Shown here: positions 1-64,000 of the stretch, in pieces
Layout: every line of letters starts with the position of its first letter
How positions within the stretch are numbered: the stretch's first letter is position 1
Source: Tetrahymena thermophila SB210
Lineage: Eukaryota; Ciliophora; Oligohymenophorea; Hymenostomatida; Tetrahymenidae
NCBI RefSeq assembly: GCF_000189635.1
Contig: NW_002476075.1
Coordinates: forward strand, 87,352 to 151,351
DNA: 64,000 bases
Direction of reading: 5' to 3'
The notes under the pieces: model-generated
The model's input: the letters and a program-made list of their open reading frames with translations, nothing else
Told to the model about the DNA's origin: nothing
Databases searched by the model: none
Program-made: the position numbers and the translations under genes

Positions 1-179
1 TTTTTCAATTTACACTTTCTAATGTGAAAAATCTATGAAATTGTTAATTTTTTTAATGATTCAAATGCCTAAATTTATGTTTTATTAATCAAAAATTTAC
101 AAATTTTTGTTTTCATGAGTCTTACTTATTAAAAAATTGGAGGAAATTTATTTAAAAATAAATTAATTAATTTTGACTT

Positions 180-3100
180 ATGGAATCATCAAATTTTAAA
201 TTATATTTTTTCATATATGCTAAATTATTCTAAATTATAGGATTTCTCAGATGTGACCTTTTCTATTTGATTGACACATGCCTTACAATCCCATATGAAG
301 TATTATTATAAATTTTGTATAAATTTGTATTAATGTAACTTTGTAACAAAGGTTGAATAGTTAGACACGATAAAAGTCATAAAACAATTTTTTTTTACTT
401 TTCTTGAATTTTCTAAAAAGTGGCTCAAAATCCTTCCTTCAGCATTTCGAAATGTATCAAATTTCTATTATTAATATGATTTTATTTAATAAAATTGATA
501 TAAAATTCAGAGTTAAGGGAGTTTTCATCTTGATCCAGAAAGCTAATATAAAAGTCATGATGTAGCACTTTTGAATTCAGGTTTTGAAATATGTTTACTG
601 CTTAAAGGTAACTTAAGAAAACAATTTTATTTTAAAAAGAAAATATAAAGTCAATATTTTATAGTATAATTTTTTTAAAATGTCAATAAAAAGTATTATT
701 TACAATAACTGTCTTTTCAATGAAAAGGTTTGTTTGGATTCGATGATCGATGTTTAAAGCTTTATTAGAATCACATTGATGAAATTTATTGTCAAGAATT
801 TATTCAAGATTTTATTATCGATAATGGAATTTATAGTGTGGCTGATGTTCTAGCTTACACAGATAACACTCAACAGTATAAAAAATTGAAATTTTTATTA
901 CAATTATTTTTTTGTTTTAACCTGATTTTAAAATATTAAAATTATGACTAAATTAGTTACTTTCATTTAAATATTTATTTATTATCAATTTCATTATTGA
1001 AAAATTTAGGAAAGGACCTGGTAGGAGGATTTAATTAGAAATAATATGGCCTTTACTTCGTTCTATTATGCTTATTTTTCGCTAAATGTCACCTTAAGGT
1101 TATATGAGATAGCTAAAATCTTTTGCTAAAAACACTATTAACTATTTGGAGGATTTATTTGAAGATCAATAATACGTAGATTTATTTAGACAAAGTGAAG
1201 ACCACAGCAAATTTTTAAGGGAGCTATAGAAACTTTTTAAAACAGTAATTAAAGGTAGCAAATTAATTTTATACATTTTGTTTACTTTTACTGTTTACAA
1301 ATTTTTTAATCAAATATTTAGATGAAAAATTCCCATAATTCCTTAATTTCGACAATTAGATCTCAAGATAGCAAACTACATAAAGGGAATCACTATTTTT
1401 CTAGCCAAATAATGAGTCTAAATATAGATCTATATCAAGTTTATCAATGTAAAATTTTATACATGAATATAAATCCCATAATTTATCAATAAAAACTAAT
1501 TTTATATCTATTCCAATTTTTATTTAATTTATTTTTTATTTTTATATACTTTCAATATGTTAGATTCCTATATTATTTTTGGAATATTTACTAATAATTA
1601 GGGTGTGTAATGATAATGTAGAGCATGATGATAATCCTTTTTACAAGCAGTAAAAATCCAGATTATAGTCTAGATATTATGATGATGAAAATAGAAAGTA
1701 TTTTAATGAGTTATACAACTAAACCTAATAAGATCTTCATTTATAAAATAAACTAAACGAATCTTAAGAAATAGATAATGTTCGGGAGTTTTTCGAAGAA
1801 TAATTAGCTAAACCTAATATTGTAATTCATTAGAAAGACTAATCATAAAATTAATAAAATACCAAAAATATTTAAAACGGATAAGATAAGTTAGATACTC
1901 ATAATTATAACAGTTAATTTGTTTACGAACCTTCATAGGATTAATAGTAAATAAAATAGTTGAATGATAATTAATTAGGATAAAAATAACCAAATTAGTT
2001 AAGAAAATGTTCAGAAGAAATATTGAATACTTAAAACAATCATAAAATACAAGTTTAAAATAAACAAGAACAAAATAATAGTATTGGAGAATGTGATTAA
2101 TCAGATTAGATGTTATTAAACTAAAAAAAGGATATTAAGTAATCTACATTCAGAAAAGACACTTATCCAAAAATAACAATACATATAGAAGATCCTAATC
2201 ATTCAGCTGCAAATACTACTGGAGATGATACAAAGTAAGATTATGCTATCAGTAAATAATATAATGAAGAGGTTGTAGATATAACATAGATTAAGAAATA
2301 ATAAGTCAATTAAATACCAAGTTAATCTCAAAGTTTTCTTTAAAGATAAAATCAGTTTAAATTTGAAAAAAAGGATGAGTCAATATCTAAACCTGTCTTT
2401 TATGCTTAATAACTAGAATAAAAAAATTAAGATATTGAAAATTAGAAAATAATATAAAATGCTGCCTAGTTAATAATGGTTGAGTAAGAGCCATTGTAAA
2501 AATAAGTTTTTAGCCCATATGAAAAAATAAAAGAGTATTAAGAAGTAGAAGAAGGATAAAGTCTACAACACTAGCTTTTAAGTGAATTTAAAAATATAAA
2601 AAAAGAAGAATAGAAAAATTAAATTAATTCAGCTGAAGCAATCAGTGCAAATAAATGGTAATCACAGCTAAGTGATGGAATCGAAAATAAACTAGAATTT
2701 ATGGCTAGTGAAATATAGCTTCTTAAAAACTTAGTATTATAGCTATCTGATTAAAAAATTTAATCTTCATAAAAATCTCTTGAAAATCCAAATACTTTAT
2801 AAATTAATAACAATAATTTGTAATTGAATGAAAAAAATGCTAATTAAGAGTTGCAAAATAAATTATTAAGTAGTAAAAAAGCTGAAAATTTTTAAAGTAA
2901 TTCTGGTTTTAAGGAAACTTAAAATACTTAGCAAATTGCATTAAGTAATAAAATCAGCACTCCTTAATAGTAAGTAGATTTTATGAAAAACTAAATTGTC
3001 AATCCTTTTAACCCTAGCATCACTAATGAATAATAAGAAGAAATATAAACCTAAAAGAGCTTGAATTAAGGTTTAGATGTTTTAGGTAACTAAAATAAAA

Positions 3101-3768
3101 TATAGATGAGAAATGAAGTGAAAAGTGAAATTACTTAGGAATATTTGAAGATTTTAGAATCTGACTAAAAGAAATAACTTTCTGAAGAGATTAAGTCGTA
3201 TTTAAAGCAATAGTAGGTTGATTAATATTATTTCCCATATAAAAGTGAAAAAAAATAAGAAAGACATTCATTTACTAGTGGTGTTAAATAGTTTGAATCT
3301 GATAATTAACAAAACAACACTAATTTAAGCTTTCAAAAAATGTTAGATAAAATATGCTTAGAAGGAAATACTAACATTTTAAATTAAAGTGAGATCATTA
3401 TAAAAGAGGCTTGGAACAATTAATTACTTTTAAAAGAATTTGAGTTGCTTTGCTAAATTGAGTTTTATCTAAAAGAATCTAATATTTTAGATTCTTTAAA
3501 GTTAATAAGGTGGAGAAAGAAATTAATTTAGCTTTAAGATCTTGTAGGCTATGAGGTAACAAACTTACTCTTGGAAAAAACTAAACACAAAAAAGGTATT
3601 TAATATATTAAATAAATAAAAATCATATTCATTTTAATAAAGCAAATATATTTATTTTTTTTAAATTTAAAAAAAGAATTTAGTTTGTAGGACCTGCTTT
3701 TTGCTAATGTCAGCTATCTAAAAAAAAATTAATCGTTTTTGAAAAATTCTGTATTAAAAATGGATTGA
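180..3768 (+). CDS. Gln/Asn-rich multi-exon protein of unknown function
   Basis: I do not recognise this gene. With table 6 and GT..AG introns in phase, exons run 180-299, 352-453, 511-607, 728-875, 1010-1254, 1322-1448 and 1602-3595, for about 1,000 residues. ATG at 180 follows an in-frame TGA (174-176). The first ~270 residues are an ordinary globular-looking, helix-rich segment (for example FDDRCLKLYQNHIDEIY and INYLEDLFEDQQYVDLFRQ). From about residue 290 the protein becomes low-complexity and rich in Gln, Asn, Lys and Glu, with many TAA/TAG Gln codons. The last ~60 residues before 3595 look helical again (EFYLKESNILDSLKLIRW). The 3' end is uncertain: without splicing the frame stops at TGA 3766-3768, but a plausible intron (3596-3690, gtattt..gtag) would shift the frame and move the end. 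The reading frame is well supported; the start and last exon are less so. Confidence 0.7.
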
Positions 3769-4438
3769 TAGACTTATTGAATAAAGTAAAAATAAATTTA
3801 TTCAAAGAAAATAATAAATTAAATAATTTTAACAAATTAATTATTTCTAAATAATATACTTAAAAAATAATTATTCAATACTATCTTCTAAAATATATTT
3901 TTCCTCTAATTCCTTTTATCCAGAAAAACAGATTCTTTAATCTTTGTAAATTCTTCTTTCTTAAAATTTTTTCAAAATTATACAGATATTTGATTTTTAT
4001 TCCTTTTATTAAAAAATTTTAAATTATTTATTTTCTAAATATTAGTACGCTGTGCTATCTTAATTCCTATATCATTCCCTTAGTAAAAGGGTTAAATTAT
4101 TATTTTTATTTTTTAATTCATTTTGATAAAATACCAGATTGTTTCTGTATTTTGATTCTACATATGGATAACCTTTTAATCATTATAAATATTAATAATC
4201 AGTAAATATTTTTGAACATTAAATTTTAAGGGAAATTTTAGCTACTAAAAATTGTGATAATATTAATTTTTATATAAAGATTGTTTATAAATATAAATAA
4301 ATTATTAATATAAAGTTAAATACAAATATAAAAATTAATATATATTTTATTGTGTCGTCTTTGCTTATTTAAAAGTAATTTATTATCTGATTAGTTCTAT
4401 TTATTTTCTATAAAATTATTATTAAGATTTTTTTAAAA
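3769..4438. other. AT-rich convergent intergenic region
   Basis: This lies between the 3' end of the Gln/Asn-rich gene (+) and the 3' end of the CHIP-like gene (-). It may contain a last exon of the former if the intron at 3596-3690 is real. Otherwise only AT-rich sequence with short homopolymer runs is visible. Confidence 0.5.
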
Positions 4439-5917
4439 TCAAAACTCGATTTTTTCAATTGAATTTTGATCTAAATAATGCTCATAAGCCCAAGGTTCAC
4501 TGTTAATAAAAATATAAGTTAATGTAAAGATAATAATATATGTATAGTAATTACTTTTGCAAAAACTCAGAAACAACTTTCTTTAGACTCAAATTTGAGA
4601 TTAATGGTATGTTCCTGTTAATAGGCTTTCGAGCTATAGGATCAATATCACCATTTAACTTAAAATGCTCAAGCAAGGCCTATCTTTCATAAGAAAACCC
4701 ATATTAAGTAATAACAGGATCTTCATACAAATTCTTTTGATTAATTTTAGAAAATTAGAGCTTTTAATTGGTTATAAAAAAAGGAAGCTACCATAGTAAT
4801 AGGGCAACATAAATGATCTGGAACTTCGTTTTTAATTTTTTTAGCATTCTTTTGATAACATTCTTCTGCCTATTATATTTATTTGATAATTTATAAATAA
4901 ATAACAACTTTTTATTATTAATTTTTACTTTTTGGATTATTTCATTTGCTTACTTTTGATTCATGTTCTACTAATTTAACAAAGTCTATTTAGTTAATGT
5001 AATATTTTTTTAAATAAAATATTATTTTTGATTTATAATTTGAGCTTTTAAAGCTATATCAATTAATATTAGCTAAAATTGTTTTTAAAAATTTTAACTA
5101 ACTAAAATTCTAAGTTCTGCTAAGAAATTATTAATATATTTATTTTTAAACTTTATTAGAATTATTAAAAATCTCCTATAATTCTAGAACGTATCTAAAA
5201 AATAAGAAGCTTAATTGGAAGATATTTAGAATTCAATTACAAATTTAGAAATACTTTTAAATAGTCAATTTCTTTCTTGATGTTTTCCTATTCTATTTCA
5301 ATATTTTTAAAATATAGAAGTTTCTTTGCACGAAGAATGTACTTATTCAAATCCTTCTCAAAAACTTATTTGTTTTGCCCAGCACATAAAGTTAAAGCTA
5401 AATACAATAAATAATTAACTAATTATCTAAATTTATTGAAATATATATTACCTTTAGTCATATCCTATATGGCTTTATTGATTTGTTTAATTCCTTTTTC
5501 ACTTTTTCCCATTTACGCTAATATTTATCCACTAATTAAATGTGCCTTAATGTTATTATTATCTAATTCAATAGCTTTTTATGCATCTTAATAAGCCTTT
5601 ATAAAAATGATTAGGTATATCTTTTAATCCAATTTCTAAATGCATTATTAAGTTATTTACTTCTTAATATTATAATAACTATTTGTAGGCTCTTGCCCTA
5701 TTTGAAAACAAAATTGAATTCTGACTATCACAAATCTATTTATAATAAAAAATGTATTGTTTAAAATGAAAAATTTGATAAATATTGCTCAAAATAGCAA
5801 ATATAATTTATATACAATAGCTGAACTATAATGCTATAGAGCTGATTTATAATCGCTCTTTAGAAACGCATCGTTACCTAATTCCTTAAACTTCTATGAT
5901 TGAGCAATAGCACTCAT
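4439..5917 (-). CDS. CHIP: CHIP/STUB1-like TPR and U-box E3 ubiquitin ligase
   Basis: Likely co-chaperone ubiquitin ligase: in the CHIP family the TPR domain binds Hsp70/Hsp90 tails and the U-box recruits E2 enzymes to ubiquitinate clients in the cytosol. Read on the minus strand with table 6, exons are 5816-5917, 5661-5735, 5452-5596, 5255-5397, 5152-5194, 5099-5119 (a tentative 21-nt microexon), 4929-5053, 4792-4869, 4555-4733 and 4439-4499; all phases agree and give 323 aa, close to the family's usual ~300. TPR motifs are clear at residues ~6-110 (FKELGNDAFLKSDYKSALQ; NRARAYKQLLQYQEAY followed by DAQKAIELDNNNIKAH). A Gln/Lys-rich helical middle follows. The U-box is at ~235-305 (VPDHLCCPITM, EDPVITQYGFSYERQALLEH, DPIARKPI), and the tail NEPWAYEHYLD resembles the end of animal CHIP. 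ATG at 5915-5917 starts directly with the first TPR. The middle exon borders (5099-5194) are the weak point. Confidence 0.87.
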
Positions 5918-7032
5918 TTTGTACTCTTAACTAAATTTAATTAAATTGCTTTTTATATATATTGTATGGCAAAATATTTTCTTTATTTTTTAACTAATTG
6001 AAAATTTAAATAGGAATTTTTAATATACACAAAAATTATTTGTTAAATAATTTATTATTTCTGTCTGAAAATATCTGATTATTTAAAGTTAATTAATAGA
6101 ATAAATAAAGAATAATTCTTTACAAATTCTTAAATGATAGGAGACCTATGGCTTTAAATTGAAAATTTTATTATTTAATAAAAGAGCTAAAATAAAAGCA
6201 TAAAAAAGGCTTTTTAGAAATACTACATTTTTAATTTTTATAATATTATTTCTACACCTCTTTTTAAATATAATATAATAAATAAGTTAATTTGAGTTTT
6301 TACAAAGAATAAATTTATTACTTTTTTTTAAAATTATTTTGAATATTACAATAATATAACAAAATACAAAAACTCATACCAGAAATCAATTAAATTTTTG
6401 ATAAATTTAATTTAAAGCTATATTTTATAGGTAAATTAATATTTTTATTTTGTTAATATGAGCTAAATCATGAATTAATGATGTTATTATTTACTGAATA
6501 AATAAATAAATTCATTTAATTACTAAAATTTTTTATTTCTATTTTTTTGCAAATTGAAGAAAAAATGAAAAATTTAATTTTATCTCAAATTAATTTAAAC
6601 AATTATTTATAAGAAACATATACTAGTTTGGTTTAGATATATTAGATAGAATTCATTTTATAATTTCCTTTCTCACATACACAAAAACCAAAGCTTTAGG
6701 TTTTATCTAAACTATATTTATAAACTAACATTATTGTTTATACATTAATTTATTTATTTATATTTAAGTTAAGGTTTAATAATAGTTAATTACTGGTAGG
6801 AAGTGATTAGTCAAATTATTTGTTTATGTTAAAAATGCTTTTAAAATATTTATATTAATAATGTAAAATAAAGGTGAATTTTTAAAGTTTAGCTTGGCCC
6901 TTAATTTTCTAATAAAAAATCTTTAATTACATCTAATAATTTTTATAAACTAAAAGGAATTACTGAGATTCAAAATTAGCATTGTAAGCATAATTAAAAT
7001 TATTAATAACAACAACACAGCTTATTAATTTT
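5918..7032. other. Intergenic region between divergent CHIP-like gene and HK1
   Basis: About 1.1 kb of AT-rich DNA between two genes transcribed away from each other, so it should hold both promoters. Homopolymer runs and weak A/T palindromes are visible, but no convincing gene, tRNA or defined motif. The HK1 frame opens just after a TGA at 6964-6966. Confidence 0.6.
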
Positions 7033-10000
7033 ATGGGACTATTCGGGTAATGTATTTCTAGTATGCTTAAATCTAATGCAATATTCTAATTAAAAATGGT
7101 GCAGTACATTCAAAGGTACTTCTTATTTCTCCTATATCTCTTAAACGGCTCTTATTTATTATGTATAATCTTAAAAAACAAAGATTAATATAGTTCTAAT
7201 TAAGTTATTGTGATTCTAATTATGACTCCTATTATTATTATAGTTGCGTTTTTAAATGATTTTATTAATATCAGAAAGAAATCAAAGCATATATTATCAT
7301 TTCTTTTAATAGGGCTTTCACTCGAATACTATCTTTAAGCATTTCAAGAAAATGATTCATACTCTTTATCTTCATTTTAATTCAGTTATTTTATAATTAC
7401 AATTATTAAGGAGCATTATTTGATCTAAAACTCTAATCTACAAATATTGTAAATTATGTTCGTGATACTGTATATGACTTCCAGAATTTTTATCAGTTAA
7501 ATTAGAGATCAAAGTATTTTTTGTAAAATTATGATATGCATTTTCACTCCTTTTATAGGCTTTCAAAGGTAAATTCTAAATACAAATGAATAAATTTAGG
7601 TAGGAGGAGAGTAAATTAGAAAATAGTAATCAAATAGCAATATATAAAATTTTACTCCGCTCAAAAATAGTGAGAAATAAAATATTAGTAGAAAATAAGC
7701 TTAAAAATTAAAAAATAAAATAACAATCAACACTTCTACTTACAGAAACTAGAATTAAGTGGATTTATCTTTTAATAAATATCTTTCAACTTATATGGTA
7801 CACTAAGATGAAACAAAAAATAAAGAGATTGATTTTGAAGGTTTAGTATTGGCTTAGTCTATTCTTTAAAGCTTACAAACAGGAATTATTATGATTAATA
7901 ATGAATTTAAAATAGAATTCTGTAATTAAGAAATGAAGAAGTTTTTTTAAGTTTAAGACAAGCAAACTATTTTAGAAAATTTAATGGAAATTAAGTTGAA
8001 AGGATAAGAAAATATACAAAATTAAACTCATTTTAGCAGCAACAAACATTTCATACATTCAAATAGTTATTAAGATCTTCGTCAAAATAATAAAGATAGT
8101 GCAAGTAGTATATAAAATAATAATAATGAGCAATCCTAATTTAAAAAGAAATATGGGACAGTTTCTTCATATAGCACTACTAGCTAAATCAGAAAGATAT
8201 CAGTTGAAAAAAAAGGAAGATTAAGCCTTCATAAATATCCGAATAGAAATACTTTGACACAGAATCCTACAAAAGATAATCAAAATAAATAAGTAATAAT
8301 TGATATTTAAAGTATTAATAGAAAAAAAGATTACAGTCTCAGTTAAAATAATTCTCTTAATTTCAAATAAATCGAAGAAAGACCAAGTTTAGAAAAAAAT
8401 TAGTATAGTAATTGCAAAAACATAGAAAGTGCTTAAGATGATTTAATTATCAGTTTTTCTAATTTATCTCAAATGGGTTTAAAACAAGGTAGGTTTTAAG
8501 AATTTTAAAATGCAATTTAAAGCAATGAATTCTAAACGAAGGTAGATAATGGAAATTCTGATAAAAGTAACTCAAATGTGACTGAATATAATTTTAAAAA
8601 ATGCATCATTCCTCAAAAGGTTTTGTAAATATTTGAATAAGAAGATGTTTATATGTATGATCTTATCAAAGTTATATTTGAGCAGTAAGATAGAGCTTAT
8701 TTTAATAATTGTTACAGCTAAAACGATCTACAAGAAAATTTTAATAGATTTGACTCCTAAGATTTTAAAAACAAGACTGAAAATTTTTTAAAAAATAATA
8801 AAACCAACAACCTAAACTAAAACCAAAACCCAAAGTAAACAACTGATTTATAAAATCATAGATGTATCTCTTATTATATAGATAAAAATAGCTTGATTGT
8901 GAACTTAAAATAGAGCTATTAATATGAAGTCAAATATATCCAAATCAGAATTGGTTTTTACATTCACAAATAAAATTTTGAATGGAATACATAAAGCTTT
9001 GTTATAATTGAAGTATTAGAATTAGATTAGCTCACCCTAAATTTGTAAGAAAAAGAAATCTCTGATTACAAAAATAGGATGCTGGCTTCTGTTTCTCATG
9101 AACTAAGAACTCCTCTTAACTGTTCTATTCAGATGCTAAATATGCTTTTCGATAAATTTAATTAACACAGCTCAACTTATAGCAATCAAGAAATAACTGA
9201 GATCAATTAGAGTCTTGTTAAACCAGCACTTATTTCTAATCAGCTATTAATAAATATTATAAATGATATTTTGGATTATGCTTAAATTAATGCAGGATAT
9301 TTTAAATTGGTATTTGCTTTATTTTCTCTGTTTGAAGTAGTCACTGAATGTGCTGAACTTATGAATTTTTAAGCTGCTTAAAAAGGACTCTCTTTTGAGC
9401 TTTATTTCGATTCAAACTTACCTGAATACATCAATTCGGATTAAAATCGCATCAAATAGGTTCTATTGAATTTATTAAGCAATTCTCTTAAATTTACTGA
9501 TAAAGGATATATTGAGATTAGGGTGACTTCTCTCAATTCAAATTTAATAAAAATTGATGTAAAAGACACTGGATGTGGTATCCCTTAGGATAATCTAAAT
9601 AAGATTTTTGAAAGCTTTGGAAACAAATAACATTCTAAGTTCTTAAATACCCAAGGAGCGGGGCTAGGCTTAAGTGTTGCAAATAACTTGGCAATGGGTT
9701 TAGGTGGAAATAGAAAAATAGAAGTCAAGTCAAAAGTTAATGAAGGAACATGCTTCTCATTTTTTATACTTAACAGAGATTCCAATAAACAAGGTTGTGA
9801 AATAAAATTGAAAGATGTCTTTAACAGGAGGTTAGTAAAATGGGAATCAATAAACGAAAATACACTTTTAAAAGCAATGTCATTTAATAATTAAAAGAAT
9901 TTTTAATAATAGTAAATAGTAATTAGAAACAATATAACGAATAGTCTAAAAAATTAATCTAAAACAGACAATTTAGATAGAACTTCTAGTCTCAGTAGCA

Positions 10001-11385
10001 TTAAAATAAGGAGTAGTGTTAATTATGTTAATTCGGATTTGTAATAAGAGTTTATTTCTTTTTCTATGAGACCTAGTTAGATTATATACAGTTCTAATGA
10101 ATCACCTAAAAATAGAGTTCTACCTTCATTTTTAGGTTTTCCACAAGGTTTTTCTAATTTGAATAACGACTTAAGCTCTCCTGTAAATAAGCCTAATAAT
10201 TTCAACTAGGCAATTTTTAAAAATATAAGGACCTAAGAGAGCTTTACTCAATAAATTTCATTACATAACTCAAGCAATAACAATAACAGCAACTAATTAT
10301 AATAATAGTAGTAATAATAATAATAGCAACAACAACCACAATTACAATAATAAAATATTTTATTTGTGTAATAGTAATAACCATCATTATTTTAATTGAT
10401 AAATTAAAAAACGAAACCTCATAAAAAAATGAATAAAACTCTAAGCATAAATGAAAATCAATATACATTTGAGCAATCTGAAACTAGTGAAAATCAAATA
10501 ACTTAGCAATCAATTTATTAGTACCAAGCACCTAATAAAAGTATAGACGCGAATACTCGAATGATTACTGAGTCATGCTAAATTATAGAAGATTAGTAAA
10601 TAAATAAAAATGAAATTTAAGATTAGATCATTTTTAAAGCAAGTAAGAGCTAAAATTTTGATTAAATCGAAAGCTTGTAAACAGATGATTAATTTTATTT
10701 AACAAACCAGAATTTAAATCCTCTAACAATTAACGATGATTTTACTTAATAAGACAAATTATAAAATGGTCATATGAGTGATAGCAGCACATAATTAGAT
10801 AATAAGAAAATATCTTTATAGATGGTAAAAGACATTATAAGTAAAAGAGATATACATAACTCGAGAGATGAAAAGTTAAAGTAAAATACAAGTCTACAAA
10901 AGCATATAAACAAGCAAAATAATCCAAATATCAAACCTGATATTGCAACTTAAATAAAGTCGATTTAGTGGAAATGTGAATGTCCTAAAATCTTAGCTGT
11001 AGATGATAATGATTTCAATTTATATACAATATAAATTAGACTATAACAGTATGCTATCCGCATAGATAAAGCTTCATCAGGTTAAATAGCAATCGATAAG
11101 TGCAAATAGATGTATATATAAAATAATTGTTGTTAAAAGTATGCCGCTATACTCATGGATATTGATATGCCAATTAAAGATGGACACTAAACTACATAAG
11201 AAATTATTGAGTTTTATAATTCCTATAATTTAAAAATTCCAATGATTTCTGCATGCTCGGCTTATGTTTAAGAAAGTGAAAAAAAAAAAGCTCTATAATC
11301 TGGGATGTAATTTTACATAACAAAACCAATTTAAACTAGCTAGTTAGAGTAGTTTTTAGAGAAAGCATTTTCAGATTATTTTTGA
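7033..11385 (+). CDS. Membrane hybrid histidine kinase HK1
   Basis: A sensor kinase that should autophosphorylate on His and pass phosphate to its own receiver Asp. One uninterrupted table-6 frame of 1,450 aa, no introns. About six hydrophobic helices occupy residues ~25-185 (YFLFLLYLLNGSYLLCIIL, VIVILIMTPIIIIVAFL and others) with E98 and R151 conserved across the six paralogues. A PAS-like segment lies around G284 (TGIIMINNEFKIEFCN). The motif KKCIIPQKVLQIF is at ~522-534. HisKA has SHELRTPLNCS with H689; the N-box spans ~803-822; G1 starts at D845 (DTGCGIP) and G2 at G875 (GAGLGLS). A ~400-residue Gln/Asn-rich linker contains a Gln tract coded by mixed TAA, TAG and CAA. The receiver has D1324/D1325, phospho-acceptor D1376 (MDIDMP) and K1431. 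C1315/C1317 and C1366/C1367 belong to a Cys signature shared by all six. An alternative start is ATG 7096 (aaaaATGg), still ahead of the first helix. Confidence 0.95.
10270..10329 (+). repeat. Mixed-codon polyglutamine tract inside HK1
   Basis: A run of CAA, TAA and TAG codons in the HK1 linker encodes an almost uninterrupted Gln stretch. Under the standard code it would be a cluster of stops. Mixed codon use makes it less repetitive at DNA level than at protein level. It sits between the kinase and receiver domains, where it probably acts as a flexible spacer. Confidence 0.8.
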
Positions 11386-12151
11386 TATTATTTAATTTTA
11401 AGAAATAATCATCAAATTTAATTTGCTAAATAAACATTTCCTTTTTATTAGAAAAACTCAAAATTATTTATTCAACTACACTTAAATATTGTAAACTCTT
11501 TGTATTATGAATTGAATAAAAATACTTTTGAAACATGTTTAATTTAATAAAAACTATTTTGTTTTATAAAATAAATAATATTGCTTATAATAAATTTCTT
11601 AAATAAATATTGATTTAATTAATTTCATATTTAAAATATTTTTTAGTGTTAGGATATGATATATCATTCAGATATTAGAAAATATATAAGAACTTATTTA
11701 ATTTTTGATTTTAATTTTTAGATTTAATTTTATAATTACAATAAGAATCAAACAAAATACTATTTTTAAAATAATTGGTTTATTTGTTAAACAAATTGTT
11801 TCAGGTTAATATGACAATGAAAATTTTAATTATTTGTATTTTTTTCTATTAATATTTGGATTTAAATTAAAAAGTTTAATTTTATAAATATTTGGTTTTT
11901 TCTCAAACAGCAAATTAAAAATATAATAATAAAGCAATAAATCTTTTAAAAATATTGTGTTTATACTTTAGTTACAAGGAAAAATATGTTAATTTATATT
12001 ATTATCATCATCATCAATTTATAACTAACTTAATTAAATAGTAAATTAATTATATTTTATTTTGTTAAGAAATATATTAATAACTCTGCTCTTAAGGAAA
12101 GGATAATCAAGAAAAAAGCTGTTTTATCTGCCTATATATTAATAAAATTAA
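11386..12151. other. Intergenic region HK1-HK2
   Basis: About 770 bp of AT-rich DNA between two genes in the same direction. It holds HK1 3' sequence, the HK2 promoter and the conserved non-coding block at 11691-11760, listed separately. A TCA microsatellite (attatcatcatcatc) lies near 12001-12015. No gene is seen. Confidence 0.6.
11691..11760. repeat. Conserved ~70-bp non-coding block, copy 1 (upstream of HK2)
   Basis: This block begins aacttatttaatttttgat and ends in ataagaatcaaacaaa. A closely matching copy lies at 23830-23899 upstream of HK4, differing by only a few substitutions and small indels. It is outside any reading frame, about 390 bp before the HK2 start. It could be a shared upstream element or a relic of duplication of the kinase pair. 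Confidence 0.7.
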
Positions 12152-15100
12152 ATGAACACTACTTTGGATGCTATAAATGATTCTATGAATAAAATGATAG
12201 AATAAAAAAAATTGTACTTAATAGAATCTAGAAATTATAAATTATTTTTCAATTATCATTCTTCAATTTTGATATTATTAAATGGGTTTTTACAGCTTGG
12301 ATTTCTCATTTAGTAGAAATCGAATAATTCTACCATGAATCCTAATTTCTACTATTTTATGATTTCATATTAGTGCCTATTGATAATCTTTTCATTTTCT
12401 TTTGAGATGCTTATAAAATAAATGTGGCTTAAATACCTCTACAAAAGCATCTTTAACATACTATTGATAGAATATTCTTTTTAATTACTTTAAATTGATC
12501 CATAAATTTCTTATTTGATTGTTTATATCATTTTTTTTGTTAAATCAGTAAGAGATGCAGATCATGCCTTTTAGCAAATATCTTAACTCATTATGGTAAT
12601 TATTTATCTAGGATTTAGAGTCTATTTTTTTGGAAATAACATTTGTAATATATTTACATTGATTATATCCACAATAATGAGCTTCTTTTTAAGCATATAA
12701 CCTTACACTCGCGAAAAAATATAAAATTAGGTGAATAACTAAAATAACTATTAATGTACTCATACCAATTCTGAAAAAGATAATTAACACCTAATGAATA
12801 TCACATTTGCAAAAAGGTATAGGTAAGTAGGGTAAGTAGATTTCTAAAGCTAATTTCAATCAAGAATAAATTCAGATAATCAAATTTCATTTCAAAAAAT
12901 TTAGAATTAAAGTAAAAACAACTTAAGCTACTCTCATTCTTAATTCTCTCATTAAAAATAAAACCAAAAGTTTTTGAGCAATATCAGTAACTTTCTTGAG
13001 TAGATAGAGTCGCAAGGTAATGACGGATCTTCTTTTGATATAGCCAGTCAATCTGTTAAAAAGTCAAAAACAATCTCTATGAACAAAGAGTAGCATCTGA
13101 GTTAATAGATTGGATTAAATATTTTAAACTCTATAAAAACAGGAATCGCTCTTATTAACAGCAAAAATAAACTAATTTATTCTAATTCATACTTCAAGTA
13201 GTTTTTTGGTTAAAGCAGTTAAAACAATGCATACAGTAGATTTTTAAGTTTATTTATCAAAGAAAACCAACAGTTGAAGGCTTCAATCAAAAAACTCAAA
13301 AAAACAAATAAAAATGAAGATAATGATATATTGGATTCTAGTTTCTCTGAGATATAAATAAATAATAGTGTTTACAAAAAGAATAAAACAATCCCAAATA
13401 AATTAAAAGAGAGTAAAGAAAATTTTAGAGAGATTGGATGCAGTTTAAAAATGAAGAGTAGCAAGCATAATAATAGAAAATCTGATACAATGGTTGCTTA
13501 TAATTAATTTGAAGAACAACAATGCAGTATGTCAGATGAAAATTTGAAAATGATGTCAACAATTCATACAAAAAGTAAAAAAAAGTAAAATTAAAGCAAA
13601 TCAAGAAAGAAACAATTCTATTTGTAGCAAAAAAGTTAAAAATTGAAAAAATCTAATTCTTCAATAAACATCAATAGTAAAGGGAAAATAAAATACAAAA
13701 AAGACAAAAAGTAAGCCTTCCAAGATCTTACATTAAAATAGTAAATAATTCCTTTGAATGTGTTAAATATTTTTTAAAATGATGAAGTAATTGTGCTTGA
13801 TTTGATTAAAAAAATATTATCTGCAAAATTTAAAAATAAAAAGAACGTCTTTTACAGTGCAGTTAATTTAGACGATACTCAAGAAGAACAATAAAATGAT
13901 CCTAATATGAATTAAAAATGTGAAATCAAATCAAATAAGCAAAGTTTTAAAGGTCTTTCGAATAAAGGCAAAATAGATCAAGAAGGAAACTAAATTAATT
14001 ATTATATTGAAAGAAATAACTTAATCATAAATTTTAGTTAAAAAGGTGATTTTTTTTAATACTTACAACTAAAATTAGGTGTTTATTAAAATGTTACAGA
14101 TATGTAAAGCTTTAACTCTTATGAGGAAGATGAACTGAGAGACTAAATTTTTATTCTTGTAGAAATTTCAGACTAAAGTTAAATCTAAATAAATGTATAA
14201 GAAAGAGAGATTTCTGAGTATAAAAATAGGATGCTTTCTTCAGTTACACACGAATTAAGAACACCTCTAAACTGTAGTATTTAAATGCTTGAATTACTGC
14301 AGCTCAAATTAAATGAAGATCAATTTTATAAGGTGCAACAAAAAGAAGAACAAATAAATCCAATTATAGAAGCAAAAGAACAATTTTTAAAACCTGCTTT
14401 ACTTTCAAACTATCTCCTTTTAAACATAATAAATGACATTTTGGACTATGGCCAAATTAACTCTGGTTATTTTTAACTTTCCTTTAAACCTTTTGCTATA
14501 TTAGAGTTGATGACAGAGTGTGCAGAAATGATTTCTTTCTAAGCTTCCCTAAAAGGACTGATAGTCGAACTAAATTTAGACCCTAATTTACCATAAATAA
14601 TAAATTCTGATTAAAATAGGATCAAATAAGTCTTACTTAATCTGCTAAGCAACTCCCTCAAATTTACTGAAGAGGGGCACATAGAAATTAATGTTTAAAG
14701 AGAATCAAATGAGCTCATAAGAATAGATGTATGTGATACTGGAGTAGGGATCCCAAAGAATAACTTGTACAAAATATTCGATTGTTTTGGTGATAAGTCT
14801 AAACAAAGCATACTAAATACACGAGGAGCAGGACTGGGTTTGAGTATTGCAAATAGTTTAGCTATGGGCTTAGGTGGTAATAGAAGAATATAAGTAGTTT
14901 CAAAAGAGAATCAAGGCACTATTTTTAGTTTCTTTATAATAAATAGACAACAAAATAAAAAGGGATGTTAATTCAATCTGAAAGATGTATTTAACAAAAA
15001 ACTCATAAGATGGGAAACAATGAATAATAATCCAGAAAATTATTTTGCTAAATCCAGTAGCTCATCGATTGTCTAAAAGGCTTTGAAGCGCATTTAAACC

Positions 15101-16315
15101 AATGACAGTATAACAAACTATTCGAATAACTCAAGATATAATGCTGATCCCAATCTTTGTGGACTAGGAAGTGAATAAAATGAAAATACATTATATAATG
15201 ATTAAATGTCAGTTAAAACTTTTTCTGTAGCAAACAATTTAATTACATTTACTATAAAACCCTCATCTAAATAATAACAAGAAGTAGGCAGTGTTCCAAC
15301 CCGTAATAAAAGTGTTTCTATGAACCTAACTATAAGTACATAATAAAGAAAACAGCTAGGACCAAACAGGATATCTTCAAACTATGACTAAAATGTTTCC
15401 TTGAATAGTTTTGGGGATGAAAAGTAGCAAAATGAATTTACTAAAAATTCTAAAATTGATTATAAAAATTTTAACTTTAAGATTAATGCAAACCAAGGAA
15501 TTTAGCAAAATGGAATTGAGCGATTCGACTCTTCCTAGATACTTGAAGATGCTGCTTAAGAAGCTTTCTATATACCAAACGAATCATATATAAAGGGAAC
15601 AATCAAAGGCCAGCATATTTTGAATTTTTTAAACTAAAGATCAGAGCTATACTAATAGACACAAGGTTCAAATCACGATATTTATCCCTAGATATAAATT
15701 GACTAATATCCAAATTATGAAGATTTAAAAGTTAATATAAAAAAAAAATTGTCAACTAGCAGTGTAGGTTCATCAAAAATAGGCAGTATTGACAATAGAT
15801 TAAATTCTAATTTAACACCTATTGATTCTTATACTAATTTTCAACCAGATTAAAGGAAAGAAACAATCTTGAAATAGCTAACAGATTATAATAAAAAATA
15901 GCTATGTAACTGCACTTAGATTCTTGTTGTTGATGATAATGACTTTAATTTATATGTTCTATTTCTGCGTTTAAAAACATATGGTTTCAAGATAGAAAAG
16001 GCTGGTAGTGGAGAAATTGCAATCTAGAAGGTTCGACAAAAACTCAATTCGTAAGAGTGTTGCAGAAAATATAAGCTAATATTCATGGATATAGATATGC
16101 CAGTAAAAGATGGACATCAAACTACAGCAGAAATAAACAATTTTTTTTTAAACTAAAACATGCAGCCCCCTCCTATTTCTGCATATACTGCTTATGTACA
16201 ATAAAAAGAAATAAATAAAGCATTTGAAAGCGGAATGAAATACTATATAACAAAACCAATAAATTAAAAAGATCTGGAAGAAGTTTTATATTAAGTATTT
16301 CATAAATTATTTTGA
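12152..16315 (+). CDS. Membrane hybrid histidine kinase HK2
   Basis: Single-exon table-6 frame of 1,387 aa with the same plan as HK1, its closest visible relative here. ATG 12152-12154 begins MNTTLDAINDSMNK, followed by about six membrane helices (SSILILLNGFLQLGFLI; QLIMVIIYLGFRVYFFG). Conserved E107 and R156 lie in helices 3 and 5. PAS-like segment at G331 (IKTGIALINSKNKLIYSN). The IP motif reads IIPLNVLNIF; the Cys found just before it in the other five is Gln here. HisKA: THELRTPLNCS with H700. G1 D862 (DTGVGIP), G2 G892 (GAGLGLS). A ~350-residue Ser/Asn/Gln-rich linker follows. Receiver: D1261/D1262, phospho-acceptor D1313 (MDIDMP), K1368. It carries the LCNC motif just before the receiver and ECCRKY before the acceptor strand. 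The Thr before the catalytic His, instead of Ser, is shared with HK4. All catalytic residues are present, so it should be an active kinase. Confidence 0.95.
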
Positions 16316-18075
16316 ATTTTATGTGCATTAAATATGAAATTAAAATATATTTTTTTTCTTTTTTTGTTTTTTATTATTGAAAAAATGTATTTTAATGGTA
16401 TAAAATAATGTTTTAATTTAATGTATTTTATTATTTTTTGAGTTTTCAATAGAGAAAATTAACTTGATTTATTAATAAATAAATTTTTTAAGTTTATTAA
16501 AGAATTATTTGAATCAAAAAAATAATAAGAAAAATTTATTAAATGTTTGAATTTAATTTATTAAAATTATGATTGACTTAAACTCCTTTATTCTACATTT
16601 AATGTAAAAACTGGCTAAAGCAAACACCGTAAGGACTAAAATTATTAGTTAAATATAAAAAGTACTAGTCTATTACTTTTTAAAAAAATCTGCTAACAAT
16701 AGAGAGTTTTTACACAAACTATATTTTTAATTATTTATAATGTAGTAATAAAACATATATTATTAATAATATTAAATTTTTTTGAATACTATGAAAAAAA
16801 AATTCATCTTTTCTGATAAATATCAACAATATCTATTAAAGAAGCATAATTTTTTATATTAAAGAATTGATCAGTTTAATATTAATCAAATTTTAGGTTT
16901 GGTTTCTTTATCATTCAAATAAGTAAGCTTAATTTTGTTCAAAATTAAAAATAACTTTTAGATAGGCGAAATGATCAGATAAAAAATTTCTATAAATTTA
17001 AATTTTAATCAATTATCTCTTTCTAATCTGAAATAAAAATAATTTCCAGAAATCTTCATAAATAAGATGATATTAGGTTTTTTTTAATTAAAACGAATAA
17101 GTTTTTGTGTAAAAATATAAAATAAATGATACGAGAGAAATTAGATACTTATAAAATAAATCTATATAATGTAAATAATTTAGATTAATCAAATTAAAAA
17201 CATGTTTTACAGATTTATTTACCAATTTAAAATAAATTCTAAAAAACATGATCAAAAATAATAATTATAAATTTTAAAAAAACTTTAATAAGATTTATTT
17301 AATATTAAATCTTCTTTATTTTATTTAAATTAATGATAATTACGATTGTTTATAATTTTATTGGTTGAATCTGATTTACAAAGTCTTATAAATAAAATTA
17401 AGTAAAAACTTATTTATCATTAATTTAATTATTTTTACTTTATTTGTTCATTATTGCTTTCTATTTTTTATAAAAATTTTAAAATTATTTATTGAAAGAA
17501 ATAAAAATTGATTACAGTTTTAAATTAATTAAATAAAGATTGTTCACATTTTAGTCTTATTTTTAATATGTCTTACAACTTGCAAGCGAAGAATGAAAAA
17601 TTCTTAAATATTTTATGATTTACATTTTTAAAATTTACAATTTATTAACAGCATCATATAGTAGTCGCAATGAGTGACGTGCATTTTAAATTAAATGTAA
17701 TTACAGTATCTAAAATTAGAAATACTTATTTAGTTGATAAAATCCTAACCTTTAAAATGTATAAATAAGATTATTTAGATTAGGTATTTATATCTACTTA
17801 AAAAATTTTAATGATTTTGCAATATTATAAGTATGAAAAAACCTGTCAATATGATAAAAACAATCAAAAATATATTTTGTAATTATAAATTATACTTTAT
17901 TTTAATCACTAATTAATTAGTGGAAATAATTATTGTTAGCTGATTGTATTATTATTTCTTTACCTTATATCGGGTCAAATTTTTATAAAATTTACAAGAA
18001 TTAGTTTAAAAGTTAAGTGAATTAATAATTAAGTATTGAAAAGGTGTACTACCAAATATTTAAAAAATCATATAT
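16316..18075. other. Large AT-rich intergenic region HK2-HK3
   Basis: About 1.76 kb with no convincing gene on either strand. It is dominated by A and T runs. A slightly more complex patch (17650-17700, around agtagtcgcaatgagtgac) gives no supportable ORF or RNA structure. The HK3 frame opens after a TGA at 18037-18039. Confidence 0.55.
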
Positions 18076-21000
18076 ATGTAGTCAAAAGAGGCTAAAAAAA
18101 ATGGCACTTATATTTTAGGGTTATACTTTAAAAATGTGCTGATAAAGATAATGAAGCAGGCTGCGATAAATAAATATATCAATCATTATTTTATTACTAT
18201 TTTTAGCATTTTAGAAGTACTAAGTATTATGTTAGATGGATTTATCTTTTAAAAAGTAGAAGTTCAAAAAAAAAAACTTGAGATTTCAGTCTTTTGCTCA
18301 ATTATTTTATTAGATTTCATAACTGTTATGCTTATAAAGAAGGAGAAAATCAATGAATCAACTCATAAAATGTCTATTTTAGTAATAACAGCTGGAGTTT
18401 ATGAATCTTTTGCTTTAGATAGTGATAAATTTTTAAGAATAGTAGCTTTTTTTGTTTTACTGCAAATTTGCACTCGAAATATGGAGCTGCAAAATCTAAG
18501 CGTAAAATTTCTGATGCTAATATTGGCAATATATGCTTAAATTCGATTTTCGCTAAGTAGTGAAAGTAATTATATAGGGATTATAGAGTTTTTTTGTTTT
18601 TAATTGGCTATTTTTGCCTTTTCATTTATTTTTAATTTAGATGAAAAAGATATAGAAAAAGGTTAATAGTTTTTGAATATAAAATCTAAAAAAGATTAGC
18701 AAGATGATTTGTTTCTTTCAAATAGAGAATGTTTAAGAGAATAGGAAAATAATGATTTAAATAACTCACAAAATATGTCTATTTAAGTAAATAATAAAAA
18801 AAAATTCAATGAATTTGATCAAAGTTATCAAATAACTAAAAATAACAATAATGGATAAAGAAGTATAACAATTTAAAATTAATACAATATGAATGATATT
18901 TCCTCAGATTTTGTTAAAAAATTTAATATTAATAATAATAATAAAAGCAATCTTCATTCATATGCTTTTGAATATGATAATAGAAAATAAGCTTATATAC
19001 TTAAGAACGAATAAAAGCCATAGATTAGTTAAGAATTTTAATAAAATATCTCTTCTCCAAATCTATTTTCTTTTTTAAATAAATCTCTTAATTTGATCTC
19101 AATAGGAATAGTACTTATAAATTAGGATAAAAAAATCCAGTATCGAAATAAGACAGTGAAAAAATTTATCAATCATAAAAATTCAGATGGTAAGAATTTT
19201 ATGTAACAGTTGCTATCAATTTCTCTTTCAATGTTTAAAAAGGAGGCAGAAAAAGAAATTCAGTTTTTTGAAGATAAATAAAATAATAATTAAAATAATC
19301 AAAATATTAACTTAGAAAACAAAAATAAACAAAGTTCAACATAAAAAAAGAAGCAGATAATTAATAGCATATTAGATGAATAAAATGAAAAAATGCAAAA
19401 ATAGAGGAAGGCTTAAAAATCGAAAATTAATTAATAAGAAAAGTTTGGTTCAGTCCTTTATAATTAATATGAAACTTCAAAGGCATAGGGAGAATAACTT
19501 TAAAATTCTATAGGTTTAAGAAGAATTGCTACAGCTGAAGTGATGACAACAGAAAATAACTCCTATCAGCCATAAAAGTTAGTTAATAGCAATTTGGTTT
19601 AAGATTTAGGTAATATCATACAGAGTAATCTCAGTAATAACATGAATACAGATTATAGCTACTAAAAAGCCAATTCAAATCTTTCTAGCAAGAATATTAT
19701 TAACAAAAACATTATACAAATGAAAGTTTATGGCGCTAACACTTCTAAAGTAATTAAAGACAATACTGTTTCACCTAAAATTCTTAGTAGTGAGAATATT
19801 ATATAAGATTTGAATGCGACTCTAACAGGAGTGCCTTTTTATAATGTATCACCTTCTTGTAGATAACTGAACCCTAAAATAATGACAAAAAGTATATTTA
19901 ACTAGAATAATTTAAATAGTTTAAACTATGTAAACAATTACGAATACTTGAATAGCTTCAATAAAGATTCTATATTCCTTCAATAAAGTGAATTAAATTA
20001 ATAAAGTTTTCCATAGTAAATGCTTTCTAAATTCATTCAATGCTTAATTCCTGAGAATATCGATTAGCTCTTTAAAAATGAAAACTTAATCTTAGATGAT
20101 GTTATTGATTTTCTTTTAATTTACTCAAGGTGTCCTTAAAAATTGAAATACAATACAGATTATCACATTTAACACTAATCAGATGAAGAAATGTTTGATC
20201 AAGAGAAAAAAAACTACAAAAAAAGTTTTTCTTAGCTGAGTAAAAGTAATATTGAAGATGAATTACCATTTAAAAAATAGCTGTAACCTTAGGTAAATCC
20301 TTAAATAGATGAAGAGGAAGAGTAAGAAGATTAAAAAAATTCATAAAATTAAGACGATTAAAATTTGAGCATTCTTAAAAGTGAAATTAATAAAATTGCA
20401 ATGAAAAGAGAGAAAAGCGAAGTAAGAGTTAAAAATTCAAATGGATTTTAAAATAAATAGTAGTAATAATAATCTCATAAGTATAAAGAGAAAAAATCTA
20501 AAAACAAAAATCATTAAAAACTTTACTCATACTTTACTTAAAATAATTACCTTCACATCCACACAAAACTAAATTGCTCTAGTTTTGATTCAAGCGAATA
20601 TGATAATAAGATGACATTTATAGAAATAAAATTGAGTGTTTTATAGCAAGAAGAAACAGAAAATCAATATGTACTTATTGAGGTTTCTGATGTTACATAA
20701 TTCAAAAAAGTAGTTGACAAAGAGAATCTTGATTCTTACAAGAATAAAATACTATCATCAGTTTCTCACGAACTTAGAACTCCTTTAAATTGCAGTATTT
20801 AATTGCTGGATCTTCTCTCTTAAAGTGAAGAAATTTCAGATATTACTAAAAATGCTTTTGTAAATCCTGCAATGTATTCTAATTTTCTGATGCTTAACAT
20901 CATCAATGATATTCTAGACTTGGCATAAATAAATTATGGCAAATTTAAAATGATTTTTTCTTAATTTGATGTCAAAAAAATAATAACTGAGTGTCTAAAT

Positions 21001-23469
21001 TTAATAGGCCTATAAGCTATGGAGAAGCACATCATGTTAGAACTAGAAATAGATCCTTAAATACCATAACTAATCAACTCAGATGCAAATAGAATACGAC
21101 AAGTGCTTCTCAACCTCCTAAACAATGCTCTGAAATTTACATAACATGGTAGCATATCAGTAAAAGCTAATTTGGTTGAGCCAAACCTAATCTAGATTGA
21201 TGTTGAGGATACTGGATGTGGAATAAAAAAAAAGGATTTGAATAAGATCTTAGGTTAATTTTAGTATCAAGATGAGTTAGAAAAATCTAAATCAACAAAT
21301 TCTTTAAACGGAGGATTAGGATTAACTATTGCCAATAACCTAGCAACAGGATTAGGAGGGAATAGGAGAATAAAAGTAAGAAGTGAATACAAAGCTGGTA
21401 GTATTTTTTCATTTTATATTGTAAATCACGGACTCAACTAAAAAGGTTGCACTTATAAATAAACTAATCTTTTTAGTAAGTAGATAGTAAATTGGGAATG
21501 TTTTTCTTAATATTCAAATTAGCAGTAGACAACAATCAATAATATATAAAAAAATAATTCTGAAAATATTCATCTTCATTAAAATTCTTCAAGCATCAAA
21601 TAAAAAAAATATGAAAAGAAATATAGTGATGCTACTCAAAGTTTGATGAGATTTAATACCGAAATTTTGTACTCTAACTTAAATGTTAATGTTTCATAAA
21701 ATAAAATATTTTATGATTAGCCGATATAATAAAACTCAAATTCTCATAATAAATAAAGTATCAAAAAAGAAAATACTTGCTATGATGTAGTTACTCCCAG
21801 CTAATACCCTCCTAGCGAAGGAGGAAAGTTTAGTAGAAAATTTTAACTTTCACTTAAAAATACTTAGCAAGTTATGGAATAGTCAAATAGTGAAAATAAC
21901 AACTCTCCAATAAGACCCTATTAAAACAACACATAGGGCAATTTAACTCAAAAACAATTTGCAGAAAATATGTCAGATTTTTAAAAGGATGAGGATTATT
22001 TAAAAGATTAATTTTCATGTTAGCATTAGCAATATACAATCGATAGTCCTGGAAAAAGATCAGAAAGTAGCATAAAAAAGAGATTTTAAGTAGATAAAAA
22101 TTCAAAGAAAACAATTAATCGTCTCAGCACACATAATGCCTAAGGAACAGAAAAAACAGCTTATCCTTCTTTATATGATGACAAAGTTCTTTAATCAACT
22201 TCTATACTTAATAAAAGCAATAATGATAATCATGAGTCTATAAAAGTATTAAATAACAACACTGAAAATGAATCAGAATTTTAAATTACTACGATTCAAA
22301 ATATAAAAAGAAATAATAGTAAAAATATATATTTAGAGTCTTGTGATCTTCTCAACATTTCTAACACTGAATTAAACGAGTAAGAAAATAAGAAAATACC
22401 TAATTCGTTTTAATGCCAAGAAATATCTTTAAAAAGAACTCAATTAAAACCCAAGTAAAATGCTGGTAGTTAATAAATGTTGAGTTCAATCTTTGGATTT
22501 GATTAAGAAGATTCTGTAATTAAAATAAAATTTAAGGGAGATGAAGAAAAAAATATTACAAAATAAAAATTAGATGATCAAGCCCTATCTTAAATATATG
22601 AAAAAAATAGTGAATAAATAGAAAGTATTCAATCGTCTTATTAAGATATATATAGAAATAAACATTTAAATTTAAATGATGCAAGGGTTCAAAAACTTAT
22701 AGAATAAAATACTACTAAAAAAAATAATAGTTTTTAGTTTGACAACTTATTTAATAAATCTATTCTCTTATCAGATTCAGAAGGGAACAATGAAATTGAT
22801 AATCTACAAAAAAAAAATTTGGCTGAATTAGAACAATAAGTTAAATAATTAGAATAAAATTAAATACCGAATGAAATATATCAAAAAAAGTAGCAAGAGT
22901 AAAAGTTAAAAACTGAGAAAATAGTTAACATGAGTTCACTAGCTCATAAAGAATCATACCCAAACAATTACTCTTCCAGAGAGATATAATTATTATAAGA
23001 AGATATAAAATAGTAACTGATTAAATTTAATTAGAAGAGGCTATGTAAATGTTCAAACATATTGATTGTTGATGATGAAGGATTCAACTTGTACGCACTA
23101 GAACTTAAGCTTAAATTTTATGGATTTATAGTTGATAAAGCCCCAGGTGGCATCGAAGCTCTAGAATTTGTCTAGAAAAAGTTTGAAAGTGATGCATGCC
23201 ATAAAAAATACGATATAATTCTTATGGATATAAATATGCCCATTAAGAATGGTTACGAAGCTACTGAAGATATTTTAAAATATTTCAAAAGCAAAAATGT
23301 GAATCAGCCAACCTAAATATCTGCTTGCAGTGCCTACATTCAGGAAGAAATGAAAAAAAAAGCAAAAGAATGCGGGATGAAGTATTACATAACAAAGCCG
23401 GTTAATTAATAATAACTAGAGACAGTACTTAAGCAAGCAATTTTAGATGTTCCAAATAAAAGTAATTGA
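18076..23469 (+). CDS. Membrane hybrid histidine kinase HK3
   Basis: Single-exon frame of 1,797 aa; ATG 18076 is the first after an in-frame TGA. About six membrane helices lie in the first ~200 residues (YFITIFSILEVLSIMLDGF; LMLILAIYAQIRFSL) with conserved E110 and R157. PAS-like segment near G344 (SIGIVLINQDKKIQYRN). A very Asn/Lys/Gln-rich stretch follows, then IQCLIPENIDQLF and a degenerate PAS-like segment (YVLIEVSDVTQFKK). HisKA: SHELRTPLNCS with H898. G1 D1045 (DTGCGIKKK), G2 G1079 (GGLGLT). The linker to the receiver exceeds 500 residues. Receiver: D1666/D1667, phospho-acceptor D1718 (MDINMP), K1774. Cys signature: LCKC before the receiver and DACHKKY inside it; HK3 alone has Cys-His where the others have Cys-Cys. 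It pairs with HK4 by length, G2 sequence and linker. Confidence 0.95.
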
Positions 23470-24066
23470 GTAAATATCAATAAAATTATTAAGCAAGAAA
23501 ATACTTAAATTATTATAGCATTTTACAGTAGAAAACACATCAAAATATCTAAACAATAATTTATCATTTTTTAATAAATGAATATAAAAAAATAATTTAA
23601 CTTTGTAAAGGTTATAAACATATTCAATTTATTTTCTACATTGCCATCTATCAGGTAATTCTTCAAAAATAAATAAAAAAACATTTACTTTTTTTTGAAA
23701 ATATGCTTTATAAAAAAAAAATAAAAAAATAAAATAAAATAACATAGAGATTTAATTTATCTGTATAAATATGTATGTATGTGTCAATATGTTAATAAAA
23801 TGGTTGTTATTATTATTTGACTTAGAAAAAACTTATTTAATTTTTGATGTTAATTTTTAGTTTTGATTTTATAATTGCAAAAAGAATCAAACAAATAAGT
23901 AGAAAATAATATTAGATCATCATAATTTGTTTTAGAGCAAATATTTAATTAATTATTTATTTATTTATACATATATTCATACAAACAAGCATACTTGTAG
24001 GTACTTATTAAATTATTTAGTGTTTTGTTGAAATAAAAAGAAAATTCAATAACTAGTCATTCAGTC
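23470..24066. other. Intergenic region HK3-HK4
   Basis: About 600 bp, AT-rich, between same-direction genes. It contains the second copy of the conserved non-coding block (23830-23899) and simple TTTA/CATA-type tracts near 23940-24000. No gene is seen. Confidence 0.6.
23830..23899. repeat. Conserved ~70-bp non-coding block, copy 2 (upstream of HK4)
   Basis: Near-match of the block at 11691-11760, sharing aacttatttaatttttgat, taatttttag and aagaatcaaacaaa in the same order and spacing. It lies about 170 bp upstream of the HK4 start codon. I saw no copy upstream of HK3, HK5 or HK6. Confidence 0.7.
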
Positions 24067-27000
24067 ATGAGGTTTCAACAAAAAAAAAATAGTAATGTTG
24101 TTAATAAAAGTGTTTAAATTTAGTTTAAGGATTTAATGAAGAGACTTATTGGCTCATAATAGTTTAAAGTGTACTACAAATTAGTATTTTTGATAATATT
24201 TTATTCTCTTGAACTGATAGATTTGTTATTAGATGCTTATAATAGTAAAGATAATAGCTTTTAGATCAACAAGATATAAAATTAATTGATTATTTATCTC
24301 GCTCTTTTATTTTTCTCCTTTTTAATGATTCCTCTGATTGCTAAGCAAGTAATTGACTTATCTATTTAAGAGAGTATCACTCTTTGCATGCTTTTTGCTC
24401 TTTTTGAATCTTATGCATAAAATTAGTAGAAGATATTGAGATTATGTGCATTCTTTAGTTTTTATCAAAGGCAAGTAAAAGATATGAAAAAATAAAATAG
24501 CAGTCGATTTTTATTATTTTTATTGATATGCTACACTCAAATTCGGTTTTCATTTAATAATATCAGCAATTATATTCAAATTATTTAGCATTTTTATCTT
24601 CTTTCTGTCAATATTCTACTTTCGATAACAAAATGTCCTAATAAATGTAGTTTTGGTGTATATCAATTCAAAGAAAGTTTTACACCTTAAAATAGTATGA
24701 TGAAAATGAATATTAATGAGAAGGTAAACATAACTCATCTTTTAAAAAATAATATGAATAATTTAGTAGTTTAGAACAATTTATCTAAGAGCAATAATCA
24801 TGTAATAAATGATTAAGTTAGCTTACTTGAGCACAACAGCAATTTGCATGCACTCAAAAAGCAATTTAATTCTATTTTAAATTATGAAGATGCTTTTCAA
24901 TAATCCTCTAACGATATGAGTAAAAGCTTCTTTTAATAAAACTTAAAAAATGGAGCATATTTATCAATGGTAGGGAGAGATAAATTTGATTATGTAAGTT
25001 AAATTAATAGAAATAATCAAAGTTATCAATAGAGTTAATCCCAATTTAGCTAGAATAAAGTTCAATATATTTAACAATGCATGAATTAAATTCAAACTGG
25101 TATTTTACTTGTCAGTCAAAACAAAAAACTACTTTATAGTAACAAACATTTCAGAAAAATCTTTGTTAATTTCAACAGTAACAATTAAGCAATAAACACA
25201 GGAAGCCATTTTGCACCCTAGATAAAAAATAGATCACAAAGCACTTACAGTAATATAAATACAAATTACCAAGCTAACTCTGATAATTTGAAAGCTTTTA
25301 GCTAATTTCTTTAATTAAAAATTTAAATGGATTATCAATATTAATAATAAAATAAAACCTCAAAAGATACATAAACTCAAAATTGTAAGACAAATCGAAG
25401 CAAAAAGAAAAAATCTCTAATTAAACTAGAAACAAAATTGGATTAAATATTGGAAGAGCAAAGGTTAACGAGAGAACTTCAACGTTAAAGCTCCCCTAAA
25501 AATAAATAAAAATAAGAATAATTTGGTTCTGTGATTTATAATTAATATCATCCAAGTAAACCTACTCCAAGTTCTTCTAATATAAACTATAAAAATGGAC
25601 AATTATCTCCTCGTTCTTAAATTAGAAAACTAACGACTGTTGAAGTAGTAACTAATTCTGATAAGAAGGATTAAGTAAGGATTGATAGAAATCAAATTAA
25701 TAATTAAGAAAGAAGATTAAGTATTGATTGTAAATCTCTTGGGCATATTGGTATTCTCCCTAGCATATTAGTCCAAACATAGAATTAAGTTCCAGCTAAT
25801 CCATAGATTAATAGCAGCGTTAACTAATCAAGTAATTTTAATAGTCATTTAAATGTAAATATCTCTCCAACAAAAACAGGTAGTAATACTATCTTTGGTA
25901 AAAATTCTAACAAAAAAAATACTTTTCTCTATAACGATAAGCAGAATTCAAATTATTAATTATCAGTTGATCAATCAACTAAAAGAGTTTTACAATGTGC
26001 TATTCCTTCAAGTATAAAAAAAATATTCTCCAAAAAGAATTTGTAAGTTGATGATATAATTAATTACCTGATAATCCACTCAGTTTCTCCACAGTTTTAG
26101 AAAATGAATACAGATAATCAAATTTTATCTGTTGGAAGCCTAGAAAGTAAGAATACCTTATTTTCGCCCAAAGCTTGTGCCAGCCCAAACACTCCTCTCA
26201 TCAATAAAACGCAAGTGAATTTGGCTTCTAAAAATTACTTCTAAATGGAATCTAAAGAAAATAAATCAATTTAATTGGATTAAGTCATCAGTAATAATCA
26301 TTTAAGAATTAGCAATAACGAAATAGAATAAGATTTTGACCCAAACAATAACATTTAAGATGATGATTTGATGAAAAATTCAGTAGAAAAAGAAGGATAG
26401 TCTACTCTTTATGCCCAAGTAGAAAAAGAGTCTGCTTACGGTGAAGCTACTACTACTGGAGATAACTTTACGTGCTAAAGGAGTAAGGCTGATACCCTTT
26501 TTTCGACCTAGAAAATGTATAATTATTACATTTAAAATAATTAATTGCATGTATTGGTGAATCTTTGTGACGAAGAGGAAGAAAACGAAGAAGAAAATTC
26601 AAACATAGTTGTATTAGAAGTAAAATTTATGGTTTTTATTGAAATAGAAGATTAATTTGAAGAAAAGTAAGTTTTTGTTTAAGTGGAAGACATAACGAAG
26701 CTAAAATAATTTGTAGAAGATGAGAATTTAGAAATATATAAGAATAAGATACTTTCATCTATCACTCATGAGCTTAAAACACCATTGAATTGCAGCATAC
26801 AAATGCTTGATATGCTTTTGTAAAATGACGACATTTCTGATGTCTTAAAATAAATTTTTATCATCCCTGCTCTTAATTCTAATCATCTACTGCTTAATAT
26901 TATTAATGACATACTTGATCTTGCCTAAATCAATTATGGAAAATTCACTATGTTTTTCTCTGAATTTGAGTTAAGTAAAATATGTGCTGAATGTGTAAAT

Positions 27001-29778
27001 TTGATTAGCATGCAAGCTTTGCAAAAAAACTTGGATGTAGAACTCGATTTAGATCCTCTTATACCTTAAACCATAAATTCCGATTAAAGCAGAATAAGAT
27101 AAGTTCTACTTAATTTATTGAGTAATGCATTGAAATTTACATAAAATGGCAAAATTACGATTCGCACTCATCTAATAGAAGATAACTTAATTTAAGTAGA
27201 TATTGAGGATACGGGCTGTGGTATACCAGAAAAAAATTTAAATAAAATTATTGGTAGATTTGGAAAAAAGGACCATCAAAATATCAATCACTAACTAAAT
27301 ACTTTTGGGGGAGGTTTAGGATTAACTATAGCAAACAATTTAGCAACTGGGCTAGGAGGAAATCGCAGACTTTAAGTGCAGAGCATTGAGAATGTTGGGA
27401 GTAAATTTTCGTTTTGTATAGTCAATCAACCTCTAAATAAAGTTGGGTGTAATTTCTAGTATCAAAATTTATTTAGCTAAGAAATCATTAAATGGGATTA
27501 CGTTTCTGAATAAAAGCAGCTCCCTTATTTACCTTAATAAATACAAAATCAATAAGAAAGTAACAATACAAGTAATAATAAGAATGGAAGCACTAATGGT
27601 GTACCATAGTCTTTAATTAGCATTAGCAACAAAAGTAAAAAAAGGAATGATGAATAATCACTCAAATCTCTCAAATATAACAATCCTATTTAATCACTTA
27701 TCAAGTTTAACACTGAAATAATGATTAACGCTAACAATAACAATAATAATAACTCAGCTTTAAATCACTTTTATCACATGAGCAGTATTGCAAAATCTAT
27801 AAATGAACCACTTTTTATGAGCTAAAATGTGAACAGTTAAATTGAAGGAGTAAAAAGTAAGAAGTTCCAACTTTCTTTTCGTGACCTGAGCTAACACGAT
27901 GAATAAGGCTCATTTGTTGAAAGTTCTTTTTTACCTTAGCAGTAACAGCACCACTATTAGTAATAGGGACACAAAATTAAATAGGGAGATTAGCCTAACT
28001 CTAAACTTTTTTTTAATGATATTTTAGTTGATAATATAAGGTGCGAAAGCTAGCTCACTTTAAGGATGAAACCAGATACTGAATCCAATATTGAAAATCC
28101 TATAAAGTAAAGCGCAAGTTATTCACCAGCCCACTAATATAAGGCTTATAAGTAATATGAAAATAGTTTCACAACTCAAACTTTTTAAGATGCTAAAAGC
28201 AGATAAAGCAGTAGAAATGCAAAAAACGGAAACATCCAAAAAAATTTTACGTACTCAGAACTAATGCCATAGCTTCCTTCATCAAGTTTGTAAAATAGTG
28301 GATCCTTAATCAATTGCTACTAAGAAAGCAAAAATTAAAAGTCTTTAAAATCAAAAGCATAAATTTATTAACAAGATGATTCCTCTCCCTAAGAAAGCTT
28401 TCATAGAAAAACTAATAAAGCAAAATCTTTTCTTTCTTAGTTCAGAGACCAAGATCAACCAATACATCTCAATGATAAAAAGAGCAGATAAAAGGAATTA
28501 ATGGATGACGAATCTTGTGAAATTTAATTCAATGAAAGCAGCTTTATTTAAATTTAGGAGCCAAACAAATCCCTAAATTTAAAGGTATCCCAAAAAAGAA
28601 TAAACAATCAAAATAATGAATTTTCAGTCCCTTACTATGCTTACCAAGCAAATTAATAGGAATTAGTTGAAGAAAAAGGAGATTAGTAAAATTATTAGTC
28701 ATAAAACAACTTATATGACAATTTTAGGTTTGATAGTGGTTAAGATTTTATGGAAATAAAAGTACAATATAATGACAATGTTAAAAACATCAGCAGCTAA
28801 ACAAGTAGTATTAACTAAATCATATAAAAAAAATTGGCTAAGAAAGATTTTAATATTTTTTCTGACTCATTTGCTTAAATAAGAGAAAGCGCAGAATTGG
28901 GTAGCAACTTAAGTAAAACGATGGATGAAATAAAAATTGCAGAAAAACACAGTTCCCTTAACTTTAAAGAGTCAGTTTATGACATAAATCAAATTAACTT
29001 AAATAGTAAAGAAACTAAATTTTCTCAATCTCCAGAAAACACAAAAATATCAAAATTGGAGCAATCTATTGAGAAATTTACACAATAAACTTTAGATAAA
29101 TATTCAAAAATTATGCATAACTACAAACAGTCTGCAGATGCTAATAGTAATGGCACTAATAAAGATAGCATAATTATTTCAGAAAATAGGCTATCAAAAA
29201 GCTAAGAAATTAATTTTAAATAAATAGAAGACCCTATGAATTAACTTTCATATTAAAATATGGAAATTTCGAAAAATAATAGTACAGATAACTAAAATAA
29301 AGCTAAATTGATTGAATACAATAAGAATAGAACATGCAAATGCTCAAACATATTGATAGTAGACGATAATGAATTTAATATTTACACATTAGAAATTAGA
29401 CTCAAGATGTACGGGTTCATAACAGACCGTGCAACAAGCGGAATGGCAGCTATTTAATTAGTTAGAAATAAGTTAGAGATAAATACATGCTGTAACCTTT
29501 ACTTGCTAATTTTTATGGATATTGATATGCCAGTTAAAAATGGTTATGAAACTACCTCTGAAATACTTCAGTGCTACAAAGAAAAAAAAATCTAAAAACC
29601 TCCACCAATTTCAGCTTGCACGGCCTATGTACAGCAATCAGAAAAAGCTAAAGCTATTTAATCTGGAATGTAATTTTACATAACAAAACCTATAAATCAA
29701 GGACTTCTAGAAGATACTTTACTTTAAACAATATTAAACGAATCAAAGATGCAGGTAAAATAGTAAAAAATACTATGA
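24067..29778 (+). CDS. Membrane hybrid histidine kinase HK4
   Basis: The longest kinase in the window: a single-exon frame of 1,903 aa starting MRFQQKKNSN. About six membrane helices follow (KLVFLIIFYSLELIDLLLD; LLFLLICYTQIRFSF) with conserved E114 and R160. PAS-like segment at G345 (IQTGILLVSQNKKLLYSN). The IP motif is LQCAIPSSIKKIF. HisKA: THELKTPLNCS with H901; the usual Arg two after Glu is Lys, a conservative change. N-box SRIRQVLLNLLSNALKFT; G1 D1048 (DTGCGIP); G2 1081-1086 (GGGLGL). The linker of more than 600 residues is rich in Asn, Ser and Gln. Receiver: D1766/D1767, phospho-acceptor D1818 (MDIDMP), K1874. Cys signature TCKC before the receiver and NTCCNLY inside it. A short tail after the receiver ends at TGA 29776-29778. 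Closest visible relative is HK3. Confidence 0.95.
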
Positions 29779-30400
29779 ATTTTATTGATGTATAAATGAA
29801 TGAAACTTTCATAAATATTTTAGCTTTTAAATTTAAAAATAAAGTAGAGAAGTAGTATAATCAAATTAAAACTTTTATGCTATTTAAAACTGGTATATAA
29901 TTTAAATTAACAAAGTTTTTATTTATTTTTTATTTTATTTGCTTATCAGATAATCAATTCTAAATTAATTAATTAATTAATATATTTATTCATTTATTCA
30001 TTCCTTCCTTCAATATTTGTTTTTCAATAACTTCATTTAGAAAAATATTATTAATTACTTTCTACAAAATTCAAAATGCATGGTAATTTTAATTAAATAA
30101 CACTATGTTTATTTGAGTTGCTTTTGAAAATTTGAATAATTGTACTTGAAAATTAATATATAAATGCACACATATACAGATGAGAGAAATCGATATATAG
30201 ATAGATAGAAATTTATAGCTAAGTAGATGTATTGTTGTTTTTAAATATTAAGGAGAAAGCTAATTAATAACTTATTTTAATTGAGGGTTTATTTAAAGAT
30301 TTGTTAAGCATATATCAAATACTCATAAACTTGAATTTATCTATTCAAATAAACAAAATTTAAATAAACAAAAAAACAATCTTCTACTTTAAATTAGAAA
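29779..30400. other. Intergenic region HK4-TMP1
   Basis: About 620 bp of AT-rich DNA with simple repeats (attaattaatta near 29960, attcattcattcc near 29990, and a short gatagata tract near 30198-30210). It holds the TMP1 promoter. No gene is seen. Confidence 0.6.
30377..30390 (+). promoter_or_regulatory. Leader motif caatcttctacttt before TMP1
   Basis: caatcttctacttt ends 10 nt before the TMP1 ATG. A near-identical caaacttctacttt lies 7 nt before the ATG of the paralogue TMP2 (33876-33889), while surrounding non-coding sequence has largely diverged. It may be a shared transcription-start or 5'-UTR element, or simply be preserved by recent duplication. Confidence 0.35.
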
Positions 30401-33346
30401 ATGGGTAAAAAAGCTGAAATTAAGAAATAAGTAGCTTCTATAGATATGTTTGGCTAAAACGTATAACTACTATACTAAAAAAGGCCATAACATCTTACAT
30501 TTTTTGGCGGATTGATTACACTTGCGAATGGAATTCTTCTAATATTCGTAGGGTATTCGTACGGTGCTGAATTATTCTTGAAACAGAATCCTGTTACTAA
30601 CTTTTCAGAAGAAAGTATTAGACAACCTGAATAATATAATTTGACACTTAAAACATTCAATATGGCTTTTGGGATGTAAAATCCTAACACTTTTGACTAG
30701 TTTATAGATGAGTCGATATACACTATCACCGTTTTACGTACTTAAATGACTAAAGTTTATAATGACACAACTGGATTATATGATTAGGTTTGGTCATCAA
30801 CTGATTTGGGGCCATACCCTTGTTAACTATCGAATTTCTAAGTAGTTTATATTTAATTGACTTTATAATTTTATTGAATGAATAAAATATTTTAAATCTT
30901 TACTAAAAATTTTAATTGTAAAATTTAAAGGTCGAAGGAAGCTTATCCTATTTTTAGGAACTATCAGGAATTGATTAGATGTATTGCTTTGATTAGAATA
31001 ACGATATGGCAGGGATAGCTGGTGATTTTGAAGCTGATTTTTATCAAGCGGTAGAATTTTTCATCTATTAATGCTACAATAGAACTGAGGAAGAAGCAGC
31101 CGATTTAATTAAATAAGGAAAGAAGGTTGTTGTATGCAAGAGCTAAGAAGAAATAGATAACTTGTTAATTAACGGCTACTTTGCTGCATACTATACTGAT
31201 AAAGTCATTAATCCAAAATTAAGAGATCAACCTTTTACTACCTTTCCTAGAGACATATTTTGGCCAACTTCAAACAAACTTGGTAAGACAATTAATTATT
31301 CAGCTCAATTTTAGTTTTAATATTGTATAATTTAGTTTTATTTAAAAATGTATGTTATTAAATCTAATTTTTTACTCATACCCAAACTATTAAAATGAAC
31401 ATGATGATTATCAGCAAAAACAAACACATTTAAAATAAATATATTTCATTCTTTTTTATAAACAATTTTATTAATATTACTTATATTTTTTAAATAGTAA
31501 ACCGATTAGTTTTTCATTTTTAAATAAATATATACTTATAATTTAATTTTAAATTTCAAGTGAAGGAACTTACTATGTACTGGCGTAATGTCTACATTGA
31601 AAGTGATTTAGGTATAGTAAACTAAGATATATAAGTTATAAGAGATGTCACCTTTTCTTACTCAACTGAATAACTTACTTATGGTCAGAGTAACTAATTT
31701 GTTCATCTTGTATTTAGATTTGAAAAAGCCAAGTAGTCAAGATACTTTAGATCTTATATAAAAATTTAAGATGTTTTGGCCTAAGTATCTGGTGTTATGA
31801 ATTTATTCTTAATTATTTCATCTTTTATGTGTAAAAGAATCGCAAAATTAGATTTAAGTTAAAGTTTAGTCAATGAGGTATTTTCATTTTAGAGTGCCGA
31901 AGAAGAAGCTTAAGAGAATAATATTCACCAAGCTAAATAGCAAAAAGAAGAGAAAACATCTAAACTTGTTAGAAAATTTACAAATTAACTTGTAAAATCA
32001 AGCAAATTTTCTTAAAATTCTCCAAAAAGCGTAGCAAGCAAAGAATAAAATAATTTCTCAGAGCAAGTACATTAATTAGATGAATAGTAAAAAGAAAATC
32101 AAGATGCCAAAAATCCTGGTTTAAAAAGATAGCACAGTGAAATTCTCTCTTCCTATATCAAAAACTACAAAAAAGAAATCCAGACCACGCCTAATTAAAA
32201 AGAAGAAAAATAGTACGAAAGTCTTATCTCAAAACTATTTAAAGTAATTAAATGAAAGTTTATTAAATAGCTTTCCTATATTTAATTAAATATTTTTAAT
32301 AAACAAAGGCTTCACACCAAGTAATTCATCTTTACTATTATGAATATATATTGTATTACATCTTCCCTTGCTTTAGAACTATCTCTAGGAAGAAAAAGCA
32401 AATTTAATATAGTTAAGAACTTCTTAACAAGCATTTAGATGTTATGTACCTCATTAATAAGCTCTAGGAAATTGATAAACTAAAAATGCTTTTACTCTCT
32501 GAAGAATAAATTAAATTATTTAATTATCTTCCAAAACCGACGATAAGAGAAGCCGAACTATTTTAAAAGTCCTCAAATAAAAATTAAGTAGGAATTGAAA
32601 AAACAGATAATAATTAAAATCAAGGTGATAATTAAATTGGTAAGACAAGTAGATTTTTACAAATTGAAAAATTTAATTTACTTTATATGGATGAAAGAAG
32701 TGAAATTCAAAAAGCAGCTGATGCTTATTCTGCTTTTGAAACCTTAAAGAAATTTTAAAATAGGAGTGAAATTGACACAAAACTATTAATGATGCTAGAT
32801 CCTAAAATATTAGATTACTTCCTTGATGAAAAGGATATTAATTAGTTCCACAAAACCCTCAATACTTAATTACAAGAAAGCAAGATTTAGAAGTAATCTT
32901 CCAACATTTCTTAATTAGGTAATTAGTAAATGAGATCAAGATAGTATAGCTAATTTGCTTTAAACAAAGAAGATAACGAGTAGTTATATGCAAATCAGTA
33001 AGACTATTCTAATTTTGATATCTAAAATGCTCCTTCAAGCTATAGAATGAATCATGAATATATGTAAGAAGATGGATTTTTTGAAGATCAGTCTAACATC
33101 AATTTAGTAACACAATAATTTCAAAAAAATCATAAGAATCAAAGTTAGATTCTTAACAAAAGTTTAAACAAATAGAAAACAATAGATTAGTTATATGATT
33201 ATACAGGAAAAAGTAATAATAATTTACAAGAATAATCACATTTTAGCAATAAAAAGTAAGATAATAAATAAAATAATAATAATTTTGATGAAAATCAAAA
33301 CTCAATAGATATTTAATCTGACTCCAAATCACCAGAAGAAAATTGA
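30401..33346 (+). CDS. Two-pass transmembrane protein TMP1 of a ciliate family
   Basis: Exons 30401-30841, 30931-31282, 31561-32243 and 32309-33346 join in phase (0, 1, 0) to 837 aa. I do not know its function. The N-terminus MGKKAEIKKQ leads into helix 1 at ~33-52 (FFGGLITLANGILLIFVGYS). A ~280-residue, probably lumenal or extracellular domain follows, with N-glycosylation-type sites and Cys residues. Helix 2 is at ~336-355 (VSGVMNLFLIISSFMC). The rest is a long cytoplasmic-looking tail with a basic/aromatic patch after the third intron (YYIFPCFRTISRKKKQ) and a Gln/Asn-rich end. There is no signal peptide ahead of helix 1. The paralogue TMP2 follows directly in the same direction with the same intron positions and phases. 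It matches the general type annotated in Tetrahymena as putative transmembrane protein; nothing identifies it as a channel or enzyme. Confidence 0.88.
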
Positions 33347-33896
33347 ATTAATGAATAAAAAAATATTAATTATTTTTTTATTTATATTTTTTTCATTTAG
33401 TTTTTTATATTATATAATTTAGTCATTTAATCTTTTTACCTTAAATGTTTTCGAAAATATGAAAAAATCAAAATTAATAAGTTTTATGTTTGTTTTTTTA
33501 AATTGTAATCAGAAAAGGTTTAATAAAGAAGAAAATAAATTATATACTTTTATTTAAATTACTTAATAGCTTTCATAATCAATTAATATTTTTAAATTCA
33601 CTTGACATATGATTATATATCAACACTGAATTAACTTATTAAATAAAATTTAATTTTCTTTTATTTTAATGCAAGTTGAAACTACCCTTACTAACACCTC
33701 TTATTTATATGGAGAGTTGAATAAAATATATAAATTGTTAAGCTAAATAGAATTAAATATTAGCCATATGTCGTCTTTTAATAACTATTTAAAAGCTACA
33801 TTACTTTATTCTATTAATAAGAATAATAAATTAAAAACCAATAACATAAAATAAGCAAAAAGAATTTATTAAAAACAAACTTCTACTTTTGTAAAA
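33347..33896. other. Intergenic region TMP1-TMP2
   Basis: About 550 bp, AT-rich, between the tandem paralogues. Only the leader motif shared with TMP1 (33876-33889) stands out. No gene is seen. Confidence 0.6.
33876..33889 (+). promoter_or_regulatory. Leader motif caaacttctacttt before TMP2
   Basis: Second copy of the motif described before TMP1, ending 7 nt before ATG 33897. Position and sequence are kept between the two paralogues. Confidence 0.35.
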
Positions 33897-36800
33897 ATGG
33901 GTAAAAGAGCTCAAATAAAAAAACAAATAACAAAACTTGATATGTTTGGATAAAAAATAGGACTTCTTTATAAAGAGAAACCCTAACATTTGACCTTTTT
34001 TGGAGGTTTTATTAGTTTGCTCAATGCAGGATTATTTATTTTTGTTGCTTATTCATATGGAGCAGAATTATTTTTAAAGTAAAATCCTGTCACAAATTTT
34101 TCAGAAGAAAGCTTAAGGTAGCCAGAATAATACATTATGACTCATTAAACTTTTAGTATGGCATTTGGTATGTAAGATCCAAATACTTTTGATTAATTTA
34201 TAGATGAATCTATCTACAGTATTAAAGTAATAGCCTCATAAATGATCAAAGTATATAATTAAACTACAGGTTAGTACGATTAGGTTTGGAGCGAAGAAGA
34301 TCTAGGACCATATCCTTGTAAATTATCTGATTTTTAGGTAGGATTATTTAATAAATTAGTTAGTTAGTAAATACTTGTTAAAATATAATTAAATTCTTTT
34401 AAAAAATGTTTTACTTAAAAAAGGTAGAAGGAAGCTTAGAATACTTTTAGTAATTATCAGGATTAGATTAAATGTATTGCTTTGATCAATCTGATGGTAA
34501 AGCAAGCATCGCTGGAGACTTTGAAGCAGACTTTTTTTAAGTCCTTGACTTTTCTGTATACTAATGCTAAAATAAAACTGATGAAGAAGCAGCTTAACTT
34601 ATAAAAAATGGATAAAAGGTAGTTGTATGCAAGAGTTAAGAAGATATAGATAGTGTTCTTATGAATGGATACTTCGCTGCATACTATACAGACAAAGTTA
34701 TCAACCCTAAATTGAGAGATAATCCATTTACTACTTTTCCTAGAGATATCTTTTGGCCTACTTCTAACAAACTTGGTATTAATTCATTATTAAAAATAAT
34801 ATTTTACTTTTAATAAAATAAATTTACAATTAATATTTATCATTATTTTAATAAGTTTTCATAAACTTTGATTCAAAGAAAGTAGTTTGTTTATTTATTA
34901 AGAGAGAAATTGATTGGTTGGTTAAAATAATGTTTCCTATCCTTCTTAAGATTCCTTTTTAATAAAAAAAAAAAAATAATAATACACTATGAATTTATTA
35001 CAACTAAAAATTGAAATATAATTAAATTTAACACAATTTTTTTTTAAACAGTGAAAGAACTTACCATGTATTGGCGCAATGTTTACATTGAAAGTGATAT
35101 GGGTATTATTAATGAAGATATCTAAATTCTCAGAGATGTCACATTTTCTTACTCAACTGAGTAACTCACTTATGGTTAGAATAACAAATTTGTGCATATG
35201 ATAGTAAGATTTGAGAAAGCAAAGCAATCAAGGTATTTCAGATCTTATATGAAAATATAAGATGTTTTAGCTCAAATCTCAGGTGTTATGAGTCTATTTA
35301 TGGTTATTTCAGCATTTATCTGTTCAAAGATAAGTAAATTAGACTTAAGTCAAAGCCTAGTAAATGAAGTATTTTCATTCTAGAGTTTAGAAGATGAAAT
35401 TTAAGAATAAAATATTATGAAAGAATAAAAAAATGAGAAAACATAAAAATTAGTTAAAAAATTCACAAACAGATTAGTTGAACTCAAGAAAAATCGAGAG
35501 AAATAATAATTATCTCCTATTAGCAACTAAAATAAGGAGTAATTGAGTTTTTCACAACACATAAGAAGTTTTGACTAGCAAACTCCATCAGAAAACAACT
35601 CTTAAAATAGGAAAAAGGAGCATAGCGAAATTATTTCTCAGTTTATTAAAAACTACAAGAGGGAGATTTCTTTAAAGCCTTAAGAAAAAGAAGAAAAAAT
35701 GGAAGAAAATCTTATTTCGAAACTTTTTAAAGTAATATTTATTATCTATTCTAAAAATTAATCTTTGAATTTTAACTAAATGATACTTATATAATAATAG
35801 GCTACTCATCAAGTGATTCACCTGTATTACTTTGATTATTTTTTGTATTATATATTTCCCTGCTTTAAAACTATCTCTAGAAAGAAAAAGTAAATTGAAT
35901 ATAGTTAGAAGATTCTCGATAAGCATTTAGATGTAATGTATCTTATAACCAAATTATTGGAAATAGATAAGCTCAAAATGCTATTACTATCAGAAGATCA
36001 AATAAAATTATTTAATTATCTCCCTAAACCTACTATTAGAGAAAGTGAGGTCTTCAAATAGGAGTAAAAATGTTAAAAAGTAGGTGGAAAGGATAACTAA
36101 GAAAACCAACCCTAATAAGATATAGATTAAGCAAACTAAAACAAAAAATATCTCTAGATTGAAAAATTTAATTTGTTGTATATGGATGATAGGACAGAAA
36201 TTTAAAAGGCAGCTGATGCCTATTCTGCTTTTAATTCTTTGAAAAAGCATTAACAAAGAACTGAAATAGATACTAAATTATTAATGATGCTAGATCCGAA
36301 AATATTGGATTGCTTCCTTGATGAAAATGAGATTAAATAGTATCACAATACTCTTAATACCTAATTAAGTGAAAGTTAGTAGCTAAAGCAATAACCTTCT
36401 TCTCCTCTTTCAAAGTTTTCATCTATCATTTAAAACTTAAGGGTAAAATAATTGAGCTAATTTTCTCCTAACAAAGAAGACAATGATTAATCTTTATTTA
36501 ATAAAAATGACGAAAATTACATACTCAATTTTTAGAGTTCTCCTGTATCGAGCCAAATTAATTAAGAAGGATAATTAGAAGATGTAATCATAGAAAGCAC
36601 AAACAATAATTTGCTATAAAGTTTTAATAATAAAGCTTTTTAGTAATAAAATAAAGACTTTAATTAGAAAGGAGATAAAAACAACTATTTACCTTAATAT
36701 AATTTAAATTATTAGTTTAAAGAAGATAAACTTGAGGTTCCTTCAAAAAAAAATTGTACTGATTATAAAGAAATAGATTTAGAAATAATTTCTGACATAA

Positions 36801-36913
36801 AGATACCTTTAGAAGAATAAAATCCAATTTAATAAAATTCATTCATTCCAGATAGTAAGCAGATAAGAGTTAAAAAGTTTACTACTACTAAATCATAATA
36901 ACAAGATAAGTGA
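33897..36913 (+). CDS. Two-pass transmembrane protein TMP2, tandem paralogue of TMP1
   Basis: Exons 33897-34337, 34424-34775, 35052-35731 and 35801-36913 give 861 aa. Exons 1 and 2 have exactly the same lengths as in TMP1 (441 and 352 nt), and the intron phases are identical, so this is a tandem duplicate. The start MGKRAQIKKQ, helix 1 (FFGGFISLLNAGLFIFVAYS), the lumenal domain and helix 2 (ISGVMSLFMVISAFIC) are strongly conserved. The block YWRNVYIESD after intron 2 is the same in both. The C-terminal tail after ~residue 600 has diverged and is Asn/Gln-rich. Stop TGA 36911-36913. Function unknown. The conserved membrane and lumenal part against a free tail suggests that the membrane module carries the shared role. 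Confidence 0.88.
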
Positions 36914-37744
36914 AAATATATAAATATATCTATTTAATATAAATGAAATATTTTTTTTTATATTTTCACATAAAACTATCATATCCATTTTTTATTAATT
37001 TTTTTTGTTTTTATTAGATTTTTTTAGTTAATAAAGTAATAATAAAAATTAAATTTTGATTAAATCAATCCTTATTTTTATTTTACCTTTAAAAATGAGA
37101 TAAAATGAATATAAAGCTAAAATTTATATATTTTAATTGATATGCTTCAAATATTTTAAATTAAATACCTGTTGTTTTAATCTTCATGATCAATCAGATA
37201 ATTAATTACATTTTAAAAATTAAAAACTGATAATAAATTTATTAAAATATTTGTTTTAAAGATTAAGAATAAAAAGCATTTTTCTTTTTTTTTGATAAAT
37301 TAAGAACTTTTTATACATTTTTAAAAATTTAAGTTTAAATTTCTAAAAAAATATTTTATATAAAGGATTAATGAATATTATTGATAAGATGTTTAAATTT
37401 ATTTTAGAAAATAAATATTTTATTATTAATTTTTTTAAAATAGTAAAGAGTAAAAATTTTAAATTAATATAATAAAAAAGAAAGAAATGAATAAAAAGGA
37501 AATAAATAAATTAGTTAATTAATAAATGAATATTTTGGATTTAACAAATGAGAATAATCAAAAAAAAAAGAAGCATTTTCATAAAATAATTTTCAACCAC
37601 TACAAACTTTAAAACATCGTAACAACTTACTTTTATGAGTTTGTTAATGTACATAAAGAACAAAAATCAAAAGTATTATTATTTATATGGTTTTATGAAA
37701 ATTTTAATACATTTTCAAAAAAAGTATTAAATTTATCTAATTTT
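36914..37744. other. Convergent intergenic region TMP2-SEC1
   Basis: About 830 bp, extremely AT-rich, between two converging genes. It should hold the two 3' UTRs. I see no gene, structured RNA or repeat of note. Confidence 0.6.
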
Positions 37745-39058
37745 TCACTTGTTACGTCTAAGCTTTTATTCAGTAACATCAATGTTTAAAGCTTTGTTAA
37801 TCAATTAGTATTCATTACCTGAGAGATTGAAGTTAGATTTCTTAACAGTGTATTTCTTTCCATTGTAGTTAGAATCTTAGTAGACAGTGAGTTCAACTCC
37901 CTTGGGAAGGTAAATACCTTTAATAGGAGCGGTCCAACCAACAGCCTTGAGATCAGGAAGATTACCACAGAAGGAGAATTGTCTACCTCCTTGATTAACA
38001 TCAGTGTAGAGAATAGGACAGGGAGAAGAAACAGAAACTTAGAATTCTCTGAAACCGAAGGATTCATCACCAGGAGCTTGGTCAGTATTGACGTAAATTT
38101 TGATTTCAGCAGTAGAAGCAAAGTGAGGAACAATGATATTTAATTCATTATCAACACCGTCGTTCCAGGCAGCACCGCAAACATTAGTACTATCTTCATA
38201 ATAAGCCTTTTAGTGTTCATGGGCAACCTTTCCATCAACGTAAATAACAACTGAATCATTAGCATCAATGGAATCAATGAAATAAGCACTGAGGGAAACA
38301 GTCAAGAAGGAGTGAGCAGGGAGACTTGCGAGTTTTCTAACAGCAGTGGCTTTAGGTCCAGCAGCATTGTAACCACCAAGGAGCTTTGAAGGGCATTATG
38401 TGATTACACCTTTGAAATTTGTTTACCATTGAGAAACATCGAAATTGGAATCATCATTGAGTTCACTAACAACAACTTAAGAATCATCATAACCTTATTA
38501 TGATAAAATGTAGAAATTTCTGATACCCCAAGAGGCAACTGCAGGATTATTGGAAGCGATGTTGGCAACAAGTTAGACAGTGATGTTTCTACCAGTAGCG
38601 GGGACATCAAGAGAAATGTGAGTTTATCTATCAGGAGTAGCATCACCACAAAGATTGGGTTAATCAGCATGGAGGGATCTGGTGTAATCAGAACCAAGTT
38701 GGTAAACTTATTGGTTATTAACGAAGATCTTGAACAAGGTGTTCTAATCTCTACCACCATCCCAACCAGAGAACCATTTATCAAAGAAATATAAGTCGAA
38801 AGAGATATTAACTCCGTTGAGATCAAAATCAGTTGTGAAAGTTTTGGTCATTGAACCACTGGCAACGACGCTGGGACCACCAACAACAGAAACACCATTG
38901 CAATTGGCGACTTAATCTCCCTTGAAGTTAACAAGATTCCAACTGCTAAGAGATTTGGAATTGAAGTTATTGAGAGTGAATTCCTTGGCAACTTCGTAGA
39001 AGTTAGCGGAAGCAAAACCTACTAAAAGTAAGGCTACTAAGATGTATCCTTTTTACAT
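37745..39058 (-). CDS. Secreted protein with beta/gamma-crystallin-like C-terminus (SEC1)
   Basis: Single-exon minus-strand frame of 437 aa. A signal peptide at 1-18 (MQKGYILVALLLVGFASA) is followed by two related ~150-residue beta-rich repeats (~24-187 and ~196-345), each with a Trp near the start, a Cys-Gly turn (NLCGDA / NVCGAA) and an ending of the type WGIRNFYIL / FGFREFQV. The C-terminus (~346-428) resembles a beta/gamma-crystallin Greek-key unit (YTDVNQGGRQFSFC; VYQDSNYNGKKYTV). Tetrahymena dense-core granule (mucocyst) cargo such as Grt1p and Igr1p carries a C-terminal crystallin domain, so granule cargo is my best guess, not a proven role. Codons are markedly richer in C-ending triplets than the neighbours', suggesting high expression. 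Start ATG is at 39056-39058. SEC2, of identical length, lies upstream in the same direction. Confidence 0.9.
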
Positions 39059-39140
39059 TTTTAATAATGTTTCTTTTTAATGTATTTGTATTGATAATTA
39101 ATTATTATTTTTTCTCTCTCAATTCAAACCGATTTCTAAC

Positions 39141-39155
39141 ACTTCCGTTTTTCTT
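39141..39155 (-). promoter_or_regulatory. Upstream element AAAACGGAAGT before SEC1
   Basis: Read on the minus strand this is AAAAACGGAAGT, about 85 bp upstream of the SEC1 ATG. SEC2 has AAAACGGAGGT about 90 bp upstream of its ATG (41907-41917). This GC-bearing patch is conserved in an otherwise diverged AT-rich leader, so a shared promoter element is plausible. Confidence 0.4.
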
Positions 39156-39780
39156 TAATTAAGGTCAATTTTCCCTTTTGTTTTTTTATTAGCTAATCGT
39201 TTTTAGTGTTTTTGTTTAATTTTTCAATATCTAGTTATAAAACGAAAAAACATTTCCACAACCAGAAAGCATATTATGTATTATGAATCTATTGTCTTAA
39301 TTAATTTCTGACTTCAAAAAATATTTTTGAAAAAATGAAACCATATTTTTTTAAAAATGTTTCATTAATGCAAAAAAAAGAATGAAATTAAAAAATAAAT
39401 AAAAATGAACGATTTCTATATATTAAATAAAATTGAATTATATTCATCTTATGTATGTTTCTTTTTTCTATTAAAACCAGATTGTTTTTTATATTTCTTA
39501 TCATATTTTCATATTTTTTTTAAGTTTTTAATTAAATGAGATTGATAAAAATCAAATATTTTATTGAATTCTCAATGACAAATTATTAACAATCTTTTTT
39601 CTAATAATATCTTTAATTCATACTTAAAATATTTTTAATTTATATAGAATTCAATTTTTCTATTAAAATTTAAATGAAATTTATTCAAATTACTTTTGAA
39701 ATTATTTGTTTTTACTTTGAAATCTTTTTACTTTTTTGATTATAGCACTACTATGCTATTAACAAAAGAACAATAAATTT

Positions 39781-40128
39781 ATGCCTTATTTCTTTTATCG
39801 TTTTGATAATTCTTATTTCTTTCTGTTTTTTACTCTCTTTCTTGATTTTTGGAATATTAAAATTAAAAAATTATTTTATTTAATTATTTATATTTGGGGA
39901 AGATTATTTAAAAATTTAAGCCCTAAAAAATATGAAAATCCTTGCAACAACAAAAAAATTTCTAACTTATTTTTCCATTCAAATTTATTTGAAATGTTCT
40001 TAAATTTAAATAAATTTCATAATTTTTATTTAAAGAGGAATATTTGCCTTTATGTTTATATCAAATACATGTATGCGAAATTAAATATTCTTACTGCTAA
40101 TTAAAAAAAATAAAAATTGCTTACTTGA
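39781..40128 (+). CDS. Doubtful hypothetical ORF of 115 aa
   Basis: An ATG-to-TGA frame (table 6) with no TAA or TAG for its first 107 codons. It is very rich in Phe, Leu, Lys and Asn (MPYFFYRFDNSYFFLFFTLF), as expected of translated T-rich filler. No domain, signal or paralogue is recognised. The lack of Gln codons contrasts with every real gene here. It is most likely chance, but unusually long for this composition. Confidence 0.15.
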
Positions 40129-40503
40129 TGAATGATTAGTTAATAAATAATAAAAGAAATATTTTTATGCTTCTTTTTTAAGTTATTTATTTAATGAAAA
40201 AAACATAAAGAAAAGTATTTCCAACTTTTAATTTTTAATAAAATAATTTAAATTAAAAACAGAATAAATTCTTTTGAAAAAAGTTGTTTCAAAAATCTAT
40301 TAATAAACGAATGAAAAACTAAATTAAACAAATCAAATAAAATCTTCAAGTTTCATATAAATGCATGCATCAAGTTAGTATCTGATACTAAGTTAGAAAA
40401 TATTTTAGTATATTTATTTGACTTATTAATACTATTAATTTAAAGATCTCTGCTTTAATCTAGCTTAAAAAGCTAGATAAGAAATGAGTCATCTAGGGTT
40501 TAT

Positions 40504-41817
40504 TCATTCATTACGTCTGAGCTTTTATTCATTTACATCAATATTGAAAGCTCTGTTAACTAACTTGTATTCCTTTCCGGTGAGGTTGAAGTTAGATTTG
40601 GAGACCTTGAATCTCTTTCCTTGGAAATTAGAGTCTACGTAAACCTTAATTGCATAACCTTCGGGAACATAAATACCTTTAATGGGTTTAGTCCAGCCAA
40701 TCTTTTTAAGATCAGGAATATCACCACAGAAGGAGAAGGCTCTACCTTATTAGTTAGCTCCTTCGTAAATAATAGGGCAAGGACTGTCAGCTGATACTTA
40801 TAAATCTCTGAAACCGAAAGATTCATCTCCAGCAGCTTGGTCAGTATTGATATAGATCTTGAATTCAGCAGTGGGTGCAAAGTGAGGAATCAAAAATACG
40901 AATTTGTTATTAACATTATCATTCCAACCAGCACCACAAATATTTTTGCTTGCCAAGAAGAATTATCTAGTTTCTTCATGTACTATTTTACCATCAACGT
41001 AGAAGATGATAGAGTCGTTAGAATCAATAGAATCAACGAAGAAGGCATTGATGCTAATAGTCAAGAAAGAGTGAGGAGGAAGATTAGATAGCTTTCTAAC
41101 AGCATATGAACCAGGACCAGCGACATTGAAACCACCAACAATCTTATTGGGGCAAGAAGTAACAGCGTTTTGGAATGTAGAAGTCCAACTGGTGACATCA
41201 AAAGCATTATCATTAGAAAGTTCAGAAGCAACAACCTTGGAATTATCAGCTCCATAAGATGATAAAATGTAGAAATTTCTGATACCCCAAGAAGCAACAC
41301 TTGGGTTGTTTGATGCAATATTGGCTTGGAGAGTAACATTAAATGATCTACCAGTGACAGGAACTGAAACTGAAACGTGAGTCAATCTATCAGGGTCGGG
41401 TTGGCCACAAATATTGCTAGATTTTTAGTGAATTTATCTTGTGTAATCTGATCCAAGTTAATGTACCTATTAGTTGTTAACGAATACCTTGAATAAAGTA
41501 TTTTAATCTCTACCGCCTTCCCAACCAGAAAGCCATTAATCGAACAAATATAAATCAAATGAAATATTAATGGAGGTAAGATCAAAATCAGTAGTAAAAT
41601 TCTTGGACATTGAACCAGTTGCAACAACATTGGGACCACCAACTACTGAAACACCACCACAATTATTTGTGATAGAATTTTAGAAACCAGCAAGTTTCCA
41701 GCTATTAAGAGCTCTACCATCAAATGTTGAGCTAGTAAACTCCTTATCGATTTCGTAAAAGTTAGCTGATGCGAAACCGAGCAAAATTAAGGCAATTAAA
41801 ATATATCCCTTTTGCAT
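40504..41817 (-). CDS. Secreted protein with beta/gamma-crystallin-like C-terminus (SEC2), paralogue of SEC1
   Basis: Single-exon minus-strand frame of 437 aa, exactly the length of SEC1 and alignable throughout with no visible gaps. Signal peptide MQKGYILIALILLGFASA. The same two beta-rich repeats follow (shared strings SVASWGIRNFYILS and DESFGFR). The crystallin-like end reads YEGANQQGRAFSFC and VYVDSNFQGKRFKV. The C-terminus NEQKLRRN is shared. Conserved Cys pairs and the CG turns (NICGQP, NICGAG) suggest disulphides in a secretory compartment. By analogy with crystallin-domain mucocyst proteins it is probably granule or secreted cargo. Codons are C-rich relative to neighbouring genes, as in SEC1. 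Start ATG 41815-41817; stop TGA 40504-40506. Confidence 0.9.
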
Positions 41818-41906
41818 TTTATTCTTTGTAATATATTGAATAGTTATTACCAATTATTAATTATTTTGTTTTTCCTCTTTAATTTACTTCACTCAAATTA
41901 CAAAAC

Positions 41907-41917
41907 CTCCGTTTTCT
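41907..41917 (-). promoter_or_regulatory. Upstream element AAAACGGAGGT before SEC2
   Basis: Minus-strand AAAACGGAGGT, about 90 bp before the SEC2 start; counterpart of the element before SEC1 at nearly the same distance. Confidence 0.4.
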
Positions 41918-42609
41918 TGTTTTTAATATAAGAAGAATGCTCGTTTTTCCTATATTAATCAATAGTGCAATACTTTAAAAAACGATAAATAAATTTCATT
42001 CATTTATTCAGTCAGTCAATCATTCATATAAACATATAATATATTATTATAAGATCACATTTAAACTTCACAGCTTGCTTCCTATGTTCCGATAAGTTCT
42101 AACTTATCCTTAATATTTTATTTTTAAGTGAAAATTAATTTAAAAAGTAAAAATTTGATGTTATCAATTCAGTAATTAAATATTTATTTTAATTTAATCA
42201 TTTGAATTTTTTTTTGAATTAAAACTTTATAATCACAAATATTTTGAACTTAATTTAAGAATTATTAATTTTTATTAGCAAAATTATTTAAATTTATAAG
42301 ATTATTTCATTTAATTTTAAAAATTTTCCTAATAATTTTTATTATGAAGCTAATTTAAATAAAATATTAAAAAAATGATTTAAATAACTGAACTATTTGA
42401 AACTTTTAACAAAAATTATACATTCAAAAATATTATTTTTTTAAATTTTTCTTTTTAGCAAGAATTTTGGACATTTAATTTTAGTAAATATTAAATTTAA
42501 AAACGAAATGGAATTTTGTTAATTTAAATATTTTTGTAATATTAAAACTAACACACTTCTCTTAAATATTATAAATTAATATGAAAAAGTTAAAAAAATT
42601 TTATTATAT

Positions 42610-42680
42610 AAATTTGTTGATTTAAACTTAAAAAATTTTATTTAATAAATTTGTTGATTTGAACTTAAAAAATTTATAGA
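42610..42680. repeat. Two-copy tandem repeat, ~38-bp period
   Basis: The unit beginning aaatttgttgattt and ending acttaaaaaattt occurs at about 42610-42640 and again from about 42648, with one visible substitution (tttaaac / tttgaac). It lies in the most AT-rich part of the window with no gene nearby. Confidence 0.6.
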
Positions 42681-43801
42681 AATTTAAAATTTATAAGAAA
42701 CATACAAAGAGAAACAAAAATTAAATCATTTTTTAAACTTGAAAATATTTAAAATATTAAAATTAACAAACAAAATTTTATTTAAATAAAACAAGAAATT
42801 ATATTATCATAAATTAATTCAAAAACTATTAATTAATTTATTATTACTATTTTTTTATTTAATTAAATTAGCAACAAGTAAATTAATTTTTTAATAGTAT
42901 TCAGATATATCTTGTGTTTCGATTTTTTTATCGATAGTTTTTATCTAATTTTAATCTAAATATAACTTTTTTTATGTTTATTGATTTTTAAAACAATTAT
43001 TTATTTTAGATTCTTAAATTAATTGTTAACAGAATTTTATTTAAAAATTAATAATTCAAAAGCAAATCATTTAAAGTCCTACAACTAAGAGCATAATTAT
43101 CTAATACTATATTTTTAAAAAATAATTTAAAAAGTTTAATTAGTTATTTAAAAAATTAAATAGAACAAAAATTTATATATTTTTAAGTGATAAATAATTT
43201 TTCCATCTCATCTAAATTCTTAAAAGTTTAGTAATTAATACAATTACTTTCTTACATTAAAGCATTTTTAAATTATCAGTAAATAGCCTCACTTAGTTGT
43301 TTTTCTATTTTAATTTTAAGTTTTAATAAAATTTATATTAACTCTAACCTTTTTTGTTTCTTATTTAAATTGGATGTGTTCTTAAATAAATCAAAATCAA
43401 ATATGAATTTTCTTTTTTTTAATTGAAAATTTTAAATATAATAAACAAATATACTCTTTTTATTAGGTTTAATAAGTCATCTGAATTTCATAAAATACAT
43501 TCAATTTGGCATTCGTATTGATTGATTTTGGTAAAAAATATATTTTTTTGAAATAACTTTTGGAAATAGTCAATAAAAATGATTGGTTAACCCAAGAATA
43601 TCAAAAAATAAATCTTATTTTTATTAAGATTATAATTTAAATTAAATTCTTTTAAATTTAATATTGATTAAGATAGATTCATTAACTTTTTTTATTATAA
43701 ATGTACTTTTAAAATACTTTATCAAATTTTTATATATAAAATTAAAAAAAAAACTTAAATTAACATTTGCAATAATAAATTTATTTTTAAAAAATTAAAA
43801 T

Positions 43802-44116
43802 AACTTAAAATAAAAAATTTCTGATAGCTAAAAGTAAAGAAAATTGGTGTCAGATATATTTTTTAGAGAGAATTAAAGAAAAGAAATATTGGTGTATGTA
43901 TTATCTGTGTATTTACGAATCAGAAAAGCTGATGATCTTTATATTTATATTCACCATAAAAGATATTTACTTGTTAGAAAGGAAAATCATCAAATATCTT
44001 TCTTTGATGATGAGAAAGCATTTTATGAGATAAAAGCAGTTTATATATACTAATAAAACCTATGCAGAGAAAGAAGCAGGTAAATGCTAATTAATGTAGA
44101 AAAGATGACAAAATGA
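43802..44116 (+). other. Unexplained open frame upstream of CSN5
   Basis: A plus-strand frame open for about 105 codons ends at TGA 44114-44116. It is visibly less AT-rich than its flanks and gives protein-like sequence (DDLYIYIHHKRYLLVRKE, ISFFDDEKAFYEIKAVY), but lacks an ATG near its beginning. It could be an exon with an unfound first exon, a gene relic, or the transcribed leader of CSN5, whose ATG is 190 bp downstream. Confidence 0.25.
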
Positions 44117-44305
44117 ATAAATAGATAAATGATTATATAGCTTTTTGTTATTACCTCTACTAAACAAAAAGAATTTCAATAAATAATTAAATAAATAAAT
44201 TACTTTGTTAGATAAATACTAAAAAGATCAGATAAGTAAAATAATAAGATCTAATAAAAATTAGGATATATTCATATAAGCAAGCATCATAAAAAGCAAA
44301 CAAAA

Positions 44306-45357
44306 ATGAATAAAGATTTGAAAAAATTTGAAGAGCAAAACAATATCATTACTGATGAAACTCTTTACTTCTTTGATGAAAAGGAATAAGATAAGATTTT
44401 AGATGCCAGACCATGGAGAAGTGATCCTCGTTACTTCAAGAAGTGCAAGATTTCTTTGCTTGCTCTTTTGAAAATGCTTTCTCATGCTAGAATGGCTGGT
44501 TCAAATGAAGTTATGGGTTTACCTCTAGGAAAGATTTAGGGTGATACATTTTTAATTATGGATGTCTTTGCATTACCAGTTGAAGCAACAGAAACTAGAG
44601 TTAGTGCTGGTGCAGAATGCAATGAATTTATGATTTAGACTATTGAATTATTAGAAAAGGCAGGAAGAAAGGAAAATGTTAGAGGTAAATAATATTATCA
44701 TCATTTTGATTAATCTTCTTTTCATTTAAACATATTTAGAATAATTGAAATAATATGCTTTAATAATAAAATTTAGGATGGTATCATAGTCACCCTGGTT
44801 ATGGTCCTTATCTTTCAGGAACAGATGTTATGACTTAAAGATTACAATAAGTTGGTGATCCAATGGTTGCAATAGTTATTGATCCAATTAGAACTATGGT
44901 TAGTGGTAAAATACAAATTGGTGCTTTTAGAACTTATCCTTAGGATTATAATGCACCTGATGATGATCACAGAGAATTTTAATCAATCCCTCTTGAAAAA
45001 ATTGAAGATTATGGTATCCACTATAAAAGTTACTACTAGCTTGAAGTAAGCTTCTTTAAAAACTCCCTTGATAATTAACTAATTGAAATATTGTGGAATA
45101 AATATTGGATTAACACTGTTACATCTTCCTCTTTGATTGTAAATAACCACTATTTCGTTACAGGTTTGAACGATCTCTCAAGTAAAATTTCTAACCAAAA
45201 ATCTAAAAGCAAAAAGTCTGATTATTTGCTCACTCTAGACGAACTTTTAGGAAAGAACTCTGCTCAAGAAAAAGAGCCTCTTAAATATGCTTTAGAAAAG
45301 AATCAAGCAGTTTTGAGTGAGTCTATTAAGAATCTCCTCTTCTCATATAAAATTTGA
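44306..45357 (+). CDS. CSN5: COP9 signalosome subunit 5, JAMM deneddylase
   Basis: The catalytic metalloprotease of the COP9 signalosome, which removes NEDD8 from cullins. Exons 44306-44684 and 44777-45357 (intron phase 1, 92 nt) give 319 aa, close to the usual ~330. The MPN+/JAMM site is complete: E68 ([11 protein letters not shown]), H130 and H132 (WYHSHPGYG), S140 and D143 (LSGTD), at the human CSN5 spacing with an offset of eight residues. Other family strings are [15 protein letters not shown] and GAFRTYP. The intron falls just before the HSHP motif. ATG 44306 sits in the context caaaaATG, common in Tetrahymena. A rather divergent C-terminal helical region ends at TGA 45355-45357. As an essential single-copy-type gene it stands alone among the tandem pairs here. 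Confidence 0.97.
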
Positions 45358-46032
45358 TTTGCAATTTGTAGTATGGCATGAATAAAATATATATATACTG
45401 TTCTCTCAAAATTAAATCTATTTTTTAATGTTAAGTGTTCATTTATCTTTTTTCACAATCTAATTAGTTTTCCAATATAACTTTTTGACTATTTTTTGCA
45501 AGCTAACTAAATAATTTTTTTGCGATGCAAAATCTGATTTGTTTAAAAATTATTTTAGAATATTTTCTCAATCTAATACAATATATAATTACCATTTTTA
45601 ATTTTATTACAAATTAGTTAGTGTTTTTATTATTATTTTAATTGTGGAAATAAATATGTAAAAAAATAAAAATATGAATAAATACAATTTTAAAAGAGAG
45701 TGAATAATAAATATTTTATCATTATAAAATTAATTAATTAAAATAAAATAAGTTTACATTTCTCATTATTTTATTCATCAGTTTTAATATAATTTTAGCA
45801 GTTTCAACAAATTATTTGAAATAACAATGAAATATTTTTTAAAGAAGTATTAAAAGTTTATATTTTAAAAAAAGTTAACTGTATCTATGAATTTGTGAAT
45901 TTCAAACGCATTATGAAATTGTTAAGAAATTTAGTTGACCATTATTTTAAAAAAATAATTATATTTTGAAATTAATGTATAAAAGATGGTAGGTAACTTT
46001 AAAAGTAGATAAGCATTTAAGATAAATTGTTT
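45358..46032. other. Convergent intergenic region CSN5-K+ channel
   Basis: About 675 bp of AT-rich sequence between two converging 3' ends. I see nothing else in it. Confidence 0.6.
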
Positions 46033-49000
46033 TCATTAGTTATTATTCTAATTATTAATCAGTGAATCTAATTCTTATTTATTTATTTCCTATGGCTTTT
46101 CAACCTCTTCATTATACTTAGACCAGTCAACTGAAATCTTTTTAAATTGGTTACCTTATTACTGACTTGTTTTGCTACTTGCTGATTTTAAAGTTTAGTT
46201 TCTTTTATTTAGCATATTAAAATTTTTCTTTTCATATCTAGTTTTTTAAGAATTTTTCTTCTTCTTTCTTAAACTAGCTCCTTTCATTAATTCATAACAA
46301 CGTTTCCTTTCTTCAGCATACTTATTATAATTTAAAACTACTTAAGAGGGATTGTTATTGATAAAATAATGTTGATATTCCTTCATTCTATCGAATTCAT
46401 TTTCTACTTCTTAATTCATTGGCAGTTTCTTGCTTATTAAATTTTCTTGCTGTATAGCTTATTCATATATGTTATAGACTATAGAAGCTAACGAATTAGA
46501 AAATTATGATTAGTGCCTTATAGTTAATCTTTTTTCATAATGTTTTGGAGTAATTGCAGGAGTTTTTTAATTTTGATTTATAGGAGTTTTGCTAACTTTA
46601 GGAGATATAGGATTGCTTTTTGGAGAGAGAATTCCTTATATAAATGGAATTTTCTTAGCTGGAGAAGCATTTGAGGAATCACATAGTTGAATACTTACTT
46701 ACTTATTTAGCTGAGCTCCTTAAATATTTCCAAAGTTCAAAAATTTAGACTTTCTCCTAAGCTCTAAGTCATTTTTCTTTGTAAAAAATCTAGGTTTATG
46801 AGTTTATGCTACTATGTTCTACTGTGATCCTTACTATACTTAGTCTTCTATGTATATAATTTTATTTGATTTCAGTGATTCTTTGTATTCATCATTCTTG
46901 CTACTGTTATGTGTAGTCTTTATTTCATTATCTTAATTATCTTTCAGAGAATAAGAAAAAAAGTAGCTATGCTGTTTAGAATTTGCATTTTCTAGTTTTG
47001 CTGCTGTTTTTGCTTTACTTGAGTATTACTATTTCTTATTTGGAGTTGTAGATATTCTGATTTCTTATATTTTTCCCTCTGAGCTTTTATTATTATAGAA
47101 TATTTTTTCAGGACTACTTGGATTATTTATATCAAATGACTCTGACTCATTATCTGTATCTTGAGAATTTTATGTTTTCTCAACTTACAACTGCTCCCTT
47201 GCAAAAAAGCTAGAAATAGCTGGAGGCTTTTTGGAATCATTTTAACCAACAAACGATTTTACTTTTAATCTTTGATTATCTTTTTATTCATTTTCTATGC
47301 TATGTTCTTCTTTTGATTATTGATTATTCAAATTAATGGTTAATCTACTCCCAATACCAGTATTTTAGTTTTCTGCAATTTAATTCTATAAATTGTTAAA
47401 ATTTCCTATTTATCTTTAATTTTATTCTGTCTTTTCTTTTTCAGACTCATCACTATCCTCATTATCATCAATCGTACTAAAATTTTTGTAAAGATTTCTT
47501 TCAAATTCCTCTATTAATTTTATTTTAAAAAACAATTCAAAACAACTTTAATTTAATTTTAGAAAATTCATAAAATTAAAAATTATTGTATTTAAATCTA
47601 TTTTTAAAAATGTTAGTTTATATCATTTGAAATTTTAAATTATTTATATCTAAAAATTTAAAGTTAAAATATGATGCTATTTTAGAAAAAATTGAAGTAG
47701 TTGTTATTAATACTTAGCCAATAAAAAATAAAATAAAAATAATAAGACTGATAACATCAAAAAATTTTAGTTATGCATTCAATGATAAATATTTAATTTA
47801 CCTTTTTAAAGTTAAGTGTAGTAAACATGCTCATGAAATGCTTTGACACTTTCTTCAACTTCTTTAGCACATTGCAAGGTAGTAAAAGTAAAATCATTTC
47901 GACTTTATTTTTTTCTTGATTATTTTATTTTATTATAGTTAAATATTTATTTATATTTATTGCCATGAAATTTAATCATTGAGCAGCCCTAAAATGTGTG
48001 TCCATATTAGCTGCAGCTTTCGCACCTAATACATAATGCAGAATTTTTGTGCTATAAATTAATATTATCCCTGATCTCACAGAAAGATTCCTAAATTTTT
48101 TTAAATATATAAATAATTTATGAAGTAAACGATTTATAATTTTACATAATCATTTTCAAAATTTTTTAGACTCTCTATAAAATCTTATTTATCAATAATT
48201 AAAAATTATGTAAATGTATTTGCTTTGGCTGAAAATTAGTAAAGATTGTCTCCGAAAAACTCCTGACTGCCTACAAATTCTCCTTATTAAAGAGTCTGAA
48301 GCACTACTCTATTTTAAAGAATGATTTCAACTTCTCCAGATAAAATGAAAAACAAGTTCTCTGATTTTTCGTTTTCTTTAAATAAATATTCGTCAACACT
48401 GTATTTCTTTTCTTTAACATATTTATACAGATTTGTAATAAATGTTTCAGAAAAATTGAGATTAAACAGCTTTTATTTTTTTAATATGTTTGAATACATC
48501 TCTTTTAGTACATCACTTCTGAGAGTGGGAGCAAGATCATCAATTAATTTGATTCCTAGCTCATTTTCTTGCTTTTTCTCTGCATACAAGTACTCATAAT
48601 ACTTTCTAACTCTCATTTATAAGCTTTTAGGAAGTTTTCTTTTTTTCATGTAAATCTTCAATGAAGTAGTTTGTAATTTAAATTCCTCATTATTTTATCT
48701 TAAGTTTTTAATTATCTCTCCTATTTATTTTTTCACCATAAATAATTTAACATTTTTTTATTTTTGAAAAATAATTCTATGTATTGAATTATATATACCT
48801 ATAGAGTTCATTGCAAATGCAAACAAAAAGCAAGCTAACATGCAAACAAAAACTACAAATATTCTCTCTCTAAATGTGGTAGGAACAACATCACCATAAC
48901 CTACAGTGCACATTGTTATGATGGACCAATAAAAGGAAGCAACATATCCTTAAAACTCTAAATTAACACTGTTTTCATTATCTACAAAATTGAGTCTGTC

Positions 49001-50646
49001 TTTATCAATCCAAGTTGAAAAGACTCCAAGTTCTTTTTCATAGTTTGCTAAAGCATAGAAACAGCATCCAGTTAAGTGAGCACATAGAAAAATAAATCCG
49101 CCCAGTTTAATCAAATCCAAATAACTCCCAATATACTCTCTAATATCAGTTGTGTATTCAATTTAAGAAAGGTAATGTATAAATGTAAAAAGCCTTAAAA
49201 CTCCTACTACTTTAAACCATATAGAAACACCATTATTTAAAGATATCAGCCAAAAAATACAAAGGAACATATCGAAGCTTAATTAAAAAAATGAAATAAA
49301 ATTCTATATAATGATCGATATTGATTTAATTAATTTACTAAAAATTGACTGAGAATAAATAATGTTTTATGATCTAGGAACGATCTGTGATCACAACTCC
49401 TCTCTTATAAAAACCTTTAAAAAACACAATTTTATTTTGTTTAGAAAAGCAGTATGAATAATTGATCAATGTTACCTGTGTTTAACTATAGAAAGATATT
49501 TATTATCTAAATTATATTAGGGATAACTTCAAAAAGTATAAATATTTAATTATTTTAGTAAAGTGAGTCGAACGCTATTCTGATAGGTAAGTAAATTATG
49601 TAAATCAGTAGAAAGAAAAATTGCACAAAATTCCATAATCGGCTAGGTAAATGATCCTTTTCATTAAAATAAAAAAAAATTTAAGCGTTTTTCAATCATT
49701 CATTTAATTATTGAATTATAGAAAGAAAACTATATATTTATGCATTTACAGGCATGATTATCCAGTTACTAAATCCTCTTAGTTTAAGAAATTTAATGAA
49801 TTCTCTTGCTAATTAATTTTAAAAATAGAATAAATGATAATTCATAAAAAAATTAAAAATAATTTTTATAATTTAAATTTTAATATAAAAATTATTTTCT
49901 TTCTATTTAAATCATAATGAACAAATAATTTGAGTCAGATAAACAATTTTTATGTTATTTTTCATTTCTTTTAGCGAGCACAAATTTGCTTTATATTAAC
50001 CCTTTACAAGTTCTAAATCTAATGAATATTATATGTTCTTTTTATAATGAACAAATATCATAAAAAGATAATATGTGAACCCAGAATAAAAGAAAATAAA
50101 CAATCATTTTTGTTATTTTTATGTTTACTTTCTAAGTAGTGGGCAAACGATTCGAACAGTGAAGGCATCTATATATTAAAATTCGATTTATTTTTTATAT
50201 CTATTAAGGAATGTAAAATTTACTTCATTTGTAAATCTTTTTTAGTAGTAAAAGTAATCATAAAAGAATGATTTATCATCTATAATGTCAAGCTAAGATT
50301 TTCTGGTTTGGCCAAATCTATATAAAGAACTTTGTTGCTTTATCTTTTGAATAAATTTGGCCACATATTACCATTTTCTGTTTTAGAATAAAGTGATTTG
50401 CTTTTTAAAGTTAACAGAAGGCTAATTAGCTAATTCATCTGAGTTATCCTTGATAGTATTTTACTCGTTTACATTGTTAGGAAGTATTTGATTTTTTGAC
50501 TCCCTTTTATCTATTTAAGTCATCTAATATTGATCTACACAAATAGTTTTCAAAGTGTTTATATCTTGAGCTATCACTTCCTATGGTTCATTTATTAGAT
50601 TTTGTTATCCTAAAGAATTTTATTTAAATATAGCCTATTCGATCAT
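46033..50646 (-). CDS. CNG/EAG-type K+ channel with degenerate cNMP domain and CCHC motif
   Basis: Eight minus-strand exons, all in phase: 50129-50646, 49750-49804, 49476-49656, 49339-49414, 48799-49277, 48146-48720, 47802-48090 and 46033-47510, giving 1,216 aa. It is a six-helix potassium channel of the plasma or ciliary membrane. S1 starts near residue 199 (WNFVQFFFLLIYIIYLPIR), S3 near 278, and the pore filter TVGYGD is at 401-406, followed by S6 and the NSIGEII hinge. S4 (~296-311) carries few basic residues (FKVVGVLRLFTFIH), so voltage sensing may be weak. The C-linker is followed by a cyclic-nucleotide-binding fold (~540-625: LFFILSGEVEI, GEFVGSQEFFGD); its phosphate-binding cassette lacks the usual Arg, so ligand binding is doubtful. 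A CCHC zinc-knuckle-like motif follows (C651, C654, H659, C664). The last ~500 residues are low-complexity. ATG 50644-50646; TGA 46033-46035. Confidence 0.93.
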
Positions 50647-52550
50647 TATATATTTATTAAACTCCTACTTTTGTTTGCTTTAATAATATTTGTAAACTAT
50701 TAAATATATTAAAGATTTTATTATAAAAAAAAAGTTGCTTTCTAAAAAAGAAACTCATTTAAACGTAAATTTAATTAACGCAAACAATATACTAAGTTAG
50801 ATTAATATTGAATATGATTTGCTTGAGTATTTTAATAATTTGAAGTTGAAAAGAAAATTTTAAATATCCAAATAATTAAATTAAGTACATTAAACATTCA
50901 TTTTTCATAATAAATTATTTTTTTTAATTAATAAATATTTTAATTGTATTTTTTTTTTATTAAAATATAACAATCCAATATAATCAATGAATAAATTAAA
51001 TGTAGGTTTTTTATATCCCTTTTATTTAAGACTTTATAAATATACTAAACATAGTAAAATTAAATTCAAAAAACAGCTTTATAAATTTTAATTTACATTA
51101 AATTACTAAAAAATTATCTACTTATATCAAATCTTTGAATAATTTTTTTTATTGTAAGGTAATGGTTCACTATCAATATTATTTATAAGATATTTAAAAT
51201 AATCAAAAATATAAAAGATATTTATAAAATTAAACAAAAGCAAATCTTTTTTATTTTATAAATTATTATTTTAGATGAATATAAATCCTAATATATTTAT
51301 TATTTTTTAACTTGATAATTTATAACAAAATTATTTTTCATTACTAGTATTAATTGCATTTATAAATTATGCTTTTTTTTAAATTATATTTTTTTATTAT
51401 ATCTAATAATCAAATTATTAATAATAAATGAAACATTAAACTTTATCCTATTAAAGATTTTAGTAATAGATATTTTTTTATTACAAAAATATTTATTTTT
51501 CTAATTTAATAATTTGATCATATCTTAAAAAATAAATTATCATTGTTAATTTCAAGTAAACTTATAATTTTTGAATTAGCTTATCTGCTAATAATTTCTG
51601 ATTTCACTAAATTATAACTATTAATATCATAAATTTAAAAAATTTTAGAATATTTGAATAGGAAAAATAATGGATTCCAACTTTTAAAGTAAAAAGCTTT
51701 TGAGTAGAATAGAACATTTTTAAAAGCTTAAGCTTAAATCAAGTTTTTAGTAGAATTTAATTCAAATTTTAAATCCATTAAACCTTTATAGTTTTTCTTT
51801 AGAAGTGTTATAGAATGATTGATTCATAAGCATAATTTTTATGATAAAATAAGCAATAAATTTTTTTGTAAAAAATTTACAATAAAAAGTCTAATAAAAT
51901 AATTTTAAATTTTATATTTATTACTTTAGATTTACAAAGGCATCATAATTAATTAATCTAAAAGAAATTTATTATAAAAATTTTGCATTTAATACCCTAT
52001 CAATCATAATTGAGTTTTTAAAAATGCAAACTATTTGAATTATATATAAATAAAGTTGTTGTTTGCTCTTAAATTTTAGAATGAATGATAAATAGATTAT
52101 AATAAGTTTAAATTAAAATTTATCGATGTGAAATATATTTCTGCGATAAAATATTTTAACATAACGAAGTATGATTATGATTTAATCAATTTAAGATAGG
52201 TATGGAAAATAAAATGTTTTTTTTTATATATTAAAAAGTGGTTTATAAATAAATAAAAAATAAAAAAACATATCTAAATCACCATATTTTAGAAAATCAA
52301 TTCAATTACTTCATCTGTTTCTATGAAATTTAATTTTATTAAGTAGAATCATCGGAATACTTTAAAATAAATATAAATTGGCAGATAAAAGAATTGTTTG
52401 TATAAGAAAAGAAACAAAAATTGTTGCTTAATTAAATAGTAAAATCATGAATCTCTATAAAATTTAATTTCAAATAATTTTGATATTGTTTTATTAAATA
52501 AAGTAAAGTTAAAATTTAAAATAAATACCATTTTATTAACCACAAAAATT
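50647..52550. other. Divergent intergenic region K+ channel-HK5
   Basis: About 1.9 kb holding two promoters. It is AT-rich throughout. A 50-codon ORF at 51670-51822 (+, starting MDSNFQSKKLLSRIEHF) has Gln codons and a coding-like look, but is too short to support. Nothing else stands out. Confidence 0.55.
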
Positions 52551-55500
52551 ATGACCTTTTCTCAAAGATTAAAGCAAAATAAAACCATAATTTTAGCCAT
52601 ATCAATTATTATTTACAGTCTCAATGAATTGCTCTTTATGATTTTATGGCTTTCTGAAAATAATCAATCTCATTCTTCATAGTAAAAAACAAATAAAATA
52701 GTCTGTCTCTTATTGTAAATAATAACAATTATTTTTACTATGGTGGCTTATTTTTTGGTTACTGTTAAGAAATAATAGAATACATATAATATTATAAAGT
52801 TAGTTATTTCTATTTTATTAAATGAATACTCGATGTTCACTGATTATTAACCCTAGACCTCTTGCTCTATATCAATAGCTCTTATTATTTTCTTCTATCC
52901 TAAGTTATTTAATTAAAGAAGATAGTTTTTTTTGAAGGTATTTATGCTCCACTTTTTATATCTAATACTGAGGTATCTTTTTTAAGGAAAGATATTTGAT
53001 GTGAGATCAGATATTGGAATAATTATTTCAACTTTCATTATCTTTGCAGTTATTTTATTTTAAGACTTTAATGAAGAAAGAGATAGAGAAGTTTAATATC
53101 AGCAGAATGGTATTAGTCCTCTATAGCAAAATAAATAAAAGCAAGAATTTGATATTTTAAGTAGGTAAAAAATACGTGATTAGTTTAATTACATAAAAAA
53201 AGAATCAAAAATTGATCAAGAGAGCAAATGTTTGAATTAACAATAATAACGCGAAAACAATTAATTTAATTACAAATAGATAGAAGATCAAAATAAAAAA
53301 TAAAATTCTAGCTCATTTGACTTCTAAGAACTGTAAAAGACTGGCATACTGATAATTAACGATAAAAAAGAAGTGGTAAAGATAAATAGCTAGTTTGTTT
53401 AATTTTTCGAAGAAAAAACAAATTAATAAATTAAACTAGAATCAACGCAAGTAGACAAAAGGTCTCTGAGAGAGGAATTGCTGCTTATAAATTTAAAATT
53501 TAATAACTCAAAATTATTTTAATCACATAATAATTAATATCATGAACAGCTCAATAGTTTACAAAACAATGCCATTTTCAGTGAAACAAACGTTGATAAA
53601 GATTTTTTTAGCTTAATACCTGATTAGAATAAGTAAAACTCAGCTGACTTAAAACAAAATCAAAATGCAAATGACTCGATTATTAAATTTAAAGAAGAAG
53701 AATGCTAATAATGCATAGACAAAAATGTTTTAATGCCCATTAATGTGTCTGCTCATGAGCTTGAAGATACTTTTATCAAGTAGAATGGAGCTCAAAACAT
53801 TTCTAACACTCTCTAATTTATACATTTAAACAACTCTTTAACTTCTAACTCACCTCTATATGATCTAGAAAATCAGTAAAACTTGAATGCAACACAAAGA
53901 ACTCCCATTAATTACCAAATAAATATAAACAATTATAGGATAAACAACTTTTAAAAGCAAAATAATTTTTAGCAGACAAGTGTAAGCAGCTAATAATTCA
54001 CTGAGGGATTAAGTAAATTAAAACAGTGTCATATCCCTGAAAATATAGATTAATTATTTGAAGATTATAAAGGTGATATTTGTTTGAGCTAAGTGATAGA
54101 TTTTTTGATTAAATAATAGCCTCAAGAAATCATTGACTCAAAAACTAACCAAACAAATACTTGCAAGCATTGCCAAAAATTAATTAACTAGCAGAATTCA
54201 TAAGCAAAAAATAAAAAGTATCCTTAATCACAATTTTATAAAATCCAAATTGATTCTAATTATTTAATCATATCGCAGATTTACAAAGATAAGTCAAATA
54301 AAAAGAAGATAATTGACTATAAGATAGGCTGCTTTTTAAATACCTAAGATGCTTCTTATGATCTTTGTTAAAAGTGCAAAACTTCTAATCCAGATTTTAG
54401 CACTTCAGTTCACATAGCCAACAGAAAAATGAGCTTAATTTACGGAGACAACAAGACTCTCAATTAAATAAAAGAAGAAAGTCAGACAAGCAGCAAAAGA
54501 ATTGAATCTTTGAAATAAATTGTAAATATAAGCAATAGTAAAATTGATAGCTCATAAAAGCATTATAATTACAAAACCAAACCTTATCATGTTGCTAAAA
54601 TATGTTCTTTAATGAGTGAATCTGATAATGATCATCTATAAAGAATAAATTTAAACTGCTAAACAAATGAAACTAGCTAAATCAAGTAGAAAGACTAATA
54701 TAATAGCAACGAAGAAGTGCAGACTAACATAGAACAAACTCAATATTTATTTTCTATAGAAGTAACCCAAACAGATTTTGAAATTGTTTCTGAAAACTTA
54801 AAGAACAAAATGGATAAATACAGACAAAAACTACTTTGTTCGATATCTCATGAACTCAGAACTCCTTTGAATTGTATTATTTCTATGTTGGACATGCTGA
54901 ACATGAAGAATGATATTTCAGATGCAAACAAAAACTACTTTGTGAATCCTGCTCTATTTTCAAGTTACATTCTGTTAAATACAATAAATGATATTTTAGA
55001 CATGGCAGAAGTAAATAGATCTGGAAAAATTAAAATGCTATTCTAAGAATTCTCTCCTATAAATCTATGTCATGAATGCTTAAATTTTATTAAGCTCTAA
55101 GCTTAGTAGAAAAATCTTTAACTTATTTTTGAATATGATGAGTTTGTCCCTAAATTAATTTACACAGATTTGAATAAAACAAGATAAGTTCTCTTAAATT
55201 TACTTAGTAATGCACTAAAATTTACTTAAAAAGGTAATATAACAATTAAACTTTCATACTCTTAAGAAAACATATTACAAATTGATGTCAGTGATACAGG
55301 ATGTGGAATAGCACCAGAAAAATTAAAAAAAATATTTTTTAATTTTACTCAACCTGAGTTTGACATTTACTCTAATCAATCTCATCATAATAGTAACCAA
55401 AAAGAATATCTAAACTCACAATTAAGCCTTCAGTTTAACAACAACAACAATAATAATAATTCCAAAAATGCGGGTCTAGGTTTGAATATCTCATACATTC

Positions 55501-57440
55501 TTGCCAAATGTTTGGGTGATAACAGAACTTTAAATGTGTAAAGTGAACTAGGTAAAGGAAGTACATTCACATTTTATATAGTTAGTCAATGTCAGAACAG
55601 AAAAGGGTGCACTTATTTGCCTGTTCCTTAATTAGAATGTTTCAATTCTCAAAGATCAAAGTATCAACAAGATAGTGAATATTCTGAAAACAACCAAATT
55701 TAAAAGTCTTTTTTTGCCAGAAATTAATATTAAATGAACCAAGATGAAATCGAAATCTAAAATAGCTAAGAACTCACAACAAAAAGCATTTCTTAAAACA
55801 ATATAAGGGGATTAGAAAATAATTTATACATTGAAACCTTTAAAAATTCAAACAGGTCTTAAGAAAGAAGTAAAAATCATCACCTGTAAAGTAAAAATGG
55901 ACTTTGTTTAAGTTTTAACAATTTGAGAGTGAGTCCAGATTAAGATAAAAATAATTTAGACAGTTTTCATAGCGATAGAAATTTTGATCATATGAAGGAA
56001 TTGTTTCCTGAAAGTGAGTCTGATAATTTAAATTCAAAGTCTAAAACTAAAAGCTTGCAAACTTCTTTAGTCTAGATAAATTTCAATAAGACTGCTTTCT
56101 AAATTATTTAACATGCTTCTAATATTTGCAATTAAATTTATTCTTATAGAGATATTTAGGAGGACTAGCATAATTTAAATTTGCAAGTAAGAGGATCTTA
56201 AGGTAATATTCACTCTCCTTAGACAACTAGCAAAGAATTTTTCTAGGCTTCGAAGTAACAATCTAATTCAAAAAGAAATAGTATCTGTGAAGATGAATTC
56301 CATATCAAAATCCTATCTTCAAATAATAATTTACTAAAAAATAAATGTAGCGAAATAAATATTGCATCATAAAAAGACATGAAAGACTCTGACCGTTCTA
56401 TCAACAAAAAACTTAACCTGAGTAATCAACACTGCAGTATTTCTCTCAGTAGCTTAACGTAAAATAAGAACTGTTAGCTTTCAAATAAGCTACCCTTAAA
56501 TTAAATTCATTAAGAAAAACATAATTTAGAAAATTTTGAAGAAACTTAATATTCAAATAAAAAAGTAAATTCAGAACTGTGCAATTAAGTTTTAAAAAAT
56601 AATTATTTGAATTATTTTAACTCTCCTAAACAAGAAGAATCATGTGATGTTATGAGTGAATGCACAGAAAAAAAATTCCCAAATCAATCTGAAAAACTTA
56701 AAGTTTGTGAAAAGCCATAAAAATTATAAAGAAAAAAAATGATCTTAAAGATAGATTAAAATCACTAAACCTCAAAATCAAGTGATAATTTATGCAATAT
56801 TTAAGTTAATAAAAACTATTAATTTTAAGGAGGATGTTTAAAAAAAGATTAACATGTAAATTAGAATTCTAATTAACCATAAAATAGTTCTAGTTCTCTA
56901 AATAGTTTCATCATGGTTGAAAGTCGTCAAAATATATAAGAAAATTCTCATGAAGGTATAAAGCATGTTCACATAAATAACTAAATAAATAACTTTTAGT
57001 TACTAATAGCCAGTTAGAATAAATAAAGAAAATGTTAATGTCCATAGATATTGATAGTTGATGATAATGAATTCAATATTTATGCATTATAAATTAGACT
57101 AAAAATGTACTCTTTTATTATAGATGCAGCCACTAGTGGATTCGAAGCACTTGATCTTATTAAAAAAAAGAAAGAGCACTCTTGCTGTAATAAGTATTCC
57201 CTTGTTTTCATGGACATAGATATGCCAGTAATGAATGGCTATCAAACTACAGAAAAGATTTTATAATTTTATAAAAAGCTTAAAGCAGAGCCACCTGTGA
57301 TATCAGCATGTAGTGCATATATTTAGGAAAGTGATAAGCAAAAGGCTTATCAAGTTGGAATGAAATACTACATCACCAAACCCATCAATACTTAATCATT
57401 TGAAAACGTTTTAGCTTAAGTATTTTAATTAGAATCTTGA
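52551..57440 (+). CDS. Membrane hybrid histidine kinase HK5, with CxxC pairs
   Basis: Single-exon frame of 1,629 aa starting MTFSQRLKQNK. About six membrane helices (IIYSLNELLFMIL; FLYLILRYLFQG) with conserved E92 and R141. PAS-like segment at G265 (KTGILIINDKKEVVKIN). The IP motif KQCHIPENIDQLF is followed by two CxxC pairs, C538/C541 (TCKHCQK) and C606/C609 (LCQKCKT), absent from HK1-HK4. HisKA: SHELRTPLNCIISMLDM with H767. G1 D915 (DTGCGIA); G2 at G975 (NAGLGLNIS), after a longer Asn-rich lid than in HK1-HK4. A ~470-residue linker. Receiver: D1504/D1505, phospho-acceptor D1555 (MDIDMP), K1610. Cys signature KCQC before and SCCNKY inside the receiver. With HK6 it forms a subgroup marked by NCIISMLD and CLGDNR in place of NCSIQ and GLGGNR. 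Confidence 0.95.
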
Positions 57441-58562
57441 ATTAAATAATTTCATACAAAATTCAATTTATTTTAAGATTAAATTAAAAATCAATATTAA
57501 TTGAAATAAGTAAAAGATAAAACAAACCAATTTAATTCTATCTAGTAAATAAAATTAATAAATATATGATTAAAATATATATAAATAAATCAATTTTTCA
57601 ATAATTTACCAATACTAGTTACATTTAAATTAATTTATAAAATTTTTAAAATTGGCAGTGAAATAAAGATAAATATTTATTTCTTCTTAAAATAATTAAT
57701 GTGATTTCTTTCTTTTTTTAATATTTATAAGGAAAATTAAAAGAAAAACTTTTAAAAAGTTTAATTTTTTATTTCAAAATTTGAATATTTTTTATTTTTT
57801 TTGTTTAGTTAATTTTTAAGGTACTTAAATAATCTATTTTAAATTATTAAATTATTGGTTGATGATATAAATTATTTAAATTTTAACAAAATAAAATTAA
57901 TTGGATTAATTTTTACTTTTTGTAGTTAGCTTTAATAAGTAAGTTTATTTTTAAAAAAACAAATAAATATTGTTTTTATTAAAAGTTCTAAATATAACTT
58001 TGGTTAGAAATTTAAAGATGTTTTTTTTTTTAAATGAACATTTTTTCAATCAAATAAATATCTCAAATCAAAGAATAAACTATTTATAATTTAAGTATTA
58101 TTGTACTATTAAAAGAAATAAAAAATATCAATATTTTTAAGTAAATTTATTTATTTTAACTTGATATATTTATCATAATTGATATTTATTGTTGATTAAT
58201 TTGTTAGTTAGTTAGTTAGATAAAAATAAAAAGTTAGCGTTTTTTCAGTAATAATATTTTTAATTTGATTAAAATATCTTAAATTCAATGAGATGTTTTT
58301 TATTATTTTTGATTGTTGTTAAAAATAATTAAATATATATAATCTAATTATTTAAGAACCCCCTAACCTGTAGAATCAATTAAAGATATCAAAGCAAATT
58401 AATTAGGTAATAAGTAAGTAAAGCAATTTATTTTTCTTATTCATTTATAGATTGTTAAAAAAATTAGAAAAGACTTATATATATTTATATTAATATATTA
58501 GCTACTTGCTTGCTTGTTTAATAAAATAGATAGATAGATATATACATAGAGAATTACTTTAA
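57441..58562. other. Intergenic region HK5-HK6
   Basis: About 1.1 kb, AT-rich, with short tandem tracts (gttagttagtta near 58202-58215; gatagata near 58528-58541). No copy of the conserved block found upstream of HK2 and HK4 was seen. No gene. Confidence 0.6.
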
Positions 58563-61500
58563 ATGAAGAATTAAGAAAGTAGACTGAAGTCTTTTATAAA
58601 TAAGAATAGCTTGATGATATTTACATTAATAATAAGTGTTTATTCTTTAAATGAAATCATTTTTATATAAATTTTAGATAAAAACTATTGCTTAAATTAA
58701 GATTTTTCATAAAATAGCAAGGTGATAAGTCTATCTTTATTAGTGGCATTATTATTAGTTAGTACTGTGTAAATAGGAATAATTTTATTAAAGAAACACT
58801 ATTAGTGGAGAGATTACATATATTTAGCATAATCTGTTTTACTAAACGAATACTCTTAATAATTCCCTCAAATATAGGTTTATGCCTTTGGTTTGTCTTT
58901 TGCACTTCTACTTCTCTTTTATGAAGTGCACATAGCAGCTTTGAATTGCAAAAAATACTGCAAAATTTTAATTATGCATTTAATTTATTTATTAGTTCGG
59001 TTTTTTTTATATGCGTAGAGCATTAATGTGTCTAATTCTCTTCAAATAATATTTCTAGTAGCTACTATTTACATAAAAATAATACTTTGTTTTAAAGCAA
59101 CTTCAAGTTATGATAACTTAAATGATAATTAGAAACTAATTTTTAGATATATGGATAAGAGCATTTAAGAACCCTTTTCAGCTGAATTCCAAAGAAACAA
59201 TGATCAAGATAGAGAAAATAAAAGTAATAACAACGATAAGTAAATTTAGAATGAGAAGAATTCATTTTCACCAATAAAAGTGAATAAAAACAAGATAGAA
59301 AAAGAACAAATTAAAGGTGTTGATTTCAATTCTTCTATTTTATTTGATTACACAAATATTTAAAGTACAGGTCTGCTTGTATTAAATGATTAATAAGAAA
59401 TATTAAAATATAATAATCAATTTGCATCACTAATTTAATAATTATAATCTTTCACCCAAGAATCTGGAGATTCTACCAATCTAAATTCTAGTGATTAAAT
59501 AAATTAAATTATCAAAACATTTTTTGTTCTTAGCTTAAATTACAACTAAATTACAACTCAAAAATTAGAAACAAAAAAGCATTTAGAGTCTAAGTATAAA
59601 GAAAACCAAAGACTTTCTCACACTTAAAATTATAAGAAAGATCATGCAAATAACTAAAGCCAAAGCTCAGCATTTGTTCAATAAGAACCAGGATAATCAG
59701 TGTAAAATGAATATAAAGGTAAAAGTTAGTAACACTTTTCTAAATTGAACTTAATGCATACCTCTTTAGATGATGATCTTTTAAACATTCACAACAAACT
59801 CAATCAGGTTTAAGAAAAATAGAAAGAATAAAATCATTGCAAAGAGTAGATAAATTTTAATAAGAAAGATAGCAGTATAAAAGAAGAAAACGTTGATTTT
59901 CTTTTAGAAAATTCAAACACATAAAATAAAAAACCTCATTTACAACAACCATAAATTATTAACAATAAATCAAATTTTTTTAGTAAACCTTCTCCTGTTT
60001 GTAGTTAAGCAGATTCTACTTTTAATAAAGAACTAATTTAATGCTAAATTCCAAATGATATCAATAAGTTTTTTGAATAAAAATAAGCAGCAATTAATGT
60101 ATCAAATCTTTTAAATTTTTTAATACAATCAAAACCTAAAGAAAAAAGTGAAATAAACAATCAAAAAATCTAAAAATGCAAAATATGTCATAAAATTGTT
60201 GATAAATTTTAAGAAATTAATATAAATTAAAACAAGCAGTCTATGAATTTCTAAACTTAAACATACAAATACTCGATTCAGCAAGATTTTTTGACAATAT
60301 CCTTAAAATTTTTTGATAATAAAAATAAAAAAAGAAATTTTGATATAAAAATAGGCTGCTTTAAATCTCAAGAAAATGAAATCAACTAAAAAAATATAGA
60401 TTTTATATGTGAAACATGTGATAAAAAATCAATGAATGAGCTTTAAGAGGTAGAAGAATAGTCTGAGAATTAAAAAGAATCTACTTACTGCAATATTTTA
60501 TAAAGTAGGAGTTTCATTGAGTAAAAATTAGAGAAATCTCTCAAGAACCCAAATAAATAAGCATTTATAAACTTAGACTCTATTGAAACTAATTCAAATA
60601 ATAACAACAATAATAATTACGTGAAGTAAATTAAGCTAATTGGATTAAATTTTTCTTCTAAGGGAAATGAAGCTTTAATGTAGGAATCTAACACAAAATA
60701 AAATATTTAAAACGCTTCAAACTGCGATTCAAGTATTAATGATTTATCTTATTAGCATTTTGTTAAAAAAAGTATTTAATTTCTATAAAACAGCGAAATT
60801 CTACTAAAATTAGATAATAACAACAACAATATTAGCAATCAAATTTTAAAATTTTAGAATCAAGAATGTGCTTACATATTTACTATAGAGATATTAGAAA
60901 CAAACTTTGAAGTTACAACTCGAAGCCTGAAATAAAGGATGGATAAATTCAAAAGAAAAATGCTTTGTTCCATTTCACATGAGCTTCGTACTCCTTTGAA
61001 TTGCATAATTTCTATGCTTGATATAATGAATATGAACAATGATATTTCTGATTTGGCGAGAACGCTTTATGTTAATCCTGCATTATTTTCTAGTTACATT
61101 TTATTGAACATAATAAATGATATTCTAGATTTAGCAGAAATCAATAGGTCGGGATAGATTAAAATGATGTTTTAAGAATTTTCTCCATTAAATCTTTGTA
61201 TTGAATGCATGAATTTTATAAAGCTACAAGCTTCATAAAAGAATCTTCAATTAGAACTAATTTGTGAAGAAAGTGTACCAAATATAGTTTACACAGATTT
61301 AGATAAAACTAGATAGGTCCTTCTTAATCTCTTAAGCAATGCTTTGAAATTTACATAGAAAGGAAGCGTAGTTATAAAGTTATCTTATCCTCAAGATTAA
61401 ATAATTTAAATCGACGTAAAAGATACAGGTTGTGGTATACATGCATCTAAATTAAGGTAAATATTTAATAATTTTACTCACCCTGATTTGGAGTCTATAA

Positions 61501-63425
61501 ATTCTGCCTAAAAATAAAATTCACCCACTCTGAAAAAATAACAATCTTCATAGTTCCAAAAGAATGCAGGACTAGGTCTAAGTATATCATTTATGCTCGC
61601 ATCGTGCTTGGGAGATAATAGATAGCTTACAGTGAAGAGCGAAGTAGGAAAAGGTAGTACGTTCACATTCTTTGTAGTGAATAAATCTAATCAAAAAAAG
61701 GGGTGCATTTTATATCATCCATAAAATAAATTTGAAAGCCAAGCTTCTTTGAAAACAAAGCTTTGGATAGAAAAAGGTGAATTAACAGAATATCCAAACT
61801 TATCTGCTCTGAATCAAAAAAAAATTAGTGATAAATAATATACGGAAAGCTAAAAGCAAAATATTGATGAAGACCAAGCTGCAGCTGTTAACAAGGATTA
61901 TACCAATATCCAAAATTTGAATTCGGAAAATTAAATTTAGAGCCAAGGCACTTTAAAACGAAATAAAAAGAGATTATCCAATGCGAATTAAGGAAGTCTT
62001 TAGAATATAGTGAGATAATAATTTAAAAAGCCTACTATTGAAACCTAAGAGTATAACGATTCCAATACTATTTAAGAGCTATTTCCTATTGATAATATAC
62101 AGCGTTAAGACTCTCTCAGTATAAGAAAATAGGCTTCAATTTTGTACAATAATCTTAGTAAAACAACATTATAAATAATATAGTAGGCTTCGTCATTGTA
62201 AAGCTACATATTTTCAGCCAAAGAGATCAATGATGAACAATCATAATAAATAACTTCAAAAGGTATTTATTTAAATACGAACAATACAATAGTTTCAAGT
62301 GATCAAACCCCTTAAGTAAAATATATCATATAAAATAATACTAATATTTCAGAATAAGCTACAAATTCTAATTAAAATAATGAAATCAAGCCTATCAGAT
62401 TTAAAGAATCTGAAATATTTTCAAAGTAAAATTAACTAAACATTTTTAGCCCTTTACTCAAAGTTAGATAAAGTAAAAAGCAGTCAAATTTAAGTATTTA
62501 ATTTAACTTTGATTTTAACGAAGAATCTCCTCATATGCAATCTACAAAAACTTTAAACATTACTGGCTATGATGAAAATTTAAATGCTTTTATTAAAAAC
62601 ACTCAAAAAAAAATATTAATCCAATAGCTTGAGTCATGCAACGTCCTCAACGATAGCTTTGACATTAAATCTCCATAACAATTTACTCCACATGTAGAGA
62701 GATTTAGATAAAGATAGTCAAGTTAATAATCTTACAATAAAAGCACTTCAAACAACTTACATGTCACCAGTATTAACTCAAAATTAAATGAAGAACCGTA
62801 GCATTTAGCTAACCCTAATTAAAATCAATAAAATTTGGTAACTTCTTTAGAAAAAAATAGCAACTAAAATCTGGTTAAAGTACCACAGGAAAATTTTTTT
62901 GATTAGTAAAATCAAGTCGATTTCTCCAACTATTGCTGCTCGATTACAAACAGATCTAAGCAATCTACTTTTCAATTAGAAAAAATAGAAGAAATCATTT
63001 AAAATCAGTAAAAACAGTGCTAGTGTACTTAAATTCTCTTGGTTGATGATAATGAATTTAATTTATACGCGCTTGAAGCCAGATTAAGAATGTATTAATT
63101 TTCAACTGATAAAACAACAAGTGGCTTTCAAGCACTAGAATTAATTAAAAAAAAGTATGAAAATTCCTGTTGTAAGAGATATCACTTAATCTTTATGGAT
63201 ATAGATATGCCAGAAATGAATGGCTATCAAGCAACCTAAGAAATCATCAAGCTTAGCTAAAAATTAAAAATAAGCCGTCCTATAATATCTGCTTGTAGTG
63301 CTTACGTTTAAGAAGATGATAAGATTAAAGCTTTTAATTCAGGAATGGATTTCTACATAACTAAGCCAATTAACATATCTGCTTTTGAAAATGTTCTAAA
63401 TTAAGTTTTTTGTAATATTAAATGA
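58563..63425 (+). CDS. Membrane hybrid histidine kinase HK6, telomere-proximal
   Basis: The last gene before the telomere, stop only ~405 bp from the first repeat. Single-exon frame of 1,620 aa starting MKNQESRLKSF. About six membrane helices (LMIFTLIISVYSLNEIIF; ILIMHLIYLLVRFFLYA) with conserved E96 and R146. PAS-like segment at G270 (STGLLVLNDQQEILKYNN). IP motif IQCQIPNDINKFF, then CxxC pairs C539/C542 (KCKICHK) and C616/C619 (ICETCDK), as in HK5. HisKA: SHELRTPLNCIISMLDI with H806. G1 D954 (DTGCGIH), G2 G1003 (NAGLGLSIS). Receiver: D1495/D1496, phospho-acceptor D1546 (MDIDMP), K1601. Cys signature QCQC and SCCKRY. HisKA, ATPase and receiver match HK5 closely, while the linkers diverge. 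It is complete and intact despite the terminal position. Confidence 0.95.
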
Positions 63426-63830
63426 ATAAAAAACCAAATAATTAGTAAATTCTTTAAACATAAAACAATACTATTAAGCTAAACTAAAAATGCTTAGGAG
63501 CTAAATTGGATAAATTTTAAATCTAAAATAAAATATTATTATATAAAAAAAGAAATATTTTATAATCAACATTTTTTGAAACAAGAATGATAAATCTTTG
63601 AAAAAATTACTTTGAAGTATGCGCATATTGTAAATATAAATAAAATTGCTTGATGCCATAAATAAAAGATAATAATTTATTATAAAATAATGTAAATATT
63701 ATTTAAAAGTATTTATTTTAACATATAAAATTGTAATTAATTTATAATTTTAATTAAAGCCAATTTATTAAGAATATCAATTAAATGAAAATTTTTAATA
63801 TTTTTATTTAATTAAATCTAATGATACTTT
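63426..63830. other. Subtelomeric AT-rich spacer
   Basis: About 405 bp of plain AT-rich sequence between the HK6 stop and the telomere. No subtelomeric repeat family is visible. It should contain the HK6 3' UTR and, near its end, the former breakage and telomere-addition point. Confidence 0.7.
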
Positions 63831-64000
63831 TTGGGGTTGGGGTTGGGGTTGGGGTTGGGGTTGGGGTTGGGGTTGGGGTTGGGGTTGGGGTTGGGGTTGG
63901 GGTTGGGGTTGGGGTTGGGGTTGGGGTTGGGGTTGGGGTTGGGGTTGGGGTTGGGGTTGGGGGTGGGGTTTGGGTTGGGGTTGGGGTTGGGGTTTGGGGT
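63831..64000 (+). repeat. Macronuclear telomere, (TTGGGG)n
   Basis: About 28 tandem TTGGGG units running to the window end, G-rich strand 5'->3' outward, as expected of the right end of a linear ciliate chromosome. The array is regular from 63831 to about 63958; the last ~40 bases contain irregular units (gggggt, ggggttt, gggtt). TTGGGG is the Tetrahymena repeat; Paramecium mixes TTGGGG and TTTGGG throughout, which is not seen in the body of this array. Confidence 0.98.

Follow-up and report, generated by a model that had tools for sequence, protein, structure and literature searches.

Six membrane hybrid histidine kinase genes stand on one strand near a somatic telomere of the ciliate Tetrahymena thermophila. 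Did they spread recently from a single founder, or are they old duplicates within a larger family? We analysed a stretch of 64,000 nucleotides (the window) that corresponds to positions 87352-151351 of contig C368 within a 101-Mb assembly and forms the right-hand part of a somatic chromosome. Our reading, to which we give a probability of about 0.8, is that the window holds six intact membrane hybrid histidine kinases, arranged as three old tandem pairs that belong to an intron-poor branch of a larger family, which numbers about 80 such kinases.

C368 is 151,351 bp long and carries (CCCCAA)n at its left end and (TTGGGG)n at its right end; it is therefore a complete macronuclear chromosome, telomeric at both ends. 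A telomerase frame from this genome supports T. thermophila, or a very close relative, as the species: aligned with the TERT of 6d6v, the T. thermophila enzyme, it shows no visible mismatch from LYEFVQMKRF onwards, except over 21 residues that come from a read-through intron, while roughly the first 35 residues of the aligned query fit poorly and presumably lie outside the exon. A telomere pattern search yielded 3886 forward matches and 4330 reverse ones; those listed all lay on one contig and were not used to define chromosome ends. Such ends arise by programmed breakage in the germline, and a macronuclear telomere should therefore not be taken for a germline subtelomere.

Six unbroken kinase genes

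All frames were translated with genetic code 6 (ciliate), in which TGA is the sole stop. The six ATG-to-stop frames of the plus strand (1,387-1,903 aa) coincide exactly, in coordinates and length, with those given by an earlier sequence-only reading of this DNA (Table 1). The internal starts of K5 and K6 are probable ones, called by eye from the translations, and were used in the alignment. HisKA, HATPase_c and Response_reg score above the Pfam cut-off in all six proteins. The H, N, G1, F and G2 boxes are complete in each, HisKA retains its phospho-acceptor histidine, and the receiver is always C-terminal, with the DD pair, the phospho-acceptor aspartate and the lysine in place. The sequence-only reading had described hybrid kinases of one architecture and orientation, with intact H, N, G1, G2 and receiver residues and no pseudogene among them. 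This description stands for the whole set: the genes share strand, single-frame structure and domains, and with frames unbroken and motifs intact a pseudogene reading of any of the six is ruled out.

Table 1. Features of the window, in window coordinates
Feature	Position	Strand	Remarks
K1 hybrid histidine kinase	7033..11385	+	single frame, 1450 aa; His689, receiver Asp1376
K2 hybrid histidine kinase	12152..16315	+	1387 aa; tandem sister of K1 (tree)
K3 hybrid histidine kinase	18076..23469	+	1797 aa; domains and residues
K4 hybrid histidine kinase	24067..29778	+	1903 aa; tandem sister of K3 (tree)
Beta/gamma-crystallin-like C-terminal part, frame 1	37748-39118	-	below Pfam cut-off
Beta/gamma-crystallin-like C-terminal part, frame 2	40507-41892	-	over Pfam cut-off
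CNG-type ion channel frame with cyclic-nucleotide-binding domain	48080-49390	-	domain match
K5 hybrid histidine kinase	52323..57440	+	1705 aa from first ATG; probable start ~52551
K6 hybrid histidine kinase	58293..63425	+	1710 aa from first ATG; probable start ~58563; tandem sister of K5
Macronuclear telomere (TTGGGG)n	63831..64000	+	terminus of contig C368

Each gene is a single open frame in the genomic sequence, as had been proposed, and is predicted to be intronless. With TGA as the only stop, an AT-rich intron that stays in frame could nevertheless be read through. Many of the 50 reference introns that we predicted elsewhere in the family contain no in-frame TGA, and nine candidate introns of family members are contained in a single open frame. 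We scanned the six frames for in-frame GTA...AG segments with an AT content of at least 0.86, a scan that catches about half of real introns because this value is the median of the 50 reference introns, and five of the frames contain no such segment. The sixth, K6, has one at residues 42-69, upstream of its probable start and hence outside the probable coding part; in a codon-shuffled control the six frames together average 1.7 such segments. Near a recurrent intron site at the F box, K6 also carries a short insert immediately preceded by GTA, but this triplet overlies conserved F-box residues. The corresponding insert of K5 does not start with GTA, and by eye both inserts look coding. We consider hidden in-frame introns quite unlikely.

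Old tandem pairs and their relatives

Trees under two models pair K1 with K2, K3 with K4, and K5 with K6. The closest relative of each copy within the window is thus its neighbour, and the tandem duplication postulated by the sequence-only reading is borne out. The duplicates are nevertheless old. Core identity within pairs is 57-61%, dN within pairs is 0.29-0.34 (core and receiver), and synonymous differences are saturated in all 15 comparisons among the six (pS 0.68-0.78, core and receiver). With such identities and saturated synonymous sites, the rapid recent expansion suggested by the same reading fails. Set against this saturation, the nonsynonymous differences over the same regions are small (pN 0.24-0.38), which means that the proteins are constrained: core and receiver are under purifying constraint.

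Nor do the six group apart from the rest of the family. K1 and K2 cluster with two loci of contig C114 (L040 and L024) under both models, with support of 100/99 in one of them. K5 and K6 likewise cluster with locus L087 under both models (100/99). Over all core columns K1 is 62% identical to L024 and 60% to K2; on the tree K2 is the nearer of the two, and K1 and K2 are 63% identical over the kept columns. A topology that places the six in a clade apart from all others is rejected (AU test, p = 0.039). Both trees were built without L057, L078 and L083, which had too few columns, and L072 and L053 are also absent from the tree that gives the 100/99 supports. L058 and L086 were counted as one gene, an identity that is unproven, and L082 may be misplaced on its very long branch (3.7).

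Could a single intronless founder instead have given rise to the six in a rapid, recent and local burst? The tandem, same-strand arrangement of single-frame genes is what such a burst would leave; no other local cluster is as large among the 82 kinase loci that we examined, and a single clade of the seven kinases found on C368 is not rejected (p-AU 0.26). Against it stand the saturation of every pairwise comparison, the well-supported grouping of K1 and K2 with genes of another contig, and the rejection of the six-only clade. We regard the burst as highly improbable and conclude that K1-K6 are old duplicates in a large and already reported sensor family.

The seventh kinase of the chromosome, L087 (C368:2209-2955), lies at the opposite end and points to the left telomere; it belongs to the same clade as K5 and K6.

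The six genes had also been described as pointing to the telomere. They do so literally, all being on the plus strand with the telomere at their right, but the orientation has no counterpart family-wide. A contig end is found within 64 kb of 31 of the 82 loci, where 29.3 would be expected, and 45 of them are oriented towards the nearest end. Without C368, the only contig checked as a whole chromosome for these counts, the figures are 24 loci against 23.3 expected and 38 of 75 pointing endward. The family thus shows no enrichment near contig ends, and a family-wide telomere orientation is rejected. Tandem arrangement, in turn, is a habit of the family: adjacent loci less than 30 kb apart form 14 pairs, against 2.0 expected, and 13 of these are same-strand pairs. 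Tandem duplication suffices to account for the shared orientation of the six.

An expansion of histidine kinases in T. thermophila and further ciliates has been published before: the available text of PMC3341644 describes expanded atypical or sensory histidine kinases in the same organism and of the same family as K1-K6, with a citation (its reference 11) that is presumably to the 2006 Tetrahymena genome paper, and it notes that ciliates have large sets of this class, which higher vertebrates lack. This text gives no positions, introns or tree; the tandem chromosome cluster, the pairwise divergence and the intron mapping are added here. An expansion of phosphorelay sensor kinases is described for hypotrichs in the accessible part of PMC10946202. 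In Paramecium bursaria, signal transduction histidine kinases are up-regulated with algal symbionts, according to the part of PMC4029085 at hand; these, from another ciliate, are likewise sensor kinases according to that paper's annotation. Other Tetrahymena families, such as LRR genes, are tandemly duplicated and fast-evolving and, like K1-K6, expanded by tandem duplication (PMC6564038, available sections). Those sections tie innovation to germline pericentromeric and subtelomeric regions, whereas K1-K6 are old copies near a somatic telomere; the word "histidine" does not occur in the main text of that paper. In a literature search of partial coverage, no title or abstract opening dealt with this cluster, with the introns of its genes or with their arrangement in tandem. 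As a genome feature the cluster is mostly ordinary, being made of old tandem duplicates in a family whose expansion was already known. It is also a natural place to study signals and phosphate partners, since the kinase cores are conserved, the membrane sensors have diverged and the host is genetically tractable.

Introns across the kinase family

Genome searches gave 65 matches for HisKA, 110 for the K1 core, 50 scored matches among 88 candidates for the receiver, and 38 scored among 97 for HATPase_c. From these we examined 82 kinase loci, six in the window and 76 outside, which is not a final gene count; we put the hybrid histidine kinase family of T. thermophila at about 80 members. Weaker matches (C214, C157:566589, C442:69038, C114:930055, C280, C51, C430:36783 and C430:34800) were left outside this set.

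Predicted introns that join different frames, one or more per locus, interrupt the kinase core in 46 of the 76 loci outside the window. The introns were predicted from frames and profile fit, and the predictions are weakest in the most diverged loci. The 50 core introns have a median length of 139 and a median AT content of 0.86. Three positions recur, two of them in phase 1 (ahead of the G2 glycine and at the G1 glycine) and one in phase 0 (following the F box). No core intron was seen in K1-K6. Among the 19 loci outside the window with the best HisKA scores (L011-L029, about 9-10 kb of each), a single frame holds membrane part, core and receiver only in L020 and L021.

Mapped on the tree, the uninterrupted state is clustered. 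In the clade of 17 genes to which K1-K6 belong, 13 cores are uninterrupted; outside it, this is true of 10 of the 52 counted. The state requires 13 changes on the tree, compared with a mean of 19.5 under label shuffling, and only 2 of 2000 shuffles needed 13 or fewer. The states were assigned by hand, and eight loci without a clear state (L014, L035, L044, L060, L075, L076, L079 and L084) were not counted. L015 and L033, continuous under the automatic rule, were counted as interrupted because a second frame completes the core; L047, a clade member split under the rule, was counted as uninterrupted, with one frame spanning the core and no intron candidate found. L074 was counted as interrupted, also without an intron candidate. 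The predicted gene structures thus indicate that an intron-poor branch exists, with exceptions inside it (L019, L024, L031 and L061 have core introns) and parallel cases elsewhere.

How did this branch come to be intron-poor? One possibility is a founder copy derived from cDNA, retroposed or cDNA-converted, that was later duplicated as DNA. The excess of uninterrupted cores in the clade fits this idea, as does the frequency of predicted core introns among the loci outside the window, and in L040 on C114 one frame (1378 aa) likewise covers everything between N-terminus and receiver inclusive. Yet four clade members do have core introns, and intron positions differ between branches, which repeated gain or loss would explain too. 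Single-exon genes are moreover common in this species, at about 30% in the published table (18,732 of 26,742 genes are multi-exon; PMC10946202, accessible part). We hold the cDNA origin to be possible but doubtful. The intronless founder proposed by the sequence-only reading is in part consistent with the tree, though such a founder would predate the cluster.

In the close K1 relative L024 (region of C114:2009924) we predict an 808-nt intron inside the G1 box, which K1, K2 and L040 do not have.

Protein layout and putative relay

Hydropathy gives five to six hydrophobic peaks ahead of a PAS-like region in all six proteins. An AlphaFold model of K1 residues 1-960, of low confidence (mean pLDDT 42.9), has six long N-terminal helices. 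PAS-like strands follow at 284-323 and 613-663, with some 290 mostly low-confidence residues between them, and then a dimerisation hairpin and an ATPase fold. The Pfam PAS match of K1 is below threshold (17.8 bits, cut-off 21.8), and the Pfam search of K2-K6 listed no PAS match near the cut-off. Together, hydropathy, secondary structure and the sub-threshold match of K1 suggest about six transmembrane helices and a split PAS-like domain. Between ATPase and receiver lies a linker of 332-636 residues with 23-29% Q/N in the six copies. The most likely order is transmembrane bundle, PAS-like domain with a long insert dividing it, HisKA, HATPase, Q/N-rich linker and receiver. Between copies the membrane part is 13-31% identical, against 42-69% for the core, as would be expected if the sensed signals had diverged and the catalytic part had been preserved.

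HisKA, HATPase and receiver are joined in one polypeptide behind a membrane sensor in yeast Sln1, Dictyostelium DhkA and the plant AHK type, as is predicted for K1-K6. What would set K1-K6 apart is an N-terminus of several predicted helices that no large soluble domain separates, a PAS-like domain into which a long insert is placed, and a very long receiver linker. In the working model that we consider most likely, a signal would be sensed by the N-terminal bundle and the split PAS-like domain, and the dimer would autophosphorylate the HisKA histidine. The phosphate would then pass to the aspartate of the C-terminal receiver on its long linker, and from there to further putative partners.

A genome search for Hpt (PF01627), positive in 8 of 14 control genomes, gave no match and, at first look, no candidate. 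A search with Arabidopsis AHP1, run with no positive control, gave the same outcome. The 84-residue domain, when short, intron-split or diverged, could escape both searches, and the missing match amid about 80 kinase loci is a lead rather than a result. These kinases might operate without a classical Hpt, with the receiver either serving as output, such as a phosphate timer or a binding switch at the end of its long and flexible tether, or handing on to an unrecognised carrier; we think this unlikely.

Six receiver domains have no detected kinase core nearby (C31:816094, C31:819931, C10:348913, C157:90991, C157:96659 and C198:205712) and are possible stand-alone response regulators, which might be targets of the relay.

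Among the neighbouring genes of the window, the CSN5-like gene spans two frames; its JAB domain scores over the Pfam cut-off and CSN5_C just under it. The two crystallin-like frames adjoin each other in a G+C-richer stretch, and are reminiscent of Tetrahymena secretory-granule proteins.
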